A stretch of 64,000 bases of DNA from a virus. Below, piece by piece: positions 1 to 64,000 of this stretch; position 1 is the first letter of the stretch; each line of letters opens with the position of its first letter. Under the pieces are notes generated by a model, which saw only the letters and a list, made by a program, of their open reading frames with translations, did not search any database and was not told the origin of the DNA. The position numbers and the translations under genes are program-made. The stretch lies in IMG/VR virus record IMGVR_UViG_3300009034_000016, positions 16,478 through 80,477 of that record. The stretch is one strand, 5' to 3'.

Positions 1-1
1 T

Positions 2-1939
2 ATCGTTGACTATGCAACCGATCTTACCGAGACGGTATTGAAGACCTCGTGGCAGCCTACTACCGAGATCCCGAAGGATATGTTTAAGGGTGCGGTATTG
101 ACTTTCATGAAAACCAGTAAGAGCTACACCGTAATAAGCTCTACTCTGGCGAACTCGACTACCGAGCTTGAACTGACTGTAACGGCGGATAGCAAGATGG
201 CGACCGACTGCAATTTCGGAGCGGCGGAGGACTATACCTTTACGGTTGTGTTGGGGAACGGGGAGAAGCACTTAGCGTTGGAGATCATGGACGGGCTGCT
301 CAATCCGACCACCGAGTGGGGTTTGCGGATCTATGTGGACGGGGTGCTGGGCCCCGAGTATCCTAACCTGAATATGGATCCCGAAGCCTCGAATTATTTT
401 ATCAATGTCATCAACGATGATACCGGAAACTTCGAGATCGAGGTTGAAGACCTGGTAACCGGGGCGAGGACGGCTGAGAGCCGCCCGGCGACGCATTACG
501 GAGTAAATAAGACCATTGCGACGACGAAGCTGACATTCGAGGCGGCAATTCCCGCCTACGATTCGGGGAATACCGGGGACGGCACGGTAGGGACATTCAC
601 TTACGGAGCGGATGTTAAGCCACAGGTAATTACCCTGGAGTGTACCTCCGGAGGCCCTACGGGAACTTTCACAGTAAAGTCAACTATTGCACCCCTTGAT
701 GATCTGGCTGACGCGACTTCCGCTTCGGCTTATACCGCCCCGAGCCCTTTGGGAATAGGGTTCACGATTACAGACGGGGGAACGGCGTGGATAATCGGGG
801 ATACGATTGTAATCGATGTCAGACCATTCGAGGAGGGTAAGTTGGTAGGTGGGAGGATATACCCATGTCTTATTGATGCCAACGAAGGAGGCAAGGAAGA
901 TCGGAGAGTGTATTTTCGGATCGTAGCGAACACGGAGACCGAGATCGACATAGGCGCCGGCGAAGACCTCACCCAGGACGGAGACTTTGAAACCGGGGAT
1001 ACCTTTATGGTAGTTGCACCGGAGGAACTCGGGCTTGGCTATGATGGTATCGCAGATATTGCGGACTCTGATTATAATGCCCTGTTGAACATCAGCACCT
1101 CGCCGGTGAATGAATTATCTAACGCGAACATAGGGCTGCTTAAAATGGCTTGTCCCGGGGTGACTGCGACCGCAGTGCAGAAGGCAGGAGTTGCCCTCGC
1201 CTATGCTCTTAATTATCAATTCCGGATCGAGGTACCCGCCAATATAGTGACTTCCTCGGCCGCCGAAAAGTATGTAAACGATACCATCGGAAGGAACGAT
1301 TCTATGGTCGGAGCCTTTCCGAGCTACGGAGATGTCAGCAACCCGGACGGCGAGGGGCTGAAGCAAATTTCTCTTACTGGTTCCATCCAGGGGAGGGAGG
1401 CCGGGGTCGCCCGGGATTGGGGCGGATATCACAAAGCCGCCGCGGGAATTGACGTAATCCTAAGCAGGGTTCTCAAGCTACCCGTTACACTATTCCCCGG
1501 CGATGAGGAACTTCTCAATCCCCAGGGATTGCAAATTATAAAATTCAAGGGGGGAAACTGTATCGTCTGGGGAGATAGAACCCTGGCCTTGGATCCGGGT
1601 TGGAAATGGAAGCACCAGCGGGAGCAGATGAGTTATTATGAGCATGTGCTGCAGGAGAATTTCGATTGGATTATTTTTGCGATACACGATCCGGAAACAC
1701 GAGCCCAGGCGATAACAACTCTCCGGGCGTACTTCCTAATCGAGTATTCCAAAAGGGCCCTGGACAGAAACTACACCTTTGACGAGGCCTGCGATATCAA
1801 GGTAGATGCGGAAATCAATACCCCGGAGGCCCGGGCTGCGGGCGATATGTATGCTGAGATCGCATTACGGCTGCCCGACACCGTAGAGAGATTTATCATG
1901 ACTGTGAACAAGCGAGGTATCTTCGAGTCCGTCGAGTAG
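2..1939 (+). CDS. Contractile tail sheath protein (5' end outside window)
   Basis: The frame is open from base 2, so the true start lies upstream; 645 residues are visible. The last 200 residues carry the typical sheath C-terminal domain, with GNCIVWGDRTLA followed by a helical segment with ENFDWIIFAIHDP and a closing VERFIMTVNKRG. In the family this domain polymerises around the tail tube and drives contraction. The first part is rich in Gly/Thr beta segments, as in variable outer sheath domains. Tube, chaperone and tape-measure genes follow in the usual contractile-tail order. Confidence 0.9.
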   Translation: MVDYATDLTETVLKTSWQPTTEIPKDMFKGAVLTFMKTSKSYTVISSTLANSTTELELTVTADSKMATDCNFGAAEDYTFTVVLGNGEKHLALEIMDGLLNPTTEWGLRIYVDGVLGPEYPNLNMDPEASNYFINVINDDTGNFEIEVEDLVTGARTAESRPATHYGVNKTIATTKLTFEAAIPAYDSGNTGDGTVGTFTYGADVKPQVITLECTSGGPTGTFTVKSTIAPLDDLADATSASAYTAPSPLGIGFTITDGGTAWIIGDTIVIDVRPFEEGKLVGGRIYPCLIDANEGGKEDRRVYFRIVANTETEIDIGAGEDLTQDGDFETGDTFMVVAPEELGLGYDGIADIADSDYNALLNISTSPVNELSNANIGLLKMACPGVTATAVQKAGVALAYALNYQFRIEVPANIVTSSAAEKYVNDTIGRNDSMVGAFPSYGDVSNPDGEGLKQISLTGSIQGREAGVARDWGGYHKAAAGIDVILSRVLKLPVTLFPGDEELLNPQGLQIIKFKGGNCIVWGDRTLALDPGWKWKHQREQMSYYEHVLQENFDWIIFAIHDPETRAQAITTLRAYFLIEYSKRALDRNYTFDEACDIKVDAEINTPEARAAGDMYAEIALRLPDTVERFIMTVNKRGIFESVE

Positions 1940-1967
1940 GATTTAAAAAGGGAAAGGAGAAAGTAGA

Positions 1968-2384
1968 ATGAAAAGTGAATCGTCATACATGGGTTGGGCC
2001 GGCCGCCGAGCGGGAGCCCATTGGCATTCAACCGCGTCCAAGACCACAATGACCGATGGAAACCATAGCCACATTTGTGAGGATCTAAAAACCGTTCTTG
2101 ATGGCGGAGAGCACGGCCACGAGATTAAAGATCGAGAAGTTACCAGCAAGGGAGACCACGCCCATGCGTATCTAACAACCGATGCTAAATGGGCTTTTAC
2201 TGAGCCAAATGGTGGAGAGCATGAACACGAGGTAGAACCGGACAACAAAGCACAAGGCGGGCAGCATGAGCATGTTCTAACTCTCCCGGATGGAAAAAAG
2301 CTGAAGACTCTTAGCCATGAGGATATTAGGGCAAAATTGGTGGAGAAGTCTTTGCCCCCGAATTTCTGGGATAATGTAGTTTAG
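1968..2384 (+). CDS. Histidine-rich HxH-repeat protein between sheath and tube
   Basis: A 138-residue protein with SD GGAAAGGAG just upstream of ATG. It contains six H-x-H pairs (HWH, HSH, HGH, HAH, HEH, HEH), most preceded by G-D/E/N/G, at roughly 15-25 residue spacing. Such pairs suggest metal binding, as in iron-binding HxH motifs of phage spike and fibre tips; this is inference. I do not recognise a named family. Its place between sheath and tube suggests a virion or tail-assembly role. Confidence 0.7.
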   Translation: MKSESSYMGWAGRRAGAHWHSTASKTTMTDGNHSHICEDLKTVLDGGEHGHEIKDREVTSKGDHAHAYLTTDAKWAFTEPNGGEHEHEVEPDNKAQGGQHEHVLTLPDGKKLKTLSHEDIRAKLVEKSLPPNFWDNVV

Positions 2385-2438
2385 TTCAGGAAAAAAAGTA
2401 AATTTAGTTTTTGGAAAATAGAGTAAGGAGGTGAGATC

Positions 2439-2876
2439 ATGAGAGGAGAAGTTTTACCGGATCACATGCCGATCAGTAATTTCACGCTTTTGGTGGTCGG
2501 TTTGCCGCCCATGTATTTCTCTAAGATAGCAGGGCTTGAGCAAGAGCTGCAAACTGTCGACCTTCCAGACCGGACCACCGCATCGGGAGGCAACACTACC
2601 CCGGTGGAATTTACTGCCGAGACGATGATGCACCACACTAACGATCAACTTGCTCTTGAACTCTGGTTTAAGGAGGGGCAGGATCCGGTCTCGCCGTTGT
2701 ATAAAAAAGCTGCGACCCTGATTCATAAGAGTTTAAGTGGGGGTAATTTCCGTTCCTTTACCCTGGTCGCTCTTTATGTCAGCAAGAGAAAAACGCCAGA
2801 TCTTGATAAGATTAACGAGGGCGAGCCCGCGGTAATCGAGTGGACATTTAAAGCGGATGACATGCTGCCGATATAG
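2439..2876 (+). CDS. Tail tube protein (gp19-like)
   Basis: A 145-residue protein preceded by AAGGAGGTGAG. The layout matches the T4 gp19-like tail tube family: an N-terminal strand F-T-L-L-V-V-G, the FSKIAGLEQELQTVDL segment, a central ELWFKEGQDP helix and a C-terminal beta strand VIEWTFKADDMLPI. Tube subunits stack as hexameric rings inside the sheath. Position directly after the sheath gene supports the call. Confidence 0.85.
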   Translation: MRGEVLPDHMPISNFTLLVVGLPPMYFSKIAGLEQELQTVDLPDRTTASGGNTTPVEFTAETMMHHTNDQLALELWFKEGQDPVSPLYKKAATLIHKSLSGGNFRSFTLVALYVSKRKTPDLDKINEGEPAVIEWTFKADDMLPI

Positions 2877-2980
2877 AAGTAATGGTGAATTATTCGTAAA
2901 ACGCTTATCATTACGTCTGGCAGGTGAAAGAGAGAGTCACCAGGACTCATCTAAATCTAAAACATTGATTGGAGGTTCTA

Positions 2981-3817
2981 ATGAGAAAAACTAATCTCAA
3001 GGACTTGCAAAATGTTTTACCTATCGGAGTCTTTTCCCAAGAAGGAACATTTTGCAAGGAATTTAGTTTGCGCCCCTGGCGAATGAAAGAGGAACGTCAG
3101 ATCGGACAAATCCGGGAACGGGAAGAGGGCTTAAATATGGGAAAATTCGGCTCCGAACTATTAGCCTTGATGATTACCAGCATAGGAGGTGTTGACTTCG
3201 AGAACAAACCCTATGAGGAACGGAGGCTTTTCGTAAACCAGATGTATCTTTCGGATGTGCTATATGTTTATGTTTATCTCCGGTATCAGGCCCTGGGGCG
3301 GGACTTACACCTGGATATTATCTGCCCATCCTGTAAGAAGAAATTCAGCTTCAGAGCCGATCTTGAAACGCTTGATGTCATGGTATATGAGGATATCGAG
3401 GACCCATCGGAATTAGTGCAGATGGTAGAACTACGGAAAGGGTTAGAGATCGGGGGAGAGCTCCGCAAACAACTCTGGCTTCGCCCAAATGTCTGGAATG
3501 TTATGGAAAATATGAAGATCTCTACCAGTGCGAATGACGGGGAACTAAAGGCGGAGTTATTTAAGGATAGCGTCATCAGGTATGGCGACAATGCGGATAC
3601 ACCTCCCCAGTTCGTTCTCAGCGATAATGTTCTTGACGAACTGTGGAAAGTGGATATCGAGGAGATCAAAGCGCATCTTGAGCGGCTTAACGCCGGTGCG
3701 ACTATGGTAATTAGCGGTGAGTGTCCTGCCTGTGAAAATGAGTTCTTTAAAGGGCTTGATTGGAACTATGATTCTTTTTTCGCACATTCCTCCCTATCGG
3801 GTCAGCCGAGGAGTTAA
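2981..3817 (+). CDS. Tail assembly chaperone, zero-frame product
   Basis: A 278-residue protein. ATG 2981 is chosen because GGAGG lies 5 nt upstream; an earlier in-frame TTG lacks one. It holds two CxxC pairs, CPSC near residue 113 and CPAC near residue 250, likely one zinc site. Position between tube and tape measure is the standard location of the frameshifted tail-assembly chaperone (G/GT in lambda, E/E' in P2). The 3' end carries the slippery site T-TTT-TTC at 3775-3781, after which the -1 frame stays open to 3951. Confidence 0.75.
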   Translation: MRKTNLKDLQNVLPIGVFSQEGTFCKEFSLRPWRMKEERQIGQIREREEGLNMGKFGSELLALMITSIGGVDFENKPYEERRLFVNQMYLSDVLYVYVYLRYQALGRDLHLDIICPSCKKKFSFRADLETLDVMVYEDIEDPSELVQMVELRKGLEIGGELRKQLWLRPNVWNVMENMKISTSANDGELKAELFKDSVIRYGDNADTPPQFVLSDNVLDELWKVDIEEIKAHLERLNAGATMVISGECPACENEFFKGLDWNYDSFFAHSSLSGQPRS

Positions 3818-3951
3818 GGGAGGAGTGTTTTAAACTGGTCTATCATATTCCGGGGTTGAGCCTTGAAGCGGTTGAGAACATGACGCCCGCCGAACGATCC
3901 TGGTGGTGGGAGCGTTTAGTGGAGCAGAGGGAAAGGGATACTAAGGGGTAA
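3772..3951 (+). CDS. -1 frame extension of the tail assembly chaperone
   Basis: The -1 frame is open from just after TGA 3769-3771 to TAA 3949-3951. Zero-frame codons TTT TTC at 3776-3781, preceded by T, form a canonical X-XXY-YYZ heptamer. A -1 slip gives a 323-residue fusion whose last 56 residues include FKLVYHIPGLSLEAVENMT and ERSWWWERLVEQRE, typical of the gpT-like extension that contacts the tape measure. The extension has no start codon or SD of its own. It ends 12 nt before the tape-measure ATG. Frameshifting is inferred, not shown. Confidence 0.75.
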   Translation, partial: FFFRTFLPIGSAEELREECFKLVYHIPGLSLEAVENMTPAERSWWWERLVEQRERDTKG

Positions 3952-3963
3952 TAAGGAATAATT

Positions 3964-5769
3964 ATGGCCTTTCGTAACATAGGCATGGGAGCACGGCTCA
4001 CATTCGATGAACGCAAGGGGGTTGCATCGATGGGACGCGCTTCGCGCTCTTTTACCATGCTAACTAAATCTGCAAGATTAGCTGGCAGGGGTGTCAAGTG
4101 GATGCTCCCAAGCTTCCGTCAGTTAGCGATTGCGGGAGCTGCGGTTGCCGCGGTTGGCGGCCTGATGGTCAAGTCATACGCCGATTTTGAGCAGGCTATG
4201 GCCGGAGTTAGGGCTGTTGCGGTAACCGCGACCGAGCCTGAGTTTAAGGAGATGACGAGTCTGGCCAAACAACTTGGTGCTACAACCAAGTTCACCGCGA
4301 CCGAATCGGCGGAAGCGATGGAGTTATTCACCCGGGCTGGGTTCAATGCAAGGGAAGTAATGTCGGCGATTCCCGCGGTGTTGAGTGCCGCGGCGGCGGA
4401 GGGAATGGGGATCGCCGAGGCAGCGGATATCAGCAGTAATTCACTGAGGATTATGGGACTTGAAGCAACGGAGACCGCCCGGGTAGTGGATGTGCTGGCC
4501 CTGGCTTCTGCAAAGTCTAATACCAATATGCAGATGCTGGGTGAGGCATTTCGCTATGGGGGTGCACAGGCAAGGATCCTGGGAATACCGCTTGAGATGA
4601 CGGCGGCAATGTTCGGTAAGCTGGCCGATAGCGGGTTGAAGGCGACAACGGGCGGGACATCGTTGACTGCTATGCTGGTCAGGATGGTAAAGCCTTCTGC
4701 GAAGGCTACTAAGTTTATGCAGATGCACAATATTTCCTTAACTGACGCAGCGGGCAAGTTCAAACCCATGCCGGTGCTCATAGATAAATTTGCAAAGGCT
4801 ATTTCTGGGATTAGCGATGAGGCGAAGCGGTCGGCAACTATTCAGGAACTGTTTGGTATTAGGGGGGCTAAAGCTTACAGTGCGTTTGCCGCAGTCGGAG
4901 GTCGAGCGCTTCAGGACTTAGCCACCGATCTCGGTAATTCCGAAGGCGCGGCCAAGCGAATGGCGGATATTCGGATGGAGACCCTGGCGGGGCAGTTCAC
5001 CCTGTTGAAGTCTGCTACCGAGGGATTCCGGATCGAGATAGGCGAATATCTCGCACCCATCACCCGGGAATGGACAAAGAATGCAACGGATTGGATTGGG
5101 AGTGTAGCAACGGCCCTTCGACTTCTTAAAGAACCAGGGGAAATGACGGGCGAGCAGCTAAGGGAATGGATGGGCCTGACGGGGAGTGCGAGGGAAGCGG
5201 CGGTTACTCTAACTGCGGCGGTTAAGGGAATTGAAGGTGCAATGCGAAGCCTTGCTGCCTTTATGCAGAGTGAAACGGTTGCAACCCTAAAGGATTTTGT
5301 TAAGTGGATTGGTTTTGGGCTCGGACAACTCGGGAAGTTGGGGGAGGTTACTAAAATTCCGAGGGAACTTCTTGATCAGGCCAAGTTAGCTGCTCAGGCG
5401 AAAATGGATATAGCCGAGATTACGAAATATACCCCCACGGAGGTTGTCACAAAGAAGGTCGGTGAATTATTTGGAGCCCTTCCTGCCGAGGCGCGGAGAG
5501 GATTCGTTCCGGGAGTAGAACCGAGGAAAGCAGTTCCCGCTGGACAGATGGGGCCCCTGCCGGTAACCCCCGGTCCCACCCCCCCGATGAGAATTGCCGA
5601 GCCAACCCCAGCAACTATGCCAGAGGTAGTAATCCATACGCATGTTATTCTTGATGGTCGGGAGATCGCCCGGGCTGTTGACAGGGTGAAATCCAATCTG
5701 GCGGAAAGGGTGGGATTAGACCTGGGGGCTGGAGGACTCCGGGCAATCGCTGAAGGGGGTGTAGCCTAA
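3964..5769 (+). CDS. Tail tape measure protein
   Basis: A 601-residue protein with a basic N-terminus, a hydrophobic segment around residues 55-70 (LAIAGAAVAAVGGLMV), then the classic tape-measure core: YADFEQAMAGVRAVA, KQLGATTKFTATESAEAM, FTRAGFNA and the ALASAKSNTNMQMLGEAF stretch. The C-terminal third is Pro-rich. Tape measure length scales with tail length at roughly 0.15 nm per residue, so a tail near 90 nm would be expected if that rule holds. It follows the frameshifted chaperone, the conserved order. Confidence 0.92.
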   Translation: MAFRNIGMGARLTFDERKGVASMGRASRSFTMLTKSARLAGRGVKWMLPSFRQLAIAGAAVAAVGGLMVKSYADFEQAMAGVRAVAVTATEPEFKEMTSLAKQLGATTKFTATESAEAMELFTRAGFNAREVMSAIPAVLSAAAAEGMGIAEAADISSNSLRIMGLEATETARVVDVLALASAKSNTNMQMLGEAFRYGGAQARILGIPLEMTAAMFGKLADSGLKATTGGTSLTAMLVRMVKPSAKATKFMQMHNISLTDAAGKFKPMPVLIDKFAKAISGISDEAKRSATIQELFGIRGAKAYSAFAAVGGRALQDLATDLGNSEGAAKRMADIRMETLAGQFTLLKSATEGFRIEIGEYLAPITREWTKNATDWIGSVATALRLLKEPGEMTGEQLREWMGLTGSAREAAVTLTAAVKGIEGAMRSLAAFMQSETVATLKDFVKWIGFGLGQLGKLGEVTKIPRELLDQAKLAAQAKMDIAEITKYTPTEVVTKKVGELFGALPAEARRGFVPGVEPRKAVPAGQMGPLPVTPGPTPPMRIAEPTPATMPEVVIHTHVILDGREIARAVDRVKSNLAERVGLDLGAGGLRAIAEGGVA

Positions 5770-6552
5770 ATGGGCGTGCCGATATTAGGTGGATTATTTG
5801 GTAAGACCTGGCCCTGGAAACTCGAGGACCTTGATCATAAAGGAACGGTTATCGAGGGACACTTCGCCCCGGAGAACCTTACGCTTAATGCGGGTTCAAC
5901 GTTCGGGGAGACCACAGGGCTTAACAGGTTAAATCCCGTGCTCCAGTTTCTGCACGGCAATGGAAGGCGGTTTTCATTTGATGCCCTAATCTTCGCTCGT
6001 GATACCACCAAGAGGATTGAGGAGGCACTCGAGGGAATACTGAAACTTACCGAGAGGGCACCCGACCTGAAACGACCCCCCGTGTGTCGCTTTTCAGTAG
6101 GACATGTTGAGGCACTCAATGACCTGGTGGTTGTCAGCTCGGTTGGTGGAGTAAGGATCGCAGAGTTAAGAAAAGACGGATCGCTCCGTTCATTCGAGGC
6201 GAGGATTAGCCTGATTAGATATGTGCCATTCAGTGTTGAGGAGCAGCCCCAGACTTCGGCGGAGCAACCAGCACCGTCAACTCGGTATATCAAAACTCTC
6301 GATAACGACATGTTTGAGCAAGTGGCACAGCGGGAGTATAGAGATCCGTTAAAGGGAGTCATTATCAAGGCGGAAAATCCGGGGGTAGGCGATACCCTGG
6401 AGGCGGGGGAGACGCTGAAGATCCTTCCCGCCGATCATCCCACGGTGAGGGCGCGTGTAGCACCTAGTTCAATAGCCCTGGGCAATGGCAAAAGCCAAAG
6501 AGAGAATTTGTTTGCAGCGAGGGGTGAGACCCGCTATCTTTATAATATTTGA
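5770..6552 (+). CDS. LysM/tube-initiator-like tail protein
   Basis: A 260-residue protein starting one base after the tape-measure stop. Residues 1-170 are beta-rich with LNRLNPVLQFLHGNGRRFSFDALIF, resembling the fold in contractile injection systems that joins baseplate hub and tube. Residues 185-230 (MFEQVAQREYRDP, then AGETLKILP) look like a LysM-type module. Between tape measure and gpD-like hub this is the usual P2 gpX-like or CIS LysM position. Family membership is inferred from layout. Confidence 0.65.
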   Translation: MGVPILGGLFGKTWPWKLEDLDHKGTVIEGHFAPENLTLNAGSTFGETTGLNRLNPVLQFLHGNGRRFSFDALIFARDTTKRIEEALEGILKLTERAPDLKRPPVCRFSVGHVEALNDLVVVSSVGGVRIAELRKDGSLRSFEARISLIRYVPFSVEEQPQTSAEQPAPSTRYIKTLDNDMFEQVAQREYRDPLKGVIIKAENPGVGDTLEAGETLKILPADHPTVRARVAPSSIALGNGKSQRENLFAARGETRYLYNI

Positions 6553-6558
6553 GGAATT

Positions 6559-7722
6559 ATGGCTCAATTTGACGATTTAGCTCCCCGGTATCAGATCGAG
6601 GTAAATGGCATCCCTCTCCAGGAAGATGTGCTTGCCGGCATTAACTCGGTCGAATTCAGTGAGAGCGAAGACCTGATGGATGAAGTGCGGATCAAGCTCG
6701 ACAATGTGAACACGGAAGGTGATTATCGAACGGCGGTCCGTCCCCGGTTTTCGGATTCCAAGGTGTTAGCGGAAGGTAATGTTATTGACTTGTTTATGGG
6801 GTATGGCGATGTTCTTGACTGGATGACCCGCTGTGAAGTAGTCAATTGGGAGCCGGACTTTCCTAAAAGTGCAGTTCCTACCTTGGATGTCATTGCCTTT
6901 TCAGGTGCTCATAGAATGGCGTCCCCAAAGAATCCGAAGCATAAGACGAAAAACTGGCGGGATGCACCCCATAGTGATTTTGTAGCTGAGATAGCACGTA
7001 GCTATAAGTTCGGAACCGATAATATAGAGAACACAAAGCTTAAGAAATTTACTCCCCAGGCTTCCAATATTAGCGACTTTGAGTTCATTAAAACACTGGC
7101 GGAATTTCACGGCTTTGAATTCTTTGTAACATTTAACACGCAGTCCAAGCGATGGGATTTATATTTCAGAACCCCGGAGGTCAGGCCCGCAGCGGTATAT
7201 AATCTATTCTACGACAAGGGCGATGAGACTACATTATTTTCCTTTAAACCCGATTTTACCCTGAGCGGGGTTTTTACGGAAATCGAATTGGTAGGCTGGG
7301 ACGAAGAGCGGGGGATCCCCATTATCATCCGAATCGTGGAGGATAAGGAAGGGGAGAAGGCGAAGTTCACCGAGGGGGGAACGGAATCGATCCTATCACA
7401 GGTTATAGAGAGTGGGTTGGAAACATGTCTTGCAGCTGAGTTCGGCAAGCGGATCAAGGTGATCACCGCGCCGCAGATAGCGGACGAGCCGACGGCGCAA
7501 GCTCTGGCGGAGTCCATACTGCGGAGGGGTAAAGAGGCGTTTCTGTCCGGGCGGGGGCAAACCGTAGGGATCGAGAAGATAAGGGCTCGTCAGGTGCATA
7601 ATCTTCTCGGCCTAGGGAATAGGTTCTCCGGTAAGTACCTCTTTGCGGAAGTCAATCACAAGATGCCTGGGGATGGGATTGGGTACAGCCTTGATTTCAG
7701 GGCACGGAAGATTATTGAGTGA
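6559..7722 (+). CDS. Baseplate hub protein, gpD/gp27-like
   Basis: A 387-residue protein. N-terminal YQIEVNGIPLQEDVLAGI, the DLFMGYGDVLDWMTRCEVVNWEPDFP segment and central HSDFVAEIARSY...DFEFIKTLAEFHGFEFFV match phage late-control gene D/VgrG-type hub proteins, which form a trimeric barrel holding the spike. C-terminal ARQVHNLLGLGNRFSGKYLFAEVNHKM is also typical. The gene sits directly before the gpV-like spike gene. Confidence 0.85.
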   Translation: MAQFDDLAPRYQIEVNGIPLQEDVLAGINSVEFSESEDLMDEVRIKLDNVNTEGDYRTAVRPRFSDSKVLAEGNVIDLFMGYGDVLDWMTRCEVVNWEPDFPKSAVPTLDVIAFSGAHRMASPKNPKHKTKNWRDAPHSDFVAEIARSYKFGTDNIENTKLKKFTPQASNISDFEFIKTLAEFHGFEFFVTFNTQSKRWDLYFRTPEVRPAAVYNLFYDKGDETTLFSFKPDFTLSGVFTEIELVGWDEERGIPIIIRIVEDKEGEKAKFTEGGTESILSQVIESGLETCLAAEFGKRIKVITAPQIADEPTAQALAESILRRGKEAFLSGRGQTVGIEKIRARQVHNLLGLGNRFSGKYLFAEVNHKMPGDGIGYSLDFRARKIIE

Positions 7723-7748
7723 AAAAAGTCTAATTTTTGTAAGGGACA

Positions 7749-8375
7749 ATGGTCAAAGAAATACATATCGGCGAGGTAACTAACAACCTGGTTGGCCCGG
7801 ACGGGAAGCCATTCCGCCGGGGCGAGGTTATGTTCAAGTGCGAAACCTTGCTTGAGGACGGCTCGGAATACCCCATTCCAGCGGCTCCCTCATTCCATTA
7901 TGCTACGAATGGATACGGGATGTTTTTTGTGCCCCCACCCGGAACTCAGATCGAGATCGAGGTTGCCCAGGGTCGGGATAAGATCGTGGAGAGCAGGGTG
8001 CGATACCGGGCGATGCTGTATTCTGACATTAATGAAGTGCCTTCGGAATTTCTTAGTAATTATCCTCATAAAAAGGGGATTAAGCTTTTATCGGGGCGCC
8101 TCATATTCGACGATAGCCCCGGGGGCGAGTTGCTGGAATTATTTCACGAGGGCGGAACCGGCTTTGAACTGAAAAAGAATGGGGACTGGGTAGAGAAGGT
8201 CATCAAGGATAAGCTAATTGAGATCCTGGGCCAGTTGAAGATCACGGCCCAGGGGATCATGCTGGGAGATGATAATCTGGTTGCTCTGGATGGGGTGGTA
8301 ACGGGACAGTCCATTGATCCATTTACAGGTCAGAAGCATATTGATGTATCCAGTGTGGTGAGAGCTAAGAAGTAA
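7749..8375 (+). CDS. Baseplate spike / assembly protein V-like (gp5 OB-fold)
   Basis: A 208-residue protein. Residues 1-85 form a probable OB-fold with the gp5/gpV signature FHYATNGYGMFFVPPPGTQIEIEVAQG. The rest, with repeated short beta segments ending IDVSSVVRAKK, is consistent with the start of a trimeric beta-helix. There is no lysozyme domain. In the family it sits at the tip of the tail beneath the hub, encoded by the gene before it. SD is weak (AAGGGACA before ATG). Confidence 0.8.
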   Translation: MVKEIHIGEVTNNLVGPDGKPFRRGEVMFKCETLLEDGSEYPIPAAPSFHYATNGYGMFFVPPPGTQIEIEVAQGRDKIVESRVRYRAMLYSDINEVPSEFLSNYPHKKGIKLLSGRLIFDDSPGGELLELFHEGGTGFELKKNGDWVEKVIKDKLIEILGQLKITAQGIMLGDDNLVALDGVVTGQSIDPFTGQKHIDVSSVVRAKK

Positions 8376-8392
8376 AAAAAGGAGAGACCCCT

Positions 8393-8617
8393 ATGGCACT
8401 TAATGGAGATAATTTGGGCGATGAAATGAGAGTTGCGGTCACTGCCGAGGATCCTGCTGACAGAACCGCTATGTTCAGAGCCCTTGGAAATGCCGTGATA
8501 GACCATTTTAAAAACAATGCTGAGATAACCATTGACGATCCCTCGGGCTTAGTTGACAACCAAGGGAATCCACCAGCTTCCAGCCACACCGGAACGGCGA
8601 CAGGGGGGATTACTTAA
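8393..8617 (+). CDS. Small baseplate-region protein, unknown
   Basis: A 74-residue acidic protein after AAAGGAGAGACCCCT. The N-terminal part looks helical (DPADRTAMFRALGNAVIDHF) and the C-terminus is a Gly/Thr tail, PASSHTGTATGGIT. Small proteins with such tails occur between spike and wedge genes in many myoviruses. I cannot name the family. Confidence 0.6.
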   Translation: MALNGDNLGDEMRVAVTAEDPADRTAMFRALGNAVIDHFKNNAEITIDDPSGLVDNQGNPPASSHTGTATGGIT

Positions 8618-8641
8618 GGTTAGGGGAGAAAGTTGCTTGAA

Positions 8642-8663
8642 CGCTGTTAATTAAAAAACAGCG
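8642..8663 (+). other. Intergenic hairpin
   Basis: CGCTGTT at 8642-8648 and AACAGCG at 8657-8663 form a 7-bp perfect stem with an 8-nt AT loop, 20 nt before the wedge-gene ATG. No T-run follows, so it is not an obvious terminator. It may be an mRNA-processing or stabilising structure. Confidence 0.45.
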
Positions 8664-8682
8664 GTCTTATATCTTAAGAATC

Positions 8683-9048
8683 ATGCCAAAAGGACTTGCA
8701 TTACCATTAGGTGTTGATCAATATGGCCGGGCAAAAACTCTGAGCGGGACTGAGCAGTTAGAAAAGCTACTGCGGGCAGGGCTGTCTATCTGCTCGAGCA
8801 ATAATCCGTTTCAGGCTGACCTGGGCCTCGATCCGACATTGATATTTGACATAACCTCGCCCGCTGCGGAAGGGGCTGCCCGGGATGCGATAAAGGCTGT
8901 GTTCAAGACCTTTGAACTCCGGGGCCGGGCCAAACTTTCACCGCCCATTGAGTTTGAACGGGGAGACGGTAAGTTGACGGCACACATCAAGTACATTGAT
9001 TTAGAAGCTGAAAAGGAATCGGAACTCTATTTTTCCATAATGCCTTAA
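8683..9048 (+). CDS. Baseplate wedge protein, GPW/gp25 family
   Basis: A 121-residue protein. GTEQLEKLLRAGLSICSSNNPFQADLGLDPTLIFD and later ELRGRAKLSP...IKYIDLEAEKESEL match the gp25-like wedge family, a lysozyme-like fold without activity that starts sheath assembly on the baseplate. No clear SD: CTTAAGAATC precedes ATG, so translation may be coupled or start differently. It would normally be followed directly by gpJ; here a TnpB gene intervenes. Confidence 0.8.
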   Translation: MPKGLALPLGVDQYGRAKTLSGTEQLEKLLRAGLSICSSNNPFQADLGLDPTLIFDITSPAAEGAARDAIKAVFKTFELRGRAKLSPPIEFERGDGKLTAHIKYIDLEAEKESELYFSIMP

Positions 9049-9086
9049 TTAAAAGGGAACTTGCATTGGAATAGAGGAAGATGATT

Positions 9087-10199
9087 ATGAGAAAATCTTT
9101 TAGATATAGGCTTTTCACTAATAAAATTCAGGAACTAAAGCTGAGCCAACTGCTTGACTCGGCCCGCTTTCTTTATAACTGCGCTCTTGAACAAAGAATT
9201 ATCTGCTATAAACAATGGCGTAAATCTATTAACTATTACGACCAAGCTAATAGCCTTAAAGAAATTCGCGGCTTTAACAAAGGCATTGCTCAGCTTAATT
9301 ATTCTTGCTCTCAAAATATACTCCGGCAACTTGACAAAGCTTTTCAAGGCTTCTTTAGACGCATCCCCCAAGGCGAAAAACCTGGATTTCCCCGATTTAA
9401 AGGAGAGGATAGATTTAACTCGATTACATTTCCAACCTATGGAGATGGTGTCAAGCTTCAGAATGGAAAACTTTATATTCAGAATATTGGCCATATCAGA
9501 ATTAAGCTCCATAGAAACTTAAAAGGAACAATCAAAACTATTACAATTAAAAGGCAAAACGGGCGATTCTATGTTTCTTTTTCTTGCAATGGAGTCCCAA
9601 GAGCAATCCTTCCAGCCTCCACCAAAGAGATAGGTATTGATGTCGGTATTAAGTCCTTCGCCGTTATGTCCGATGGTCAAGTTATTGACAACCCGAAACA
9701 CTTGAAGCAAAGCGAAAATAAGCTGAAAGCTCTTCAGCAACAACACTCTGAAAAGCGGACTCGCAAGACCAAAAGAAAATTGGCCCAGCTGCATGAAAAA
9801 GTAAGTAACCAGCGCAAAGACTTTCTGCATAAACTGAGTAGAAAAATCGTGAACCAATTTGGTTTTATCTTTGTCGAGGATCTCAAACCCAGAGAAATGG
9901 TCAATAATAATTTTAAGGTTCTCAACAAGTATATCAACGATGCTGCGTGGTCTTTGTTCTTTAACTTCACGGCCTACAAAGCGGAAGAGGCTGGTAGGGT
10001 GTTTGTTAAAGTCAACCCAAAAGGAACTACGCAAGAATGTTCTAATTGCGGGGAAATTGTTCCGAAAGATTTGAGTGTGAGAATTCATCATTGTCCTCGG
10101 TGTAGCTTTAAGGTCCCTCGTGATTTCAACTCATCGTTAAATATTCTTGGGCGTGGACAACGCCTCGTGCATAGTACGGAAGCCGCCTGCTTTAGCTGA
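9087..10199 (+). mobile_element. tnpB: TnpB RNA-guided nuclease (OrfB, IS200/IS605 or IS1341 type)
   Basis: A 370-residue TnpB. ATG 9087 gives the usual MRKSFRYRLF start with GAGG 9 nt upstream; an in-frame ATG at 9081 is less likely. RuvC residues are intact: D185 in EIGIDVGIK, E264 in FVEDLKPREM, D346 in VPRDFNSSLNIL. A C4 zinc ribbon lies at C318, C321, C336 and C339. The nuclease is therefore probably active, using an omega RNA from the 3' end of the element. No tnpA is present, so it is an IS1341-type orphan or a homing-like nuclease. It lies between two baseplate genes without disrupting either. Confidence 0.9.
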
Positions 10200-10211
10200 C
10201 GGAGTTGTCAC
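10183..10211 (+). other. Probable TnpB element right end / omega-RNA 3' hairpin
   Basis: The imperfect hairpin CCG...CGG at 10183-10202, containing the tnpB stop codon and followed by GGAGTTGTCAC, resembles the conserved right end of IS1341-type elements (hairpin then GTAGTTCAC-like end). If 10211 is the boundary, the omega-RNA scaffold spans the tnpB 3' end and the guide would begin near 10212. A short hairpin, CACAT-ATTTG-ATGTG, follows at 10209-10223. The exact boundary is inferred. Confidence 0.4.
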
Positions 10212-10277
10212 ATATTTGATGTGAGCAATCAGCATGTGTCTGTTCCGGCAACCTAAAATGGAAATTAAACTAAGCCG

Positions 10278-10291
10278 TGCACACGCGTGCA
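10278..10291. promoter_or_regulatory. TGCACAC palindrome, site 1
   Basis: TGCACACGCGTGCA, with outer bases extending the symmetry to CCGTGCAC...GTGCACGG (10275-10294). It ends one base before the GGGAGGGG SD of the gpJ gene. One of ten related sites; see Findings. Confidence 0.7.
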
Positions 10292-10307
10292 CGGGAGGGG
10301 CGAGAAA

Positions 10308-12467
10308 TTGAGTGACGAGCTAATTCAGGTTCCCGACTTTAAATTCAGCACATTTTACTACGCCGATATTCTCCGGGCGTTGATTAACTATCGCAGATCT
10401 AATGTGCCGGAGATCACCGACGAGAACCCATTAGAGCCCTATATCCAGTTAGAGCGGGCCTTCGCCCTGGTAGCCCACCAGAATAATGTGCTCCTTGACT
10501 TTATTGCTAAGGAAACGCTTCTCCCAACCGCCCAGCTACGACAGAGCGTTGCATCACACCTGAAGATGATTGATTATGAACTGAGCGAGGCTTCTCCCGC
10601 GGTTACCGAGATCGTAATGAAGCTGACTAAATTATTTACCTCTTCATTTCAGATCCTCCCGATTTTATCACGAGTTGCAACGGAATATTCCGAGGAGCAG
10701 CCGGCGATCGCGTTCGAGGATTTACTTGGGCTTAACATCGAGAGGACCGATCAAGTTAGTAAGGTGTTCGCTCTGGAAGACACTACTTACACGGACTACA
10801 CTACGGAAGCTAATACCGATGCATCCTATTTCTCTCCCTGGGCGACCCCGGCAGCCGGAGACAAGTTGTATGTCGGCCACGAGGGGATCATGTGGGATAA
10901 ACTTAACGTAATATTTCAAACCGGGGGCAGTGGGCTCACGGGGATATGGGAGTACTACGACGGTGAGTGGTCCGATGTTAATCCCTCAAGGGTCAAAATA
11001 GATGGGGATAAGCTGGTGGTTGATCTCACTTCCTTATTGGGTGCCAATGATCGGTCTGGAGCGGTTGTCAGGTTAATTCTCATATCCACCTCAGCCTACG
11101 AGGAAATGACATCACAGTGGGGGGATCCCGGGATCGCCGAGTGGGGAGCCGGGGACATCAATTACGCCGAAACTACCGGGTTCCTCGGGCAAACCAGCCC
11201 TTCCGAAGAGGCTAACCAATATGTCGTTGGATCGCAGTGGCATAGCCTCGAAGAAACAGACGGAACCGCCAATCTAAGTCAAGACGGAGATGTGGATTAT
11301 GACCTGCCCCAGACACTAACGAAACGGTGGGCAAGGGGCGAGATCAATGCTTACGAAGCATACTGGATGAGATACCGTATTATCAGCGTGAGTTCTCCTG
11401 CCGGACCGAGTATCGACCGGCTTAAGGTCGATACCGGCAATCAGCATATCATGCACTCATTTACCCAGGGGCTCACGGTAGAGGACGATCCCCTCGGGAC
11501 CTCTAACGGCCAGGCTAATCAGTCGTTTACATTTACCCAGGGGCCGTTGATAGGCGGTTCCCAGAAAGTCTATGTTGACGATGGGTTGTGGACGGAAGTC
11601 CGAAACTTTCTTAATTCCGGCCCCGGGGATGGGCATTATATCCTGTCGGTTGATGATGATGGAATAGCTACGGCAACATTCAGCGACGGGGTAAGCGGGA
11701 GAATCCCGCCATCGGGGAATACTATCCGCTCGGAATATCGAATCAATGCGGAGGAGGATGGTAATGTGGGGGCTGGGACGATTGGGGTGAATAAATCCGG
11801 GATATCCTTCGTAACGGATATTGTCAATCCCAGGCAGGCAATCGGATGGACGGCAAAGGAGGGCTCCACGCCTGCTCTGCTTGAAATAGCTAAGCTTGAA
11901 GGCCCGGCTAGTGTGAGGACTCTTGAGAGGGCGGTCGGACCCTCGGATGTCAGGGATTTGGCAGTTGCCTACACGACGGAGGAGGGATCGAAGCTGGTGA
12001 GTAGAGCCCGGGCGGTGGAAGAAGCCTACGGGGCCAAGACGGTGTTATGTGTAGTAGTGGGCACGGGGGGGGCAACGCTCAGCGAAGCTCAGCAAACCGA
12101 GCTTGAGGAGTATTTCAACGGCAACCTCCTGACGGGCAAGGACGGAGTACTGGTTCTAAATCAACGAGTCTATGTTGATAACTATACTCCCAAGATAATA
12201 GATGTTACGGCGACGGTCTATGGGGGTAAGAAGGACTTGATTGAGACGGCTTTGAAGGTGCTGCTCGACCCGGAGGCAAGAACGGCGGACGGCCTGCGTT
12301 GGGAATGGGATTTTGGGGAGACTGTCCCGACATCAAGGATCATAGCCCAGATATTTATCGTGGCTGGTGTGAGACAGGTAGAACTCACAGCCCCGGCCGC
12401 TAATGTTGTCCTGACCGTGAACGAACTACCGAAAGTTGGGACGCTCAGTATAACAGTGAATCCGTGA
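10308..12467 (+). CDS. Baseplate protein J-like (gp6/gp47 family)
   Basis: A 719-residue protein. TTG 10308 is preferred over an upstream in-frame GTG because SD GGGAGGGG lies 7 nt before it. The C-terminal 250 residues are typical baseplate J: SVRTLERAVGPSDVRDLAVAY, RVYVDNYTPKIIDVTATV and a final PAANVVLTVNELPKVGTLSI. The middle holds an inserted domain of about 250 residues with ITGIWEYYDGEW-type beta structure. In P2-like baseplates gpJ forms the wedge ring that binds fibres through gpI, encoded next. Confidence 0.85.
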   Translation: MSDELIQVPDFKFSTFYYADILRALINYRRSNVPEITDENPLEPYIQLERAFALVAHQNNVLLDFIAKETLLPTAQLRQSVASHLKMIDYELSEASPAVTEIVMKLTKLFTSSFQILPILSRVATEYSEEQPAIAFEDLLGLNIERTDQVSKVFALEDTTYTDYTTEANTDASYFSPWATPAAGDKLYVGHEGIMWDKLNVIFQTGGSGLTGIWEYYDGEWSDVNPSRVKIDGDKLVVDLTSLLGANDRSGAVVRLILISTSAYEEMTSQWGDPGIAEWGAGDINYAETTGFLGQTSPSEEANQYVVGSQWHSLEETDGTANLSQDGDVDYDLPQTLTKRWARGEINAYEAYWMRYRIISVSSPAGPSIDRLKVDTGNQHIMHSFTQGLTVEDDPLGTSNGQANQSFTFTQGPLIGGSQKVYVDDGLWTEVRNFLNSGPGDGHYILSVDDDGIATATFSDGVSGRIPPSGNTIRSEYRINAEEDGNVGAGTIGVNKSGISFVTDIVNPRQAIGWTAKEGSTPALLEIAKLEGPASVRTLERAVGPSDVRDLAVAYTTEEGSKLVSRARAVEEAYGAKTVLCVVVGTGGATLSEAQQTELEEYFNGNLLTGKDGVLVLNQRVYVDNYTPKIIDVTATVYGGKKDLIETALKVLLDPEARTADGLRWEWDFGETVPTSRIIAQIFIVAGVRQVELTAPAANVVLTVNELPKVGTLSITVNP

Positions 12468-12503
12468 AAAAAACTCTGTGCCTAAAGAATTATAGAGGAA
12501 TTT

Positions 12504-13685
12504 ATGCCTTACCCGTTTAACATCTACGATTTTATAATCGAGCCCATCCGGCTTCAGGATCAAAAAACCAAATTTTTGGAACGGTATCTGAAGGGGCCGC
12601 AGAACGTTGCGAACACGACATGGGATAAGATTCAGAGTGTCAAGCAGTTATTCGATTGGGAACTCACCCCGGATGAGGCTCTTAGATATCTACTCTGGCA
12701 TGTCGGATTTACACGGGATCTTGATTACATCGTCCAGGAGCTTGATTACGATGACCTGCGACGACTTCTCGGCCTTGCCATTCCGATGTGGAAAAGTAAG
12801 GGAGTCCCTAGCGGGCTTGAGGGCACCGTTAGATCTCTTGTTGGTAGAGACCCACAGATATTCGACTGGTTTCATTTAAGATACGAGGAGGGCAAAACAT
12901 ATTTCGGGGAAGAGTGGCTGGGAGACGATCCGTTTTTCGTAGAGGAGGTTGGGGCGGCCGCAAGAGATGAGCACTACTCCATTGCTTTTGTTGAAGATAC
13001 TTATGAGAGCATAAACCAGACTTTACTCGCCGATATTTTTCGTTTATGTAGACCCCTCGGTGAGCGGTTTGATATATTTCTGTGTAATATATTTGACCAG
13101 TTTACAGTTGGGTTTGATAGATGGAGTGTTTGCGAAGGAAGCGATAATCTTTCTTTAGAAAATGGGGTTTTAGTTTACGGATTTGGGTTGGGTGGCCATG
13201 TTAAATTTAATATAAATGAGGCAGTTAATTGGAAATCCTATATAACAAAATGGAGAGTAAAGATAGAGCATCAATCGACTTCCAATCAAACATTTGGAAT
13301 TAGCGTATATATGTATCCTGGTTCTGGAACTTACGATGATCAAATACTTTGTATTTACAGAAATGATACAAAAACAGCGTCAATTTGGAAACGTATTAAC
13401 GATTCTTGGACGGTGGAGGCGACGACATCTTATTATATTCCTCCAGAAGCTTGGTTTACTTGGACAATTGTCATAGATCATCAATACGAGGGTGAGACTG
13501 AGGAGCGCATTGTTATCAAATGGTATTTGGACGGAGATTTAGTTATAGAGAAGGACTGGCCGAAGGCGGACGTTCCTAATCAGGGAACGGTGGGTTTCAG
13601 AAGAACCGTTAATACTAAATGTTATATTGATTGGGTTAGGTTACAGAAATTGCCGATAGTTCCCATTAATGTTGGGCCGGCATAG
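12504..13685 (+). CDS. Tail protein I-like with C-terminal lectin-like domain
   Basis: A 393-residue protein. Residues 1-200 match P2 gpI-like tail proteins: LPDEALRYLLWHVG-type helix, LRRLLGLAIPMWKSKGVPSGLEGTV and the FRLCRPLGERFDIF end. Residues about 205-390 form a beta-rich domain like concanavalin A lectins (GFGLGGHVKFNI, WFTWTIVIDHQYEG, VGFRRTVNTKCYIDWVRL). DNA of the second part, from about 13080, is clearly AT-richer than the first, suggesting a recently swapped adhesin domain. Confidence 0.75.
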   Translation: MPYPFNIYDFIIEPIRLQDQKTKFLERYLKGPQNVANTTWDKIQSVKQLFDWELTPDEALRYLLWHVGFTRDLDYIVQELDYDDLRRLLGLAIPMWKSKGVPSGLEGTVRSLVGRDPQIFDWFHLRYEEGKTYFGEEWLGDDPFFVEEVGAAARDEHYSIAFVEDTYESINQTLLADIFRLCRPLGERFDIFLCNIFDQFTVGFDRWSVCEGSDNLSLENGVLVYGFGLGGHVKFNINEAVNWKSYITKWRVKIEHQSTSNQTFGISVYMYPGSGTYDDQILCIYRNDTKTASIWKRINDSWTVEATTSYYIPPEAWFTWTIVIDHQYEGETEERIVIKWYLDGDLVIEKDWPKADVPNQGTVGFRRTVNTKCYIDWVRLQKLPIVPINVGPA

Positions 13686-13697
13686 AGGAGGTAATTC

Positions 13698-15605
13698 ATG
13701 GCAACCGGAGATAAATACACAAATGTCTATTCCAAGAAGTTCCTATCCTGGCAAGAGTTCAGCACCTACATCATTACTTACCTTAAGAACTTAATCAAGG
13801 ACGGGATTGCCAGTTTCGTTACCGGAGGGCTATCAAGTGGCTTCTTCTCAGCCGTTACGCTATCTTCCGATATTGCGGACGAGATCGATGTCGGGGCATT
13901 TAAGGGAGCGGATAAAGAGTCCAATATTATAGAGCAAGCCATCCCTCGCTCCGGTTATGAAAAAGATGTGCCTTTTGAGAATACCACGGCCATCGACTAT
14001 CATGTCGGGGTGCACCAGTTTGAGGTGCCAGACGATGCCGAGATCGCGGCCCGGAGTGGGCAGGCGGAATATCGCTATTTCCGGGAGGACATCGGGGAGA
14101 TGGCTCACCCGGATTCCGTTACCGATAATGGGGATGGGACGATGACCCTGGTTGTCAACTCCGTAACCGAGGCCCGGGATAACACGGACCGATATGTCTA
14201 TGTCTGGTTAGTTGATCCCCTATCTGCGGTGGATTGGATCGAGGAGAAGCAGATAGTATGGAGTAGCGGGACTTCCGAGAATAAGATTACCACAACGGCG
14301 AAGCTCGGCCAGGATACGATCTCTACCAATGTTAATGACTACTGGGTAGCTTTGCGGGGAGTCTCGATTAAGCGGGATACCGACTTAAGGACAGATAAAT
14401 CTTATATCTATGTCGGTAAGGCGACGGGTAATAGCGGGGGCATTCCGACCTTCAGCACGACCGACCAGAAGCTGTTGGAAAGTATTTATAACTTTGAGCA
14501 GGAGGTGATTGATGCGCGGACCTCCGATGTATATGGGGCAAAAGCGTCTCTTGATCTAAGGATAGAAGAAGTGGATGGGGAGGTCAATACTGCCCGGGAT
14601 GGCAAGACCACACTTCAAGACAGGCTTGAAGGAGAAGCCGAGTTCAATGTGATTATTGATACCGCCGACAAGGGCGATTACCTAACCTTGGCTGCCTATA
14701 TTGCCGATTCTCCGGCTGCCGGGGATCGGGTTCTAATTAATGTCGATGAGGAGATCACTGGGGCCACGATGGTTATCCCGGCCAACATCATGCTTCAGCA
14801 GCAAAAGAATAAGAAATTTTGGTGTGATGAAGATTTAGCGATTGTCCTTCAGTTTAGCGATGGAATTGTGACCGTAGGAGAGATTTTACTTGATTTGTCA
14901 CATACTGGCACCGTAACGACAGCGATATCTTTTAATGGGGGCAATAATAGCCATTTCAATCTTAGAGTTGGCAATCTTAGCACAGGAACAGTTACTAATG
15001 CCTTCAAGATAGAATCTGGCAAGAGAAGTAATGTAGCGAAAGGAGAAGCGATTGAGGTTGGTGCAGGACTATTCACTAACATTTTAGTTGATAGCTCTGG
15101 TACAACAGATAACGATATTGTTATTAGGAAAGATGGCGGAGTTATAAATGGGGGCGATGGGACTGCTGATTATCGAATGGATCAAGAACATGAGGAAAGC
15201 GGACTACACTCAGATGGTGGATCTTATGGTTGGCATGGAGATCAAGACACAATAAAGATACTTTCAGGGGATTTTTCTTCAAACGATGCTAGTAATCCAG
15301 CAGTGCTCTATGCCGGCTTTGTTTCAAGTTTGAACGCTACTGTAGATTTTTATGCTAATATTCCTATACCGATGGGATATAAAGCTACTGCTGTTAGGAT
15401 ATATTCAAGTGTCTCAAGGGACATTGATGTTCTTGAATGTGATATAGATACATCCACATCCATAAGTAAAGGAACTGGTAATACAACGGCGGAGATCGAC
15501 ATAACCGATGTAACTGCTGATGGGACTAATTATTTAAATATCCAGGTTAAAGATATTAATAGTGCAGAGATAAGAGGAGGTTATGTAACTATTGCGAAGG
15601 CTTAA
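13698..15605 (+). CDS. Tail fibre protein with beta-helix-like C-terminus
   Basis: A 635-residue protein preceded by GAGGAGG. The N-terminal 250 residues are baseplate-proximal fibre-like. Residues 255-300 look coiled-coil. From about residue 310 the segment NVIIDTADKGDYLTLAAYIADSP introduces a right-handed beta-helix-like region, a layout common in receptor-binding fibres. Sequence from about 14800 is AT-rich compared with the 5' part. It converges with the minus-strand lipoprotein gene, overlapping by 17 nt. Confidence 0.7.
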   Translation: MATGDKYTNVYSKKFLSWQEFSTYIITYLKNLIKDGIASFVTGGLSSGFFSAVTLSSDIADEIDVGAFKGADKESNIIEQAIPRSGYEKDVPFENTTAIDYHVGVHQFEVPDDAEIAARSGQAEYRYFREDIGEMAHPDSVTDNGDGTMTLVVNSVTEARDNTDRYVYVWLVDPLSAVDWIEEKQIVWSSGTSENKITTTAKLGQDTISTNVNDYWVALRGVSIKRDTDLRTDKSYIYVGKATGNSGGIPTFSTTDQKLLESIYNFEQEVIDARTSDVYGAKASLDLRIEEVDGEVNTARDGKTTLQDRLEGEAEFNVIIDTADKGDYLTLAAYIADSPAAGDRVLINVDEEITGATMVIPANIMLQQQKNKKFWCDEDLAIVLQFSDGIVTVGEILLDLSHTGTVTTAISFNGGNNSHFNLRVGNLSTGTVTNAFKIESGKRSNVAKGEAIEVGAGLFTNILVDSSGTTDNDIVIRKDGGVINGGDGTADYRMDQEHEESGLHSDGGSYGWHGDQDTIKILSGDFSSNDASNPAVLYAGFVSSLNATVDFYANIPIPMGYKATAVRIYSSVSRDIDVLECDIDTSTSISKGTGNTTAEIDITDVTADGTNYLNIQVKDINSAEIRGGYVTIAKA

Positions 15606-16005
15606 AGGTTAATAAAAAGCAATCGTTTTTGCTCATATCATCATAAAATTCTCTTTGCTTTTGATATGGGTAATTTTCGTCATCATCGCAATAGGATTCT
15701 ATATGAGCAGTTTCGTGAATAATAACAGAACATTCGTAGGTTAATGAGGAATATTTTATATAAATATTGTCACAGTCACATTTTGCAAGACCATTTTTTG
15801 GTTTACCTTCATGTATTAATTCATCAATATGGTATGCACAATGGACATAATTTCTAATGTATTCTGGCCACTCCGGTCCTGCGCACTCAATGATTCTCCA
15901 GTGTTTTGCAGAGATACTGAGATTCTTAGATTTATCAGGACAAGGAGGGCAATCGGGGCCGCAACTGAAAAGGAAAATAAGACAGAATAAAAGAAGCTTC
16001 TTCAT
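15589..16005 (-). CDS. Lipoprotein with HExxH metallopeptidase-like motif (moron)
   Basis: The only convincing minus-strand gene. The 138-residue product begins with a signal peptide ending in lipobox LFSC (Cys15), so it should be lipid-anchored after export. H97-E98-T-A-H101 in SVIIHETAHIESY is an HExxH zinc-protease motif. Eleven cysteines are present. The start has no SD, and an extended -10 promoter lies 12 nt upstream, giving a nearly leaderless mRNA. Placement against the late operon with a private promoter is typical of a moron expressed in lysogens or carriers. Protease activity is inferred. Confidence 0.75.
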   Translation of the reverse strand: MKKLLLFCLIFLFSCGPDCPPCPDKSKNLSISAKHWRIIECAGPEWPEYIRNYVHCAYHIDELIHEGKPKNGLAKCDCDNIYIKYSSLTYECSVIIHETAHIESYCDDDENYPYQKQREFYDDMSKNDCFLLTFKPSQ

Positions 16006-16017
16006 TTTTTTAATTCT

Positions 16018-16042
16018 ATTATAGCAAAATAGAGTTTGTCAA
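16018..16042 (-). promoter_or_regulatory. Extended -10 promoter for the lipoprotein gene
   Basis: On the minus strand TGCTATAAT is a perfect extended -10 (TATAAT at 16018-16023). A TTGACA lies at 16037-16042, but the 13-bp spacer is too short for a normal -35, so the extended -10 probably suffices. Predicted transcription starts a few bases before the lipoprotein ATG. Confidence 0.65.
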
Positions 16043-16076
16043 GCTAATTATTCCTTTTTAAGCAGAATCATTACTA

Positions 16077-16190
16077 ATGGCAGAAACTAAAAATAAAAAT
16101 ATGCCTTCGATAGAGCAAACCATATTAGCACTTCCCAAGGAGGTAATAGTGCCCTTTCAGGTCTATATTTTTCTTCTCCATCCGCAATAA
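16077..16190 (+). CDS. Possible 37-residue ORF, doubtful
   Basis: A short ATG-initiated frame in the gap between lipoprotein and amidase genes, ending in a hydrophobic stretch (VIVPFQVYIFLLHP). It lacks an SD, and AAGGAGG lies inside it rather than before it. It may be a remnant. The rest of the 16006-16262 gap holds only AT-rich sequence and the minus-strand promoter. Confidence 0.2.
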   Translation: MAETKNKNMPSIEQTILALPKEVIVPFQVYIFLLHPQ

Positions 16191-16262
16191 CTTGACTAAT
16201 CTATCCTTTCTGTATTTTCGATTTAACCTAACTTTTTAGAAACTAAATAGTTGGGGGTGGAT

Positions 16263-16925
16263 ATGAAAGATAAACTTCTCATAATCCCTGGGCATCTTGG
16301 TAAGGATACCGGGGCTATCGGTAAACCCTCTGAAGACATCGTTGGTGACTTCGGCCCCCCGACCTCCGAGAAGGAATGCTGGATCAATCTACAGCAGGCG
16401 ATTGGATTTTGTATTGCCTGGGCGGCAAGTGACCTGTGCACACGCGTGCAGGTAACCCTTGTAGTTCCAAACGGTGAGGTAAAGCCCGGGCTGATTGATG
16501 TAATTGATATGAAAGGTCCCAAGAAATTCACTTTAGAGAAACGCGTCTTGCTGGCAAATTCTCTCTCGGCGGACATGGTAGAATTACATCAGAATGCTTT
16601 TTCCAGTTCGGTTGTCCAGGGGAGCGAGATCTGTGTTTATAGGAAGTTCAGGCGAGGGAAACTGTCAGAGAATACCATAGTAGCCCGGGCAATGCTGGAG
16701 GAGTTGGAAAAGCTTGGGCTCCAGAGCCGGGGGGTCAAGGAGCGCCCAGATTTGTATTCGCTCAGAAAGACAAAACATCTATCTTTCGTAGTAGAGTCGG
16801 GGTTCATTTCAAATCCCAGAGAGCTACGGCTTCTTGATGTGGACTGTGATGGATTTAACGAGAGTGTGGGTTTGGCGCTCTGGCAGGGGTATTCCAAAGC
16901 ATACAAAAAGCTGAAAGGACTATAA
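16263..16925 (+). CDS. N-acetylmuramoyl-L-alanine amidase (endolysin)
   Basis: A 220-residue Amidase_3-type enzyme cutting the bond between muramic acid and the peptide stem. ATG 16263 is preferred over GTG 16251; GGGGGTGG precedes it. Zinc ligand candidates are H11 in GHLGKDTGAIG, E36 or E38 and H109 in ELHQNAF. E178 in VVESGFISNPRE is the usual catalytic Glu. No cell-wall-binding domain is attached. The holin-like gene follows after 2 nt. TGCACACGCGTGCA (16437-16450) lies inside this CDS. Confidence 0.88.
   Translation: MKDKLLIIPGHLGKDTGAIGKPSEDIVGDFGPPTSEKECWINLQQAIGFCIAWAASDLCTRVQVTLVVPNGEVKPGLIDVIDMKGPKKFTLEKRVLLANSLSADMVELHQNAFSSSVVQGSEICVYRKFRRGKLSENTIVARAMLEELEKLGLQSRGVKERPDLYSLRKTKHLSFVVESGFISNPRELRLLDVDCDGFNESVGLALWQGYSKAYKKLKGL
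16437..16450. promoter_or_regulatory. TGCACAC palindrome, site 2
   Basis: TGCACACGCGTGCA within the amidase CDS, with outer ACCT/AGGT extending the inverted repeat. It is identical to sites 1 and 4. Conservation inside a coding sequence argues that the DNA motif itself is selected. Confidence 0.6.
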
Positions 16926-16927
16926 CG

Positions 16928-17173
16928 TTGACCGACTTCGTTATCGCTCTATTAATATTTTTCCTGATATGTATCCCGATGAGCATAGTTGGGTTGTTAA
17001 CCAATGACACAACACTGCAGTTTGTGATGTTAACCCTCACCGGGGTCGCTTTCCTGGCGGGGTTTATAATGAAGGGGCTGCTTAATCGGCTGGTAGGCCC
17101 GGGCGGTAAAGAAAATAAGCAGCCATTGGAGACGGTTGAGTTGACGAACATCCCGGGTAATAGTTTAAGGTGA
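16928..17173 (+). CDS. Small two-TM protein, holin candidate
   Basis: An 81-residue protein starting with TTG 2 nt after the amidase stop. Two hydrophobic segments, residues 4-24 (FVIALLIFFLICIPMSIVGLL) and 32-52, separated by a short turn, and a polar tail fit a class II holin that releases the amidase. No family signature is visible; the call rests on topology and neighbourhood. Confidence 0.6.
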   Translation: MTDFVIALLIFFLICIPMSIVGLLTNDTTLQFVMLTLTGVAFLAGFIMKGLLNRLVGPGGKENKQPLETVELTNIPGNSLR

Positions 17174-17181
17174 AGAGGTAG

Positions 17182-17490
17182 ATGGCGTTTGCAAATCCAA
17201 TACCGGAAGCCGTTGCAGTTATTCCATTACCGGATTATGACTCCGGCTGGTTTACTACTATCATTGATGCTTATGTCAATTTAACACATAATTTAGGTGG
17301 TAGTACTGACCGTTATATGGTAGAATTACATTACCGGGGTGGCCCACTCGGGGAAGGAGAGAGTGACCGATGGGAAAAAAATAAAGGGGTGCATTGGGAA
17401 AATCTAACAACAACTACTATAGATGTATACCGGGCCAAGGAAGATGATTGCTGCCTCGAAGCAAGGGTGAGGATTTGGGTTACAGATTGA
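17182..17490 (+). CDS. Fibre-type protein with DSGW-LTHNLGG motif
   Basis: A 102-residue protein. DYDSGWFTTIIDAYVNLTHNLGGSTDRYMVELHYRG follows a pattern seen repeatedly in phage tail fibres and adhesins (DSGW, then LTHNLG). It starts the adhesin cluster that runs to about 22.8 kb. Exact role unknown. Confidence 0.6.
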   Translation: MAFANPIPEAVAVIPLPDYDSGWFTTIIDAYVNLTHNLGGSTDRYMVELHYRGGPLGEGESDRWEKNKGVHWENLTTTTIDVYRAKEDDCCLEARVRIWVTD

Positions 17491-17502
17491 TTGGATTAAC
17501 TT

Positions 17503-18690
17503 ATGGCTAATTTAGAAAAAATTCAATTCGCTGCTGCTAAAACCGGACTAAGTATCATAGGCAGAATAGTGCGGGATGCTGATCTTTATTATTATGATTT
17601 CGTAACAGGGGGCAATACCTTCGTTGCCACCGATTCGGCTAATACAAGAATAACTATGCCTGCCCGAAGTGCTCCGCAAAACTATATCTACGAATCCGCT
17701 ACTTTTGATATTGAACTCTGGAACGACGGTTGGTACGAATGGCAAGTATATGATGCTGTCGATAAGCTGCTTGCATTATCACGATATTATATTTCCAATG
17801 GGTTTATCATGTTTGATAATTATCTTGTTGGTTTAAAGACCGATATAACGGGAGTGAAAGCAAAGACGGATAACCTGCCCCCGAACCCCACGAGCGAAAC
17901 TAATGCGACCGCCAATAAGGACTCTATTATCGTCGAGATAGATAATAACGAAACCAAAATAGATTCCGTGCAGGGGGATGTTACCGCCATTAAGGCAAAA
18001 ACCGATAATCTGCCTGTCGATCCAACTTCCGAAGCTAATGCAACTGCGAACAGGAACGCAATCGTAGCTGAGGTTAACGAGAACGAGGGAAAGATAGATA
18101 TCGTTGACGGCAATGTGGATAGTATCAAAACAAAAACTGATAACCTGCCCGTTGATCCAGCGAGTGAAGCCAACGCCACAGCTAACAAGGATGTGATCGT
18201 AGCTGAGGTAAATGTTAATGAAGGCAAAATAGATTCAGTTCAGGTAGATGCAACCGCAATAAAGGCAAAGACTGATAATTTACCGACGGATCCGACGTCT
18301 GAGACCAATGCTACGGCGAATAAGAATGAGATAGTTACCGAGGTGGATGTCAATGAGACCCTAATTAACGGGGTCAAAATTAAAACGGATAACCTCCCAA
18401 TCGACCCTACCTCCGAGACAAATGCTACTACCAATAAAGATGAAATCATTGCAGAGATAGACGGCAATGAGGGGAAGCTTGATGACATTAAATCAGATAC
18501 CACAGCTATTAAGGCGAAGACAGATAACTTACCTCCTGACCCTGCTAGTCAATCCCAGGTGGAAACCGCTATCGACCTCGTGCCCGAAGCGGTATGGGAA
18601 GTTGATATAAACGATACCGAGCAACCAACTATAATCCAAAAAGCTAAACACTGGCAGGGACTGGTAGGCTCGATAATGAGGAAACAATGA
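17503..18690 (+). CDS. Repeat-containing fibre shaft protein
   Basis: A 395-residue protein. Residues 1-115 are a beta-rich head domain. Residues 119 to about 352 are six tandem units of a 45-residue repeat (KAKTDNLP-x-DPTSE-x-NATANK, then NE-x-KID); the fourth unit is 7 residues short and the last is partial. Heptad-like spacing suggests a trimeric coiled-coil shaft. Its stop overlaps the next start (ATGA), so the downstream protein is probably co-translated. Confidence 0.7.
   Translation: MANLEKIQFAAAKTGLSIIGRIVRDADLYYYDFVTGGNTFVATDSANTRITMPARSAPQNYIYESATFDIELWNDGWYEWQVYDAVDKLLALSRYYISNGFIMFDNYLVGLKTDITGVKAKTDNLPPNPTSETNATANKDSIIVEIDNNETKIDSVQGDVTAIKAKTDNLPVDPTSEANATANRNAIVAEVNENEGKIDIVDGNVDSIKTKTDNLPVDPASEANATANKDVIVAEVNVNEGKIDSVQVDATAIKAKTDNLPTDPTSETNATANKNEIVTEVDVNETLINGVKIKTDNLPIDPTSETNATTNKDEIIAEIDGNEGKLDDIKSDTTAIKAKTDNLPPDPASQSQVETAIDLVPEAVWEVDINDTEQPTIIQKAKHWQGLVGSIMRKQ
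17857..18558 (+). repeat. In-frame tandem 135-bp repeats
   Basis: Five complete and one partial copies of a 135-bp coding unit (one copy is 114 bp) in the fibre gene. Copies diverge at synonymous sites but keep protein motifs, so they are old rather than freshly expanded. Copy number could still change by recombination. Confidence 0.75.
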
Positions 18691-19166
18691 TTAATGTTCC
18701 TAAATTGAAGTCGAAAATGCAAGAAGTCGTTTGCCCGCAGATGCCGGAATTATGCAGCCTCATATCGTCTCAGGCCTGGTGTCTCGGGAATGCCGAGAAG
18801 TTACAATGTCTTGCTGATAACCTTAACCCTCTCCTGGCGCAGTTTGCCCCAAATGAACTCCTGGACATCGCGGATAAAATAGTAGATATGAAGCATGGGG
18901 ATTTAGCACAAATCCTGATATATCTCATTTCGTGCGTGCCGTCTTTATGTGAATTAATGGAGGGCACTCAGCTCAGCGGAGCTTTATTAGCAAAGCGGAA
19001 TTTGCTCAAATCCAAAATAGTGCATCAAATAGTATTTAAGGAATCTATTGTCAAGTATGGGTGTCAATCGCTGCTGCTTGAACTCAAAGCATATTTAGAA
19101 TCTCTGGGTGAACTAAGTCCCGAAGATCAAAAGATACTTGACCAAATAAACGAACTATTATCTTAG
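18687..19166 (+). CDS. Unknown protein coupled to the repeat fibre
   Basis: A 159-residue mostly helical protein starting in an ATGA overlap with the fibre gene. Seven cysteines are mostly in the first 100 residues (VVCPQMPELCSL, WCLGNAEKLQCL, SCVPSLCELM). The end is Leu/Glu-rich. No family recognised. Tight coupling suggests a fibre chaperone or a second virion component. Confidence 0.55.
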   Translation: MINVPKLKSKMQEVVCPQMPELCSLISSQAWCLGNAEKLQCLADNLNPLLAQFAPNELLDIADKIVDMKHGDLAQILIYLISCVPSLCELMEGTQLSGALLAKRNLLKSKIVHQIVFKESIVKYGCQSLLLELKAYLESLGELSPEDQKILDQINELLS

Positions 19167-19174
19167 GGGTTAGT

Positions 19175-20161
19175 ATGTTTGAATGGTCTACAATACATCA
19201 AATCTATCATGGTAGGAATTTTTATACTAATGCTAACCCTGCTATTGGCAATGATGCTAATTCCGGAACACAGGAAAGTCCCTTCCTGACAATTGCGCGG
19301 GCATTATTGGAATGTAGAGCAGGCGAAGGGGATAAGGTATGGGCTTACAGTTCAAGAGTGCACTTGCCTGGATTAGGATTATATGCCTTTACGGAAAATG
19401 TGCATCTTGATAAAATATTCACGGCTATTATAGGCCATTTCGGCGTTAATGTTAGTTCCGGGATAGGGATTGATATTTATAATCCTTTCCGACCGATTGA
19501 GGATTGTTTGGTTTCAGGAGCTTTGGTTTCAGGTAATGGAATTGATTCTGGATATCGTTTAAAAAATGCAGCCAGATCGCTAATCGTTCGTTCTGATTGG
19601 CTTCTTATTGATGAAGATCCAGGACAGGTTGGCTTTGAACTTACCGCCGATCCTGTCGATCCGAATCTTGAATTTTTCGGAGGGAATGGATTTATTAATT
19701 GTAAGGCTTCTGGCAATAGAATAGGAGGGGGGGTTGACAAAACTACTGCATTCAAATTAACAGACTACGGATTTGAAGCTAACTACCTACTGGATCCTTT
19801 CGTATCTAAATGTGAGCGCGGAATAGAAATTACAAATAGTTCGACTCACGGGGATCATGCTATTGTAGGTGCAAGGTTTTACGATAATGATGAGCCCTGC
19901 CACCAAGCGGACGCACTGCACCACTGGCACTTATGGGGCTGCCTTTACGATGACCTGGAGCGAGGGCTTGATGGATGGGGGAGGCAGCTGCCCTGGCCTA
20001 ACGAAGAAGCCTCCTGGACTTTTGCTCATCCGGACGAATCACCTTTCAGGAATATCGGAGCATTACTTTCTAATAAGATAGGAACCATATCGTCAACATC
20101 TATGATTAGGGAGATGCTTTTAAGTAATCTGTCTAATGGAGGATTCGGGAAGATGTCATGA
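19175..20161 (+). CDS. Beta-helix tail spike/fibre protein
   Basis: A 328-residue protein. AIGNDANSGTQESPFLTIARAL near the N-terminus is the common cap preceding right-handed beta-helix (pectin-lyase-like) folds of spikes and surface enzymes. Repeated short strands with Gly/Asn turns follow. A role in host-surface binding or polysaccharide processing is inferred. The stop overlaps the next ATG (ATGA). Confidence 0.65.
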   Translation: MFEWSTIHQIYHGRNFYTNANPAIGNDANSGTQESPFLTIARALLECRAGEGDKVWAYSSRVHLPGLGLYAFTENVHLDKIFTAIIGHFGVNVSSGIGIDIYNPFRPIEDCLVSGALVSGNGIDSGYRLKNAARSLIVRSDWLLIDEDPGQVGFELTADPVDPNLEFFGGNGFINCKASGNRIGGGVDKTTAFKLTDYGFEANYLLDPFVSKCERGIEITNSSTHGDHAIVGARFYDNDEPCHQADALHHWHLWGCLYDDLERGLDGWGRQLPWPNEEASWTFAHPDESPFRNIGALLSNKIGTISSTSMIREMLLSNLSNGGFGKMS

Positions 20162-21123
20162 GTGAATTGATGAAATTAAATACACTCTATGGTGGTAGCT
20201 TAAAGTTGTTCAATCCACTTACAAGACAGCCTGTTACTGGGAAACTGCCTGGTGATTTTGCCCATACAGTCTACTCCAACGACTCCCTCTCTCTAGACCC
20301 GGTAATGGTCGTAGAAATTCTACCTTCAGGTAATGGTGAATATTACTGGACTCATACAGCAACGGAGTTGGGATACCGTAAGATAATGATAGAGACTGAA
20401 ATTATCATTTCTGGGATTACCTTTCGTCTATCGTTTCCTTTTTCTTTTGAAGTCGTCAAGAACGATCTACAGGATGTCTATGACAAGATTGACAGCCTGG
20501 CTGCCGGAGAAGGCTCCGAGCCGGTGATAATCTATGCGAAAGAGACCGGGAGCGAGCTGCCGATTCCCGAAGTGGACTATGAGATCTGGGACGAAAGTAA
20601 TTCAGTAAGACTCCATAGTGGCGAAGATTCCAATAACAACGGCAATCAGGAATTTAATCTCAACCCGGGCAATTACAAGGTAAAGCTCCGGAAGCCTTAT
20701 TGGAATTTTCCGTTTATAACGGATTTAATTGTCTTAACTGGGGGAACCGAACTCACTATCCACGGAGATAGACTATTGCCCTCCGTTCCCTCGGACCCGA
20801 ATTTGTGCGTAGTTTACGGATATGCTTACGGAGTAAATGGGCAGAAACTTCCAGGTGCTGGTATTGTTGCGGAACTAAGTGATTTATCCGCGTTCAAGAA
20901 CTCGATAAAGATTGCGGAGATGACTAACGAGGCCTCCTCTAACGAAGAAGGTTATTTTGAACTTGAATTGATTCCCAACAGTAAGCTTGAGCCGGAAGGA
21001 TCGCGGTATTCTTTTAAAATCACAAAGGACGGAATTTATTTATGGACAGTTCGGGGAACCGTGCCGGATCAAGCAAGTGCACAATTTAGGGATATAATTG
21101 ATTTATCTGAGATTGATTGTTGA
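20158..21123 (+). CDS. Fibre-associated protein with Ig/CnaB-like domains, copy A
   Basis: A 321-residue protein. Residues about 125-300 hold two beta-sandwich modules: IYAKETGSELPIPEVDYEIW...NLNPGNYKVKLRKPYW, then LCVVYGYAYGVNGQ...NEEGYFELELIPNSK, like carboxypeptidase-regulatory or CnaB domains. The gene at 21798 is a clear paralogue over this region, while the first 110 residues of the two differ. Confidence 0.6.
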   Translation: MSELMKLNTLYGGSLKLFNPLTRQPVTGKLPGDFAHTVYSNDSLSLDPVMVVEILPSGNGEYYWTHTATELGYRKIMIETEIIISGITFRLSFPFSFEVVKNDLQDVYDKIDSLAAGEGSEPVIIYAKETGSELPIPEVDYEIWDESNSVRLHSGEDSNNNGNQEFNLNPGNYKVKLRKPYWNFPFITDLIVLTGGTELTIHGDRLLPSVPSDPNLCVVYGYAYGVNGQKLPGAGIVAELSDLSAFKNSIKIAEMTNEASSNEEGYFELELIPNSKLEPEGSRYSFKITKDGIYLWTVRGTVPDQASAQFRDIIDLSEIDC

Positions 21124-21162
21124 ATTTTTTTCATTTGAACTAAAAAAATATAGATTGTTAAA

Positions 21163-21801
21163 TTGCTGTGCTATCAAACAAATTTCAATGCTCCTGACTA
21201 TGATCTTGGCCCACTCCCGGGCCAGCAAGGGTGGATTAATCCCGTTCCGGGTAGTTGGCTCGACCCGACGGTTGAGCCGGCTGCTATTTTCTCTGGGCAA
21301 GAAGTTCACGCTGCGGCTAGCGCCGCTCAAATTGCTGGATGTGCAAGATTTCTGGATGGTTTTGGTGCAGGGGGTACCCAGTGGCTTAGGGGATCTTTTG
21401 CGAGTAGGCAGCCATTACCATATTTAAGCTCTCAAATTACTGATGTTGGAGGAGCATTCGCTTCTCAATTGTTTGGATTTGGAGCTATCCTCTTTTATCC
21501 TGATAAAATAATAGTCCAAGATGGTGCAAATATAGTTTCTACCGGCGTGACCTTTGCTCCCGACGAACCACATATTGTGAAAGCGAAAATAGATTTTACC
21601 ACCAAAACATGGGATGCTTATGTTGATGATATGTCCACACCGAAAAAAGTTAATCTCGACCTGCAAGATGCGAATATAAATGATATAAGAGGTTTTATAT
21701 TCTTTGGAGTCAATGGTTACGGCACCAAAGTGATGGATGATTTTTTTGTTGGAGATTTCGATCCTGACCTTGCAATTTTCCGCAGGAGAAGAGAAGTATG
21801 A
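21163..21801 (+). CDS. Lectin-like adhesin, start uncertain
   Basis: A 212-residue protein from TTG 21163. FNAPDYDLGPLPGQQGW and the later KAKIDFTTKTWDAYVDD suggest a concanavalin-like beta sandwich. No SD is visible; an in-frame TAG at 21151 leaves only ATT or TTG starts. The gene may be 5'-truncated by recombination or translated weakly. It sits between paralogues A and A' and overlaps the latter by ATGA. Confidence 0.5.
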   Translation: MLCYQTNFNAPDYDLGPLPGQQGWINPVPGSWLDPTVEPAAIFSGQEVHAAASAAQIAGCARFLDGFGAGGTQWLRGSFASRQPLPYLSSQITDVGGAFASQLFGFGAILFYPDKIIVQDGANIVSTGVTFAPDEPHIVKAKIDFTTKTWDAYVDDMSTPKKVNLDLQDANINDIRGFIFFGVNGYGTKVMDDFFVGDFDPDLAIFRRRREV

Positions 21802-22826
21802 TATTAGAGTTTGAAATTCAAAAGAATGCAGAAGCATATGTAGAAATCTATATTATGGGGTTTGATGGCCATGGTAAGACAGGATTAACATTAGGGACTT
21901 TTACTGAGGTTGTTCGCAAACCACCGGATGATACTATCAAGGCACTTACTGGTGAAACTTATACCGAACAAGAAAACGGGTGGTATGGACTCCATATACC
22001 GGCTAATTTTTGTGATGTTAATGGGGAATGGAAAATCCATATCAATGAACATGTAGACGGCGGGTGTTTTGATGGGGCTGCTGTCATTAAGGTTATGGAG
22101 CATAATCCATACGATTTTTCTGACATGGCCAAGGATTCAACTGTCGCCAAAGCAGCGGGAACTAAAGGAACAGACAATATCTTCGACGGCGTGGAAAGTC
22201 TCCAGCAGGGCTCCGGGTCTGAGACAGCTACCATCTACGCGAAGGAGACTACTACTGAGAATCCCATTCCCGAGGCATATTTTGAAATCTGGGACGAGAG
22301 CAATTCCACCCGGCTCTACCGGGACGAGGACAGCGATGCTAACGGGACGGCAATATTTAATTTGGCTCCGGGCAACTATAAGGTCAAGATCCGAAAGCCA
22401 TTCTGGGACTTCCCGACTTACACCGATTTGACCGTCCCGGTTGGCGGGACATCGCTGACGGTGCATGCTACGCTCTTCAGTCCATCGGCCCCTCCGGGAC
22501 CCGATCTTTGCGTGGTCTATGGTTGGGTAATAGATACCCAAAATAATAAAATTTTCGATGCAATAATAAAAGCTACTCTTGACAACGACGATGCGTTCGA
22601 TGAAGGTTCGCAGAAAGTAGCTGACATGACAATTGAAACAACAAGCAACTTGGAAGGATACTTTGAACTCGTTTTGATTCCCAATTCTAAATATAGTATT
22701 ACCGGGACCAAGTATGAGTTCGAGATTGTAAAGGTCGAGGAAGGGTATGGATGGAGAAAGCTGGGTGTTGTCCCCGACCTTGACAATGTGAAGCTGGAGG
22801 ACGTTGTGAATCCAGCGGCAGAATGA
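21798..22826 (+). CDS. Fibre-associated protein with Ig/CnaB-like domains, copy A'
   Basis: A 342-residue paralogue of the 20158 gene: shared IYAKET, PIPE-x-x-x-EIWDESNS, PGNYKVK-x-RKP-x-W, DLCVVYGW and EGYFEL-x-LIPNSK. The N-terminal 115 residues are different (beta-rich, GHGKTGLTLGTF), so the pair differs mainly in the presumed attachment or binding domain. Starts in an ATGA overlap. Confidence 0.6.
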   Translation: MILEFEIQKNAEAYVEIYIMGFDGHGKTGLTLGTFTEVVRKPPDDTIKALTGETYTEQENGWYGLHIPANFCDVNGEWKIHINEHVDGGCFDGAAVIKVMEHNPYDFSDMAKDSTVAKAAGTKGTDNIFDGVESLQQGSGSETATIYAKETTTENPIPEAYFEIWDESNSTRLYRDEDSDANGTAIFNLAPGNYKVKIRKPFWDFPTYTDLTVPVGGTSLTVHATLFSPSAPPGPDLCVVYGWVIDTQNNKIFDAIIKATLDNDDAFDEGSQKVADMTIETTSNLEGYFELVLIPNSKYSITGTKYEFEIVKVEEGYGWRKLGVVPDLDNVKLEDVVNPAAE

Positions 22827-22854
22827 AGAGAGTTCTTAACAAAGGAGGTGTAGC

Positions 22855-23304
22855 ATGACAAAGTGTCTCAGTGGGGTTATGGTGTTACTGGTAGTGCTGT
22901 TTATGCCGCTATTAGTATTCGCCCAGGATGTAGAGGAGGTGTTTGGCATTGAGGAGATAGTTAGCAATCTCCTCGGGGCGGGGGGCTGGCCCTTAGCTTT
23001 GGCGGCACTCTTCTCCTTGGCGATGGCGGTCCTGTTAGGTCGGCTCGGGTTCAAGGGGAAGTTGATAAAGATCCCCTGGGTAACGGAATGGCTGAAAGCT
23101 AAAATATCAGAGAAGCTATGGCCATTAGTGATCATAGGCGTAGCCGGGCTTATAGGGCTATTCACTGCCTTGGGAACCGAGGAGGTGATGACCCTGGCGG
23201 TAGCGATATCCGGATTAATAGAGGGAATTCTATTTGGAGCAGCTTCAATCGGTTTGCACCAATTACAGCGCAAGACGGGCCAGGCCATAGCGGGAAAAGA
23301 GTAG
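22855..23304 (+). CDS. Signal-peptide membrane protein
   Basis: A 149-residue protein after AAAGGAGGTGTAGC. The N-terminus is a likely signal peptide (LLVVLFMPLLVFAQD). Three more hydrophobic segments follow near residues 45-65, 86-105 and 115-135. It could be a second holin or an envelope protein of the lysis region. No family recognised. Confidence 0.6.
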   Translation: MTKCLSGVMVLLVVLFMPLLVFAQDVEEVFGIEEIVSNLLGAGGWPLALAALFSLAMAVLLGRLGFKGKLIKIPWVTEWLKAKISEKLWPLVIIGVAGLIGLFTALGTEEVMTLAVAISGLIEGILFGAASIGLHQLQRKTGQAIAGKE

Positions 23305-23348
23305 GGCCCCTTGATGCCTTTCAGATCAGGGGGCTAACCAAGGTTGCT

Positions 23349-23606
23349 ATGGTTTTGGTGGATAAATATCTCCCCGGGGAGACTGATTTAGACAAGGAGT
23401 TTAAAACCCATATAGTTTTTGTCCTGAACCGAGTCTTGGTCAACTATAATAGTATCCGGGATCCGGACAGGATAAAAAAGATCGGAAGACTACTCATGAG
23501 ATTCGGAAGGGTGGCGCAGCTCTATGGGAAGAAGAAAAAAGGTTATAGCCGTCTTAGGGACATTGCTTCTCAGCTTGATGACATTTTGGATGCCTTCGGC
23601 GGATGA
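23349..23606 (+). CDS. Small basic/helical protein, unknown
   Basis: From ATG 23349 (AAGG upstream) the product is 85 residues: MVLVDKYLPGETDLDKEF, a helical core, the Lys-rich GKKKKGYSRL and DIASQLDDILDAFGG. The open frame runs further upstream through the previous gene, but that part lies out of frame inside real coding sequence. It overlaps the next gene by 83 nt, unusually long for this genome. Confidence 0.5.
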   Translation: MVLVDKYLPGETDLDKEFKTHIVFVLNRVLVNYNSIRDPDRIKKIGRLLMRFGRVAQLYGKKKKGYSRLRDIASQLDDILDAFGG

Positions 23607-23940
23607 GAAAACAACTGGGCACTTTGATCCCGATGGATCCTGGCACCCCGAAGATCCCACGGTCGAGAATACCTACCAGATGCCGGATATCTCGGCAGGA
23701 TTCCTTTTCGACCTGAAAGAATATGGTATCTATCCCAGTCTGAGCGTAGAACTCCTTGATATGAGGAGAATTAAGATTGACTCTGGAGTGGCAGTCCAGA
23801 GGATATATCTCTACGGTGGATACCGATGGACAAGTATTTTTGAACTCTCCACTGGGTTATGGGCTGGGATCTATATAATTGAGGACAAAGGAGGTGTAGG
23901 CTTCAATTACGGAATTGCGATGACAATTATGAAATTTTAA
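23524..23940 (+). CDS. Exported beta-rich protein, unknown
   Basis: A 138-residue protein whose N-terminus (RRKKVIAVLGTLLLSLMTF) is a signal peptide. The mature part is aromatic and beta-rich (YGIYPSLSVELLDM, YLYGGYRWTSIFELSTGLWAGIYI), reminiscent of short beta-barrel or periplasmic proteins. It starts inside the preceding gene in another frame and is the last gene before the terminator at 23992. Confidence 0.55.
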   Translation: MGRRKKVIAVLGTLLLSLMTFWMPSADEKTTGHFDPDGSWHPEDPTVENTYQMPDISAGFLFDLKEYGIYPSLSVELLDMRRIKIDSGVAVQRIYLYGGYRWTSIFELSTGLWAGIYIIEDKGGVGFNYGIAMTIMKF

Positions 23941-23991
23941 TTCTTCAACCTTCCCCAAATAACCTCAAATAAATTTAATAATATTACCATG

Positions 23992-24022
23992 AAATAGCCG
24001 GTATTAAATCGGCTATTTTTTT
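23992..24022 (+). terminator. Intrinsic terminator of the late operon
   Basis: AAATAGCCG (23992-24000) and CGGCTATTT (24010-24018) form a 9-bp stem with a 9-nt loop, followed by a T-run to 24022. This is a textbook rho-independent terminator ending the tail/lysis transcript. Confidence 0.88.
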
Positions 24023-24202
24023 GCCTTTTTATGGGTCTCGCAAATCCTTATTAAATGGAGCTTTTCTCCCTTTGTATTTTATTAAGCCTCCAATATTAAA
24101 GGGGTATTTTCTCCATTAATTTATCCGATTAATATTTATAAATATATGAAATATAAAGGTTTTCTTATTTCTAATATTTCTTTTAAAATAGGTCGATTTT
24201 GC
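24023..24202. other. AT-rich intergenic region
   Basis: About 180 bp of strongly AT-rich sequence between the late terminator and the early promoter, without a credible ORF. Upstream A/T tracts such as these can enhance promoters; no specific site was recognised. Confidence 0.5.
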
Positions 24203-24231
24203 TTGACAACGGTTTGGGGATATAATATAGT
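24203..24231 (+). promoter_or_regulatory. Early promoter (sigma70 type)
   Basis: TTGACA at 24203-24208, a 17-bp spacer, and TATAGT at 24226-24231; an overlapping TATAAT at 24221 has too short a spacer. Transcription should start near 24238. It is the best promoter seen in the window and faces the long early operon. Confidence 0.8.
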
Positions 24232-24237
24232 ATAGAC

Positions 24238-24366
24238 AATGAAGGAGCAAAAAAACATGGAGCAAAAAAAATTGAAAGAACAAACTCGAAGGCTCGGTTC
24301 TGCTGGGCTAAGAGTAATGGCTGGGGGTTTTGGGTTGCTCCATGTTTCCCCCGGCCATTTTTTTAC
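24238..24366 (+). promoter_or_regulatory. Early-operon leader with attenuator terminator
   Basis: Within the leader, 24316-24327 pairs with 24348-24359 (12 bp, one G-T wobble, GC-rich core) and is followed by seven T's to 24364: an intrinsic terminator about 125 nt from the start site. Its 20-nt loop contains 24335-24347, complementary over 13 nt to 24253-24265, which holds the first start codon of the leader. Loop-leader pairing could block translation of the leader ORF, form a pseudoknot or alter termination. Early transcription is probably controlled here; mechanism inferred. Confidence 0.65.
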
Positions 24367-24397
24367 AGGAGGAGAAGATGAAGAGGTATTTCGTTGA
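24257..24397 (+). CDS. Leader peptide ORF across the attenuator
   Basis: A 46-residue frame starting MEQKKLKEQTRRL, with AAGGAG 10 nt before ATG, running through the terminator hairpin and overlapping the next gene's start. Its position suggests a leader peptide whose translation affects folding of the terminator, although it may be incidental. Confidence 0.35.
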   Translation: MEQKKLKEQTRRLGSAGLRVMAGGFGLLHVSPGHFFTGGEDEEVFR

Positions 24398-24566
24398 GAA
24401 AAGAGAAAATCAAATCATCGGGGGAGATAATCGCCACGGTTGGGCGGTTGTAGAGCGGATAGGCGATGTATGGGGAAAAAAGATGGATGCTTTGAAATAC
24501 ACTATAGCTGTGTATCCGACTCGGAAAGAGGCTCAACAAGAGGTTAAGGGGTTGAATCGATCATAA
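24378..24566 (+). CDS. First early-operon protein, unknown
   Basis: A 62-residue protein from ATG 24378, preceded by AGGAGGAG. MKRYFVEKREN and WAVVERIGDVW suggest a small beta-strand-rich fold, with a C-terminal helix (RKEAQQEVKGL). No family recognised. It is the first gene after the attenuator. Confidence 0.65.
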   Translation: MKRYFVEKRENQIIGGDNRHGWAVVERIGDVWGKKMDALKYTIAVYPTRKEAQQEVKGLNRS

Positions 24567-24577
24567 TGAGTACTTAA

Positions 24578-24594
24578 CCCCGAAACTACCGGGG
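24578..24594 (+). other. Intergenic hairpin before SD (a)
   Basis: CCCCG-aaactac-CGGGG, followed after 3 nt by AGGAGG. First of five hairpins in successive gaps of this operon. Confidence 0.5.
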
Positions 24595-24610
24595 AAAGGA
24601 GGTAAAAAAA

Positions 24611-24982
24611 ATGTTGTGGATTAAAGATGTGATCAAAACAGAAAACGGGGTGCACTATATCCCCTCAAATTATCGTGAACTGATGGAAAAGGGCGAACAA
24701 TATGAAACTATATGGTCGCTCGATTCACAAGCTGAACGCTTGCGGAAAGAATGGGATAGTGGAAGCGGTTGGATTGAAGCCCCCATTTGTGTTAGTGTTG
24801 GGGATGCAGGATGCTCTTTTCTGGAGCCCTTCATATCGAAGCAAGAAGCTCTTGATTGGATTCGGGAGCAGGTTGGGAAAGAAAGAGTATATTTCAGTTG
24901 GAATGCAAATCAGGAATTGCGAGAAATGTTCCCCGAAATCCCAATACTTTCACAAGAACATTGGAAGGCATTGGGAAGCTAA
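24611..24982 (+). CDS. Unknown early protein
   Basis: A 123-residue acidic protein with strong SD (GGAGG). QAERLRKEW and SKQEALDWIREQVGKERVYF look like helix-strand units. No domain recognised. The stop TAA is embedded in TAACCCCTGAGC, a sequence that recurs at the following gene ends. Confidence 0.6.
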   Translation: MLWIKDVIKTENGVHYIPSNYRELMEKGEQYETIWSLDSQAERLRKEWDSGSGWIEAPICVSVGDAGCSFLEPFISKQEALDWIREQVGKERVYFSWNANQELREMFPEIPILSQEHWKALGS

Positions 24983-25021
24983 CCCCTGAGCTCTCCCCCC
25001 ACCGGGGAAAGGAGGAGGAAG

Positions 25022-25204
25022 ATGGAGAAAATAGCATGGTTCAGAATAAAAAAGAGGGTTTTCGGTGATGGGTATCAGGTGAGAGTAAGAACTTTCACTG
25101 GAGAAGAAGATACTGTTGATATAATCCCTGACCTCAGCCAAGCACAGCGTAAATTTGATAGTCTCCTTGAAAGTATGATACCTCTATCGGAAAGACCTAT
25201 TTAA
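25022..25204 (+). CDS. Small unknown early protein
   Basis: A 60-residue protein with GGAGGAGG before ATG. A basic beta-rich N-terminus (WFRIKKRVFGDGYQVRVR) is followed by an acidic part and a helix. No family recognised. Confidence 0.6.
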   Translation: MEKIAWFRIKKRVFGDGYQVRVRTFTGEEDTVDIIPDLSQAQRKFDSLLESMIPLSERPI

Positions 25205-25206
25205 CC

Positions 25207-25225
25207 CCCGCTCTCCCTGAGCGGG
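25207..25225 (+). other. Intergenic hairpin before SD (c)
   Basis: CCCGCTC-tccct-GAGCGGG, a perfect 7-bp stem just after the stop codon and 7 nt before AGGAGGAG. Confidence 0.6.
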
Positions 25226-25241
25226 AACAAAGGAGGAGAAG

Positions 25242-25697
25242 ATGGGGTTAAGAAAAGATAAATGGGTAAAGCGTTGGAAAGTGCCAGGCTCTAATGGTAA
25301 TGGCAATTGGACTGTTGCCGTAGATAAAGACGGTAACTACGGTTGCAGTTGTCCCAGGTGGAAATTTAAAAGGGAACTATGCCATCACATTCAACTTGTC
25401 AAGATGGGGGGCGGGGATAACATTATCCCGTATGAGCGTCCAGAGTATATATTGGCAAGCGTTAATAAGCCTATATTGGATAGAGAAAAAAACAGGCTAT
25501 TGGTCCCTCTAATAGGCATCCCCGATGCTCACATGATGCAAGCTACTATCTGCTTCCATCTACTCAAGAATGGCTATTCAATGGGTGAAGTAAGGGAATT
25601 AAGAAGGATTCCTAGTGAATGGACAATAAAGGCCATATTCGCTCATATCAAAAGGCACGGAGAGGCAGAATACCCCGCAGGTTGGTATAACCATTAA
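25242..25697 (+). CDS. SWIM-type zinc-finger protein
   Basis: A 151-residue protein. C35-x-C37-x9-C47-x-H49 (GCSCPRWKFKRELCHHI) matches the SWIM zinc-binding motif, used for nucleic-acid or protein contacts. The C-terminal half looks helix-turn-helix-like (MGEVRELRRIPSEWTIKAIFAHI). It may act in recombination or regulation; partner unknown. Confidence 0.65.
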   Translation: MGLRKDKWVKRWKVPGSNGNGNWTVAVDKDGNYGCSCPRWKFKRELCHHIQLVKMGGGDNIIPYERPEYILASVNKPILDREKNRLLVPLIGIPDAHMMQATICFHLLKNGYSMGEVRELRRIPSEWTIKAIFAHIKRHGEAEYPAGWYNH

Positions 25698-25737
25698 CCC
25701 CTGAGCTTAGCTTGGGGAAGAAAGGAGGAAGTTGGAA

Positions 25738-26526
25738 TTGATACCTAATAACTACGAGATGAAGAAGCAGGCGAGAATAGACCAATATAGAGAAAGAGCA
25801 GAGAAAGCCCGTGTTGAGTCAGATTTGAAATACAAGGAAGCTAAGAGGATGGGGGAAGTAATTCCAATGGGACAACCAATCTTGATCGGACATCACTCAG
25901 AAAAAGCAGACCGAAATTATAGGGCACGGATTGATAAAAAAATTGATGGGTCTTATAGGGAATTAAAAAAAGCTGAGCATTACGAAAGGAAGGCCGAGGC
26001 AGCCGAAAAAAACAGGGCAATTAGTTCAGACGACCCGGAGGCAGTCCAGAAGCTCAAGGCCAAGATAGAGAAAGCCGAGAAATATCAGGCAAGGATGAAG
26101 CAGGTAAACCAAGCCTTTAAAAAGGGCGATGAGGCACTGAAAGCCCTGGGGCTAACAGATGAGGCCATTTACATAATGAAAGCCAAGATAGAAGGTGCTT
26201 ACAGTTGGGAAAAACAGCCCTTCCCTTCATATTGCTTGACCAACAATAACGCTAACATCCGGCGAATGAAGAAACGGCTCGAAGACATTGAGAGCCAGCA
26301 AGGAGCTGAAAGCTCAGCCAAACAATATGATGGCTTTGAGATAGTTGAAGACATAGAGGATAACAGGATCCGGATTCTATTTGATGGGAAGCCCCCGGAG
26401 AACATCAGAAGCATTTTAAAACAGTGTGGATTCCGCTGGAGCCCCTACAATAAAGCCTGGCAGAGACACTTAAACAATGCCGGTAGGGGTGCAGTCGAGC
26501 AGGCAATTAATTTGATGAATGCTTAA
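25738..26526 (+). CDS. DUF3560-like protein
   Basis: A 262-residue protein from TTG 25738 (AAAGGAGG 9 nt upstream; TTG 25732 is a possible earlier start). The N-terminal coiled region (RIDQYRERAEKARVESD and onward, with PMGQPILIGHHSEKADRNYRARI) is characteristic of DUF3560. The C-terminus (IRILFDGKPPENIRSILKQCGFRWSP, then AWQRHLNNAG) is the domain often found with it. Frequent in phages and plasmids; function unknown. Confidence 0.75.
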   Translation: MIPNNYEMKKQARIDQYRERAEKARVESDLKYKEAKRMGEVIPMGQPILIGHHSEKADRNYRARIDKKIDGSYRELKKAEHYERKAEAAEKNRAISSDDPEAVQKLKAKIEKAEKYQARMKQVNQAFKKGDEALKALGLTDEAIYIMKAKIEGAYSWEKQPFPSYCLTNNNANIRRMKKRLEDIESQQGAESSAKQYDGFEIVEDIEDNRIRILFDGKPPENIRSILKQCGFRWSPYNKAWQRHLNNAGRGAVEQAINLMNA

Positions 26527-26538
26527 CCCTGAGCTTAA

Positions 26539-26549
26539 CCCCACCGGGG
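26539..26549 (+). other. Intergenic hairpin before SD (e)
   Basis: CCCC-acc-GGGG after the DUF3560 stop and ahead of the radical SAM start; the same loop occurs in the gap at 24997-25007 (b). Confidence 0.4.
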
Positions 26550-26569
26550 GCCTTGCTGAGAGGTTGATG

Positions 26570-27538
26570 ATGAATAGTAAAATAGTAAACATCCCAGGAT
26601 ATACAATAACAGCGAGGGAGAGAAAATCTAAGTATATCCATGAGTTCACGAAAACCCCGGCGGAAATTATATGTCCTCATTTCTGGGTTTTATCCCAGGG
26701 AAATCTTTGTCCCTTTGCCTGTTCCTATTGTTACCTGGAAGGGACTTTTAGGTGGGGTAATGCTAAGAGCGAAGCCCCGGTGGTCTTCGTAGATGATCCG
26801 GATAGTGAACAACCGACCCAGAGGGGAATGAAAAGGGAAGTCGAGGGCTGGCTTAATAAGCCGGGGAATTTAGTGTTGAATGCCGGCGAGCTCTCAGATG
26901 CCCTGGTCTTTGACCACTGGACAAAGATGTCAAGATGGTTGATCCCCCTATTCGGAGAACAGAGAAATCACAAGCTATTGCTATTGACAAAAAGCGATAA
27001 TGTGAAGGGACTATTGGAACTGCCCCATAATGGGCAGACTATAGTTTCATTCTCCATAAATGCCCTGGAGGTATCTAAGAGATTTGAGGCTGGGGCGCCT
27101 CTTCCGACAGATAGACTGAGCGTTGCCAAGCTATGCCAGGATGCTGGATACCCAGTCAGGCTCAGGATAGATCCGATGATACCGGTCGAGGGATGGAAGG
27201 AGAAATATACTGAGTTGATGCGCTTAATTGGTGATCTTGAAATTAAACCTGAAAGGATAACCGTGGGATCCCTCCGGTATTTCCCGACTGTTCGGACGGC
27301 GGTGAAATCAAGCGACCGCCCGGGGAAGGATGTGTTTGACTATGGCCGGGAGTGGACGAAGGTAGACGGTAGGCTGAGAGTGGATTTTAATACCAGGATC
27401 GAGATGTATAGACTTGTTTTAGGCTATATAAAATTTTATCTTGACAAAATTGGTTTTGGGATTTGCAAAGAGACAGAAAAAGCCTGGGAAGAAATAGGCG
27501 AAGGAATTCCCAGGGGGGTATGTAATTGCACGACTTGA
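26570..27538 (+). CDS. Radical SAM protein, SPL-like
   Basis: A 322-residue protein. ATG 26570 has GAGAGG 6 nt upstream. C47-x3-C51-x2-C54 (LCPFACSYCYLEGT) binds the 4Fe-4S cluster that cleaves SAM. The flanking HFWVLSQGN and downstream NAGELSDALVFD, LLTKSDN and FSINALEVSKRFE resemble spore-photoproduct-lyase-like family members. Phage copies are common, substrate unknown. Repair of UV damage or modification of phage DNA are possibilities. Confidence 0.75.
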   Translation: MNSKIVNIPGYTITARERKSKYIHEFTKTPAEIICPHFWVLSQGNLCPFACSYCYLEGTFRWGNAKSEAPVVFVDDPDSEQPTQRGMKREVEGWLNKPGNLVLNAGELSDALVFDHWTKMSRWLIPLFGEQRNHKLLLLTKSDNVKGLLELPHNGQTIVSFSINALEVSKRFEAGAPLPTDRLSVAKLCQDAGYPVRLRIDPMIPVEGWKEKYTELMRLIGDLEIKPERITVGSLRYFPTVRTAVKSSDRPGKDVFDYGREWTKVDGRLRVDFNTRIEMYRLVLGYIKFYLDKIGFGICKETEKAWEEIGEGIPRGVCNCTT

Positions 27539-27558
27539 AAAGAAAGGAGGCGATAACA

Positions 27559-27744
27559 ATGAGAAAAGGCGAGAAAATTAGAATAAGGTTGGGTGGTAAC
27601 CGTTACTGGGTGACGATTCTTAAAATTAGAGAGGAGCTTCCTGGTGGCTGGTTTTTAAAGGTCAAGTTCGGGCAAGGAGCGATTCGGGATTTGGGGGTAA
27701 ATCGCCATCCCATATATACGACGGGTAAGGAAATAAAAGAATAG
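27559..27744 (+). CDS. Small basic protein, unknown
   Basis: A 61-residue protein from ATG 27559, with AAAGGAGG 8 nt upstream. Basic and beta-rich (KIRIRLGGNRYWVTILKI, GGWFLKVKFGQGAIRDL), suggesting an SH3-like barrel. No family recognised. The structured RNA at 27795 follows. Confidence 0.6.
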   Translation: MRKGEKIRIRLGGNRYWVTILKIREELPGGWFLKVKFGQGAIRDLGVNRHPIYTTGKEIKE

Positions 27745-27794
27745 AGGGGGATTGAATATAAACCCTGCCCTGATAAGATTGAAAGTTATATATC

Positions 27795-27879
27795 AATATT
27801 GCCTGTTCAATCACCTCGCCCGGGGCCTGAGGTAAACTTCGAAACGGAGAAATTGCTCCCCGATTGCTCAGGCAATATT
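27795..27879 (+). ncRNA. Structured RNA element R1 (multi-branch)
   Basis: AATATTGCCTG (27795-27805) and CAGGCAATATT (27869-27879) form a perfect 11-bp closing stem. Inside are two hairpins, CCTC/GAGG (27814-27832) and CGGAG/CTCC (27845-27859), giving a three-way junction. The element ends 4 nt before AAGGAGG of the next gene. It could be a cis-regulatory leader or an independent small RNA. Confidence 0.5.
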
Positions 27880-27897
27880 TCACAAGGAGGTTAGAGA

Positions 27898-28179
27898 GTG
27901 GATAAGATAAGCAAGATATTGTTAATCGAGGGGATCGTTTTATCATGCTGGGTATTTTGTTCCATTATGGAGGGGATGGGGGAAACCGCAGTCTTGGGAA
28001 AGTCACCCGTTGGGGACAATGAGAAGAGAAACATAGAGGTTGTTCTACCCAAAGGGACCTGGGATAACCTTGAACATATATCTAAGGTCAAAGGCATACC
28101 GATAGGGGAAATTATAGGGCAGGGGGTCGTGGCCTGGCATATTTATTGTGATCTAAAAAGTCAAGAGGAAGGGAGGTGA
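27898..28179 (+). CDS. Membrane-anchored ribbon-helix-helix-like protein
   Basis: A 93-residue protein from GTG 27898 after AAGGAGG. A hydrophobic segment (residues 6-24, KILLIEGIVLSCWVFCSIM) is followed by a C-terminal part resembling RHH folds: RNIEVVLPKGTWDNLEHISKVKG then IGEIIGQGVVAWHIY. A TM-tethered RHH is unusual, so the domain call is tentative. Confidence 0.5.
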   Translation: MDKISKILLIEGIVLSCWVFCSIMEGMGETAVLGKSPVGDNEKRNIEVVLPKGTWDNLEHISKVKGIPIGEIIGQGVVAWHIYCDLKSQEEGR

Positions 28180-28183
28180 AGCA

Positions 28184-28528
28184 GTGGAGCTAAAGCATTT
28201 GAATATTGACAGAAACGGATTTCGTTTGAGGGCAGAGATACAAGGCTTTGAGGTTGATATTAAACAAGGAGAAGGAACTGTCGAGGTTCCTATATGTATT
28301 GAGATTGAAAATAACAAGCGAAAGCCTCTTGGCTATGTTCGATTAATGGAGAATAAAATAACCGATAAAATAATTCTACAGATATGGCACTCAAGGAAGG
28401 AGTATAACGGTGCCTTGAAGCTATTAAAATCTAAACTAATGTTTGCCGATGGAGGGGTATCAATAAACTATGTGAAGAAGTATGTTAAAACTTTGGGAGA
28501 GTGGGCCAAAGGGAGGAGGGTAGAATAA
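28184..28528 (+). CDS. Unknown early protein
   Basis: A 114-residue protein from GTG 28184, with GGGAGGTGAAGCA upstream. Alternating strands (FEVDIKQGEGTVEVPICIEIE) lead to a helical C-terminus. No family recognised. Confidence 0.6.
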   Translation: MELKHLNIDRNGFRLRAEIQGFEVDIKQGEGTVEVPICIEIENNKRKPLGYVRLMENKITDKIILQIWHSRKEYNGALKLLKSKLMFADGGVSINYVKKYVKTLGEWAKGRRVE

Positions 28529-28584
28529 AAAAGAAGATGGTTAACGACTGGAGGAAAAGGGTTTCCAGAAGAAAGGAGGATTAG

Positions 28585-28773
28585 ATGAAAGTAAGACTTA
28601 GTGACGACGAGTTAAAAAGTGCCGTCCTTGGATATCTCAATTCAAAGGGGATGGGGGTATCCCACGATAACCTGACAGTCAGGTTTGATAGGGTCGGGAA
28701 GAAGATAGTAGTTTTGGCTTCTATTGATTTCGGTGGGAAGCCTGACGAAAAGCAGGCGATAGAAGATATTTAG
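28585..28773 (+). CDS. Small unknown protein
   Basis: A 62-residue protein with AAAGGAGG before ATG. Layout is a helix (DDELKSAVLGYLNSKG) then two strands (LTVRFDR, KIVVLASIDF). No family recognised. Confidence 0.6.
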   Translation: MKVRLSDDELKSAVLGYLNSKGMGVSHDNLTVRFDRVGKKIVVLASIDFGGKPDEKQAIEDI

Positions 28774-28793
28774 TAGAAAAGGAGGCGATTAAT

Positions 28794-29840
28794 ATGGCAG
28801 AAAAGAACAAAAAGGAAGTGACAGCACTGGAGAAGTATGATCCTAAAGAATACAATGTGCTGTTGCCGACAACTACCATCCGGCAGATTAGCCCTTTTCA
28901 CAAGCCGACAGTAGAGATCGTTCAGCTCGACCCAGACCCGGAAGGGCCGGATGTCTATAAGCAGGACGACAAGGGGGAGAAGCTATCCCTCAGAAAAGCG
29001 GCGCTGATGAAATTCGCTGTTGCGGCCGGATTAGTGTGGGATTGGAAGAATACACGCCGGGTTGACGATGGCAAAGATCCTAATATAGTTAGATACTCAG
29101 CGGTAGCGGCTTTGAGAAAAGAAGACCTAACCTGGATACCGCTAAAGGCCGACAAGGAAATTGACCTGGTGGCGATCGAGGCCGATCTCAGAGAGAATGT
29201 GTATTTAAAAAAGGCGAAAAGACTGAAGAAGGCAAACAAGCTTGACCAGTCAGTTGAGAACTACGTCTCATATAACGTAGAGCGAGACATGAGACAGAAG
29301 AGACTTCACAAGTGCCAGTTAGCCGAAACCGGAGCGATGCTCCGAGTGATCCGGAGCCTACTGGGCTTACCCCCAACCTTCACGCCAACTCAAATCCAGA
29401 AGCCGTTTGTGATGATGCGAGTGGCGTTCGATCCGGACATGCGAGACCCGGAGATTAGAAAGCTGCTCCTGGAGGAGGCTGGCAAGTCCATCGGGGCAGC
29501 CTACAATGGAACGGGATCGCCGGCTATGTTAACAGCAGGGTCCCTGGAAGAGATCGCTGGGGATGAAACCGAGGAACAATCAGCGATTGACATAGGAGCG
29601 GAGGTAGTGGACGAAAAAGAAAGCCATTGGCCAACTGCCGATGAGTTTAATGGGATGACCGCGTTGGACCAGGCAAATGTTTTGGAGAAGCTAATGACTG
29701 AGGTTAGCTTCGACCGGAAGAAACTCAAGAACGCAGTGATCCCGGATTGGGCAAAGGAACATAGAATATTGTTTTTTGAGAAGCTCATGAGCGAACTCCT
29801 TGGACAGGAAGAGGAAAAGCTTCCTTTTGAAGAAAGTTAG
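28794..29840 (+). CDS. Putative recombination protein (ssDNA-annealing type?)
   Basis: A 348-residue protein. The core has KLSLRKAALMKFAVAAGLVWDWKNTRR, VRYSAVAALRKED, then LAETGAMLRVIRSLLGLPPTFT and KPFVMMRVAFDPDMRD. A conserved-looking alpha/beta core with an acidic C-terminal tail, placed directly before SbcD/SbcC, suggests a RecT/Erf-like annealing protein. The family assignment is by context and general pattern only. Confidence 0.4.
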   Translation: MAEKNKKEVTALEKYDPKEYNVLLPTTTIRQISPFHKPTVEIVQLDPDPEGPDVYKQDDKGEKLSLRKAALMKFAVAAGLVWDWKNTRRVDDGKDPNIVRYSAVAALRKEDLTWIPLKADKEIDLVAIEADLRENVYLKKAKRLKKANKLDQSVENYVSYNVERDMRQKRLHKCQLAETGAMLRVIRSLLGLPPTFTPTQIQKPFVMMRVAFDPDMRDPEIRKLLLEEAGKSIGAAYNGTGSPAMLTAGSLEEIAGDETEEQSAIDIGAEVVDEKESHWPTADEFNGMTALDQANVLEKLMTEVSFDRKKLKNAVIPDWAKEHRILFFEKLMSELLGQEEEKLPFEES

Positions 29841-29890
29841 AAAAATCCGGATCGTTTGCTTTTTGATGGCGAGCAACTAATCCGGATAGG

Positions 29891-29930
29891 GGTCGGGGTC
29901 GGATGGTGGGGTTTAAGTCCGGCCCCGACC
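29891..29930 (+). other. Strong intergenic hairpin before sbcD
   Basis: GGTCGGGGTCGGA (29891-29903) pairs with TCCGGCCCCGACC (29918-29930), 13 bp with one wobble and a 14-nt loop. No T-run follows. It ends 3 nt before the GGAG of the SbcD gene and may limit transcription or stabilise the mRNA. Confidence 0.6.
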
Positions 29931-29946
29931 AATGGAGAAAAAAACA

Positions 29947-31176
29947 ATGAAGGTGAAGATATTACAGATCGGTGACATCCATCTGAGAAGCAAGCACTTG
30001 GATGAGAATCTAAAATGCTGTGATTTTGCAGCTGGTAAGGCTGAGGAAGAAAAGCCTGACATCATAATGGTTACCGGAGATGTCTTCGATAGCCAGGTTG
30101 CTCTTGATAGCGAGGTAGTCCGAGCGGGAATTGAATTTCTTGGCCGCTTAGGAGACGTTGCCCCGATGATCATTGTCCAGGGGACAAGGACTCATGACCG
30201 TGATAGTCTTAAGGCCCTACAGAGACTCAAGACAGCACACGATGTCCATATATCGTTTGAGCCGGAGACGATTGTATTTACTGGTATTAGCTTTATAAAA
30301 ACGGTTGCCGAGAATTATTCTCAGGCCAGCCACCTCAACGCCAAGCTCCTGATTAACACCCTACCCGCGCCCCCCCGCCTGGCCGGTGAAGGGAGTTTGG
30401 AAGAGCAGAGTCAGAACCTTGCCAGACACTTGGAAACGATAATCACGGGCTTCGGGGCATCGGCCGCAGAGCTCGATTGGCCACACGTGATCGCGGGACA
30501 TATAAGCATAAAGGGGGCAAAAATTTCAGATAAGCAGATAATGTTCGGAATGGACGCCGAGCTATCAAAGGAAGCTTTTGTCCCAGCGAAGGCGGACCTG
30601 ATATGTCTGGCTCATATCCATGTAGCACAGAGAATCGGAGACAACATATTTTATTGCGGGTCTACATCCCGCCTGAACTACGGAGAGGACGAAGGCAAGG
30701 GGTTCTGGATGCATGAGTTGTCCTGGGGGAAGGAAAGAGATCCTGTCTCTCAACGATTTTGCGTGGATAGAAAGAGCAGATTCATAGAGACGCCGGCCAG
30801 GAAGATGATCTTGATTGAGGAGGACCTGACCGGTGAGGGGATTGACAGATTCAGGAACGACCTTATAGGGGCTGACTTCGAGGACTGCTTTGTCCGGGTT
30901 AGATATCGGATTAAGGAAAAAGACGTCCATCGGCTCGGGAGAAAAGAGGTTGAAGGTATAATGAATAAGAGTGGAGCTTACGAAGTAAAGATCGAGGTTG
31001 AGGTTGTCCCGGAATTGCGAGTGCGCTGCGAGAACCTGGTAACCGCCGGAACGCTGAGGCAGAAGATTGTAGCAATGCCCAGGGAGGAGCCCGTGCCCGA
31101 GTCGGTCTTGGAAAAAGCTGATAAGCTCGAGGACCTAAATAAGGAAGAGATAGAAACGGGGGTAATGGAATTATGA
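29947..31176 (+). CDS. sbcD: SbcD-like (Mre11) nuclease subunit
   Basis: A 409-residue protein; ATG 29947 has GGAG 9 nt upstream. Metallophosphoesterase motifs appear in order: GDIHLRSKHL, VTGDVFDSQ, a GNHD equivalent written GTRTHDRDS, then AGHIS and LAHIHVAQ. With SbcC it makes an ATP-dependent complex that processes DNA ends and hairpins, here likely supporting phage recombination and replication like T4 gp47. The usual GNHD and GHxH are modified but metal ligands remain. Confidence 0.85.
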   Translation: MKVKILQIGDIHLRSKHLDENLKCCDFAAGKAEEEKPDIIMVTGDVFDSQVALDSEVVRAGIEFLGRLGDVAPMIIVQGTRTHDRDSLKALQRLKTAHDVHISFEPETIVFTGISFIKTVAENYSQASHLNAKLLINTLPAPPRLAGEGSLEEQSQNLARHLETIITGFGASAAELDWPHVIAGHISIKGAKISDKQIMFGMDAELSKEAFVPAKADLICLAHIHVAQRIGDNIFYCGSTSRLNYGEDEGKGFWMHELSWGKERDPVSQRFCVDRKSRFIETPARKMILIEEDLTGEGIDRFRNDLIGADFEDCFVRVRYRIKEKDVHRLGRKEVEGIMNKSGAYEVKIEVEVVPELRVRCENLVTAGTLRQKIVAMPREEPVPESVLEKADKLEDLNKEEIETGVMEL

Positions 31177-31192
31177 GCCAAGGAGAGGTAGC

Positions 31193-31279
31193 ATGACTAT
31201 GGACGTTCCTCTTATTAAGAGACGAGAAATGGTTATTAAGAATAAACAGACCAAGAGAAGGAGCAAGCCAGAATATTGA
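31193..31279 (+). CDS. Small basic peptide between sbcD and sbcC
   Basis: A 28-residue Lys/Arg-rich product (MTMDVPLIKRREMV...) with GGAGAGG 7 nt before ATG, filling the sbcD-sbcC gap. Small but has a good SD. Confidence 0.4.
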   Translation: MTMDVPLIKRREMVIKNKQTKRRSKPEY

Positions 31280-31295
31280 GAAGGAAAAATAGAAA

Positions 31296-31397
31296 ATGAT
31301 AAAACTTATTTTGGTATTGATTTTATTTCTATTTAACATTGTTCTCGGCCTTAAACTGGCCAGGCTGCATAGAGAGGATAGGTGGAAAAATGATTAA
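31296..31397 (+). CDS. Single-TM micro-protein
   Basis: A 33-residue product with AGAAGGA before ATG. Residues 2-19 (IKLILVLILFLFNIVLGL) form one membrane segment with a positive cytoplasmic tail. Overlaps the sbcC start by 8 nt, so it may be coupled to it. Confidence 0.45.
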   Translation: MIKLILVLILFLFNIVLGLKLARLHREDRWKND

Positions 31398-33579
31398 TCA
31401 GCGCATTCGATTGGTAGGGTTCACCGGGATCCAGAGTGGGATGGGCTTAGAGGAAATAGATGTAGACCTCCGGGGCCTCAGAGGATTAGTTGCTATCTGT
31501 GGGGACAACGGTGCGGGTAAGTCTACCTTCTTAGAGTGTCTGCAACCATTCCGGCAGATGATTAGCCGGGAAGGGGGTTTGAAAGATCATACTTATTTGA
31601 GCCAGTCTGTCAAGGAACTCTGGTTTAGCATGGACGGAATCGATTATCACTCAACGGTGCTTGTTAATCCGCAGAAAGAGAAAAGCACGGGAACGCTATT
31701 GCCCGGGACTAATAGCGGGCTGGTTAGTGATTACGATACCGAACTCAGAAAGCTGATAGGTTCCCCCACTATGTTCATGAACTCGGTATTCGCTGGACAA
31801 AAGAGTAAAAGGTTTACCGAGTTGACTCAGGGTAATCGAAAGGAACTCTTCATTGAATTTCTCGGCCTGGATCGGTTAATAAATTACTGTCAGATCTCCC
31901 GGGGCTGCGAGAAGTTAATTAAGGTCAAGCGGATGGGGGTGGAGGAGGAAATCCGCAGGCTTCGGGATAAAGTAGGGGACTTAGACGACCTGAGACAAAG
32001 GGTAAAAGCAAAGGAGGGGGACCTCGAGACATTCAGACAGTACCTCGCTCAACTGAGCAAGCAACTTACCGAAGCAAAAGGTCAGCACAATATCCTGGAA
32101 GCTCAGGCGATAGAGGTGGTTAAAAAGAGGGGAGAGATCGAGGCCCTGAAAGCGAAGATAAATGGCAAGGAGAGCGAGATCCGGGCGGAAGTAACTGGGA
32201 ACTTAAATAGGCTGGAAACGCATAAACGAGGACTTGAGAGGGAGGTTGAAAGTGCGGATAGAGACATAGCCGATGCGAAGGCTAAAATCTCCAGAGCTGA
32301 GGGGCAGCTTGACTCAATAGCAGAGATAGCATCAATAGAGCCCTGGGCCATCGAGAAGATGAAAGCCGAACTAAAGCTCATAGACAATAAAGTAAAGCAA
32401 CTGAATCAAGTCGAGAAAAGATATGCTGGTGTGGATGCTACCATTAAGGCGAAGGTGGGGGAGGTTAAGAGACTCGAGGGCCGGCCAGCGGACTGCAAAA
32501 TCAATGATTGTGTATTTATTTCCGGGGCTCTTAAGGCTAAAGAAGACCTTGAGTCGTCAAGGCAGATGATGATAGGGTTGGAAAGGGAGCTTATAGCCCT
32601 ACCGGAACTAAATGAGAAAAAGGACTTACTTTCAGATAAGCTGTCAACCCTGGCGGAGAACCAGCAAAAGATTGCCGACCGGGAACATCTTAAGCAGAGA
32701 ATAAAAGAGAATGAGAGGATTCTGGCCGTTAAGGGAAATAAATCGGGAGAACTTCACGAAGAGATTGAGAAGACCTCGGCGTCAATCCAATCCTTAAGTG
32801 TCCAGTCTGCCCTTGATAGGAGCCAGGAACTTAAGGATCTGTCCCTGGAGTTGAACAAGGCCGAGGAGTCGATCGATGAAGATGTTGTGTTCCAAAGGGA
32901 TAAATTAAAAACCGAAATAGAGGGGATACAGAATACCGTCAACGAGACAGGGGAGAAAATTGCACAGGTGGATGCTAATCTAAATTCACTTAAGAACGAA
33001 ATAGCTGAGGCCGAGAAATCTCAGGAGGAAATTAAGTCGCTGTCGGAGAGGGTTAAATTTCTGGAATCCGAGCAATCGGATTGGATATTTCTGGGAAGGA
33101 TCTGTGGGAAAGACAACCTACAAGCACTTGAGATAGATGCCGTGGCTCCTACTGTCACGGGATATGCGAATAGCCTATTAAGTGCGTGTTATGGATCCCG
33201 GTTTAATATTACTTTTCAGACTGTCAACGAAAAAGGGAATGAAACTTTCGATGTAATTATAAATGATATTAAGCAGGAAAGGCCAGTTCTAATTGAAAAT
33301 GTTTCCGGGGGGGAGGAAGTATGGATACTTAAAGCGTTACGGTTGGCTGTTACACTGATGATGAAATCAAGATCTGGTAGGCGGTTTCAAACTCTTTATT
33401 CAGATGAAGAGGATGGTGCTTTAAATCCCACAAAAAGAGAACCTTATGTTCAGATGTATCGAAAGGCAATGGAAATTGGTGGATTTGAGGTAGCTTATTT
33501 GATAACCCATTCCCCGGAAGTGATTCAATTATGCGATTCAATAATGAGGTTTGGAGAGGGTGGTATTAGTAGAGAATAA
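31390..33579 (+). CDS. sbcC: SbcC-like (Rad50) ATPase subunit
   Basis: A 729-residue SMC-type ATPase. Walker A GDNGAGKST at residues 38-46; long coiled-coil arms from about residue 180; signature VSGGEEVWILKALRLA and Walker B-like LYSDEEDGAL near the C-terminus. The hinge carries CKINDC (C-x4-C) instead of the usual C-x2-C zinc hook. Partner of SbcD encoded just upstream. Ends 9 nt before a TGCACAC palindrome and the DnaA-box region. Confidence 0.88.
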   Translation: MINQRIRLVGFTGIQSGMGLEEIDVDLRGLRGLVAICGDNGAGKSTFLECLQPFRQMISREGGLKDHTYLSQSVKELWFSMDGIDYHSTVLVNPQKEKSTGTLLPGTNSGLVSDYDTELRKLIGSPTMFMNSVFAGQKSKRFTELTQGNRKELFIEFLGLDRLINYCQISRGCEKLIKVKRMGVEEEIRRLRDKVGDLDDLRQRVKAKEGDLETFRQYLAQLSKQLTEAKGQHNILEAQAIEVVKKRGEIEALKAKINGKESEIRAEVTGNLNRLETHKRGLEREVESADRDIADAKAKISRAEGQLDSIAEIASIEPWAIEKMKAELKLIDNKVKQLNQVEKRYAGVDATIKAKVGEVKRLEGRPADCKINDCVFISGALKAKEDLESSRQMMIGLERELIALPELNEKKDLLSDKLSTLAENQQKIADREHLKQRIKENERILAVKGNKSGELHEEIEKTSASIQSLSVQSALDRSQELKDLSLELNKAEESIDEDVVFQRDKLKTEIEGIQNTVNETGEKIAQVDANLNSLKNEIAEAEKSQEEIKSLSERVKFLESEQSDWIFLGRICGKDNLQALEIDAVAPTVTGYANSLLSACYGSRFNITFQTVNEKGNETFDVIINDIKQERPVLIENVSGGEEVWILKALRLAVTLMMKSRSGRRFQTLYSDEEDGALNPTKREPYVQMYRKAMEIGGFEVAYLITHSPEVIQLCDSIMRFGEGGISRE

Positions 33580-33587
33580 AGGGATTA

Positions 33588-33602
33588 TGCACACCGTGTG
33601 CA
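33588..33602. promoter_or_regulatory. TGCACAC palindrome, site 3
   Basis: TGCACACCGTGTGCA, a perfect 15-bp palindrome around one central base, immediately left of the first DnaA box (5-bp gap). Confidence 0.75.
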
Positions 33603-33606
33603 TAAG

Positions 33607-33784
33607 TTATCCACAGAGTTATCAACAGGGTGTTGATAATTTATTTCGTGAATATTTATTTAAAATCTATCAACAGGGTTATCAACAACCACTGACTACT
33701 ATATATGGTATTATATTTGAAACTTAAATACAATAGATGGTATTTTTAAAATGAAACTTCATGTCTCTAAAAAAGTTATCCACA
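33607..33784. other. Probable replication origin (DnaA-box array)
   Basis: TTATCCACA at 33607-33615 and 33776-33784 match the DnaA consensus exactly. TTATCAACA at 33619-33627 and 33679-33687, its reverse complement at 33631-33639 and CTATCAACA at 33667-33675 are one or two bases off. Five starts (33607, 33619, 33631, 33667, 33679) keep a 12-bp phase. Between and beyond are AT-rich stretches that could unwind. It lies directly before an initiator-like gene and a helicase-loader gene. The gap 33580-33866 holds no ORF. Confidence 0.8.
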
Positions 33785-33866
33785 GCCCCTATAAAGATCC
33801 TAGTATAATAAGATCATAGATATATAGGAAGATTATAGCTGTAAGGGGGTTGTAGGGGGGGGATAG

Positions 33867-34526
33867 ATGGAAGAAGATAATCGGTATTATGATATTCCGA
33901 TCTATTTACTTGATGTGATAAAAAAATTAGCCCCAATAAAAGTCGCGGTCCTAATATATTGCGCTGAAATTATTTATGGATTGGGAGCTAAAAGGGTTTT
34001 TATAGACCAAGTCGTTATGCAATTAGGAATTAAGAAAAAAGAGGCGGAGGTGGTTTTAAATAAATTAGTTAGAATGGGGGTAATGATTAAAGAGGGAGAG
34101 TGTTATAGTTTTATTAATATAGAAAAACTAAGGAATATATCACGAGGCTGGGAAAAATATAAAACGAAAGTTATAAATCCATCAGAACATAAAACCGAAA
34201 CTATAACGATCACAGAAGAAGAGAAAAGAATACTTAAAGTCCTCTGTGAAATAAAAGGATTCCCAAGAGGGTATAAAGAGGATGTAATAACAATAAAACT
34301 TATAAGGGCCTTAGAAGAGGAATTTCCAATAGTTGACCCCGAGGAATTGGTAAAGAATTGGGTTGTGTATAAACAAGATCAACCATTTAAAAAAAGATCA
34401 TCACCTCGAGCGCAGTTAAGAAACCAGTTTAAAATGGCGTCGCAGCGGGGGATGTTCCTTAAGTCGCCGGGACTAAAAGGGGAAGGGAGAAAATATGCAG
34501 GAAAAGTCGCTCGGTATAAAGGATAA
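33867..34526 (+). CDS. Replication initiator / replisome organiser-like protein
   Basis: A 219-residue protein. The N-terminal 90 residues look like a winged helix (IKVAVLIYCAEIIYGLG, VFIDQVVMQLGIKKKEAEVVLNKLVRMGVM). The C-terminal half ends in RAQLRNQFKMA, as in DnaD-like or lambda-O-like organisers. It sits right after the DnaA-box array and overlaps the DnaC-like loader gene by 32 nt, the usual O-P arrangement. Confidence 0.65.
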   Translation: MEEDNRYYDIPIYLLDVIKKLAPIKVAVLIYCAEIIYGLGAKRVFIDQVVMQLGIKKKEAEVVLNKLVRMGVMIKEGECYSFINIEKLRNISRGWEKYKTKVINPSEHKTETITITEEEKRILKVLCEIKGFPRGYKEDVITIKLIRALEEEFPIVDPEELVKNWVVYKQDQPFKKRSSPRAQLRNQFKMASQRGMFLKSPGLKGEGRKYAGKVARYKG

Positions 34527-35157
34527 CCCTCGATGCCAACTATGTGGTGATACAGGGATTGAGTATATAGGGGAACGTGCAGTCCGTGTATGTCAATGTG
34601 TCCTGGAAAATAAAATTAAAAAGGCTGTTGGGGAGACATTTGTCAAGAAGGGATTTAAAGAATACATTCCTAAGAATGAAAGCCAAGTAAGGGCGTTAGG
34701 GGCATTTAAGAGAAACCTGGAAGGGAGTTTTTATTTATATGGTGACTTTGGGAGTGGAAAGACACACCTACTGTCCGCACAGTACTCGGCTATGGTTAGG
34801 GATAGGTCAAAAAAGGAAATGGTGTTTATGACGGACATAGAGTATGTAAACAGCGTGCGTCAGAAAGACCCGTTAATAAAAATAGAGGACATAAAAAAGG
34901 CGAAGGACGGGATCCATTTATTTTTTAAAGACTTTGGGAAGACGACCCCAACTGCCTGGGCCCTCGAGGAATTATTTAATATCATTGATGCTATCTATAG
35001 CAGGCAAGGAGAAGGGGAAAAATTCGGGATCTCAATAGCAAGTAACTCCGAGCTATCCGTAATCGCCGACCGCTACGATATAGAGGGGACGGCGCTGGGT
35101 GGGGCGATAGCTAGGCGTATTGAGGATATGTGTGAGGTGTATAAAATTAACAATTAA
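34495..35157 (+). CDS. DnaC-like helicase loader (AAA+ ATPase)
   Basis: A 220-residue AAA+ protein with Walker A GDFGSGKT at residues 83-90 and a degenerate Walker B near IHLFFKDFGK. An N-terminal zinc site is likely (C14-x2-C17, C33-x-C35), as in DnaC/IstB-type loaders carrying C-x2-C...C-x-C. It should deliver the host replicative helicase to the origin marked by the preceding gene. No helicase gene was seen in the window. Confidence 0.8.
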   Translation: MQEKSLGIKDNPRCQLCGDTGIEYIGERAVRVCQCVLENKIKKAVGETFVKKGFKEYIPKNESQVRALGAFKRNLEGSFYLYGDFGSGKTHLLSAQYSAMVRDRSKKEMVFMTDIEYVNSVRQKDPLIKIEDIKKAKDGIHLFFKDFGKTTPTAWALEELFNIIDAIYSRQGEGEKFGISIASNSELSVIADRYDIEGTALGGAIARRIEDMCEVYKINN

Positions 35158-35180
35158 TAGGAAAAGGGAGGACAATAGGG

Positions 35181-35372
35181 ATGAAATGCTGTAATCTAAA
35201 GGAAGTTGACATCGTGAGGAACGGAGCAGGGCAGATAATGAAGGTAGAGGAGAACTTCAAGGATTGCCTAGAGAAGAAGTGTAATAGTTGGAATCCTAAT
35301 AGGGGAGAATGTGCAACATGTAATAGCACGGGGAGAAGAGATGGAATTCATATGGTTGTAGAAACCAAATAA
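35181..35372 (+). CDS. Small cysteine-rich protein
   Basis: A 63-residue protein with six cysteines: CC at 3-4, C29, C34 and C44-x2-C47 (GECATCNSTG). Probably a zinc-stabilised mini-domain. SD GGGAGGAC precedes ATG. Confidence 0.6.
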   Translation: MKCCNLKEVDIVRNGAGQIMKVEENFKDCLEKKCNSWNPNRGECATCNSTGRRDGIHMVVETK

Positions 35373-35410
35373 GAGCAATAGGGAACTAACGGGATGTTTC
35401 AAGACGTCCA

Positions 35411-35443
35411 GTGAGAATCCGGCCACCGAGGTTTGAAAGGAGG
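35411..35443 (+). repeat. Copy of the GAATCCGGCCACCG-GGTTTGAAAGGAGG repeat
   Basis: This gap sequence is nearly identical to 43901-43933, where it encodes the end of a gene plus the next SD. Here it is outside any clear ORF, reading as SENPATEV-stop in one frame, as if only the tail of a lost gene remained. Confidence 0.55.
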
Positions 35444-35454
35444 AAAGTTATAAT

Positions 35455-35709
35455 ATGGGAATACAAGCTTATTCGACAACGGGAAAAAGAATTGTAAGAA
35501 AGAGTGGAACCGTATCTTTTTATGGGAAGAAATATTTTGCGTCTTTTCTAATATCAAGGATAGGACAGGAAGTTTTTATTAGAGATTATGGGGACGAGAT
35601 ATACGCCACTGATTCAAACGGATTTTGTGCATCTATACAAGAATGGAAACCAAAAGTTGCTGCAAGAAAAGAGACGAGCCGGAATCCGGCAACTGGTCGG
35701 TTAAACTAA
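35455..35709 (+). CDS. Small protein with ETSRNPATG tail
   Basis: An 84-residue protein after AAAGGAGGAAAG. The body (GTVSFYGKKYFASFLISRIGQEVFIRD) is beta-rich, SH3-like. The C-terminus ends ETSRNPATGRLN; ETSRNPATG recurs at the end of the unrelated protein at 43672-43926. Confidence 0.6.
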   Translation: MGIQAYSTTGKRIVRKSGTVSFYGKKYFASFLISRIGQEVFIRDYGDEIYATDSNGFCASIQEWKPKVAARKETSRNPATGRLN

Positions 35710-35728
35710 CAAGAAGAGGAGGATTGTT

Positions 35729-36784
35729 ATGATATGTCCAAAATGCGGTAGGTTAATCATTAAACCCGAACATAACTTAACCGACGAGGGAAAGTGTACG
35801 AACTGCGGGGAGTTATTGATGACCCCAGAACAGCTTAAGGAGTTTGCTACGGATGAGGAAATGAGTAAGCTCAAGGTGTACTCTAAGTCGAAGGACGGGG
35901 GTGTTGGGAAAGAGTTATCGCTTATCACCTACGCCGATATAAGACCCCCAAAGAACAAAAAAGAGGCTACGGACTTAAGTAGAAAACTGATCCAGATCAA
36001 GGAGGGTATAGACGCGAGCTATTTTACAATGGGAGCAATCCTTCAGGTATTCTACGATGAGGAATCATTTAAGCTGCTTGGGCACAATACCTTCCGGGAG
36101 TATGTTGACAGCATGCTTGGATTTGGGTGGCGCAAGGCGATGTATCTGATAGGGATCGCGGAGGCTTTCGGGGAGAAGGGATTGGTCCTCAGCGAGAAGC
36201 AGAAAGCCGGGATTGAATGGTCAAAAATGCGAGAGTTGGCCGCTCTTTTTAAGAAAGGAATACTTAATCAGGAAAACCTTAACGAATGGCTTGGACTCGC
36301 AAAAACTCTTGGAACTCGGGAGTTAATCGAAAAGGTCAAGGAAGCGAAAGGATCGGCACCTACACCAGAAGAAGATAAGATGGTAGGCTTTATGATAAAA
36401 CTCTTCCCCGGTCAGGTCAAGATCGTTAACCAGGCGATGGAGCAGGCTGCGCAACTAACCGGCTGGGAAGTTAAGGGGGGTAACCTCGAAATGATCTGTG
36501 CGGAGTTCCTGGGGGGCCTTCAGGAACCGGTGGCGAGGTTAAATAAACTTATTGAGAGCATAGAGAGGGCCTATAAGGTAAAGATCGTCTATGAATCGGT
36601 AGAAGTAAAAACGACAGGGGAGCCGGCCCCGGGGAAAGCCAAGGGGAAGAAGGACAATCCCGATAATAATGGTAAGCCCAGTAATAAGGAGGGCAGCCCC
36701 AGCAAGGGAAAGGCTAACCCTGGCAAGGGTAGCAAAAAGGAATCCGGCAAAGAAGAGGATAACGGCCTCCCTTATGAGGAGTAA
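35729..36784 (+). CDS. Zinc-ribbon protein with DUF3102/ParB-like helical region
   Basis: A 351-residue protein. Residues 3-30 contain CPKC...CTNC, a C4 zinc ribbon. The middle (IKEGIDASYFTMGAILQVFYDE, then GHNTFREYVDSMLGFGWRKAMYLI) resembles DUF3102-type helical proteins. The last 60 residues are Lys/Gly/Pro-rich and disordered. DNA binding is plausible. It is the nearest thing here to a ParB-like protein, but no ParB catalytic motif was seen. Confidence 0.5.
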   Translation: MICPKCGRLIIKPEHNLTDEGKCTNCGELLMTPEQLKEFATDEEMSKLKVYSKSKDGGVGKELSLITYADIRPPKNKKEATDLSRKLIQIKEGIDASYFTMGAILQVFYDEESFKLLGHNTFREYVDSMLGFGWRKAMYLIGIAEAFGEKGLVLSEKQKAGIEWSKMRELAALFKKGILNQENLNEWLGLAKTLGTRELIEKVKEAKGSAPTPEEDKMVGFMIKLFPGQVKIVNQAMEQAAQLTGWEVKGGNLEMICAEFLGGLQEPVARLNKLIESIERAYKVKIVYESVEVKTTGEPAPGKAKGKKDNPDNNGKPSNKEGSPSKGKANPGKGSKKESGKEEDNGLPYEE

Positions 36785-36877
36785 ATGGGGGAATACATCC
36801 TTTATCGGAATAAACGTCTCTATGGAGGTAAAATGGAACTCTGGGGCACTATTTTGAACTCCTCAAGGAAATCTTAG
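36785..36877 (+). CDS. Micro-ORF
   Basis: A 30-residue frame starting at the base after the previous stop with GAGGAG upstream. A second ATG at 36833 follows its own GGAGG. Either start may be used; function unknown. Confidence 0.35.
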   Translation: MGEYILYRNKRLYGGKMELWGTILNSSRKS

Positions 36878-36878
36878 A

Positions 36879-36956
36879 ATGGCTAACGACAAAACTCGAC
36901 CAGAGGACTATCAATCGGAACTCGGGCAGGATCCCGGACAACTAAGGAGGAATTAA
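36879..36956 (+). CDS. Micro-ORF
   Basis: A 25-residue acidic frame beginning MANDKTRPEDYQSEL with AAGGA upstream, ending 3 nt before the next gene. AAGGAGG inside its end serves that gene. Confidence 0.35.
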   Translation: MANDKTRPEDYQSELGQDPGQLRRN

Positions 36957-36959
36957 ATT

Positions 36960-37778
36960 ATGGCGAAGAAGGGAGAAAGCTATCCAAATTGTCTCGGAGG
37001 CTATGAGCCATTCGAGACTAACAAAGACCCGGAGTGTGACGGGGGGGAACGTAAAGTCGGGGAAAAGTTAAAGACAGAACCAGCCTGTCTATGGCATGAC
37101 CGATGTATAGCCGTGCAGACGGTATCACAGGTCAGGGGGGTGACCCCCGAGACCTTATTGAAGCAGATGTCAGTTGGTAAGATAATGGAAATGTATCAGA
37201 ACGAGGCTCAAAAAGTAATGGAAGAAGAAATAGCTGGGACTGAGTCTCAGGTTCCCCCTGATGTGGAGGAGCACCTCGATTTACCAGGGCAGTATATCAA
37301 CTTCAAGCTCGGAACAAATAAGGCCAGGAAATTTGTAGCGGAATTACAGGACTTCTATGAAGCGATACAAAACTTTATGGTCAAGCTACAGGACCTTACA
37401 GATAAGGTCAATCAGGCATTAGGGCAACCGATTAAGAAGTTGCATGCCGAGGTACGGAAATCCAAAGCACCTAGGAGAGCCAAACCTATTGCTGGACTAA
37501 TGGCCCGGGAAGAGGCGGATGTCGCTAAGATTGCCAGGAAGATGCGTATGCCGTGGTATCAGGCGAATAGCAAGGGGGGGTACGTGGTAATTCAGGAAGG
37601 GAAAATTCTCAGGATACCGAAAAACTGTGAGAATCCTTTCAGGAATAGCTCGGCATGGGGATTGGTCTTCAGGTCATATCAAACGGGGGGAACACTGTCC
37701 GAAATAATAAGCCGAGCCAGGGAACGTCTGAGAAAGGTTCGCAGGCTCAGAGCTTCGGATAGTAAGTTAAGGAGATAA
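36960..37778 (+). CDS. Unknown protein with N-terminal cysteine cluster
   Basis: A 272-residue protein. Four cysteines (11, 25, 43, 49) in the first 50 residues suggest a zinc or Fe-S site (ACLWHDRCIA). A coiled-coil lies near residues 125-160, and a basic beta domain follows (GGYVVIQEGKILRIP). The last 20 residues are strongly basic. No family recognised. Confidence 0.55.
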   Translation: MAKKGESYPNCLGGYEPFETNKDPECDGGERKVGEKLKTEPACLWHDRCIAVQTVSQVRGVTPETLLKQMSVGKIMEMYQNEAQKVMEEEIAGTESQVPPDVEEHLDLPGQYINFKLGTNKARKFVAELQDFYEAIQNFMVKLQDLTDKVNQALGQPIKKLHAEVRKSKAPRRAKPIAGLMAREEADVAKIARKMRMPWYQANSKGGYVVIQEGKILRIPKNCENPFRNSSAWGLVFRSYQTGGTLSEIISRARERLRKVRRLRASDSKLRR

Positions 37779-37784
37779 GGATTA

Positions 37785-37952
37785 GGCTCCCGGCGGCGAA
37801 TATTAAACGAGCACCCGGCGTGATTAACCAAGGCAAGGCGGGGAAATAATGGGCAGGTGCAACCTGTTGGCCGCAGGGCTCAGTGGGTTAGCCGGAAAAC
37901 CCTAAGAGCGTGTTGGAAACAATCACCTGCCCTGCCCTAAATTGGAAGGGAG
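37785..37952 (+). ncRNA. Structured leader RNA R2
   Basis: The 178-nt gene-free gap contains GGCTCCCGGCGGCGAAT (37785-37801), shared with R3, and a stem GGGCAGGTG/CACCTGCCC (37851-37859 with 37924-37932) enclosing smaller hairpins such as GGGTT/AACCC. CTCCC (37787-37791) can pair with GGGAG (37948-37952), the SD of the next gene. This layout suggests a translational regulator; no known class recognised. Confidence 0.55.
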
Positions 37953-37956
37953 TAAA

Positions 37957-38337
37957 ATGGATTTTCAAGAGGCGAAGTATATCACTTTATGGAAGCTGGC
38001 CCTAACCTACGGTGAGGGGGGCAAAGTGCCGGAGATATACCATTCAAGAACAGACCCCAGACGCCGGGAGCGGTTTTGGGTTGAGCAAATGGATATGGAT
38101 GACAGTTCCCGGAGCTGTGCGTTTTGCCAAGTTGGCCTCAGCATCATCGCAAGTGGTATCGCAAATTATAAGGAAGTATCTCATAATGAGTGCGACTACT
38201 GCCCGATCGACGGTCTCTGCGACGAGTGGAGACAACTGAACCGGGGCAAGCCACTCTACCACCGCTACCACAAGCAGGCTCTACGGCGAATATTTAATAA
38301 ATTACTGGCATTACCAATGCCGAAGGAAATAAAATGA
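37957..38337 (+). CDS. Unknown cysteine-containing protein
   Basis: A 126-residue protein from ATG 37957, SD GAAGGGAG. CAFC, later ECDYCPIDGLCDEW, give a possible zinc site. Helical ends are basic. Its SD is the proposed pairing partner of the R2 5' block. Function unknown. Confidence 0.6.
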   Translation: MDFQEAKYITLWKLALTYGEGGKVPEIYHSRTDPRRRERFWVEQMDMDDSSRSCAFCQVGLSIIASGIANYKEVSHNECDYCPIDGLCDEWRQLNRGKPLYHRYHKQALRRIFNKLLALPMPKEIK

Positions 38338-38522
38338 ACATCTACTTTCTAACAGACGAACAGGCAAAGCGACTGGGGATAGAGGGTGTCGAATATATTA
38401 AATACAAACGATACTCTCCCGCTCCGGCTAATGTTATTGTTGACAATGTGATATGCACTGAGAGACGATTTGTGAGGATACTCGGAAGGACGGCATTGAG
38501 AATATTGAGGGAGGAGAAGTGA
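38334..38522 (+). CDS. Small unknown protein
   Basis: A 62-residue protein starting in an ATGA overlap. Basic C-terminus RRFVRILGRTALRILREEK. No family recognised. Confidence 0.6.
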   Translation: MNIYFLTDEQAKRLGIEGVEYIKYKRYSPAPANVIVDNVICTERRFVRILGRTALRILREEK

Positions 38523-38728
38523 TGGAATATACTCAAGTAACTAACATGCCTGACAATTTTTATGTAGAGAAATGCTGCCCCAATGCCTTAATTAAACACG
38601 ATAAAATATATAAATGTAATTATGGTTTCGGAATACCTCGTTGGAATAAATGGCCTTCTGAACAGATTTTTTCTTGTAATAATTGTGGTAAGAAACTTCA
38701 AACCCTAACCCACCCGGAGGCGACATGA
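38522..38728 (+). CDS. Small zinc-ribbon-like protein
   Basis: A 68-residue protein from ATG 38522 (TGATG overlap, GGGAGGAG upstream). CC at residues 16-17 and FSCNNCGKKL near the end suggest a treble-clef or ribbon. Function unknown. Confidence 0.6.
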   Translation: MEYTQVTNMPDNFYVEKCCPNALIKHDKIYKCNYGFGIPRWNKWPSEQIFSCNNCGKKLQTLTHPEAT

Positions 38729-38898
38729 AAGAACCTAAGACAAAAAATAAAGACCCCTTAAAATTAGAGTTAAAGAAAGGTGAAAACTTAGCAAGGGAAT
38801 TGGTATTGCATCTCAATAGAATGGGAGCGGGGAAAGCTAAGATACCAGTGAAATTGAGCGGAAGAGAATATGTAATTGAGATAAAAACAAAGGAGTAA
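38725..38898 (+). CDS. Small unknown protein
   Basis: A 57-residue Lys-rich protein from ATG 38725, overlapping the previous stop by ATGA, with CGGAGG upstream. ENLARELVLHLNRMGAG then KIPVKLSGREYVIEI. Function unknown. Confidence 0.55.
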   Translation: MKEPKTKNKDPLKLELKKGENLARELVLHLNRMGAGKAKIPVKLSGREYVIEIKTKE

Positions 38899-38901
38899 GC
38901 T

Positions 38902-39273
38902 ATGCCGGTATTAACAACTTATTATGAGGTGTTCTGTTCGTGTGGTAAGGGGTTATGTAAAGACCTCAGAGCTGCGGAAGAAGATGGAATAATGAAAATC
39001 ATTATTGAGCCCTGTCCTGATTGTTTAGAAAAAGCAAAAGGGATAGATTATATGAGGGAATTGCAAGCTATTTATGATAGCGAGATTAATTTCCAGATAA
39101 ACTGTTTTTGGGATGGGGGCTGGGAGGTAGCAATCGGAGACGAGATGAACGGATGGAAAATAAAGCATTCGGAAGAAACTCTTGAGGGAGCTATCAAATG
39201 GCTGATAAAAGCGGTGTGTGGTTGGTATCCCAATAGTGGATATGCAAAGAGGAAAGAGGATGCTCAAAAGTAG
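38902..39273 (+). CDS. Unknown zinc-site protein
   Basis: A 123-residue protein; AAAGGAG precedes ATG. N-terminal CSCGKG and EPCPDCLEK form a likely four-Cys site. The C-terminal half (FQINCFWDGGWEVAIGDEMNGW, then EGAIKWLIKAV) looks like a small alpha/beta domain. Function unknown. Confidence 0.6.
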   Translation: MPVLTTYYEVFCSCGKGLCKDLRAAEEDGIMKIIIEPCPDCLEKAKGIDYMRELQAIYDSEINFQINCFWDGGWEVAIGDEMNGWKIKHSEETLEGAIKWLIKAVCGWYPNSGYAKRKEDAQK

Positions 39274-39295
39274 AGGAACTAAAGGAGATTGAGGT

Positions 39296-39556
39296 ATGAG
39301 TGATAAAAATGAATATATGCAATGTAACTTTCAAAAGACTTTCAAAGACGGTAGTGTTGGTTGTAGGTTAAAGATAGAAATTATACAGGGGCAAATAGGA
39401 TTTCAGTTTTGTGATGAAGAAAAGTGTCGATTGGCGGGAATAGAATCTGATGTAAAAGATATTTATAAATTATTAATGGATGAATATAAGATTGATGTTT
39501 TAAATAGAGATAATTTAAGGGAAAAACATGGTCTAAAAAAGAGAAAACAACCATGA
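39296..39556 (+). CDS. Small unknown protein
   Basis: An 86-residue protein after AGGAGATTGAGGT. Four cysteines (QCNFQ, GCRLK, FCDEEKCRL) and an acidic helical C-terminus ending in KKRKQ. Function unknown. Confidence 0.6.
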   Translation: MSDKNEYMQCNFQKTFKDGSVGCRLKIEIIQGQIGFQFCDEEKCRLAGIESDVKDIYKLLMDEYKIDVLNRDNLREKHGLKKRKQP

Positions 39557-39584
39557 CACCCACCGAAGTTAAGGAGATTAAGGT

Positions 39585-39839
39585 ATGAATTTTGAGACTG
39601 AATTTCTAAAGTTTATAGAGAGGGAACCGAAGCCCAAAACAAGAATATTTTCTGTAATGACTAAAGATGAAAGTTGTGAGCTTGGGAAAATAAAGTGGTA
39701 TCCGGCGTGGAGGCATTATTGCTTTTTCCCGACCGTAGAGACTGAGACAGTTCATTCAGATAGGTGCTTATTACAAATATCAAATTTTGTTAAACGATTA
39801 AATGATGAACACAAAAGGAGTCACCATGACAACCACTGA
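39585..39839 (+). CDS. Small protein, paralogue pair member A1
   Basis: An 84-residue protein with shared segments FIE-x-x-PKPKTR, CELGKIKWYPAWRHYCFFPT and ETVHSDRCLLQIS. The 40909 gene encodes a close paralogue. The conserved block may be a small beta domain with a Cys/His site. Function unknown. Confidence 0.65.
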   Translation: MNFETEFLKFIEREPKPKTRIFSVMTKDESCELGKIKWYPAWRHYCFFPTVETETVHSDRCLLQISNFVKRLNDEHKRSHHDNH

Positions 39840-40017
39840 AGTAAAGCAAGCCCATGATAGGATTTGGGCTGTTAGGGAGAAGATAGGATTATGGAATATA
39901 GAGATAGGTGGTAAAGCTGTGTTAAGGATAAGGATTAGATACGATATACCCTTTGCGAATACTGAGAACTTTGAAACCACTGAACAAGTCAACCAATTCC
40001 TAAAGGAGCTGGAATGA
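39826..40017 (+). CDS. Small protein, paralogue pair member B1
   Basis: A 63-residue protein from ATG 39826 (AAAAGGAG upstream). REKIGLWNI and ETTEQVNQFLKELE match the 40140 protein (REKIGLIDI, ETLIEVRRFLDGLE). Function unknown. Confidence 0.6.
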   Translation: MTTTEVKQAHDRIWAVREKIGLWNIEIGGKAVLRIRIRYDIPFANTENFETTEQVNQFLKELE

Positions 40018-40139
40018 AATATGCTAAGTGTTGCGGGGAATGTATTATGAATCATGAATGTTTGTTTCAAGACAACAACGATGTAGAAAGTTGTAGTGAT
40101 TTTCAGTCCCTTGATAATGATGAATTGGAGGATGAATAA
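40014..40139 (+). CDS. Small cysteine-rich protein
   Basis: A 41-residue protein with AAAGGAG before ATG. Five cysteines (KCCGEC, NHECLF, ESCSDF) then an acidic tail DNDELEDE. Stop abuts the next ATG. Function unknown. Confidence 0.5.
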   Translation: MKYAKCCGECIMNHECLFQDNNDVESCSDFQSLDNDELEDE

Positions 40140-40367
40140 ATGAAAGAATCTGAAGTCTGGCCGTTAGCTACTGAGATTTGGGAGAAGCGGGAGAAGATAG
40201 GGCTAATTGACATAAATGAAAGAATGATTAATCCAGATAATGAAAAATTAGGATGGGGGATTTGTATCGAGGGGACAAAAATTAAAGAAGATTATGGAAC
40301 TAAATGTTTTGAAACCCTAATTGAAGTCCGCCGCTTTCTGGACGGGCTGGAACAGGAGGAGTTATGA
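40140..40367 (+). CDS. Small protein, paralogue pair member B2
   Basis: A 75-residue acidic protein related to the 39826 product in both its first helix (WEKREKIGLIDI) and last helix. GGAGG 5-6 nt upstream. Function unknown. Confidence 0.6.
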   Translation: MKESEVWPLATEIWEKREKIGLIDINERMINPDNEKLGWGICIEGTKIKEDYGTKCFETLIEVRRFLDGLEQEEL

Positions 40368-40753
40368 AATTCGACCTACCAATCAAAGTTTATCTTGACG
40401 GTGATATGTGGTGTGCTCTATTAGGTAAGGACTTACAAGAAGGGCTTGCGGGATTTGGTAAAACACCTAAAAGGGCTCTCAAAGTTCTTTGTGAAACATT
40501 AACCGAGAATTTCTTAAATCTGCCAACGAGTTTAATAAGCGAAATTGATTTTAGCAAGGGAGAGAAAGTTAAGCCCGTATTATATTTGTCGGGTAGCGAG
40601 AAGGGAACTTCCGGTATCATGCGTCAGACAGACAAGGCCTTACGAAATGCAGGAATGAAAGACAAGGCAGATAAGTTTATATTAGAGGCAAGGAAATCTA
40701 TATCTTATGATAAATTGCTTCATCTTTGTGAGGAATATGTAACGATTAAATAA
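40364..40753 (+). CDS. Unknown protein
   Basis: A 129-residue protein from an ATGA overlap. N-terminal LPIKVYLDGDMWCALLG then GLAGFGKTPKRALKVLCETL resembles HicB-like partial RNase-H folds (strand, then TPxxAL helix). A helical C-terminus follows. The HicB resemblance is weak. Confidence 0.5.
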   Translation: MKFDLPIKVYLDGDMWCALLGKDLQEGLAGFGKTPKRALKVLCETLTENFLNLPTSLISEIDFSKGEKVKPVLYLSGSEKGTSGIMRQTDKALRNAGMKDKADKFILEARKSISYDKLLHLCEEYVTIK

Positions 40754-40763
40754 AGGACACCCC

Positions 40764-40919
40764 ATGCCCTGCACCGAGTGTGAATACTATCGAATCTATT
40801 ATGAACCCTTAGAGTATGGGGGCGCTCCCTGTTGGAAGGAGGAGCCCGATTGTCGGTTAGGGAGAGAGGAGGGGGAGTGCGAGTTGATAACAGAAGAGGA
40901 GGAAGAAAATGGTAGTTAA
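40764..40919 (+). CDS. Small acidic cysteine protein
   Basis: A 51-residue protein from ATG 40764, AAAGGA upstream. CTEC, PCW, DCR and ECE give five cysteines, with an acidic end. Overlaps the next start by 11 nt. Function unknown. Confidence 0.5.
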   Translation: MPCTECEYYRIYYEPLEYGGAPCWKEEPDCRLGREEGECELITEEEEENGS

Positions 40920-41163
40920 AACACAATGGCTCAAATTTATAGAGAAAAAACCAAAGCCTAAAACAAGAGTATTTGCAGTTACACCTAAAGAAAATAATTG
41001 TGAACTCGGAGAGATAAAATGGTATGGCCCCTGGAGACATTATTGTTTTTTCCCCACAACAGAAATAGAAACAGTTCATTCAGATAGGTGCCTATTAGAA
41101 ATTTCAACATTCATAACAAGATTGAATAAAGAACATGCTGATACTAAAGAAGGAGGAAGGTGA
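40909..41163 (+). CDS. Small protein, paralogue pair member A2
   Basis: An 84-residue paralogue of the 39585 product: same length, same CELGEIKWY-x-x-WRHYCFFPT and ETVHSDRCLLEIS. GAGGAGG precedes ATG. Function unknown. Confidence 0.65.
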   Translation: MVVKTQWLKFIEKKPKPKTRVFAVTPKENNCELGEIKWYGPWRHYCFFPTTEIETVHSDRCLLEISTFITRLNKEHADTKEGGR

Positions 41164-42086
41164 AAATTAATCTCTTAGATATAGATTCCAAGATCCCCAA
41201 CTTGGCTTTAATGAAAATATCAGCTTATCATAAGTCAATTCACAATGAAGTGTTTTTAAACTTTCCTATATGTAATCCAGACATGACTTTTGCCTCTTGT
41301 ATATTTACTAAGAATAAAAACAAAGTGCCTTTTGGTGTTAAGGCTGGCGGCCCAGGATATAACCTAAAAACAAAATTGCCTGAGCATATAGAAAGGTGTT
41401 CACCAGACTATTCCCTCTATCCAAAAATAGATTATTCGCTTGGCTATACTTATCGTTATTGTCCCCGGAAATGTGCTTTTTGTAATGTTTGGAAAATGGG
41501 GAATAAGAGAGGCGAACACCATAGTATCTATGAATTTTATGATAAACAATTCAGAATAATTCGACTTCTGAATAACAACACCTTTGCCGATCCGGATTGG
41601 CGGGAGACTTTTAAGGAAATAAAAAAAGAAAACCTGATTGCCCATTTCGACCAGGGCTTTGATATTAGACTCCTATCTGAGGAAAAGGCTCATTATTTGA
41701 AATTGATTAAGCACCATAAACAAATTTATTTTGCCTTCGATGATATTAAGTTAGAAAAGGATATTAGGCAGGGGATAAAAATATTAGATAAGGCAAAAAT
41801 ATCAAGGTCGAAAATTGCTTTTTTTATACTGACTGGATTTAATTCAAACCTCAATGAAGATATTGAAAGAGTTGAAATGCTTAGGAGTATGAACATTGAT
41901 TGTTACGTTATGGCTTATAATGGCGGAGTTAATCGTTTGACCAGAGAATATGCACGCTATGTAAACACTAAAGTAGTTTTTAAAACTCGGTCATTTGAAC
42001 AATTTTTAAAATCAAGAAATGTTGGTTATTTATTAATGGCAGGGGGCTCAACCTTTACAAAGGGGCAAGCCCCTGGTGAGGGGTAG
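41160..42086 (+). CDS. Radical SAM protein with B12-binding-like N-terminus
   Basis: A 308-residue protein from GTG 41160 (AGGAGGAAG upstream). N-terminal LLDIDSKIPNLALMKISAYHKS is typical of a cobalamin-binding-like half domain. C101-x3-C105-x2-C108 (YCPRKCAFCNVW) is the radical SAM cluster site. Later IAHFDQGFDIRLL and IYFAFDD fit the barrel. Similar genes are frequent in phages; substrate unknown. Confidence 0.75.
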   Translation: MKINLLDIDSKIPNLALMKISAYHKSIHNEVFLNFPICNPDMTFASCIFTKNKNKVPFGVKAGGPGYNLKTKLPEHIERCSPDYSLYPKIDYSLGYTYRYCPRKCAFCNVWKMGNKRGEHHSIYEFYDKQFRIIRLLNNNTFADPDWRETFKEIKKENLIAHFDQGFDIRLLSEEKAHYLKLIKHHKQIYFAFDDIKLEKDIRQGIKILDKAKISRSKIAFFILTGFNSNLNEDIERVEMLRSMNIDCYVMAYNGGVNRLTREYARYVNTKVVFKTRSFEQFLKSRNVGYLLMAGGSTFTKGQAPGEG

Positions 42087-42103
42087 GAAGGGAGGTGATA
42101 AAA

Positions 42104-42340
42104 GTGGGAGTTATTAACTTGGATATTTATGGGAGCTTCCCAGGGGGAGTGCATGGACAAAGGTCGTTTAGTGCTATGACACATGGTCATGCCCATGCTG
42201 TTACTGAGGCCATAGCTTTTCTGGTAAATAAAGTATTGCCAAAAGCCATTGCCCTCGATCACAAGCTCCATGAGGAAGGCGAAAAACCATCAAAGGGATT
42301 TGACCCAGAAACGAAAGGAGGTGATTCAAATGAACCATAA
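42104..42340 (+). CDS. Small unknown protein with His motifs
   Basis: A 78-residue product from GTG 42104 (GGGAGG upstream). MTHGHAHAVTEAIAFLVNK has three alternating His. The acidic end overlaps the next start by 11 nt. Function unknown. Confidence 0.5.
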   Translation: MGVINLDIYGSFPGGVHGQRSFSAMTHGHAHAVTEAIAFLVNKVLPKAIALDHKLHEEGEKPSKGFDPETKGGDSNEP

Positions 42341-42767
42341 AATGCTTAGCAAGTTTAGTGTAGTGCTAATAGTCGTTGCCCTGCTATTCCTAACGGCAGG
42401 GTTAGTGATAGCGGAGGAGGATACTATTGGACCGATAAAGTTTGGGCCGATGTTGACGGCTCAAATGATTAGAATGAAGTTTGACCCTACCCGGACTTCA
42501 TTTATGACCAGTGGCCTGGGTGGTGGATTTTTTGCCGAGTATCAGGCTAAGGAAAAAACCGCCTTCAAGCCCAGGGTAGAAATCTATGTCCTGGCCTCAT
42601 CCCAGGAGGAAAGTAAGGAACTGGATATTGAGTTTGGCTGTTCCGGCTCATTATTGTCAATCGGCCCATTACAGTTAGGAACTATCGGGGCAATTTACAA
42701 TCCCGATGAGGACGAATGGTCATTGATAATAGGGGGCAGCTTAACTCTATGGGGTAAGGGATTGTAG
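42330..42767 (+). CDS. Exported protein, unknown
   Basis: A 145-residue protein from ATG 42330 with AAAGGAGGTGAT upstream. Residues 9-27 (FSVVLIVVALLFLTAGLVI, then AEED) form a signal peptide. The mature part is Gly-rich and beta-stranded (GGGFFAEYQAKEKTAFKPRVEIYV, LGTIGAIYNPDEDEWSLIIGG). An envelope protein made early could alter the host surface; inference only. Confidence 0.6.
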   Translation: MNHKMLSKFSVVLIVVALLFLTAGLVIAEEDTIGPIKFGPMLTAQMIRMKFDPTRTSFMTSGLGGGFFAEYQAKEKTAFKPRVEIYVLASSQEESKELDIEFGCSGSLLSIGPLQLGTIGAIYNPDEDEWSLIIGGSLTLWGKGL

Positions 42768-42784
42768 GCATTGGTCTGCTCAAT

Positions 42785-42893
42785 GGCTCCCGGCGGTGAA
42801 TTAGTCATGGACTTCGTGTTAAATAGACCGGGCTGATTTATCGAGACCGCTTGCGTTCTTAATTGGGATTAGCGCTGGTGGGTTCTGGGAGCC
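42785..42893 (+). ncRNA. Structured leader RNA R3
   Basis: GGCTCCC (42785-42791) pairs with GGGAGCC (42887-42893), enclosing about 95 nt. GGCTCCCGGCGGTGAAT differs from R2 at one of 17 positions, and both continue with an ACCSGG...TGATT block. The downstream start ATG 42906 has no other SD, and GGGAG lies in the closing stem. Probably the same regulatory RNA type as R2. Confidence 0.55.
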
Positions 42894-42905
42894 TTAATAA
42901 AATTT

Positions 42906-43340
42906 ATGAGAACGATACCTTTAAATCTTAATGAAGCTGCTAAGTTTGTGAAAAAATATCATAGGCATAATGATCCACCTACTCGAAGTAAGTTTTCAAT
43001 AGGAGCAACTAAGGAGGGTAAATTGGTTGGGGTTGCTATTGCAGGCAGACCTGTTGCAAGGCTTCTTAATGATGGGAGAACACTTGAAATAATAAGGGTA
43101 TGCACAGACGGCACTTTCAATGCTAATAGTTTCTTATATTCACGAGTTAAGAAAATAGCTCTGTTGATGGGTTATGAAAAAGTGATTACTTATACATTGC
43201 AAGAAGAGTCCGGGGCTTCCCTAAAAGCAATAGGAGCTCAAATAGAGGCAGAGGTAAAAGCCAAGAGTTGGAATTGTAAAGGAAGGCCAAGAAGAGAACA
43301 AGAGGTTTATAAGAAACCTAAATATAGGTGGATATTGTAA
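42906..43340 (+). CDS. XF1762-like (GNAT-type) phage protein
   Basis: A 144-residue protein. LNEAAKFVKKYHRHNDPPTRSKFSIGATKEGKLVGVAIAGRPVAR, then RTLEIIRVCTDGT and KVITYTLQEESGASLKAIGAQ, is the pattern of the XF1762 family, related to acetyltransferases and widespread in phages. Substrate unknown. It follows R3 without a separate SD. Confidence 0.75.
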   Translation: MRTIPLNLNEAAKFVKKYHRHNDPPTRSKFSIGATKEGKLVGVAIAGRPVARLLNDGRTLEIIRVCTDGTFNANSFLYSRVKKIALLMGYEKVITYTLQEESGASLKAIGAQIEAEVKAKSWNCKGRPRREQEVYKKPKYRWIL

Positions 43341-43375
43341 GGTTCCGGGAGCCAGGTTTGAAAGGAGGTAATGTT

Positions 43376-43648
43376 GTGGGTTTTGTAGATCGTGATCGTT
43401 ATCCTTATGATGTAGGTGAACTTTTTGTTACAGAGCTTATGGTGTGTCATAGTGCTGCTGGTTACTTCATTGGTCGTATGTGTTGGGATAAGGAATTAAG
43501 TTTTGAAGATCAGTTTTCTCGTGAAAGTGGTTATTATCCTACTGCAACTGTCGCTCAGAAGGCATTAAAAGAAGGATTCGAGGTTAGAGAGTGTTCGGAG
43601 AATGAGATGGCATATAACGAAGGACTACCACGCCCCGGTGCGACCTGA
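43376..43648 (+). CDS. Unknown protein
   Basis: A 90-residue product from GTG 43376, AAAGGAGG 7 nt upstream; the open frame extends further 5' but through the preceding gene. ELFVTELMVCHSAAGYFIGRMCW then ESGYYPTATVAQKALKEG. Function unknown. Confidence 0.6.
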   Translation: MGFVDRDRYPYDVGELFVTELMVCHSAAGYFIGRMCWDKELSFEDQFSRESGYYPTATVAQKALKEGFEVRECSENEMAYNEGLPRPGAT

Positions 43649-43671
43649 CGGTAAGTAGGAGAAGGGAAAAT

Positions 43672-43926
43672 ATGATTAATAAGAATTTACCAGAACCGGA
43701 ACCCAGAGATAGGCAGTGCGTTTATTGTTTTCGTAAAACAGGATCGCTCAAAGGTCAGCTTATTCATTGGCCAAGTCCTGATTTTAAAGGTTGGGTTGCT
43801 ACTGTAAGTGGTATGGAAATAGAGCCATTTTCTACTTGGTTATACATTTGTCAATGGTGTCGTGGTGTAGAAACAAAAAGAAAGCAACGCTCCGAGACGA
43901 GCCGGAATCCGGCCACCGGGGTTTGA
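43672..43926 (+). CDS. Zinc-ribbon-like protein with ETSRNPATG tail
   Basis: An 84-residue protein with AGAAGGGAA upstream. CVYC near residue 17 and CQWC near residue 61 form a four-Cys site. The C-terminus ETSRNPATGV repeats that of the 35455 protein. Its 3' DNA plus SD is the repeat described in Findings. Confidence 0.6.
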   Translation: MINKNLPEPEPRDRQCVYCFRKTGSLKGQLIHWPSPDFKGWVATVSGMEIEPFSTWLYICQWCRGVETKRKQRSETSRNPATGV

Positions 43927-43933
43927 AAGGAGG
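43894..43933 (+). repeat. GAGACGAGCCGGAATCCGG repeat, full copy
   Basis: Encodes ETSRNPATGV and includes GCCGG-aat-CCGGC, a 5-bp stem, then GTTTGAAAGGAGGA, the next gene's SD. Related copies lie at 35671-35691, 35411-35443 and, more degenerate, 43344-43368. Confidence 0.6.
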
Positions 43934-43936
43934 ACT

Positions 43937-44410
43937 ATGTTTCCAAAATTTATCTTTAATAAGGAAATAGGGCAAACCATTAAGGCCGAAGCAATGCAAC
44001 AGATAATTAATAAATATATCTGGAGGTGTGGCTTAGAACATGCCTTCAAGACTACTTTCTGGGAGCGGATTGAATACTGGTATCTGAGGATCTTTTGGGA
44101 GCCGTGGCAAAAATTTAGAAATGAAATAAATTCTCTAAAAGATTTAAGTGATTATTATCCTAAAAATCTTGAAGAAGCAATAGATAAAGCAAATGATTTA
44201 TATAGAATGTGGATGAAACAAGGCAACAAGGAGGATGCTATTACTATCGGTTTTCTCCTCTCCCACGCCAAAGAGTGCCCAAGCTGTAGGAAGGTGGAGG
44301 AAGTGGTGAGGAAGTTGAAGGAGAGATTTGAGGAGACTGAAAATTTAGAAATGAAAGCCGAGCTTGAACTTATTATTGAGATGCTAACCGAGGAGGCCGC
44401 CCATGGATAG
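43937..44410 (+). CDS. Unknown helical protein
   Basis: A 157-residue protein. The N-terminal half is aromatic (WERIEYWYLRIFWEPWQKF), suggesting membrane or protein contact. AKECPSCRKVEEVV contains one CxxC. The Glu-rich end shares EMLTEE with the next protein. Function unknown. Confidence 0.55.
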   Translation: MFPKFIFNKEIGQTIKAEAMQQIINKYIWRCGLEHAFKTTFWERIEYWYLRIFWEPWQKFRNEINSLKDLSDYYPKNLEEAIDKANDLYRMWMKQGNKEDAITIGFLLSHAKECPSCRKVEEVVRKLKERFEETENLEMKAELELIIEMLTEEAAHG

Positions 44411-44636
44411 GAAGGAAGCGATTGAGGAACTGGATCATTGTTTGGAAGCAAACGAATTCCCCGCTTGGGAAGCTATTGCTATTGCTCACAAGAACCTCAA
44501 GCTGGTTGAGGAAGTGGTGGGGTGGTTAGAGGATTCAATTAAAAGCACATCCAGTACTCCCGGGCAAGTTAGTTTCATCGATGGCAGAATAGACGCTTGG
44601 GAGGATATATTAGAAATGCTAACCGAGGGGGAGTGA
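44403..44636 (+). CDS. Small helical protein
   Basis: A 77-residue acidic helical protein overlapping the previous gene by 8 nt. EAIEELDHCLEAN and DAWEDILEMLTEGE. Function unknown. Confidence 0.55.
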   Translation: MDRKEAIEELDHCLEANEFPAWEAIAIAHKNLKLVEEVVGWLEDSIKSTSSTPGQVSFIDGRIDAWEDILEMLTEGE

Positions 44637-44830
44637 TGAATTACTGTTCAAGTTGTGGCCTTCCTGTCCCTGAAGGGCAGGGGGGAGTTTGTTCAATGTG
44701 TTACGGCGATCCCGAATATGGTAGGGATGGGTATTATAAACAACGCCTCGAGGAAGAAGAAATGCAAGAACAGGAAAGAGAACGGGAGGAAGAGGAAACG
44801 GGAGGAAGAGGAAAGGAGGGAGAAGAGTGA
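44636..44830 (+). CDS. Zinc-ribbon protein with Glu-rich tail
   Basis: A 64-residue product from ATG 44636 (TGATG overlap). CSSC and CSMC form a zinc ribbon. The last 30 residues are almost all Glu/Arg/Gly, which is unusually polar. Function unknown. Confidence 0.55.
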   Translation: MNYCSSCGLPVPEGQGGVCSMCYGDPEYGRDGYYKQRLEEEEMQEQEREREEEETGGRGKEGEE

Positions 44831-45093
44831 TGAAACTGGAAAAGGCGATTGAGATGGTTAAAGAGGTTACCTCTTATGTGGAGGAAAAGATACCGAACCC
44901 TCTGTATTGGTTCAACACGGACGAACGGGAAGCCCTCCGCCTCGTGATTGAGGCGGCGGAGAGGGATTTAAAAAAGTTTGACGAAAGAATAGAGAAATTG
45001 GAAAACAAGATTAAAAGATTAGAATCGCTACCCATAGTTTATGGCCCAAATACAGCTTACTTACCACACAAGAAGGAAGGAGGAAAGGAATGA
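44830..45093 (+). CDS. Coiled-coil protein
   Basis: An 87-residue protein from ATG 44830. DEREALRLVIEAAERDLKKFDERIEKLENKI is a long coiled coil. The REA-x-x-LVI-x-AA motif recurs in the next protein. Function unknown. Confidence 0.55.
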   Translation: MKLEKAIEMVKEVTSYVEEKIPNPLYWFNTDEREALRLVIEAAERDLKKFDERIEKLENKIKRLESLPIVYGPNTAYLPHKKEGGKE

Positions 45094-45527
45094 GTAAAGG
45101 TCTAAAGAAAACAACCGAAGAATTAAGGGAAAATATTGGGAAAGTAGAGGAAATATTAAAAACTGGGGGATGGACAAGGAATCAGCGGGAAGCCTTTAAA
45201 CTTGTAATTCAAGCTGCTAAGGAGCGAAGTGGGTGGGGCGAGAACGTAAAGGTAATTTGCAAGATTACCAATAGCTGTAAATGTGGTCACCATCTCATGG
45301 TTATAACAAATAAGGAAACCTGCGAAAAGCAAGCCAACCTCTCCTTTCTCCAGAAGGTGAGGGAGGAGTGTAAGAAGTATTATAACTTTGATGAACATTA
45401 TACAGATTGTAAGAAATGTCGTTATGAGAGAGATTGTATATTTCAGTCTCTTGATGCTGAGTCAGATCAAGGATTAATGGATCTCATCGAGAAGGTGCTG
45501 GAGGCCCCAGAAATCGCGAAGGGGTAG
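45090..45527 (+). CDS. Unknown protein with REAxxLVIxAA and Cys motifs
   Basis: A 145-residue protein from an ATGA overlap. NQREAFKLVIQAAKERSG matches the motif of the previous product. Then KCGHH and CKKCRYERDC suggest a zinc site. Function unknown. Confidence 0.55.
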   Translation: MSKGLKKTTEELRENIGKVEEILKTGGWTRNQREAFKLVIQAAKERSGWGENVKVICKITNSCKCGHHLMVITNKETCEKQANLSFLQKVREECKKYYNFDEHYTDCKKCRYERDCIFQSLDAESDQGLMDLIEKVLEAPEIAKG

Positions 45528-45590
45528 GAAGGGAAAATTTATTTTAATGGGGGGAGGAGTAAGATATCCCATAACCAAAAGGAGGTAGCC

Positions 45591-46013
45591 ATGGACCCGT
45601 TATTGTTGCTAGTGAATCTTAAAAAAGACTTTGGTGTTATTCTGGAGCAACTGAAGTGTGCCGGGAGCGAGAGTGAGGCAAAAGAACAGTTAGCCCTAAA
45701 CGCAAGTATGCAGGCGGATTGGGCGAAGAGGGAAGGCGAGGAGCTATACAATCAGATCGTGGCCGATGCTGAATATAGGCAGTGGCGGGCGAAAGTGATA
45801 AATAACTTACTTACCCAGGACCCGAAGTTGTCGGAATGGAAGATCAAGGCGCTGATTGAACAGGATGATAAATTCGTAGAGTTTAAGCAGTTTATAGCCA
45901 AGAGTCAGATGGAGCATCAGGTTTACGGCAGGTTTATTGATGCGCTCCATGACCAGGCTGAGGCTATAAGGTTTCTGCTTGATCGGGAGCCTGATTTTAA
46001 GCTGGAGAAGTAA
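45591..46013 (+). CDS. Unknown helical protein
   Basis: A 140-residue helical protein with AAAGGAGG before ATG. Few glycines and repeated acidic/basic heptads; WRAKVINNLLTQDPKLSEWKIKALIEQDD. No family recognised. Palindrome site 4 follows its stop. Confidence 0.55.
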   Translation: MDPLLLLVNLKKDFGVILEQLKCAGSESEAKEQLALNASMQADWAKREGEELYNQIVADAEYRQWRAKVINNLLTQDPKLSEWKIKALIEQDDKFVEFKQFIAKSQMEHQVYGRFIDALHDQAEAIRFLLDREPDFKLEK

Positions 46014-46028
46014 TGGGCTTGCAACACG

Positions 46029-46042
46029 TGCACACGCGTGCA
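46029..46042. promoter_or_regulatory. TGCACAC palindrome, site 4
   Basis: TGCACACGCGTGCA, touching the GGAGGAG SD of the next gene with only CG between. Confidence 0.7.
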
Positions 46043-46053
46043 CGGAGGAGTAA

Positions 46054-46431
46054 ATGAAGAAGTGTTTAAAATGCGGGAAATGCTGTAAGGAGATCCCGAT
46101 TGAGCATAGCCCAAAAAGGTTAAAGGAATACTATCTTGACTGGAGGCTACGGAAGAAAAAAGAACCAGATATACTCATGGATATATGGTTACTGTATCCA
46201 ATGTTAAGATATTTAGGGAGAAGAAGGTATGGAAGGTATTTGTATCGCTGCATTCATCTGACTAAAGGGAATCTATGTGATATCAACTCCATAAAACCGG
46301 ATATGTGTAAGGGATATCCCTGGTATGGTGAAAAAGAATCTGAAAGGAAGTTGAGCTCATTGACAATCTTAAAGTGTGGGTATAACAAATGGTTAGAAAG
46401 GATCAAGGATGAAGAAGATAAAACTGGTTAA
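46054..46431 (+). CDS. YkgJ-type cysteine-cluster protein
   Basis: A 125-residue protein. C4-x2-C7-x2-C10-C11 (CLKCGKCCKEIPI) followed by YRCIHLTKGNLCDI and DMCKGYPW matches the CxxCxxCC family thought to bind Fe-S or zinc. Function unknown. Overlaps the next gene by 23 nt. Confidence 0.75.
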   Translation: MKKCLKCGKCCKEIPIEHSPKRLKEYYLDWRLRKKKEPDILMDIWLLYPMLRYLGRRRYGRYLYRCIHLTKGNLCDINSIKPDMCKGYPWYGEKESERKLSSLTILKCGYNKWLERIKDEEDKTG

Positions 46432-46936
46432 CTTAATTCCGAGGATACATCGTCTGAAGGATGATAATGTCCCGCACTTCGATCTATCACCCGGGACCAT
46501 AGCCGAGGTTTACCTAATCTTCGGCGGGTTGGTTTGGAATCTCCTGCGCAGGGTTACTGGGATGCTTATAGGTGCAACCGCAACAACCATCGGGAATAAT
46601 ATATATTTCTATACCCCATCCCCGGATATGGCCGAGAAAATCCGGGACTATCTGCCACTTATCGTCCATGAGCTAATCCATATCAAGCAGTTTAAAAAGA
46701 ATGGCTTGGTCAGGTTTGTTTCAATCTACTTCGGTCAATTTTTCAGGGAGTTCTATAAGATCTGGCGCAGTGGCCACGGCTTTGATATTAAGGGGGCTTA
46801 CGCCATGATCGGCCTGGAGAGAGAAGCCTACGATGCGGAAAACTATATGTATCAGCACCCGGAGATAGCTGAGAGTTTCAGGATTTTCGGGGCTTGGGGA
46901 AAGGGAGGATTAAATCAATGTGGGATCGAATTTTAA
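46409..46936 (+). CDS. HExxH zinc-metallopeptidase-like protein
   Basis: A 175-residue protein. H87-E88-L-I-H91 (PLIVHELIHIKQF) with a later Glu at 137 or 139 (GLEREAYDAENY) fits a gluzincin layout like DUF4157-type peptidases. Hydrophobic TIAEVYLIFGGLVWNLL near residue 30 may be a membrane segment. Substrate unknown; it is the second HExxH protein in the window. Confidence 0.6.
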   Translation: MKKIKLVNLIPRIHRLKDDNVPHFDLSPGTIAEVYLIFGGLVWNLLRRVTGMLIGATATTIGNNIYFYTPSPDMAEKIRDYLPLIVHELIHIKQFKKNGLVRFVSIYFGQFFREFYKIWRSGHGFDIKGAYAMIGLEREAYDAENYMYQHPEIAESFRIFGAWGKGGLNQCGIEF

Positions 46937-47010
46937 CTATCTATCTAATCGGTGGGGGGATTATTCTGGTAATTCTCCTAATTTTCTTCGTAATAGTCGG
47001 GGAATGGTGA
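46918..47010 (+). CDS. Single-TM micro-protein
   Basis: A 30-residue protein; GGGAGG precedes ATG. Almost entirely one membrane segment (ILTIYLIGGGIILVILLIF). Overlaps the previous gene by 19 nt. Function unknown. Confidence 0.45.
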   Translation: MWDRILTIYLIGGGIILVILLIFFVIVGEW

Positions 47011-47012
47011 AA

Positions 47013-47207
47013 ATGAAGTGTCCATATTGCAGCGATAGCGATACAACCGTCATATATATTTGCAATACCGACGACAGAAAAAAATATAAATATAGGAGAC
47101 TCCCTAAGAAGCTCAGAGGAAACAATACTATTCGACGGCGGCGTAAATGCCTTGGTTGCGGATATAGGTTTAACACGGTGGAGAGCCATGCTGAGGGAGG
47201 GGAATGA
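47013..47207 (+). CDS. NrdR-like zinc-ribbon protein
   Basis: A 64-residue product from ATG 47013. MKCPYC near the start and RRRRKCLGCGYRFNTVE match the zinc ribbon of NrdR repressors, but the ATP-cone domain is absent. May bind DNA. Confidence 0.6.
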   Translation: MKCPYCSDSDTTVIYICNTDDRKKYKYRRLPKKLRGNNTIRRRRKCLGCGYRFNTVESHAEGGE

Positions 47208-47452
47208 CAAGGACGTGCATATTTTGTGGGAGTGAGTGGGAAGAAGTAAACAAATCACATCCAGAGAATGACTGCGGGATTTGTTTAAGATGTCTTGGTG
47301 ATGGAAACGATCGTCCAGAATCCAGAACGGCCGTCTTTTACCCTATTAATTTCGATTCTTTTAATCTTCGTAATAGTTGGTTAGATCTGCTATTTAGAGA
47401 CATTACCGATCACCTTATTTTGGCGGAGGAACTGGAGGGGGAGGGGGGTTGA
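47204..47452 (+). CDS. Small zinc-site protein
   Basis: An 82-residue protein (ATGA overlap). CIFC and CGICLRC give a likely zinc site, followed by an acidic helix. Function unknown. Confidence 0.55.
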   Translation: MTRTCIFCGSEWEEVNKSHPENDCGICLRCLGDGNDRPESRTAVFYPINFDSFNLRNSWLDLLFRDITDHLILAEELEGEGG

Positions 47453-47453
47453 T

Positions 47454-47645
47454 ATGTGTAAACATAAAGACTTTAAAATAGAGACATGGAGAGGGCCATA
47501 TTGTCCTTGGTGTAGGAACGATAAACTCTCAAAAGAGAATTATAAATTAAAGAATAAATTAATAGACGAAAGGGAAACCTCGAGGCGAGTACATAAGGAG
47601 AACCTCGAATTACAAGAACGATTAGATAGGCTGGGAGAGCAATGA
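47454..47645 (+). CDS. Small zinc/coiled-coil protein
   Basis: A 63-residue protein. C2, YCPWC near residue 17, then a coiled coil (LSKENYKLKNKLIDE to the end). Possibly a dimeric DNA- or protein-binding module. Confidence 0.55.
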   Translation: MCKHKDFKIETWRGPYCPWCRNDKLSKENYKLKNKLIDERETSRRVHKENLELQERLDRLGEQ

Positions 47646-48028
47646 GAATCGTATCCTTTGCCTGGACGGCTCAAGCTCTCTTAGACGATCTAAAGACCAT
47701 TACCCGCCGAAACTGGAAGGACTGTAGGTTAGTCCCGGGCGAGCTTGTCCAGGCCTGGGACAAACTACCACACAGGGGCGGGAAGCAGATAGCCTTGATC
47801 CAAATAGTCTCAGTAAGGCGAGAACAGCTAAAAGAGATAACCGAGGAAGAAGTTATCAAGGAAGGTGGGCTGTGGGAGAACAGAGAGGCATTTATTGAGG
47901 CATGGCTTAAGGCATACCCGGGTTCGAGCGAGGACGATCTGATATGGCGGATAGAATTTGCATTAGTAAGTAAGCGGCCGATTCCGGATCCCGAGCAGCT
48001 GGAGTTGGGATTGGGATACAAGATGTAG
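47642..48028 (+). CDS. ASCH/PUA-like domain protein
   Basis: A 128-residue protein. ISFAWTAQALLDD-type start with KTITRRNWKDCRLVPGELVQAWDKLPHRGGKQIALIQIV is the pattern of phage ASCH-like domains, which bind RNA or modified nucleotides. ATGA overlap with the previous gene. Confidence 0.65.
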   Translation: MRIVSFAWTAQALLDDLKTITRRNWKDCRLVPGELVQAWDKLPHRGGKQIALIQIVSVRREQLKEITEEEVIKEGGLWENREAFIEAWLKAYPGSSEDDLIWRIEFALVSKRPIPDPEQLELGLGYKM

Positions 48029-48041
48029 AAGGAGGTCCATC

Positions 48042-48608
48042 ATGGCAATAACAATACTCGGTTTTGATCCCGGCTCGAGGGTAACCGGCTGGGGAGTTAT
48101 AGAGAAGGACGGTTCTGTCCTAAAGTGCCTTGATTATGGGGAAATTAGGTTATCGGGAGTCCCAGGACATGCCCGTACGCTTCTATCCGTTGGGGTGAAG
48201 GAGATAGTGCGTTATCGTTCTCCGGCTGCCTGCGCAGTAGAGGACTTTGTAGCCAGTCCGGGAAGGAGGGCCTATCGCCGGGTTCCGGCAATGCAGGACA
48301 TTATGATGGGCAGCATAGTGGGAATAATCACCGATGCGATATATACAGTTGGTCTAAGGCCGGAGATGGCGATCGCCCCGCCCTGTGAGATCAAGAAAGC
48401 GGTGACTGGGCAGAGGAACGCGACCAAGGCGCAGGTCAGGGATATGGTGCGTCGAATTCTGGGTATTGAAAGATGGAAATCGTTACAGGAGAATCGAAGA
48501 GGGGTGAGTTCTCATTGTGCGGATGCCCTGGCGGCCGCTATCTGGTACGCTCACTCCCTGGACGTCAATAAAATAATAGAGGTAATGTCCGAAAAGGTAG
48601 AGGGATAG
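48042..48608 (+). CDS. ruvC: RuvC-like Holliday-junction resolvase
   Basis: A 188-residue RuvC-fold protein; AGGAGG precedes ATG. Catalytic candidates are D9 (GFDPGSRVTGWGV), E67/D68 (CAVEDFVAS), H158 and D161 (SSHCADALAAAIWYA). It should cut four-way junctions made during phage recombination or packaging, alongside SbcCD. RuvA and RuvB are absent. Confidence 0.85.
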   Translation: MAITILGFDPGSRVTGWGVIEKDGSVLKCLDYGEIRLSGVPGHARTLLSVGVKEIVRYRSPAACAVEDFVASPGRRAYRRVPAMQDIMMGSIVGIITDAIYTVGLRPEMAIAPPCEIKKAVTGQRNATKAQVRDMVRRILGIERWKSLQENRRGVSSHCADALAAAIWYAHSLDVNKIIEVMSEKVEG

Positions 48609-48639
48609 TAATTAAATGGAAGTCAGCCTTGGAGTGTAA

Positions 48640-48942
48640 TTGGAACCGTCTCAATATTTATTGGAAGCCAAGGGAGGAGTAATTAGAGATAACCCCCTTT
48701 TAGATATTGTCTTCTCGAAGGAGGAGGCGGAGGCCGGTAACTTTGCACACGGTGTGCAAATAGAAAGGAGACCACCCCGCTATGATTTATTTCAGCAGAA
48801 GGAAGACCCCCCGGAGGCTTCCCCGGGCCCTAACCGAGAAGGAAGTAAGGTTGTTATTAAATCAGCCCAACGGGGGGGCTACTGGCCAGAGGGACAGGGC
48901 AATCTTGGAAGTCCTTTACGGATCGGGGCTGAGGGTAACTGA
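48640..48942 (+). CDS. Doubtful ORF overlapping the recombinase start
   Basis: A 100-residue frame from TTG that overlaps the recombinase gene for 161 nt. The first 45 residues look protein-like, but no SD is evident and the rest is Pro/Gly/Arg-rich, typical of an alternate frame. Possibly a remnant of an N-terminal recombinase domain; weak. Confidence 0.2.
   Translation: MEPSQYLLEAKGGVIRDNPLLDIVFSKEEAEAGNFAHGVQIERRPPRYDLFQQKEDPPEASPGPNREGSKVVIKSAQRGGYWPEGQGNLGSPLRIGAEGN
48744..48758. promoter_or_regulatory. TGCACAC palindrome, site 5
   Basis: TGCACACGGTGTGCA, extended by TT/AA to 48742-48760. Lies 5 nt before the AAAGGAG of the recombinase gene. Confidence 0.75.
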
Positions 48943-49381
48943 ATTGATCTTACTGAGGATAGGAGATGTTGACTGTAGGGCAAGAAAGGTTAGAGTTACG
49001 GGGAAGGGATCTAAGGACCGGATAGTCCCCCTAGGGGAAGTAGCTCTAAATGAGCTTGAGAAATATCTTGGTTCGGCCCGGGGCGAGTTACTCGGAAACG
49101 GGGACTGTGAGATGCTTTTCCTGAACTATGCGGGGAGTGGTTTAAGCCGGCAGGGGGTTTGGAAGATAATCAAACGATATGGTCAGGCGGCCGGGATCCA
49201 GGATATTAGTCCCCATATCCTACGCCATTCATTCGCTACTCATCTGCTTGATCATGGGGCTAACCTTCGGGCTATTCAGGAGATGCTCGGACATAGTGAG
49301 ATTGCAACGACCCAGATCTATACTCACGTAAGTAGAGAGAGGCTCAGGGTTCTATATAATCAATATCATCCGAGGGTATAG
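48782..49381 (+). CDS. Tyrosine recombinase, catalytic domain only (Xer-like)
   Basis: A 199-residue protein containing the full Xer-type catalytic set: R51 (YGSGLRVTEL), K75 (GKGSKDRIVP), H145 and R148 (PHILRHSFATHL), H171 (LGHSEIATTQ) and Y180 (IYTHV). Normal XerC/D are near 300 residues; the N-terminal core-binding domain is missing. It could resolve phage dimers at a dif-like site or integrate the genome. Start ATG 48782 with AAAGGAG 11 nt upstream, directly behind palindrome 5. Confidence 0.85.
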   Translation: MIYFSRRKTPRRLPRALTEKEVRLLLNQPNGGATGQRDRAILEVLYGSGLRVTELILLRIGDVDCRARKVRVTGKGSKDRIVPLGEVALNELEKYLGSARGELLGNGDCEMLFLNYAGSGLSRQGVWKIIKRYGQAAGIQDISPHILRHSFATHLLDHGANLRAIQEMLGHSEIATTQIYTHVSRERLRVLYNQYHPRV

Positions 49382-49395
49382 GAGGGGGAGCACCG

Positions 49396-49593
49396 ATGAA
49401 CCTAAAAGACTTTAAAAAGTTAGGGATAGGCGACCTAGTGGTGATGAAGAAGATAAGGGCGGAGGTTGTCGAGAGATATGGGGGATTGGCCCGGGTGCAA
49501 TACCTGAAAAGCGGATATCAGGTATGGAAGAAAGCCCGCCAGCTAAGGCTTATTAGTAGAGCAGGACATTGGAAGAAAGGAGAAACACAATGA
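49396..49593 (+). CDS. Small basic protein
   Basis: A 65-residue basic protein after GGAGGGGGAG. GIGDLVVMKKIRAEVVERYGGLARVQY suggests a small SH3-like barrel. Function unknown. Confidence 0.6.
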   Translation: MNLKDFKKLGIGDLVVMKKIRAEVVERYGGLARVQYLKSGYQVWKKARQLRLISRAGHWKKGETQ

Positions 49594-49991
49594 TAATAGA
49601 AACTGACGAAGGCGTGAAGATAGAGATTGATGGGAAGAGAGTGAATATCGTGGGGGCTGGTTCGGTTTTGTTTATGCTACCGTTTAAGATTGATGGGAGA
49701 ACTATTGAAGCTGTTAAACCTGATTTTAATCCAGACGATTATATCGGGGTAGAGGTTGCGACTGGCATATCTGATGGTTGTTTAAAGGCGAGGGCCGTTA
49801 GATGTTATAGGAAGCATCGAGGGTGGGGTGCTGATGGGTCCCCAACTCTAACAAGTATGATACTTGCGCATGAGGGAGTTATAAAATACTGGAGTTCTGT
49901 AGCGAGGAAGGGAAAGTTAAAGAGAGGGCAATGGCCAAACAAGGAAACCGTTTTGGATGTTGTGCCGATAGGAGGAGAAACCCAACGATGA
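49590..49991 (+). CDS. Unknown protein
   Basis: A 133-residue protein from ATG 49590 (ATGA overlap). The N-terminus is beta-rich (IIETDEGVKIEIDGKRVNIVG); a basic part follows (CYRKHRGW). Function unknown. Confidence 0.55.
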   Translation: MIIETDEGVKIEIDGKRVNIVGAGSVLFMLPFKIDGRTIEAVKPDFNPDDYIGVEVATGISDGCLKARAVRCYRKHRGWGADGSPTLTSMILAHEGVIKYWSSVARKGKLKRGQWPNKETVLDVVPIGGETQR

Positions 49992-50227
49992 CCCCTAACG
50001 ATGTAAAAATAAAGTGCGTGTGCGAGATGAGCGAGGTCTGCATGATCAGGGCGGAAGTCCGGACCGCGTTATTCAAGTGGGTAGAGAGACACGGGGAGAC
50101 TATAAGCAGACTAACGATAGACTGGGACTGCTCAATGCAGAGAAGGCCCGATATGATAAGTCAGTCAGTCGAACCTAAAGACAAATTAGATCCCCATGCA
50201 CACCGTGTGCACGGCAAAAAAGAGTGA
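49988..50227 (+). CDS. Small unknown protein
   Basis: A 79-residue protein from ATG 49988, again an ATGA overlap. KIKCVCEMSEVCMIRAEV has three Cys. Palindrome 6 lies in its last codons (HAHRVHG). Function unknown. Confidence 0.5.
   Translation: MTPNDVKIKCVCEMSEVCMIRAEVRTALFKWVERHGETISRLTIDWDCSMQRRPDMISQSVEPKDKLDPHAHRVHGKKE
50197..50211. promoter_or_regulatory. TGCACAC palindrome, site 6
   Basis: TGCACACCGTGTGCA inside the end of the 49988 gene and 19 nt before GGGAGG of the next. Confidence 0.7.
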
Positions 50228-50242
50228 AGGGAGGAAAGGAAA

Positions 50243-50560
50243 ATGATCAAGGAAACCATAAGCGTTGATGAAACCATAGATTTTCTGAATAAGCTCATTA
50301 ACTTAGATCGGGAAGGTATGGAGAAATTGGTATTAAATCGAGTCCCGTGTAACAAGGCAATGGGGGATCATGATACTGTCCAGGTCATGAGGATCCCGGG
50401 CGACAAGAACAAAGACAGTTACGCCTTCGGGTTTCTCGGGGTCCTTAATGGATTATTCGGAAAAGGACAAGAAGGCTATGGGCCGATAGTAGCTATATTT
50501 AAGGAGAGCACGAACCCGGATGAATGCGGGAAGTTCAATAAGCTGGGTCTCATTCTGTAG
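50243..50560 (+). CDS. Unknown phage protein, paralogue C1
   Basis: A 105-residue protein. DETIDFLNKLINLDREGMEKLV, RVPCNKAM, DTVQV and FGFLGVLNGLFGKGQEGYGPIVAIF are shared with the 60084 product. Probably a small alpha/beta domain of unknown function. Confidence 0.6.
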   Translation: MIKETISVDETIDFLNKLINLDREGMEKLVLNRVPCNKAMGDHDTVQVMRIPGDKNKDSYAFGFLGVLNGLFGKGQEGYGPIVAIFKESTNPDECGKFNKLGLIL

Positions 50561-50613
50561 AACCGTTAAGGGAGGTAGTAAAATCGCAATACAGAAAAAA
50601 AGGAGGGCTAAAC

Positions 50614-51048
50614 ATGAAAATGTTAGAAGCGGTTGAGGCGAGCCCGCAGGGGCGGGCGATAATGAAGGACCCGGAGGGTAGAGGATGGTGGAAAGGGTTC
50701 AGCGACGGAACCTATGCGTTAATAGATCCGGAGGGAGAGGAAGTAAAGGATGCACCCCTGGGAACTCTTATCAATTTAAATAACTGGATCCCGGTGATGG
50801 ATCTTACCGGCACGGGATCCCCAGAGGTGCTCTGGGAATCAAGCATAGCCGTTTGGGAGACTAAGAAGCTGAGGCGAGAGGTTGATCTACTGAAGGTTTA
50901 CACGGCACATCAGGGCATGATGATTGAATCCCTTATAAAGATATTTTACGAATTAAGTAGTAATCCCGGTCGGGTGGGAAATAATACCGCCTTGAAGAAA
51001 CTCCAGGAATTGAGCGAGGAGCTAAGACAGCTTGACAAGGAGGTGTGA
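50614..51048 (+). CDS. Unknown protein
   Basis: A 144-residue protein with AAGGAGG before ATG. GWWKGFSDGTYALIDPEGEEV is a short beta part; the C-terminal half is coiled coil (TKKLRREVDLLKVYTA, LQELSEELRQLD). Function unknown. Confidence 0.55.
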   Translation: MKMLEAVEASPQGRAIMKDPEGRGWWKGFSDGTYALIDPEGEEVKDAPLGTLINLNNWIPVMDLTGTGSPEVLWESSIAVWETKKLRREVDLLKVYTAHQGMMIESLIKIFYELSSNPGRVGNNTALKKLQELSEELRQLDKEV

Positions 51049-51050
51049 CG

Positions 51051-51188
51051 ATGACAACACGATGGAAATGTGATAAGTGCGGGGATATAACGATAGAGAG
51101 GCCGCCGTGGACACAAAAGGCCGAGAGGTACCCGAGTTGCTATCAGAGGAAGGGATATATATTCGTAAAACCTGGACAGATAAGGTAG
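51051..51188 (+). CDS. Small zinc-knuckle-like protein
   Basis: A 45-residue protein with AAGGAGGTGTGACG before ATG. KCDKCGD plus YPSCYQRKGY suggests a rubredoxin-like or zinc knuckle fold. Function unknown. Confidence 0.5.
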   Translation: MTTRWKCDKCGDITIERPPWTQKAERYPSCYQRKGYIFVKPGQIR

Positions 51189-51198
51189 GAGGCAAGTA

Positions 51199-51792
51199 AT
51201 GGGTAATAAGGACAATCAGCCAAGTATTAACGGAATGCCAATTAAAATAATCAGGGAGTATGTAGGTCTTATATTGGCTTATCCTGAAAAGCATAAGCTT
51301 GATGAGTATGATGTAGAGGCGATAGAAAATCTACTTACCCATGCGGAACAATGCCTCTGGCTGAATAAGGAGGAAGCAAGACAAGAGAAGGCCGTGATAT
51401 TAAAGATCGGTCATTTTGACGACGATGGGTGGCCCAGGGATTGGATATTGGATTGTGAGAGTAGGGCAGCGATGCTGTCAATAGATCCCGTCAAGACAGA
51501 TATAAATGAAATCGCTGAGCGTATTGCGGACTTAATCGACCTCGGCTCGACTCTCCTCGGGGGCTACACAATAAAGGAATTGTGGGATATAGCGGAGGCT
51601 AAAGTCGAGGGAGCTCCCCGGAGACGGATAACAATGAGAGATAATAAGAAGAACAAATTATGGACAGGTCTCTTTGAGTTTAATGACGGACAGATCTGTT
51701 CAAGGGAAGACGGTGAATACCATAGGCTATTTGAATCATTAAAGGTAGCTGGCCGGGCCGGGTTTACTCTGGTTGAGGTAGAGGATTTGTAA
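51199..51792 (+). CDS. Unknown protein
   Basis: A 197-residue protein after AGGAGGCAAGTA. An N-terminal helical part (IREYVGLILAYPEKHKLDEYDVEAIENLL), then a beta part (VILKIGHFDDDGWPRDWILD). Function unknown. Palindrome 7 follows its stop. Confidence 0.55.
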   Translation: MGNKDNQPSINGMPIKIIREYVGLILAYPEKHKLDEYDVEAIENLLTHAEQCLWLNKEEARQEKAVILKIGHFDDDGWPRDWILDCESRAAMLSIDPVKTDINEIAERIADLIDLGSTLLGGYTIKELWDIAEAKVEGAPRRRITMRDNKKNKLWTGLFEFNDGQICSREDGEYHRLFESLKVAGRAGFTLVEVEDL

Positions 51793-51797
51793 AACTC

Positions 51798-51811
51798 TGC
51801 ACACGTGTGCA
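51798..51811. promoter_or_regulatory. TGCACAC palindrome, site 7
   Basis: TGCACACGTGTGCA, a perfect 14-bp palindrome in a short gap, 6 nt before TAGGAGG. Confidence 0.75.
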
Positions 51812-51828
51812 TTAATTAGGAGGTGAAG

Positions 51829-52008
51829 ATGCACTGGCAAGAGGCGTGCCTAAAGAGTGAAAGTAAAAAAGCGAAAAGAATCCACCGCGACGGATGGGTG
51901 ATTAGGGATTGGAATGGTAGTGCAATTACTCAAACACACGACAGAAGGCACACCAGGGATGCCTATCATCACGAAGTAGAGGGATATGACGATTGGGAAC
52001 CTTACTAA
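51829..52008 (+). CDS. Small His-rich protein
   Basis: A 59-residue protein from ATG 51829. RIHRDGWVIRDWNG and THDRRHTRDAYHHEVEGYDDW. Flanked on both sides by TGCACAC palindromes (sites 7 and 8). Function unknown. Confidence 0.55.
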   Translation: MHWQEACLKSESKKAKRIHRDGWVIRDWNGSAITQTHDRRHTRDAYHHEVEGYDDWEPY

Positions 52009-52011
52009 GGT

Positions 52012-52025
52012 TGCACACGTGTGCA
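52012..52025. promoter_or_regulatory. TGCACAC palindrome, site 8
   Basis: TGCACACGTGTGCA between the 51829 and 52043 genes, directly before GGAGAAAGGAG. Confidence 0.75.
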
Positions 52026-52042
52026 GGAGAAAGGAGTAGACG

Positions 52043-52846
52043 ATGGAAGAGATGTCTCATCATGAGTTAGTGAGTGATCTCGCTGACCGCTGCCGGGAGT
52101 TTGACGCGAGGATGGTGATATCCAATGTTGGAATTGGGAGCAGGTGGTTGCAGAGTTCTATTCCAATCCCGGACGTGATGATGATAAAGAAATCATATAC
52201 CAAGCCAGACATAACTATTTACGAGGTAAAGGCAACAAGACGGGACTTTATGCAAGATGTTGGGAAAGGGAAATATAGACAATATTTCAATATATGTCAT
52301 CGGTTCTATTTTGCTTGCCCGGTGGGGGTGCTGAAGAAGGAGGAAATACCCGAAGGGGCGGGATTAACCGTTTATAATAAGGATAAGAAGTCTTGGTCGA
52401 TTGTAAAGGCGTCAAGGCGGTGGGAAGGTAACCTGGATCAGATTGACTGGATGAGTATTATGTTCGCACTGAAAGAAAGTCAGACCAGGGTTCGGCGGTT
52501 GAGTGAACGGGTTGTTTTCGAGGAGAATGTTGACCTTGAACAGAGAGCTAAAAGATTGCCTTCCGAGTTTCGTAGGATATTAGAGGATCATCGCACAGCT
52601 TATAAAGCACTCAAGGAACGGGAAGAGAGTATAAGGAATATACTTAAATTGGATGAACGTAGTGGATGGTATGAGATTGAGAGGGTGATAGAGAGATTGG
52701 TGAAGAAGGAGCCATGGGACGCAGGGGAAGATGTCCAATTTGCTTTGGATATATTGAGACTAGCTGCCGACAACAAACATCCAAAAGGTAAATGGTGGCT
52801 GGAAAAACTTGAGAAGTATGGAAAGCTGATATCAGGTCGAGAGTAG
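52043..52846 (+). CDS. MmcB-like PD-(D/E)xK nuclease
   Basis: A 267-residue protein. Residues 40-120 (IPDVMMIKKSYTKPDITIYEVKATRRDFMQDVGKGKYRQYF, then FYFACPVGVLKKEEIPEGAGLTVY) match MmcB-type nucleases; D and E-V-K form the active site. The C-terminal 130 residues are helical. Possible DNA-repair or host-DNA degradation role. Confidence 0.7.
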   Translation: MEEMSHHELVSDLADRCREFDARMVISNVGIGSRWLQSSIPIPDVMMIKKSYTKPDITIYEVKATRRDFMQDVGKGKYRQYFNICHRFYFACPVGVLKKEEIPEGAGLTVYNKDKKSWSIVKASRRWEGNLDQIDWMSIMFALKESQTRVRRLSERVVFEENVDLEQRAKRLPSEFRRILEDHRTAYKALKEREESIRNILKLDERSGWYEIERVIERLVKKEPWDAGEDVQFALDILRLAADNKHPKGKWWLEKLEKYGKLISGRE

Positions 52847-52855
52847 AAAGTAGCC

Positions 52856-52870
52856 TGCACACGGTGTGCA
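52856..52870. promoter_or_regulatory. TGCACAC palindrome, site 9
   Basis: TGCACACGGTGTGCA just after the MmcB-like gene. Half-sites TGCACAC also occur at 53018-53024. Confidence 0.7.
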
Positions 52871-52915
52871 AAAGGATGTTGACTAACCTAAGCAAGCATG
52901 GTTAGGGACAGAGAT

Positions 52916-52975
52916 ATGAAAAGATGGGGTCTAATATTCTATACTCTTATTCTCCTCGGAGCGTGCACATCATAG
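52916..52975 (+). CDS. Mini-lipoprotein
   Basis: A 19-residue product from ATG 52916 (AGGGA upstream): basic start, hydrophobic run, lipobox LLGAC, then T-S and stop. If processed it would be a three-residue lipopeptide, similar in idea to very small entericidin or Rz1-type proteins. Small size makes it uncertain. Confidence 0.35.
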   Translation: MKRWGLIFYTLILLGACTS

Positions 52976-53035
52976 GAGGCCGGAGACCTAACCCGGAGCA
53001 AGAAATCGTTAGCTCTATGCACACACTGAGCCCAC

Positions 53036-53269
53036 ATGGGGCTTGAGATACCAGAAAGGGCTGTCGGTGGCCAAAGGCGGGTTGATGGAGAGTTGGTTGA
53101 ATGGTCGGAGAGATCGCCGGCTATCTACCTGGCCGGGGTCACACCCCGGCCCCGGGAACCCTCGCCTTTCCCTGGGTGGGGAAAGTGGGGTAAAATCGGG
53201 GGGTTTAATGGTCTGTGGGATAGGAGAATAATTAAAAAGTGGTATGGTTCAATTAAGGTGGCCCAGTGA
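53036..53269 (+). CDS. Doubtful ORF over a structured region
   Basis: A 77-residue frame rich in Pro, Gly, Trp and Arg without an SD. It covers strong hairpins at 53131-53151 and 53166-53185. The stop overlaps the next ATG (TGATG), which is the only argument for translation. Confidence 0.25.
   Translation: MGLEIPERAVGGQRRVDGELVEWSERSPAIYLAGVTPRPREPSPFPGWGKWGKIGGFNGLWDRRIIKKWYGSIKVAQ
53131..53185 (+). ncRNA. Structured RNA region with tRNA-like 5' part
   Basis: GGCCGGGGT-cac-ACCCCGGCC (53131-53151) and CTTTCCC-tgggtg-GGGAAAG (53166-53185) are perfect stems. The preceding 53086-53130 resembles a serine-type tRNA D-arm and anticodon arm, but no proper T-loop or 7-nt anticodon loop exists. It may be a decayed tRNA or a novel RNA. 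Confidence 0.35.
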
Positions 53270-53385
53270 TGAAGATATTAATAGAATGGTGGTATGGCAA
53301 AAGACCTTTATATATCAAGGTGTTAAGAGGCATGATCCTACATACCATCGACTCCCAGACCACTACCGTTTTAATTGATAATTAA
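53269..53385 (+). CDS. Small unknown protein
   Basis: A 38-residue protein from ATG 53269 with AAGGTGG upstream. MKILIEWWYGKRPLYIKV then TIDSQTTTVLID. Function unknown. Confidence 0.4.
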   Translation: MKILIEWWYGKRPLYIKVLRGMILHTIDSQTTTVLIDN

Positions 53386-53517
53386 GGTGTATTCTATAAG
53401 GCATTGATATTAAAGAGTTTTAGAGATTTCAATGGTTTACATATTTAGATATTATCAGACGTGTTGAGGGGGCTTAATTAAGTATAATTATATATCATAC
53501 TGGATAAGTGGTAATGA
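53386..53517. other. AT-rich gap, possible promoter
   Basis: A 132-bp AT-rich gap with no ORF. TATAAT at 53483-53488 could be a -10 but has no matching -35 at 16-18 bp. Confidence 0.35.
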
Positions 53518-53775
53518 ATGAGGGTTATAGCGAAGGAAGTCATCGAGGGGATCACCCGGATAATCTGGTGCCCGAATAGACAAGGGGATCTCGCGGTTGA
53601 GAGATGCGTTTCATTTGTTAAATCTGGTCGGGAGGATTGTCTTGAATGTAGCTATCGAATTAAAGCCCAGTATAATAGCCTTAGAATAAGGAGAAGGATA
53701 AAGCCCCAGGACCGGGAGTTAAATCGATACTACAATAGGCGGAAGGTGTTTAGAGGGCGGGAGGAGACAGAATGA
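53518..53775 (+). CDS. Small cysteine protein
   Basis: An 85-residue basic protein. Cysteines at IIWCPN, ERCVSF and EDCLECSY could bind one metal; then a very basic helix (LRIRRRIKPQDRELNRYYNRRKVFR). SD is weak. Confidence 0.55.
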   Translation: MRVIAKEVIEGITRIIWCPNRQGDLAVERCVSFVKSGREDCLECSYRIKAQYNSLRIRRRIKPQDRELNRYYNRRKVFRGREETE

Positions 53776-53882
53776 TTCTGCCGAACCCCCACTGCCCGAT
53801 ATTTCAGGCCACCAGACAGAGAAATGACTACGGCAAGGTGCGCATGGATAGCGACGACTTTTTGAAACGACCACCAAATTAA
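53772..53882 (+). CDS. Micro-ORF
   Basis: A 36-residue frame from an ATGA overlap with the previous stop. MILPNPHCPIFQATRQ and onward. GGAGGAG upstream supports translation. Function unknown. Confidence 0.4.
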   Translation: MILPNPHCPIFQATRQRNDYGKVRMDSDDFLKRPPN

Positions 53883-53912
53883 AAGGAAAATAATAACAAA
53901 AAGGAGGAGAAA

Positions 53913-54071
53913 TTGAAAAATCTAAAGGCGAGGCGAGTAATTTGGATCGTCATCTGGTGGATATTAATACCACTATGGGGGATTACTGGGGCGATTATAT
54001 ATTTGCGGAACGATAAGAGTTATATGGAGACGATGAGGGAGGGATATGAGTCAATGACGAAAATGTTCTAA
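53913..54071 (+). CDS. Single-TM micro-protein
   Basis: A 52-residue product from TTG 53913 (AAGGAGG 6 nt upstream). A basic start KNLKARR, one membrane segment with tryptophans (VIWIVIWWILIPLWGITGAI), then a polar tail. Function unknown. Confidence 0.5.
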   Translation: MKNLKARRVIWIVIWWILIPLWGITGAIIYLRNDKSYMETMREGYESMTKMF

Positions 54072-54115
54072 ATAGAAATAAGAAAGCTATTTTAAATTGA
54101 AGGGAGGGTAGCTTA

Positions 54116-54259
54116 ATGTTCTTACCGATAATGTTTATGATAGTTTTGGTCTGGATAAAGTTTGGTTGGAAGTGGGGGGTGGGTATGTTGGGAGCATTAG
54201 TTGTAGGTGCCATTATTCAAGCTACGATTAAAGTTATAGGGGATATAGTCAGGAATTGA
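54116..54259 (+). CDS. Two-TM micro-protein
   Basis: A 47-residue protein; AGGGAGGG before ATG. Two hydrophobic segments (LPIMFMIVLVWI and VGMLGALVVGAIIQATI) joined by a KFGWKWG turn. Holin-like topology but located in the early region. Function unknown. Confidence 0.5.
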   Translation: MFLPIMFMIVLVWIKFGWKWGVGMLGALVVGAIIQATIKVIGDIVRN

Positions 54260-54273
54260 AAGGGGGGTTTTTG

Positions 54274-54351
54274 ATGACGATAGGAAAAATAATATTGGGG
54301 ATGATAATAGCGGTCATAGTGATTGAGATAATTGCGGCGTGTAAGTCGTAG
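54274..54351 (+). CDS. Membrane micro-peptide
   Basis: A 25-residue peptide with GGGGGG upstream: one hydrophobic helix (IILGMIIAVIVIEII) ending AACKS, which resembles a lipobox at the very C-terminus. Function unknown. Confidence 0.35.
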   Translation: MTIGKIILGMIIAVIVIEIIAACKS

Positions 54352-54429
54352 GGATAGATTGCGTGGAAAATATTTGATGGACGGGGGAAGGACATATGAA
54401 CCGTTCGGGAGAAAGAAGGGTAGGGGGAA

Positions 54430-54786
54430 GTGATTAAGAAGATACTTGTAAGAATTGGATCTGAACAGCACGATATTAAAGGGAATGCGTTCACCGACAA
54501 TAATGCTGAAATTGAGGGGGTGATTAAAATGAGTAAGTATGATGAGGATTTATTGACGGCATTGAGTCTGATAGCTGGAAAGGACATGCAGAAAGCACAT
54601 CAGATTGAACTTGAGTATTCAAGGGAAGACAGGGAGAAGCCTTTAGTTGAAGTAAAGCTTAGGTCTGGATTAAAAGTTAGGGGGCGATACTTTTCAGCTG
54701 GAGACCACTGGATGAAACTGATAGGGGAGGGCGACGAAATAATTATGGTGAGTGTGAGTTCCATTGATACTATATCCGAAGTGTAA
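54430..54786 (+). CDS. Unknown protein
   Basis: A 118-residue protein from GTG 54430 (GGGGGAA upstream). An alternative ATG at 54530 starts MSKYDEDLLTAL. The C-terminal half (VKLRSGLKVRGRYFSAGDHWMKLIGEGDEIIMVSVSSID) looks like an Sm-like or SH3-like barrel. Function unknown. Confidence 0.55.
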   Translation: MIKKILVRIGSEQHDIKGNAFTDNNAEIEGVIKMSKYDEDLLTALSLIAGKDMQKAHQIELEYSREDREKPLVEVKLRSGLKVRGRYFSAGDHWMKLIGEGDEIIMVSVSSIDTISEV

Positions 54787-54801
54787 GGAGGAGATGGAAT
54801 T

Positions 54802-54999
54802 ATGAAAAATAAGGAGATTGTAGAGATTCTGACATCCTGTGCGGAGAAGGAGATAAAGAGAGTCGATCGGATGTTGAATGAAATCGAGGAGCGGTTCTAT
54901 CTCGGGGAATGCGATATGGAAGTTTACTGGAATGCAGAGAAGGAGAATATTCAAGAAGCTGTGCGGTGCTTGAAGATTAAGTTCGGGATATCGGATTGA
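54802..54999 (+). CDS. Small helical protein
   Basis: A 65-residue helical protein after AGGAGATGGAATT. KEIVEILTSCAEKEIKRVDRML and onward. Function unknown. Confidence 0.55.
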   Translation: MKNKEIVEILTSCAEKEIKRVDRMLNEIEERFYLGECDMEVYWNAEKENIQEAVRCLKIKFGISD

Positions 55000-55010
55000 A
55001 AGGAGGTAAT

Positions 55011-55328
55011 ATGGATAAACCAAGTTGCTGTCCGGATGGGGAATGTCAATTTGTGATTCACAACTGGGGTGGGACTCAATTCCGGTATGGGAAGAGCATG
55101 GAATGTATCGGGAGGAAATTGGTGGCGGAGAGGGAAGTTCACGGGGTCGTGGAGCATGTGAACGAATTGAATCACTGCCACTGGTCCCCGCGGGGCTGGG
55201 TGAAGTTCAGCGAGTGTGCCGGGGATCTGGAGGTGGTGATAGCGTTGATGATCCGGGCGAGTTATAGAATTGGGAAACGGATAAACCCCGAGTGGCTGAA
55301 GGCGGTAGGGGAGGAGGATTATAGATGA
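55011..55328 (+). CDS. Unknown protein
   Basis: A 105-residue protein from ATG 55011, AAAGGAGG 6 nt upstream. SCCPDGECQFVIHNWGG near the N-terminus. A helix VVIALMIRASYRIGKRI near the end. Function unknown. Confidence 0.55.
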   Translation: MDKPSCCPDGECQFVIHNWGGTQFRYGKSMECIGRKLVAEREVHGVVEHVNELNHCHWSPRGWVKFSECAGDLEVVIALMIRASYRIGKRINPEWLKAVGEEDYR

Positions 55329-55828
55329 AACAGAAAAAGAGCGTCTTTGAGATAATGGCGGAAATTTGGAAGGAAGTTATAGCTGAAGATGTTTTGGTGT
55401 GGTTAGATGAGAAATATGATGAATGGGGTCGCCGTAGGCGGGAAGTGGATATTAACGAAAAGGGACGGAATGGACGGCACCCGCTCAGGACGATAGGCAA
55501 AGCGATAGAGAAGATAAGAAAAAAGGAGGTGAAAAAAATGGAGCGTAAGGAAGCTCTGGAGGTAATGGTTAATTCTGTAGATGTTCAAGCTGGTAAGGTG
55601 TGTGAAGAGATAATGAATCTTGAGAACAGGCTTGCAAGATTCATCAGAACTCTAAATAACACAGATTATAAAAGCCAGCTGTGGGAACTGAAGAACCGTC
55701 TACAGGCTGCGGCCGACATAGGCCGCACGATGATTCTGGAGTGTGAGGCTGGAGAGGTTGTGGCTGATAGTAAGCCGCCCCCGACTCCATCTCCGAGCGA
55801 GGGCATGAGCCCGGGGAATAGTAAGTAA
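55325..55828 (+). CDS. Helical protein with possible internal start
   Basis: A 167-residue protein (ATGA overlap). Helical throughout, Pro-rich at the end. AAGGAGGTG at 55526-55534 precedes an in-frame ATG at 55538, so a 96-residue form beginning MERKEALEVMV may be made separately. Function unknown. Confidence 0.55.
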   Translation: MKQKKSVFEIMAEIWKEVIAEDVLVWLDEKYDEWGRRRREVDINEKGRNGRHPLRTIGKAIEKIRKKEVKKMERKEALEVMVNSVDVQAGKVCEEIMNLENRLARFIRTLNNTDYKSQLWELKNRLQAAADIGRTMILECEAGEVVADSKPPPTPSPSEGMSPGNSK

Positions 55829-55852
55829 AAAAACCAAGAAGGGGGTGAAATC

Positions 55853-55951
55853 ATGAATGAAATGACCTTGATAGAAGCCATGGCGATTTTAGCGATGATC
55901 GCGAGTAAGGTTATTAATAGGGCGCAAAAGGACAGGGAGGGATTGACGTGA
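55853..55951 (+). CDS. Micro-ORF
   Basis: A 32-residue helical peptide (MTLIEAMAILAMIASKVI) with GGGGGTGA before ATG and an ATGA-type overlap with the next GTG start. Confidence 0.4.
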   Translation: MNEMTLIEAMAILAMIASKVINRAQKDREGLT

Positions 55952-56214
55952 TCTACGAAGTTCTCACTTGGCTGATAATCCGGCTCGGGAAGCTCCGGGA
56001 CTGGTGGTGCCTCAAAATCTATTGGGATAGCGTTGTAGAACGCTATGATAGGGCTGAGGCCAACCGGATATTGCGTGGGCAGGTGCACCTGAGATATGGT
56101 GGATTTGGGTTTGAGTGTTGTGATTGTGGCCTTAAACACTTACTTAAAACCTATGGAGATGATGGGCCCGATGATCTACAATGTATCCCGTATAGGCCGG
56201 AGGAGTATGAGTAG
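55948..56214 (+). CDS. Unknown protein
   Basis: An 88-residue protein from GTG 55948, GGGAGG upstream. Aromatic amphipathic helix (LTWLIIRLGKLRDWWCLKIYW) then FECCDCGLKHLL, a possible metal site. Function unknown. Confidence 0.55.
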   Translation: MIYEVLTWLIIRLGKLRDWWCLKIYWDSVVERYDRAEANRILRGQVHLRYGGFGFECCDCGLKHLLKTYGDDGPDDLQCIPYRPEEYE

Positions 56215-56235
56215 AGGCTGAGATAGGAGTATATT

Positions 56236-56463
56236 GTGGAAGAGAAGATAACTATAACCCAGGCCCAGGAAGCTGCCGGGATATTGAGTGGGTTCTGTGA
56301 GCAATTTAAGTATTGTCTCAAATGTCCGCTTGACGTATCGAGTTCAACATTACCGGGAGGCATGGCGAGTCCTAATAGGTGTCTTCTGCTGGACCCGCCA
56401 GCTCACTGGGATCATAAATTGATAGAAGCCAGATTAAGGGAATATGAAAGGAGAGGGAGGTAA
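56236..56463 (+). CDS. Small cysteine-containing protein
   Basis: A 75-residue protein from GTG 56236. GFCEQFKYCLKCPLDV and NRCLLL give four Cys in a zinc-like arrangement. Function unknown. Confidence 0.5.
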   Translation: MEEKITITQAQEAAGILSGFCEQFKYCLKCPLDVSSSTLPGGMASPNRCLLLDPPAHWDHKLIEARLREYERRGR

Positions 56464-56466
56464 TTA

Positions 56467-56703
56467 ATGAAACGTGATTGGTTGTTTTCAGATTGGTTGA
56501 GAAATACCTTCCGGCATCGGGGCCGGAGGGGATTTTGTGAGAGAAAAAGGGCTAATACTACTCGCATGATCGCGGCGCGGGTTCCTGATGCGTTAGCTCG
56601 GACAGTCGAAAAACATGCTAAAGTTCATTGCACGAGTCCGGGGAAACTTGTTGAGTTTGCCCTGCGGAAATATTTTAGGCACGTCCGGGCGCGGATGGGA
56701 TAG
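56467..56703 (+). CDS. Ribbon-helix-helix-like DNA-binding protein
   Basis: A 78-residue basic protein with GGGAGG before ATG. TRMIAARVPDALARTVEKHAKVH then SPGKLVEFALRKYF fits the beta-alpha-alpha plan of CopG/Arc-type regulators. These bind short palindromes as dimers. A parS-like palindrome follows 4 bp after its stop, and TGCACAC sites are nearby, so it is a candidate binder. Specificity is inferred. Confidence 0.6.
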   Translation: MKRDWLFSDWLRNTFRHRGRRGFCERKRANTTRMIAARVPDALARTVEKHAKVHCTSPGKLVEFALRKYFRHVRARMG

Positions 56704-56707
56704 AAAG

Positions 56708-56723
56708 TGTTTCACGTGAAACT
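56708..56723. promoter_or_regulatory. parS-like palindrome
   Basis: TGTTTCACGTGAAACT matches 15 of 16 bases of the bacterial chromosomal parS sequence bound by ParB/Spo0J; its inner 14 bp are a perfect palindrome. It lies between the RHH gene and the next SD. It may recruit host ParB or act as the RHH operator. Confidence 0.65.
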
Positions 56724-56737
56724 GTCTGAAGGAGGTG

Positions 56738-56794
56738 ATGCTAATGGGCACAATGATTAAAGAAGATGTTTTAGTCATAGATCCAACTGGTTAA
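56738..56794 (+). CDS. Micro-ORF with perfect SD
   Basis: An 18-residue frame (ATG 56738 or 56744) behind AAGGAGGTGAT, complementary to the full anti-SD. The peptide ends VLVIDPTG. Such an SD without a longer gene suggests a leader peptide or a real micro-protein. Confidence 0.35.
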   Translation: MLMGTMIKEDVLVIDPTG

Positions 56795-56846
56795 ACTTTC
56801 TGGGGATGCGTGTAGGGGGAGCAGAAAACAAGCATAGGAGGGTACA

Positions 56847-57149
56847 ATGGATATAAAAATCGTATCTTGCTGTAGATGTGAGGGAACGGGGAAGGAATTA
56901 AACACTTTCGATCCCCGTGAATTGTCAATTGTTGGCGTTGGTGAGAGGAGAACAGCTTTTCATAACCCTGCACCAAGAAGCCAGTCCGGGCACTTGCTGA
57001 TGGAAGATGATTGCGAATATTGTCATGGCGCAGGTAAGGTGATGGAACTTCAACCAGCAGAGGACAGAAATGTCGGGGGCAAGAGCCTTGCCATGAGAAT
57101 GGGAGATTTGATAGTAGCGGGTGCGAGATGGCACACCATATCAAACTAA
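56847..57149 (+). CDS. DnaJ-type zinc-finger-like protein
   Basis: A 100-residue protein with GGAGGG before ATG. CRCEGTG and CEYCHGAG are CxxCxGxG units as in the DnaJ cysteine-rich region; two units form one zinc site. No J-domain. Overlaps the next gene by 22 nt. Confidence 0.6.
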   Translation: MDIKIVSCCRCEGTGKELNTFDPRELSIVGVGERRTAFHNPAPRSQSGHLLMEDDCEYCHGAGKVMELQPAEDRNVGGKSLAMRMGDLIVAGARWHTISN

Positions 57150-57325
57150 CCCTGGAGCAGGAGCTCAAGATAGTCAGTAGATACAAAGACGAAAAGAAGG
57201 CGCCGGGGAATATTGCAATCCCGTTCGGGATAAGTGTCCAGCGAGTGTGGATTATCTTAAGAAAGCATGGAGTAGTTAAGGCGGGAGACGGCTATGCTGA
57301 TCGGCGGTGTGAGATAGGGATTTAA
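57128..57325 (+). CDS. Helix-turn-helix protein
   Basis: A 65-residue protein. LTLEQELKIVSRYKDEKKAPGNIAIPFGISVQRVWIILRKHGV is a homeodomain-like HTH. Palindrome 10 lies 4 nt after its stop, so it is another candidate for the TGCACAC-binding regulator. Confidence 0.6.
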   Translation: MAHHIKLTLEQELKIVSRYKDEKKAPGNIAIPFGISVQRVWIILRKHGVVKAGDGYADRRCEIGI

Positions 57326-57329
57326 TTAT

Positions 57330-57343
57330 TGCACACGTGTGCA
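57330..57343. promoter_or_regulatory. TGCACAC palindrome, site 10
   Basis: TGCACACGTGTGCA between the HTH gene and the next gene, 5 nt before AAAGGGA. Confidence 0.75.
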
Positions 57344-57362
57344 GTTGGAAAGGGACATTGAT

Positions 57363-57566
57363 ATGAATGCTGAAAAACGGATCAAGAAATTAAAGGATAA
57401 GGAAGTTAATTTCCAGGACCGACAGAAATTAAAGTGGCCAGATTGGTGGGAGAAAGAAAAAAGTTCGACAGAAGAGAGTTTCAAAGAAAAATATCTTGGA
57501 GAATTCGATGCGCAATACGAATCCGGAAAGGAGGATAAATCAAATTGGAAGCATGGTATGAAATAG
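57363..57566 (+). CDS. Small charged protein
   Basis: A 67-residue Lys/Glu-rich protein from ATG 57363. LKWPDWWEKEKSSTEESFKEKYLGEFD. Overlaps the next gene by 22 nt. Function unknown. Confidence 0.55.
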   Translation: MNAEKRIKKLKDKEVNFQDRQKLKWPDWWEKEKSSTEESFKEKYLGEFDAQYESGKEDKSNWKHGMK

Positions 57567-58303
57567 CAATCGAGCTGCCCGGTGGGTACTTCATCGGGGT
57601 CGATAGAGAAGACGGCCGTATCTTCCTCGGTGAACAGATTTTCCGGAGGGGGAAATACACTGGGGAAATAGTGCGAGCGGGAATAAAAGTTTTATACTGG
57701 GGAATAAGAAAGGGGGAAACCATGAAAGGCGTCTGGGATATGAAGCTGCTAGCTCAGGAAGTCAGGCTGAGGGTTAAGCTACAAGGGTTCTCGGGTTTTA
57801 AGTTAAGGGCGAAGATAGCAGGGTGGATCATAAGGCTGGGGGCTTGGGTTGCGTGGTTCAGGATAGTCCGCTGCCGCCGGAAGTTGATGGCTGTTCATGA
57901 CCAATGTCGAACGGCGGTTGCGGAGGACGACAGGACAGATGAAGATCGGGTGAAAAGGTATATCATTAAAAGTGGAAATGGGTATTTAGTCAGGATTGAA
58001 AACGATACTCCCGAGATGACCACCGATCCTGTCTCCGCAACTCGATTCGGTAGGATTCAAGCTGCTGGCATTGCAGAGGAGGTAGTTGGTTTAGGTATCA
58101 AGACTGAAATCATCGAAGTTCGGGTTGGGAAATATAAACGTCAGGGTAAAGTGCCTACACCAGAGTACGTAAAGGTTATCCCGATCCAGGAAGGTATGGT
58201 CAAGAAAGGCGGGATCAACTTAGCCCCGACCACACCAAGGCCTGCACCGCCAAAGGGGCAGGGAGGCAGTAAGTATGCTGGAGAATCTGAGGAGGAGAGT
58301 TGA
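57545..58303 (+). CDS. Unknown protein with one membrane segment
   Basis: A 252-residue protein from TTG 57545 (GGAGG 10 nt upstream). N-terminal beta part (ELPGGYFIGVDREDGRIFLG). Residues 95-113 (IAGWIIRLGAWVAWFRIVR) could be a membrane or amphipathic helix. The last 30 residues are Pro-rich. Function unknown. Confidence 0.55.
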   Translation: MEAWYEIAIELPGGYFIGVDREDGRIFLGEQIFRRGKYTGEIVRAGIKVLYWGIRKGETMKGVWDMKLLAQEVRLRVKLQGFSGFKLRAKIAGWIIRLGAWVAWFRIVRCRRKLMAVHDQCRTAVAEDDRTDEDRVKRYIIKSGNGYLVRIENDTPEMTTDPVSATRFGRIQAAGIAEEVVGLGIKTEIIEVRVGKYKRQGKVPTPEYVKVIPIQEGMVKKGGINLAPTTPRPAPPKGQGGSKYAGESEEES

Positions 58304-58315
58304 AAGGGGTTAAAA

Positions 58316-58465
58316 ATGAAATGTTCTTATCTTGAGAAAGTAAACAAACAAGGCAAGGAATTGACAGCGGACGAACTAATTGCACATTGGGGCAGGTGTA
58401 AAACTTGCAAGAAGAATTTAGAGGAGATGAGAAAATACCAACGGAGACAAAAAAGGATTGAATGA
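58316..58465 (+). CDS. Small protein with CxxC
   Basis: A 49-residue protein, GAAAGGGG upstream. HWGRCKTCKKNLEEMRKYQRRQKR: a zinc-knuckle-like half and a basic helix, reminiscent of anti-sigma zinc-finger starts. Overlaps the methyltransferase start by 8 nt. Confidence 0.5.
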   Translation: MKCSYLEKVNKQGKELTADELIAHWGRCKTCKKNLEEMRKYQRRQKRIE

Positions 58466-59681
58466 CTGGATAAATAAAGTCATCTGCGGCGATTGTCTGG
58501 AGGTTATGAAGGAAATACCTGATAATTCCATTGATTCCTGTATAACCGATCCGCCCTATGGCTTGGAGTTTATGGGGAAGGACTGGGATAAGCCTAATCG
58601 GTTAATAGATAAAAGGCAGTTGGATTATCCTTCTTGCCGTAGTGTAAACATTAACGAATATAAAGCAGGATTATCTTATCAGCAATGGACAACTCAATGG
58701 GCTACCGAGCTATACCGCATATTAAAACCTGGTGCTTATCTATTAGCCTTCGGGGGCACTCGTACTGAGCATAGATTAGCCTGTGGGATAGAGGATGTAG
58801 GGTTTGTAATTAGGGATAAGATTGCATGGATGTATGGTAGTGGCTTCCCTAAGAATCTGAATATAGGTAAAAAGTGGGATCAAATTCATGGTAATAAAAG
58901 GAAGGAGTTTTATCGAAATATTGCTTATCCTGATAGTGACTGTTGGGGCATTCCTAATAAAAGCGGTTCTTGTAATCAAAGCAGAGAAAGTCAAGTTATA
59001 AGGCCAGATAGTATTATGAAAGAAGGTGGAAAAGTAAAATCAAGCAAAGGGCAATCAAAATGGGAGGGCTGGGGAACCGCCCTCAAGCCCGCCTTTGAGT
59101 TTATCGTGTTAGCTCAGAAACCCCTTGATAAAAACTATTGCCATAATCTTGAGAAATGGGGCTGTGGGGCGGTGAATATTGACGGGGGGAGGATTGATTA
59201 TTCAGGAAAAGAGCCTAATTTAAGGTCTGATAAAGGGAATTGGAATAAATCTAAAATTTGTGGAAAAGGGATATTTTTTAATGAGGGAGCAGGAGATAGA
59301 CAAGACCCTCACCAACAAGGTCGCTGGCCGGCTAACCTGATATTGGAATGTACCTGCGAAAAGGTGATACTTGGGAAAGCTGGGGAAAGAAGAGAAATAC
59401 ATGCAAATATAACCCCGGGGACTCATGGGATATATGGTAAGTTTAAAGGAATGGAAAGACCAACAGTTGATTATAATGATTCTGTAGCAATTCACACCGA
59501 TCCCAACTGCCCTTGCCGAATGCTGGATGAGGAGAGTGGGGATATCTTACCAAGTTATAGAAAAGGGAATAAAGCAAGTTATCGAGATGGAATTGTTCCG
59601 TGGAATAAAGGTAGAGAATCGCTTCTCGCTTTTTCCGTTACATTCCCAAAGCCTCCCGAAGTGAACGGGAAGCGGGCTTAA
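58458..59681 (+). CDS. DNA methyltransferase (N4-C/N6-A), N-terminal part, frameshifted
   Basis: A 407-residue frame from TTG 58458. Motif IV DPPYGLEF (residues 31-38) and GCGDCLEVMKEIP-type start are clear; SAM-binding motif I is missing because the frame changes near a T5 run at 59630-59634. One added T would join it to the next frame as RYIPKASRSEREAGLKG, the expected junction. Either a real mutation, an assembly error or slippage. Phage methyltransferases usually protect DNA from restriction. Confidence 0.75.
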   Translation: MNDWINKVICGDCLEVMKEIPDNSIDSCITDPPYGLEFMGKDWDKPNRLIDKRQLDYPSCRSVNINEYKAGLSYQQWTTQWATELYRILKPGAYLLAFGGTRTEHRLACGIEDVGFVIRDKIAWMYGSGFPKNLNIGKKWDQIHGNKRKEFYRNIAYPDSDCWGIPNKSGSCNQSRESQVIRPDSIMKEGGKVKSSKGQSKWEGWGTALKPAFEFIVLAQKPLDKNYCHNLEKWGCGAVNIDGGRIDYSGKEPNLRSDKGNWNKSKICGKGIFFNEGAGDRQDPHQQGRWPANLILECTCEKVILGKAGERREIHANITPGTHGIYGKFKGMERPTVDYNDSVAIHTDPNCPCRMLDEESGDILPSYRKGNKASYRDGIVPWNKGRESLLAFSVTFPKPPEVNGKRA

Positions 59682-59689
59682 AAGGTAGA

Positions 59690-59995
59690 TTGCCTTGCGT
59701 AAAGTGTGGTGAGTTTAATAGCGAAACTCACTTAAACGATAATGGGATTAAAGTCAACTGTGTTCGTAATAACCACCCTACGGTTAAGCCTATTGCCTTG
59801 TTCAGATACTTACAGAAATTATTTACACCATCGAAGGGAATAACTATTGACCCATTTGCGGGGAGTGGTTCAAGCTGTATATCTGCAATCCGGGAAGGAT
59901 TTGACTACATAGCCATTGACCAAGATGAAGGATATATTAAGATAGCCGAGGCAAGGATAACCGAAGAAACCAAGCAGTTGAAACTATTCCCATGA
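59690..59995 (+). CDS. DNA methyltransferase, C-terminal part
   Basis: This frame (open from before 59640) encodes NNHPTVKPIALFRYLQKL and IDPFAGSGSS, motif I of beta-class methyltransferases, then the YIAIDQDEGYIKIAEARI end. It lacks an SD and is the missing domain of the 58458 protein. The order DPPY first, FxGxG last is the beta class. Confidence 0.75.
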   Translation: MPCVKCGEFNSETHLNDNGIKVNCVRNNHPTVKPIALFRYLQKLFTPSKGITIDPFAGSGSSCISAIREGFDYIAIDQDEGYIKIAEARITEETKQLKLFP

Positions 59996-60114
59996 GACTT
60001 GAACAAGCAATGTTTATCATCTATCTATTTTTTGAACTTAAAGAGCAGGGGTTATGGGGGTATTATTTTAGGAAGGAGACAATATGGAAAAGAGATTTGA
60101 ATGGCGTAAGGTGA
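59992..60114 (+). CDS. Micro-ORF
   Basis: A 40-residue frame in an ATGA overlap with the methyltransferase end, overlapping the next gene by 31 nt. One hydrophobic helix (AMFIIYLFFEL). No SD. Weak. Confidence 0.3.
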   Translation: MRLEQAMFIIYLFFELKEQGLWGYYFRKETIWKRDLNGVR

Positions 60115-60455
60115 TAACAGTTCACGGGGCAATAAACTTCCTAAATAAGTTATTAGAACTTGACGGCAATGCAATAAATAAGCTTGTGGGATCAAGGGTG
60201 GAATGCAACGAAGCATTAGCCAAGCATCCTACAGTGCAAGTGCAAAGGGATGGAACGAGAACCAGGATTGGTAAAGAAGAGGCGGAGATATTTGAAGTTG
60301 GGTTACTTGGCGTTCTTAATGGCATATTCGGGATTAACGAAGATGGATTCGGCCAAATCGTAGCAGACTTCAATAAAAATTGCAGGATTGTAGGATTCCG
60401 GCACCTCAATGAACCGAACTTTTTCTCTAAAAAAAGAGGAGAAGATGAAAGATAA
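60084..60455 (+). CDS. Unknown phage protein, paralogue C2
   Basis: A 123-residue paralogue of the 50243 product (INFLNKLLELDGNAINKLV, RVECNEAL, TVQVQ, GLLGVLNGIFGINEDGFGQIVADF), longer at both ends. AAGGAG precedes ATG. Function unknown. Confidence 0.6.
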   Translation: MEKRFEWRKVITVHGAINFLNKLLELDGNAINKLVGSRVECNEALAKHPTVQVQRDGTRTRIGKEEAEIFEVGLLGVLNGIFGINEDGFGQIVADFNKNCRIVGFRHLNEPNFFSKKRGEDER

Positions 60456-60693
60456 ACCCTGGACCTGGGTTCTGATATTTCTACTTAGTTGGATATCCTT
60501 TGTTGCTGGTGTGATTTACCAACACTGGAATGATAATCGGGTGCTGAGCGTTTACCGAGAGCATATCGACCAGTCAGGGGTGCTCATAGATATGGTAAGC
60601 AGACGGAATGCACAGCTTGAAGTATGGGCTGGTGTAGTAACGGAACGACTCGAGGGCCAGGGGGATAATATGGCTCCCCGAAAGAAGAGATAA
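60445..60693 (+). CDS. Single-TM protein
   Basis: An 82-residue protein from ATG 60445 (GAGGAG upstream). TM residues 7-24 (TWVLIFLLSWISFVAGVI), then a helical extramembrane part, layout like an Rz-type spanin, but no partner lipoprotein gene overlaps it. Confidence 0.55.
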   Translation: MKDKPWTWVLIFLLSWISFVAGVIYQHWNDNRVLSVYREHIDQSGVLIDMVSRRNAQLEVWAGVVTERLEGQGDNMAPRKKR

Positions 60694-60698
60694 TCTAC

Positions 60699-60851
60699 AT
60701 GGAGAAAAAGAAGGACAAAGTCGCTCGCTCGCTGCGGGAGCAACTCCTAAAACATCCATCCCCTAAAATCAAAAGAATGTCCAGGGAATCTGTTCGCCGT
60801 TATCAGGAGAAGAAAAAAGAAAAAATGGGAAACAAGGGGGATCCATGGTAG
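60699..60851 (+). CDS. Small very basic protein
   Basis: A 50-residue Lys/Arg-rich protein overlapping the next gene by 7 nt. Likely nucleic-acid-binding by charge only. No strong SD. Confidence 0.4.
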   Translation: MEKKKDKVARSLREQLLKHPSPKIKRMSRESVRRYQEKKKEKMGNKGDPW

Positions 60852-62173
60852 GTCTTGAAATAAATAAGATTCATTGTATTGATTGGGTAGAGGGATTTAA
60901 GCAGTTACCAGATGAGAGTGTGGATATGGTTATTTGCTCCCCTCCTTACTGGGGCTTAAGAGATTATCAATTGAAACCGATAGTATTTGATGGCGATCCT
61001 GAGTGTGAGCACAAGTGGGGAGAGGATATAAAAAGACGCACCCGGGGATCCGTCACGGAAAGTGCTCAGGTTGGCAGCCATAAGAACGAAAGGCAAGGCC
61101 GGGAAATTAAGCAAGGAAATTTCTGCCTTGAGTGCGGAGCGTGGCGAGGTCAGTTGGGTTTGGAACCCTATCCTTCTATGTATATAAATCATCTTATGCG
61201 GGGATTTACTGAGGCTAAGAGAGTGTTGAAATCTACGGGTAGTATATGGGTGAATTTAGCAGATACTTATTCAAGTAAGCCAGCAGGAAATCCCGAGTTA
61301 TCTGGATTAAGTAAAAAACCAAATCCATCTGAAAGCCATTCGCAGAGATCTGATACGAGTAGAAGTGGTGTTAAGGAGAAATCCCTTTGCCTTATCCCCG
61401 AACGCTTTGCCCTGGCAATGGTAGAGAGTGGTTGGATATTAAGGAATAGAATTTGTTGGCATAAGCCTAATCCGATGCCTTCAAGTGTAAAGGATAGGTT
61501 TACTAATACCTGGGAGTATTTATTTTTCTTTGTGAAGGAGAAGAAGTATTTCTTTGACTTGGATGCGGTGAGGGAGGCTCACAAAGAGAGCTCAATTCAT
61601 AGGGTAGAAAGTTCGCCTGGGACAGGAAGTGGAATGTCATTTGGGATTAATGGTGAGAGGTCTGCAAAAGTTAATAGAGTAGAATTAAATCCTGCCGGCA
61701 AAAATCCTGGCGACTTCTTTGAAATTACCACCCAGCCCTTCCCCGAAGCTCACTTTGCAACTTTCCCGGAAGCATTGTTAGTGAAACCAATTAAGGTAGG
61801 GTGTCCGCAATGGATATGTAAGAAGTGCGGGAAGATTAGGGAGAGAATAACGGAAATTCCAGATTTTGGCAGGGAGAAAAGTAATACTCCTTATGATGAA
61901 TCAACCACAGCGGGAAGGCTGGCTGGTAAGCGGCAAGCTTACCGAAAAGCTGGAATTGAGTCTCCCCCGGGGCCCGTTACTAAAGGCTGGACTGATTGCC
62001 AATGTGGTGCTGGCTGGGAAGGTGGTATTGTCCTTGACCCATTCTCGGGATCCGGGACTACGGCAAAAGTGGCCCGCAAGTACTCAAGAAGATATATCGG
62101 CTTTGAGCTTAATCCTGAATATATTAAAATAGCTAATAAACGACTTGCCCAGATGACTCTCCTACTCAGCTAA
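60845..62173 (+). CDS. DNA methyltransferase, SPPY type (probably N4-cytosine)
   Basis: A 442-residue beta-class methyltransferase. Motif IV is S-P-P-Y (residues 32-35, CSPPYWGLRDY), which favours N4-cytosine. Motif I is DPFSGSGTT near residue 398, followed by YIGFELNPEYIKIANKRL. ICKKCGKIRE and CQCGAGW in between suggest a zinc site in an inserted domain. Intact, unlike the methyltransferase upstream. Confidence 0.85.
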   Translation: MVGLEINKIHCIDWVEGFKQLPDESVDMVICSPPYWGLRDYQLKPIVFDGDPECEHKWGEDIKRRTRGSVTESAQVGSHKNERQGREIKQGNFCLECGAWRGQLGLEPYPSMYINHLMRGFTEAKRVLKSTGSIWVNLADTYSSKPAGNPELSGLSKKPNPSESHSQRSDTSRSGVKEKSLCLIPERFALAMVESGWILRNRICWHKPNPMPSSVKDRFTNTWEYLFFFVKEKKYFFDLDAVREAHKESSIHRVESSPGTGSGMSFGINGERSAKVNRVELNPAGKNPGDFFEITTQPFPEAHFATFPEALLVKPIKVGCPQWICKKCGKIRERITEIPDFGREKSNTPYDESTTAGRLAGKRQAYRKAGIESPPGPVTKGWTDCQCGAGWEGGIVLDPFSGSGTTAKVARKYSRRYIGFELNPEYIKIANKRLAQMTLLLS

Positions 62174-62195
62174 AAAATAGTTCCAAATATAGTCC

Positions 62196-62224
62196 TTGCC
62201 TCTATTCCTTTTATCTGCTAAAAT
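62196..62224 (+). promoter_or_regulatory. Promoter of the packaging/head operon
   Basis: TTGCCT (62196-62201), 17-bp spacer, TGC-TAAAAT (62219-62224), i.e. a near -35, optimal spacing and extended -10. The 102-bp gap between methyltransferase and terminase genes is AT-rich. A good candidate for a new transcription unit. Confidence 0.6.
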
Positions 62225-62275
62225 CATATTTAACTTTCTATCCGCAATTTTATCGAAAACCCCGGGGATTAGTCT

Positions 62276-62836
62276 ATGAATATTGCTCAGCTTCCCTCCG
62301 AGGAGTTTAGCGCACTTCTCGCTTCTCTCCGAGTTCACATCGCAAACGATGATACCGACGATGAGATAATGATGGCGCTGGACCTCTCGCCTATTAATCT
62401 TTCCACACTTAAAAAGAAATTAGCGGATATCGATGGCGGTGAAATAACCGGCCAAGCCCCGATTGAAATATTTCTTGAGTATCTTCTACGCCAGAAAAAG
62501 ATAATCGTGCACCTTGATGCAATCCACTCCAAAGCCATTGCGGCAAAGCCCGTTCAGGGGCAGGTTGCGATCGGTGCGTGTAAAGCCAAATCCGATATCC
62601 TGGACAAGATTATAGATCGCGGTCAATCCCTGGGGGTTTACGATAAGAAGCCCGCCGAGCTTAAACTGCTGGGCGACATTGACCTTGACGGAATGGATCT
62701 CGGGGAACTCAAAGACCAAGTTCACAAAGAGATGGAGGAAATAAAGAGATTGGTTGGCGACAAAATGGGAGAATTTGAAGTCGGTGAATCTGGCGAGGTA
62801 ATACCTTTTAAACAAAAGGTTGTGGAGAAGCAATAA
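62276..62836 (+). CDS. Putative terminase small subunit
   Basis: A 186-residue protein. LPSEEFSALLASLRVHIANDDTDDEIMMALDLSPINLSTLKKKLAD resembles an HTH start; a helical oligomerisation part and an acidic end follow. It begins the operon leading to head genes. The call is by position and general layout. Confidence 0.5.
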   Translation: MNIAQLPSEEFSALLASLRVHIANDDTDDEIMMALDLSPINLSTLKKKLADIDGGEITGQAPIEIFLEYLLRQKKIIVHLDAIHSKAIAAKPVQGQVAIGACKAKSDILDKIIDRGQSLGVYDKKPAELKLLGDIDLDGMDLGELKDQVHKEMEEIKRLVGDKMGEFEVGESGEVIPFKQKVVEKQ

Positions 62837-62855
62837 AAAGAAAGGAGGTAAGACA

Positions 62856-63368
62856 ATGTCACCATTGAGCATTAGCTATCCGCTGGGGGCGAATTATTTC
62901 GCAGGGGGCGCCAGCCTCACCCCGGACCAGGCGGTCAGCCTGGTTGACCTACTGAACGATCTGGCAGATCTTGTTACGAGACTGGATGAGGAGGGCACCT
63001 GGATGGAGGCCGATCTGGTTGCCGAAGCAGCCCCGGCCGCTGGGGGGATGTTTTCGATAGCGAACCCTCTGGGCGTGCCCCTTATCATTCTTGACACTTT
63101 TGTGGATGTTACGACCCAGGCTACCGGGGCGGCCACGGCTGATTGCGGGGTAGCGGCAAACGGCACTACCAGTAGCGATACCATTTTGGACGGGATAGAT
63201 ATCGGGACCGGGGTTGACATTTTCAACTCGGCGAATGATAACGGGGCGAATGGCAAGAAGATCCGGAAATGGGCTGCAAGCGAGTTTGTAACCGGGACTG
63301 CCGGCGCCAACAGCACCGGATTGGTGGGAACAGTCCACATCAAATATCGCAAAGCAACGCTGTCTTAA
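62856..63368 (+). CDS. Decoration-like virion protein
   Basis: A 170-residue protein, AAAGGAGG before ATG. After a helical start, FSIANPLGVPLIILDTFVDVTTQATGAATADCGVA and VTGTAGANSTGLVGTVHIKYRK form a beta sandwich seen in capsid-decorating proteins of many phages. Likely structural. Confidence 0.55.
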   Translation: MSPLSISYPLGANYFAGGASLTPDQAVSLVDLLNDLADLVTRLDEEGTWMEADLVAEAAPAAGGMFSIANPLGVPLIILDTFVDVTTQATGAATADCGVAANGTTSSDTILDGIDIGTGVDIFNSANDNGANGKKIRKWAASEFVTGTAGANSTGLVGTVHIKYRKATLS

Positions 63369-63436
63369 ACGAGAAAAGGAAATCCAAGACTTCGTGAATA
63401 GGCTAAAAAACTTTTAGAAAGAGAGGAGGTGGCAAA

Positions 63437-63739
63437 ATGTCAAGTGGAGTATTAAAGAGATACTCGGGCCAATATACCGGCACGGGGGTAGCATTTGATA
63501 TCACTCTGGACTTTACGCCAAGGGTGGTAACTATCAGGAATATTACCGATCTTGTGATTAGTATGAAGAACTCAGCCGATCCGGATGCGAATCATACCAC
63601 GATCTCGAATCACGATACCACCCAGATCGCCCTGGTGACTACTAATGGGATCACGATCGGTACGCAGAAGATAACTATCGGGACCGATGCCAGTATCAAT
63701 ACGGCCTCCAGCATCTGTCGCATAGTAGCTGAGGAGTAG
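63437..63739 (+). CDS. Small decoration-like protein
   Basis: A 100-residue Thr/Ile-rich beta protein with GGAGGTGG before ATG. KRYSGQYTGTGVAFDITLDFTPRVVTIRN is a strand-rich start. Probably virion-associated; no family recognised. Confidence 0.5.
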   Translation: MSSGVLKRYSGQYTGTGVAFDITLDFTPRVVTIRNITDLVISMKNSADPDANHTTISNHDTTQIALVTTNGITIGTQKITIGTDASINTASSICRIVAEE

Positions 63740-63795
63740 CCCGGATCCTGGGGTAAAAAACAAGCTACTGTGTCGTCTTAGTGAACTGAATTGAA

Positions 63796-63855
63796 AAGCT
63801 CAGGGCGGTGGGTAGATAGCTACTAGATAGTTATGTGTTCGTCTGCCCTGAGCTT
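63796..63855 (+). ncRNA. Structured RNA element R4 before the last gene
   Basis: AAGCTCAGGGC (63796-63806) and GCCCTGAGCTT (63845-63855) form a perfect 11-bp stem around 38 nt that holds an inner hairpin ATAGCTA/TAGTTAT. No T-run. The next ATG at 63867 has no SD, so the element may control its translation. Confidence 0.5.
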
Positions 63856-63866
63856 CTGTCCTAATT

Positions 63867-64000
63867 ATGAAAAATCGTTCGCTCCTTGCAGATCCCGTCC
63901 ACCTGGATCGCTCTGAGGCGATAGACTCGCTGATTAAACATCGCAGAGTCCGGAACCAAGTCATTCGTCAACGGGTGCTCCTGGAGAGAAGGCTTGATGT
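63867..64000 (+). CDS. Start of a packaging/head gene, possibly terminase large subunit (3' end outside window)
   Basis: The frame is open from ATG 63867 to the window end, 44 residues: MKNRSLLADPVHLDRSEAI and a basic helical part. The position after small terminase and decoration-like genes suggests the large terminase or portal. Too short to confirm. Confidence 0.35.
   Translation, partial: MKNRSLLADPVHLDRSEAIDSLIKHRRVRNQVIRQRVLLERRLD

Follow-up and report, generated by a model that had tools for sequence, protein, structure and literature searches.

Dispersed TGCA-N6-TGCA palindromes in a lineage of large siphoviruses and the phrog_17202 protein as their candidate binder

The window analysed here, a stretch of 64,000 nucleotides of viral DNA, carries short palindromes scattered along most of its length, which raises the question of what protein or process reads them. 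The source phage is an IMG/VR contig of 80.5 kb. A pattern scan of the window recovered all ten sites of the original prediction, in the same three centre types; they are listed here with an AT-rich stretch beside one of them:

10278..10291, plus strand: palindrome TGCACACGCGTGCA, before the SD of a baseplate-wedge-like gene
16437..16450, plus strand: palindrome TGCACACGCGTGCA, within the endolysin/amidase-like ORF 16251-16925
33588..33602, no strand assigned: palindrome TGCACACCGTGTGCA, 8 nt past the stop of an SbcC-like gene and upstream of the operon containing phrog_17202
33603..33866, no strand assigned: AT-rich intergenic stretch with TTATCCACA/TTATCAACA DnaA-box-like repeats, read from the sequence; a possible replication origin
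46029..46042, plus strand: palindrome TGCACACGCGTGCA, intergenic, before an SD
48744..48758, no strand assigned: palindrome TGCACACGGTGTGCA, between a RuvC-like gene (48042-48608) and a tyrosine recombinase gene (48782-49381)
50197..50211, no strand assigned: palindrome TGCACACCGTGTGCA, in the 3' end of a 98-aa ORF, 31 nt before the next start
51798..51811, no strand assigned: palindrome TGCACACGTGTGCA, intergenic, 5 nt after a stop
52012..52025, no strand assigned: palindrome TGCACACGTGTGCA, intergenic, 3 nt after a stop
52856..52870, no strand assigned: palindrome TGCACACGGTGTGCA, intergenic, 9 nt after a stop
57330..57343, no strand assigned: palindrome TGCACACGTGTGCA, 4 nt after the stop of a small HTH-like gene (57128-57325)

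Ten matches to TGCAC-N4/5-GTGCA were counted in the window, whereas 300 dinucleotide-preserving shuffles of it averaged 0.023 and never exceeded 1; the density is as far above chance as had been proposed. An eleventh palindrome, TGCACGCGCGTGCA, was found outside the window at record position 9321, giving 11 sites per 80,478 bp for the whole record, while a reversed control pattern had none. Disregarding the centre base of the 15-mers, seven of the ten window sites were perfect palindromes. The asymmetric CGCG sites shared one orientation (3/3), which at n = 3 is weak evidence for directionality. As for placement, seven of the ten sites were scored by script as lying outside called genes, many of them 3-15 nt past a stop codon, and this count was raised to eight because the ORF called around 33588 (168 nt) is spurious; since intergenic DNA makes up 13% of the window, eight of ten corresponds to a P-value of 3e-6. 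Moreover, six of the ten sites fell within 35 nt upstream of an SD or start, in line with the claim that most lie directly before an SD, and the exceptional positions described earlier were found as well: 16437 lies in the endolysin/amidase ORF and 33588 adjoins the DnaA-box-like repeats.

The same architecture recurred in related phages, so that the original prediction withstood the test of conservation set for it. These relatives form a deep lineage of siphoviruses of about 77-110 kb, which have in common a portal, an XkdF protease, a capsid protein and phrog_17202, and whose members carry dispersed TGCA-N6-TGCA palindromes with inner letters differing phage by phage. The form TGCACACGTGTGCA was found in the window phage and two relatives, while Stenotrophomonas phage DLP5 carried 32 copies of TGCAATNNATTGCA and Agrobacterium phage JP1 33 copies of TTGCAAACRTTTGCAA. 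The highest number was 52 sites in one contig, and further counts were 47 (L338C), 46 (RHph_I4), 29 (RcKickapoo) and 18 (HJ05). A 14-mer identical to that of the window was present at 15 sites in G002/G003 and 10 in G004, relatives with proteins 28-50% identical to those of the window phage and GC contents of 0.31 and 0.50. The exact 14-mer was rejected as proof; TGCAC..GTGCA was missing from VarioGold, DLP5, TM16, JP1 and others, whose sites have diverged, so the common feature is the architecture alone. Vibrio phage VHS1, which seemed free of sites under strict patterns, had a few degenerate ones (6 vs. 0.9 expected). Among ortholog pairs, 3 of 36 had a site at most 150 bp upstream in both phages, a result matched by none of 20,000 random placements, but with a P-value of only 0.04 once the sites were conditioned on lying upstream of genes. 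Site spacing was more even than random in DLP5, G002 and G001; sites in G001 preferred intergenic DNA, as in the window phage, and one of its palindromes preceded a ParB-like gene, while those of DLP5 were mostly intragenic. The phage collection searched held no DNA closely similar to positions 30000-37900 of the window, the literature search found no published description of these sites, and the dispersed palindromes of this large phage group are apparently a previously undescribed trait.

Conservation of this kind bears on two readings in which no phage protein binds the DNA. One holds that the palindromes fold in the transcript, as RNA hairpins lying 5' of ribosome-binding sites, and thereby control translation or the stability of the mRNA, along the lines of the earlier suggestion of hairpins at SD sites. 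Most sites of the window, G001 and L021/L030 do follow a stop codon and precede the next SD; against this, the stem is just 5-7 bp, many sites are mid-gene, and in other phages (Aval, G007) the asymmetric variant points either way relative to transcription. Hairpins are less likely also because the outer TGCA is kept while the inner bases change, often to unpaired letters (KarBoss TTGCA-N6-TGCAA), and because many DLP5 sites lie deep within genes, so that this reading appears very improbable. Just as improbable is recognition by a host transcription factor or a LexA-type repressor. TGCAC-N4-GTGCA resembles the LexA box published for Fibrobacter and the half-sites of NtrC, in spacing and half-site only; yet phages of related hosts have different inner letters (TGCAC in Aval, TGCAG in VarioGold) and one and the same 14-mer is present in phages whose GC contents range from about 0.3 to 0.66, and the phage rather than the host therefore seems to set the letters. 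A non-exhaustive search of the window phage brought up no CI/LexA-like binder.

The kind of explanation that fits best is still that a dimeric protein uses the palindromes as operator/stoperator-like or centromere-like sites. The excess of sites and their recurrence in relatives uphold the original prediction as to a single family of recognition sites, but not as to the binders, because the RHH (56467) and HTH (57128) products proposed for that role had no homologue in the site-bearing relatives compared; their PHROG matches were weak for 57128 and absent for 56467. Among known systems, the closest analogue is found in Cluster O mycobacteriophages, whose repeat TGTTCGG-NNN-CCGAACA, described in 2015 for this one cluster, occurs in more than 30 near-invariant copies of unknown function in Corndog and its relatives (PMC4351075). 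Both systems consist of short palindromes found genome-wide, intergenic and intragenic, with little orientation, a predicted dimeric binder and a ParB-like gene present, and in the relatives of the window phage, too, many near-invariant symmetric sites are spread over the genome and are not promoter-bound. In contrast, the Cluster O repeat, compared by its published sequence, is 17 bp long, has the half-site TGTTCGG and is confined to one cluster, whereas our analysis indicates a phenomenon widespread in a deep lineage that includes cultured phages (DLP3/DLP5 and Rhizobium, Rhodobacter, Vibrio, Aeromonas and Agrobacterium phages). The stoperators of Cluster A mycobacteriophages, bound by the L5 repressor, are likewise dispersed, with more than 20 sites, many in short intergenic spaces (PMC9283540). 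However, a Cluster A stoperator is an asymmetric 13-mer that follows the direction of transcription and is recognised by a repressor monomer, while the window sites are mainly palindromic with no required orientation and the asymmetric variants of relatives occur in both orientations; the window phage yielded no repressor homologue. Plasmid RK2 has 12 dispersed KorB sites with a central S, which recalls the odd-centre 15-mers of the window phage. Phage N15, a phage-plasmid, resembles the window phage in the dispersal of its inverted repeats, several centromeres bound by SopB/ParB with a ParA partner. KorB operators are short palindromes with a single cognate protein, which is able to act from a distance (PMC11790492); KorB is a ParB-family CTPase, and no such protein was found in the record of the window phage.

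The palindromes probably serve as docking points for a phage-encoded DNA-binding protein. Two genes of the operon downstream of 33588 were annotated as follows:

34495..35157, plus strand: DnaC-like helicase loader, in the same operon as phrog_17202
35729..36784, plus strand: phrog_17202-family protein of 351 aa, candidate binder (profile match E = 2.5e-29)

phrog_17202 was the sole non-structural protein common to all eight lineage genomes first compared, and in JP1 the sites were noticed first and the family was found there afterwards. The DLP5 homologue is DLP05_067. In an independent scan with a different 14-mer, where records were grouped by site number, it was present in 14 of 21 records with at least 7 sites and in none of 12 with one site, and in 11 of the 12 records with at least 7 sites that are at least 70 kb long. 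Furthermore, TGCA-N6-TGCA lay close to where the phrog_17202 gene begins in 9 of 13 named phages, which are not independent of one another; eight of these sites were 64-183 bp upstream and the ninth, in JP1, was at the annotated/longest-ORF start. Six further contigs had a site 52-103 bp upstream, and this recurrent position suggests autoregulation. In the window phage (G000) the nearest site is at the start of the operon, not directly before the gene. VHS1 has phrog_17202 despite its few sites, and G055 (101 kb, about 27 sites) lacks both phrog_17202 and a ParB_N gene. Since the whole lineage has portal and capsid genes in common, the co-occurrence may partly reflect shared ancestry.

A ParB-family protein was the main competing candidate, the sites then being parS- or KorB-operator-like elements from which it spreads for phage-plasmid partition or long-range silencing. 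The CACGTG core of the window 14-mer is that of chromosomal parS. A search with this 14-mer led to related lambda-like prophages from or near Betaproteobacteria, among them Acidovorax Aval and Variovorax VarioGold, all of which encode a ParB similar to Spo0J/Noc/KorB, with a variant site inside parB in five of the six examined for it; this resemblance may be a selection effect, because the group was found by searching for this very 14-mer. In the independent scan, a ParB_N gene was present in 15 of 21 multi-site records, none of 12 with one site and none of 18 with one or two, and it predicts site number in relatives almost as well as phrog_17202. DLP5, moreover, exists as a plasmid prophage, and two of its proteins have ParB domains (PMC5834331, PMC7326821); the ParB-like proteins of this phage are DLP05_003 and DLP05_107. 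On the other hand, ParB_N (PF02195) had no match even at E <= 1 in the 80.5-kb record of the window phage, which is possibly incomplete, the gene is also absent from G002-G004 and G067, and Arthrobacter phage Kitkat has a short ParB and no sites. Among the clustered records, phrog_17202 was present in exactly the three without ParB. ParB was thus rejected as a single universal binder, being strong in the Aval/VarioGold type and most multi-site siphoviruses and missing in the window phage and G002-G004, and a ParB-based explanation is judged rather unlikely.

We give an even chance to the proposal that a single dimeric protein encoded by the phage, most likely the phrog_17202 product, recognises the dispersed palindromes as double-stranded DNA. 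Dimer binding, the protein responsible and the effect of its binding are inferred as follows. Recognition by each monomer would involve an outer TGCA half-site together with inner bases specific to the phage (CAC in the window phage), with TGCACACGTGTGCA, TGCACACGCGTGCA, TGCACACCGTGTGCA and TGCAATCAATTGCA as candidate targets. The dimer would autoregulate by binding to the promoter or operon region of its own gene, and at the other sites genome-wide it may act as a silencer, a road-block or an organiser of phage DNA, in a manner likened to stoperators or RK2 KorB operators. That most DLP5 sites are intragenic argues against control of transcription initiation only. It would also fit a different function, in which the palindromes serve replication, recombination or packaging, for instance as sites of a recombination/annealing or packaging factor, rather than transcription. 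The even spacing in DLP5, G002 and G001, the SbcCD encoded by the window phage, the DnaA boxes adjoining one site, and the position of phrog_17202 homologues, with their SSB-like acidic tails, beside RuvC and Cas4-like nuclease genes all speak for such a function; the strong tendency of the sites to be intergenic in the window phage (8/10) and in G001 and the promoter-proximal site before the phrog_17202 gene speak against it, and we hold it to be rather unlikely, as for ParB. Transcription silencing or segmentation is somewhat more likely than a role in replication, recombination or segregation, although the two are not exclusive. More speculatively, and with some doubt, phrog_17202 could be the founder of a new class of tailed-phage proteins that bind specific DNA sites genome-wide, a chromatin or silencing factor reading TGCA-N6-TGCA, whose inner letters co-evolve with the protein and which marks the genome every 2-8 kb. 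What the analysis provides is a consensus architecture with room for phage-specific letters, along with a testable candidate binder; confirmation would assign a function to the orphan family and provide a tractable example of a phage or phage-plasmid controlling or organising its entire genome.

Finally, the candidate protein itself was considered. A Pfam scan of the window protein named no DNA-binding domain, and comparison of its model with the PDB gave no significant match. A hidden ParB was rejected (hhalign probability 1%, fold matches not significant), and the VirB core domain matched only at E = 4.6. The N-terminus has Cys pairs that look zinc-ribbon-like, with matches that are not significant, followed by a helical core at residues 77-206 and helices at 227-282. 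In an AlphaFold model built from 20 sequences, an earlier one from 3 sequences having been poor, the core had pLDDT values mostly of 74-94, and its consecutive predicted helices 122-130/134-147 around an invariant RKA.Y motif are compatible with a helix-turn-helix. One homologue, that of G002, has a SAP DNA-binding domain, and RuvC and Cas4-like nucleases are encoded next to homologues of the family. The C-terminal tails, judged by eye, are acidic and similar to those of SSB.

The source record of the window is a linear, 80,478-bp IMG/VR virus, of which the window spans 16478-80477. All ten predicted TGCACAC-half-site palindromes were present as written, and the claimed density far above chance was borne out, TGCAC-N4/5-GTGCA appearing 10 times in the window, whereas 300 dinucleotide shuffles averaged 0.023 and never gave more than 1. 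An eleventh palindrome, TGCACGCGCGTGCA, lies in the record beyond the window. The centres in this phage were RYRY (ACGT, ACGC, GCGC) or ACSGT. Eight of the ten window sites were intergenic, compared to ~13% of the window sequence (P = 3e-6); the script counted seven, as 33588 was assigned to a 168-nt ORF past the SbcC gene that was treated as spurious. The majority occupied the gap from a stop codon to the following SD, most having been proposed to lie directly before an SD. The products of 56467 and 57128, suggested as binders, lost ground, these small DNA-binding-like genes having no homologue among the relatives compared. Two gene groups adjoin sites:

29932-33579, SbcD- and SbcC-like phage genes (palindrome-specific nuclease), ending 8 nt ahead of a palindromic site and DnaA-box-like repeats
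48042-49381, RuvC-like resolvase and then a short tyrosine recombinase, separated by a palindrome

IMG/VR was scanned for TGCACACGTGTGCA plus variants, which gave numerous single matches at chance level and contigs with clusters. Whole-record counts were 19 in G001 (a 27-kb contig), 9 in G002, 6 in G003 and 10 in the 77-kb G004; the lambda-like prophages of 22-40 kb had 3-5 apiece, and the reversed control pattern gave 0 or 1 in clustered records. G002 and G003 are probably one genome; between them and G004, a site lay upstream in both partners for 3 of 36 ortholog pairs. Seven TGCACACCGTGTGCA sites, all in intergenic gaps, were found in two tail-gene fragments (L021 and L030), apparently unrelated phage fragments where near-identical copies with TTT/AAA-like flanks stand between tail genes.

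Genes for portal, protease and capsid are common to the window's phage and G002-G004, and so is phrog_17202 (window 35729-36784), homologues of which were present in cultured siphoviruses of 80-110 kb. TGCAC..GTGCA was not found in the latter, and a de novo palindrome search on them revealed the same architecture with different inner letters.

Sites in named phages (de novo palindrome search) and distance of TGCA-N6-TGCA upstream of the phrog_17202 gene
DLP5: 32 TGCAA-N4-TTGCA, 27/32 being TGCAATNNATTGCA; 64 bp
RcZahn: 9 sites; 74 bp
RcKickapoo: 29 sites; 82 bp
L338C: 47 sites; 84 bp
RHph_I4: 46 sites; 84 bp
HJ05: 18 sites; 130 bp
RHph_TM16: 17 sites
JP1: 33 sites of the form TTGCAAACRTTTGCAA; at the start of the phrog_17202 ORF
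KarBoss: 180 bp
VH2_2019: 183 bp

The Agrobacterium phage JP1 was chosen for its ParB, and phrog_17202 was detected by profile only after the sites had been seen. TGCA-N6-TGCA exceeded shuffles in all lineage members examined (6 vs. 0.9 in Vibrio phage VHS1), while the Arthrobacter phage Kitkat, with a short ParB and without phrog_17202, had no sites found and no excess (0 vs. 0.7). VHS1 (L237) also carries a separate sixfold inverted repeat, AAGCT-N5-AGCTT, chiefly at 6-13 kb of the record.

Six further contigs had TGCA-N6-TGCA 52-103 bp upstream of the phrog_17202 gene. The chance of such a site is ~2-10% per phage, given 10-47 sites per genome, and the thirteen named phages are not independent, as L338C and RHph_I4 are closely related. 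In G004 and G002, a site lay ~94-116 bp ahead of the gene directly preceding phrog_17202; the corresponding site in the window's phage is 33588, ahead of the operon 33867-36784. Such positions suggest an autoregulation-like arrangement.

A second IMG/VR scan, with TGCAATCAATTGCA as query, returned 44 records.

Records with each candidate gene, by site number
One site: phrog_17202 0/12; ParB_N 0/12
Two: phrog_17202 1/6; ParB_N 0/6
Three or four: phrog_17202 3/5; ParB_N 1/5
Seven or more: phrog_17202 14/21; ParB_N 15/21

Since both genes co-occur similarly with site number, each is a marker of the lineage. The same counts also fit one main rival, that a ParB-like protein explains the sites; however, ParB_N was not found in the window's phage, G002, G003 or G004, and the window's phage has only phrog_17202 of the two. 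Among records with seven or more sites and a length of at least 70 kb, phrog_17202 appeared in 11 of 12. The remaining one, G055 (L404-L408), a 101-kb relative with ~27 sites and both genes undetectable, is an exception to both binder hypotheses.

In records picked solely for site clustering, ParB_N was present in G001 and every lambda-like prophage (11 of 17 records in all, counting the site-poor Variovorax phage VarioGold), and was above the cut-off in 4 of 35 single-hit control contigs. The prophage-group ParB has homology to Spo0J, Noc and KorB. A variant site lay within parB in five of the six lambda-like prophages examined, and VarioGold, devoid of TGCAC..GTGCA, carries TGCAGACGTCTGCA-type sites at positions matching those of the Acidovorax phage Aval, after the capsid gene and before a late gene; this group thus appears to fit a ParB-parS-like system. 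Aval (L211), VarioGold (L210) and G007-G014 each encode a large ParB and carry 4-6 GTGCASACGTSTGCAC sites, of which one falls within parB; the arrangement looks like an undescribed ParB-parS-type system, and no ParA is annotated in Aval or VarioGold.

An AlphaFold model of the phrog_17202 protein, built with 20 homologues, was confident over a helical core formed by residues 77-206 and the greater part of 227-282, in which successive helices 122-130/134-147 lie around an invariant RKA.Y motif; a PDB search with it gave nothing significant. By eye, a C-terminal strand-helix-helix-like pattern and acidic tails were discerned. One homologue has a SAP DNA-binding domain, and gene neighbours in relatives include RuvC and Cas4-like nucleases.

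In the Stenotrophomonas phage DLP5, a plasmid prophage in persistence (PMC5834331), ~8 of 32 sites were intergenic by its annotation. Spacing was more even than random in DLP5, G002 and G001, and not in G000 (the whole record), G004 or RcZahn. The regular spacing and the sites inside genes speak for a role across the genome, and the intergenic pre-SD bias of the window's phage, with the site near the phrog_17202 gene, favours a transcriptional component. On both grounds we prefer a reading in which phrog_17202 would occupy the palindromes genome-wide and, so bound, act as a silencer/organiser, a proposal from sequence comparison that we judge evenly poised between right and wrong. The other main rival is a role of the sites in replication/recombination.

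Among published descriptions, that of a 17-bp palindrome in Cluster O mycobacteriophages comes nearest (PMC4351075). In contrast to the present palindromes, stoperators are asymmetric and oriented (PMC9283540), and KorB operators depend on a ParB-family CTPase (PMC11790492). The exact site strings had no match in the open-access literature covered. Left of the window, the record holds an unusual 1,539-aa ORF adjoining the portal gene (L007:4524-9143), a single protein with matches to two methyltransferase families as well as to an ATP-dependent DNA ligase domain and an XkdF-type phage protease.

Follow-up and report, generated by a model that had tools for sequence, protein, structure and literature searches.

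In P4, the timm terminator is Rho-dependent and the kil reading frame spans it. The P4 CI RNA pairs with the upstream seqA and the downstream seqC, which results in premature transcription termination (PMC4825925). In the case of IsrK of Gifsy-1, one phage promoter generates a terminated short RNA and a read-through mRNA, with the short form acting on the long one; IsrK activates the translation of its own read-through mRNA (PMC4825925). In regulators of the pT181 type, an antiterminator pairing excludes an intrinsic terminator, and masking of the antiterminator leads to termination (PMC4878617). Here, we describe a phage leader in which the loop of an intrinsic terminator is antisense to the start region of the same leader, and we compare it with these systems.

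RESULTS

Organization of the leader and of the surrounding genes

The window, a stretch of 64,000 nucleotides, corresponds to positions 16478-80477 of the 80,478-base IMG/VR virus record IMGVR_UViG_3300009034_000016. The record derives from a contractile-tailed phage, with tail sheath, tape measure, baseplate, terminase and portal genes, and an integrase gene is found at window position 48782. The genes upstream of the leader end with a terminator of their own at 23991, and the downstream genes include replication/recombination functions (DnaC-like loader, SbcC/D and RuvC).

A preliminary description of this DNA had placed a near-consensus promoter and a strong intrinsic terminator ahead of the whole early operon, with the terminator loop complementary over 13 nt to the leader. 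Our analysis agreed with each of these points (Table 1). The promoter is the sole one with a match of at least 11/12 on the + strand, in the window as well as in the 16.6 kb upstream of the window (L008), and no comparable + strand promoter lies between it and the co-oriented loader, SbcC/D, RuvC and integrase genes. The terminator (24316-24364) has a 12-bp G+C-rich stem, a 20-nt loop and a run of seven T, with a hairpin energy of -25.6 kcal/mol. The loop segment A' matches the reverse complement of the leader segment A at all 13 positions and ends directly at the 3' arm, with 0 nt between A' and B'. When a second full target of the loop was sought in the window, only this one match was present.

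Table 1. Features of the window leader and promoters of the two parallel leaders. Positions refer to the window unless preceded by L002.
Feature	Position	Strand	Basis or remark
Sigma70-type promoter TTGACA-17-TATAGT	24203..24231	+	11/12 match
Shine-Dalgarno AAGGAG of the leader frame	24242..24247	+	sequence
A, AAACATGGAGCAA, in the leader; contains the start codon (24257-24259) and is complementary to the loop of the terminator	24253..24265	+	100% over 13 nt
Leader open frame, 46 aa, MEQKKLKEQTRRLGSAGLRVMAGGFGLLHVSPGHFFTGGEDEEVFR	24257..24397	+	open through the terminator
B, 5' arm of the terminator stem, AATGGCTGGGGG	24316..24327	+	sequence/folding
A', TTGCTCCATGTTT, antisense of the leader start; occupies the 3' portion of the terminator loop, which spans 20 nt (24328-24347)	24335..24347	+	complementarity search
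B', 3' arm of the terminator stem, CCCCCGGCCATT; T run 24358-24364	24348..24359	+	sequence/folding
AGGAGGAG, Shine-Dalgarno of the gene that follows the terminator	24367..24374	+	sequence
First downstream gene, 62 aa, no family	24378..24566	+	then P0003, P0004, P0005 (SWIM zinc finger), P0006 (DUF3560)
First parallel leader, promoter	L002:3904		12/12, best of the contig
Second parallel leader, promoter	L002:5795		11/12

Transcription is predicted from the promoter spacing to start at about 24238. The preliminary description had also stated that A holds the first leader start codon. The ATG at 24257 is indeed inside A and is the one to which the Shine-Dalgarno sequence belongs, but it is not the first, since the earliest ATG is found at 24239, at the predicted transcription start. 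GGAGCAA, at the leader Shine-Dalgarno, constitutes a second, 7-nt partner for the terminator loop, and the leader carries a tandem repeat (GGAGCAAAAAAAC/A) at 24244 and 24259. The leader frame has no stop before the terminator and its end overlaps the first downstream gene. For the window leader, an open frame is expected in 26% of shuffles, and the corresponding values for each of the three leaders described in this study fall between 20% and 40%. With open frames this common among shuffles, leader translation is plausible but, like coding, unproven.

Some additional observations were made in the same DNA. The product of 24378-24566 gave a weak Pfam match, below cut-off, to the DNA-mimic protein DMP12 (E 0.015). 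At the early-gene junctions 24575-24606, 24980-25015, 25695-25728 and 26523-26550, a repeated TAACCCC(TGAGCT)...ACCGGGG is located right before AAAGGAGG; these repeats correspond to small C4/G4 hairpins that lie between the stop codon and the next Shine-Dalgarno, and they occur only in the first genes of the operon. The early region also encodes two radical SAM proteins (26519-27538 and 41160-42086), the first resembling spore photoproduct lyase, and the window further encodes a Mom-like DNA modification protein and two DNA methyltransferase-like proteins (42906-43340, 58458-59681 and 60845-62173). In the preceding DNA, near the portal and terminase genes, L008:4524-9143 encodes in one frame a protein of 1539 aa with methyltransferase-like and head-maturation-protease-like parts.

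Folding of the growing leader RNA

Equilibrium structures of the growing RNA were computed at 37 C, which may not be the temperature of the host, and with no kinetics. The A:A' pairing had a probability of 0.96 with the RNA end at 24348 and of 0.93 at 24354. The crossover from A:A' to the terminator occurred at 24357-24360, with the terminator reaching 0.86 from 24360. With the first 35 nt made unavailable, to mimic an initiating ribosome, the probability of the terminator was 0.57 at 24354 and 0.97 at 24360. Longer read-through RNA swung back to A:A' (0.84 at 24381-24384). RNA folding had been proposed as a check in the preliminary description, and in the computed folds A:A' and the terminator were mutually exclusive.

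The order of the segments is A, B, A', B', and a 13-bp A:A' helix would enclose B. The terminator hairpin would be excluded because A:A' encloses its 5' arm and, judging from their geometry, the full A:A' and terminator helices should be too close to coexist. As A' leaves the polymerase before B', A:A' would be in place first, and the default of the naked RNA would thus be A:A' formation followed by read-through. If A were occupied, either by an initiating or stalled ribosome or by the exposed loop of a terminated leader RNA, the terminator would be freed and would give an RNA of ~127 nt. A ribosome that had moved on over the 5' arm B would instead prevent the hairpin, with read-through as the outcome, and in the read-through RNA A:A' would hide the leader start. 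Since the completed terminator is thermodynamically slightly favored over A:A', the latter could stop it only kinetically.

The loop-leader pairing against shuffled and background sequences

The observed pairing was equaled in 0.16% (by score) and 0.2% (by energy) of loop shuffles and in 0.06% of leader shuffles, and it is therefore unlikely to have arisen by chance (shuffle p ~0.002). This p-value of the window is optimistic, because the window was picked after a reader had seen the match. A 13-nt inverted pair is by itself less remarkable across a 64-kb window; what counts is its placement.

We have surveyed 836 promoters with a match of at least 11/12, present in 247 loci, for a hairpin followed by a T run within 240 nt. 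Such an element was found behind 69 of the 836, and the pairing of the window leader ranked first among the 78 elements obtained. In a background of 183 hairpin-T elements (2.44 Mb of phage DNA), pairing scores did not exceed 21.5 save in four cases, namely the window leader (31), one element in L003 (26.5) and two coding-region cases (L031 and L067). The last two, which are without promoters, had the appearance of coding-region artefacts and were set aside. From the background scores and the rank in the promoter survey, the layout is unusual and is no common phage feature.

Searches for relatives and known families

The preliminary description recognized no known riboswitch or T-box in the leader. 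This stands, since no Rfam family matched: the window gave no match at the gathering score, and with the threshold relaxed to E values of up to 5 nothing came near it. DNA and protein searches of the phage collection, IMG/VR and GTDB detected no homologue of the window leader; IMG/VR was searched with P0003, P0005, P0006, P0007 and SbcC, and the GTDB genomes with P0005 and the terminase. The P0006 relatives (L004-L007) were without the loop-leader layout and the strong-promoter surveys in IMG/VR gave no further example of it, the layout being rare among the other phages surveyed.

Parallel leaders in another phage

The contig IMGVR_UViG_3300009528_000028 (L002/L003) was the only one found with a relative of P0005 (64-65%), and its phage differs from that of the window in the structural genes. 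It was fetched for P0005 alone, and its leaders are thus free of the selection bias that affects the window.

The first parallel leader follows the best promoter of the contig (Table 1). Its segment A1 (L002:3949-3963), composed of GGAGTGAATGATGC, which includes Shine-Dalgarno and start codon, plus the preceding T, pairs over 15 bp with the terminator loop at 4016-4030 (GCATTGTTCACTCCA; p 1e-4 or less). A1:A' is the minimum-energy fold of this leader RNA, and 1 nt separates A' from the 3' arm (0 nt in the window). The next gene encodes a sigma-70 region 2 protein (Pfam score above cut-off), and the start site of this sigma-factor-like gene, GGAGTGAACGATGC, is a second, better and near-identical copy of the loop target. 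Leaving aside the antisense strand of the loop itself, the two flanking sites are the two best targets of the loop among the ~230 Shine-Dalgarno-start sites of the contig. The second parallel leader has a 17-pair terminator, whose loop (5924-5934) pairs over 11 bp with the leader at 5865-5875; this pairing is the less strong one (p 0.005-0.018) and involves an internal part of the frame instead of its start.

The window leader and the two L002 leaders have unrelated sequences and the same layout, and the frames of all three are open through the terminators. There are two departures from Watson-Crick pairing in the first L002 leader and one in the second, and as all three are G-U pairs, the pairing is suggested to act as RNA and not as a DNA operator. 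The occurrence of the same layout in unrelated sequence suggests a real, if still putative, RNA switch.

In the same contig, a TTGACA and a TATAGT with 19-nt spacing (L002:4622-4985) start a structured RNA of ~320 nt (fold z -2.1); this RNA ends in a terminator with a large loop, immediately upstream of the P0005 relative. Rfam offered no convincing match for this RNA, and it was rejected as a further example of the layout (L002:4660-4985), its loop-leader pairing being unconvincing (score 18).

DISCUSSION

The preliminary description had proposed that the promoter and the terminator form a built-in switch. The exclusive folds, the non-random pairing and the two like leaders in another phage spoke for it, with termination, read-through and their control staying at the level of a proposal. 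With about even confidence, we read the leader as a transcription attenuator located near the promoter of the phage early operon, and the sequence would be best read as that of an attenuator controlled by a ribosome or by an RNA.

Alternatively, the terminated RNA of ~127 nt may act in trans, as the P4 CI and P1 c4 RNAs do. Its loop A' would pair with the leader start of new transcripts and block both leader translation and the antiterminator, so that termination would feed on itself. We consider that a role in trans may exist, but give it a lower probability than simple attenuation in cis, and as an account of the leader it appears rather unlikely. Two of the three loops are antisense to a ribosome-binding site, and the leader frames run across the terminator, as kil does across timm in P4; however, the window has one full target only, and its terminator is intrinsic whereas timm is Rho-dependent. 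In L002, the near-identical second target is the start site of the sigma-factor-like gene, in a manner reminiscent of seqA and seqC around P4 CI (PMC4825925). A comparably small chance is given to a plain partial terminator that is read through by coupling to leader translation, with the loop match being minor or silencing the leader start later. The open frames of all three leaders speak for this, and ribosomes are known to prevent terminator hairpins (PMC5021804), but 13-15 nt of loop-leader pairing in unrelated sequences would be left unexplained.

The inverted 13-mers could also be the half-sites of a DNA operator, bound by a repressor with looping over 82 bp, and they are indeed located shortly after the promoter, in a position from which repressors can act. 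Nevertheless, A itself is not palindromic, one copy is placed exactly in the terminator loop, and all differences between the copies in the parallel leaders preserve pairing through G-U; we regard this explanation as very improbable. The same low probability is assigned to a fortuitous match between the leader and the loop of an ordinary early terminator: even if the local p is only of the order given above for the window alone, and a reader picked the window on account of the match, two further leaders were found in one contig picked for an unrelated reason, and the window came first of 78 in the promoter survey.

A more ambitious version of the attenuator reading is that of a minimal self-antisense attenuator, in which one hairpin would be both the stop signal and, on release, a loop-borne antisense RNA that makes later transcripts from its own promoter terminate, as a bistable early-operon switch reinvented in unrelated phages. 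We hold this to be doubtful. If true, the whole phage early operon would have a single hairpin acting as stop signal, as antisense RNA and as sensor of translation, and this timing or immunity switch would be far simpler than the P4 and P1 systems. A search for terminator loops that pair with the leader start is simple to run, and further such leaders might come to light in this way in phages without recognizable repressors.

Comparison with known systems

As in the P4 CI and P1/P7 c4 RNAs, a stretch of the window leader is complementary to an upstream segment of the same transcript. In contrast with these immunity RNAs, the antisense stretch of the window is the loop of an intrinsic terminator, and the second, downstream target is absent from it. 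Such a target is present at the first L002 leader, which, with one target on each side, is the most P4-like. A further difference is that the window leader is not known to be processed, to confer immunity or to depend on Rho. IsrK shares with the window leader, as predicted here, one promoter that gives short terminated and read-through forms; it differs in that it activates its read-through mRNA, and no sequence relation is known.

In the pT181-type regulators, as in the window, an antiterminator pairing excludes an intrinsic terminator, but a separate antisense RNA operates there and the pairing involves the 5' terminator arm, whereas in the window it involves the loop. A convergent promoter as in pT181, with a match of at least 10/12, was not found on the - strand between 19455 and 28140. 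The leader frame, the alternative hairpins and the intrinsic terminator recall the amino-acid leader-peptide attenuators; the window leader has no run of regulatory codons for a single biosynthetic amino acid and no stop before the terminator, its frame extending to 24397. In the LhrC paper (PMC4132741), a terminator loop is reportedly discussed in target pairing. Like the LhrC-type sRNAs, the window loop, with its CUCC core, is antisense to a Shine-Dalgarno region, but LhrC is a stand-alone host sRNA, and the window RNA would be an attenuated leader that targets itself. The window leader is thus a member of none of the families against which it was compared (Rfam, pT181, amino-acid leaders, P4/P1 with their second target); in its mode of action, it would resemble an attenuator and perhaps also an immunity RNA.
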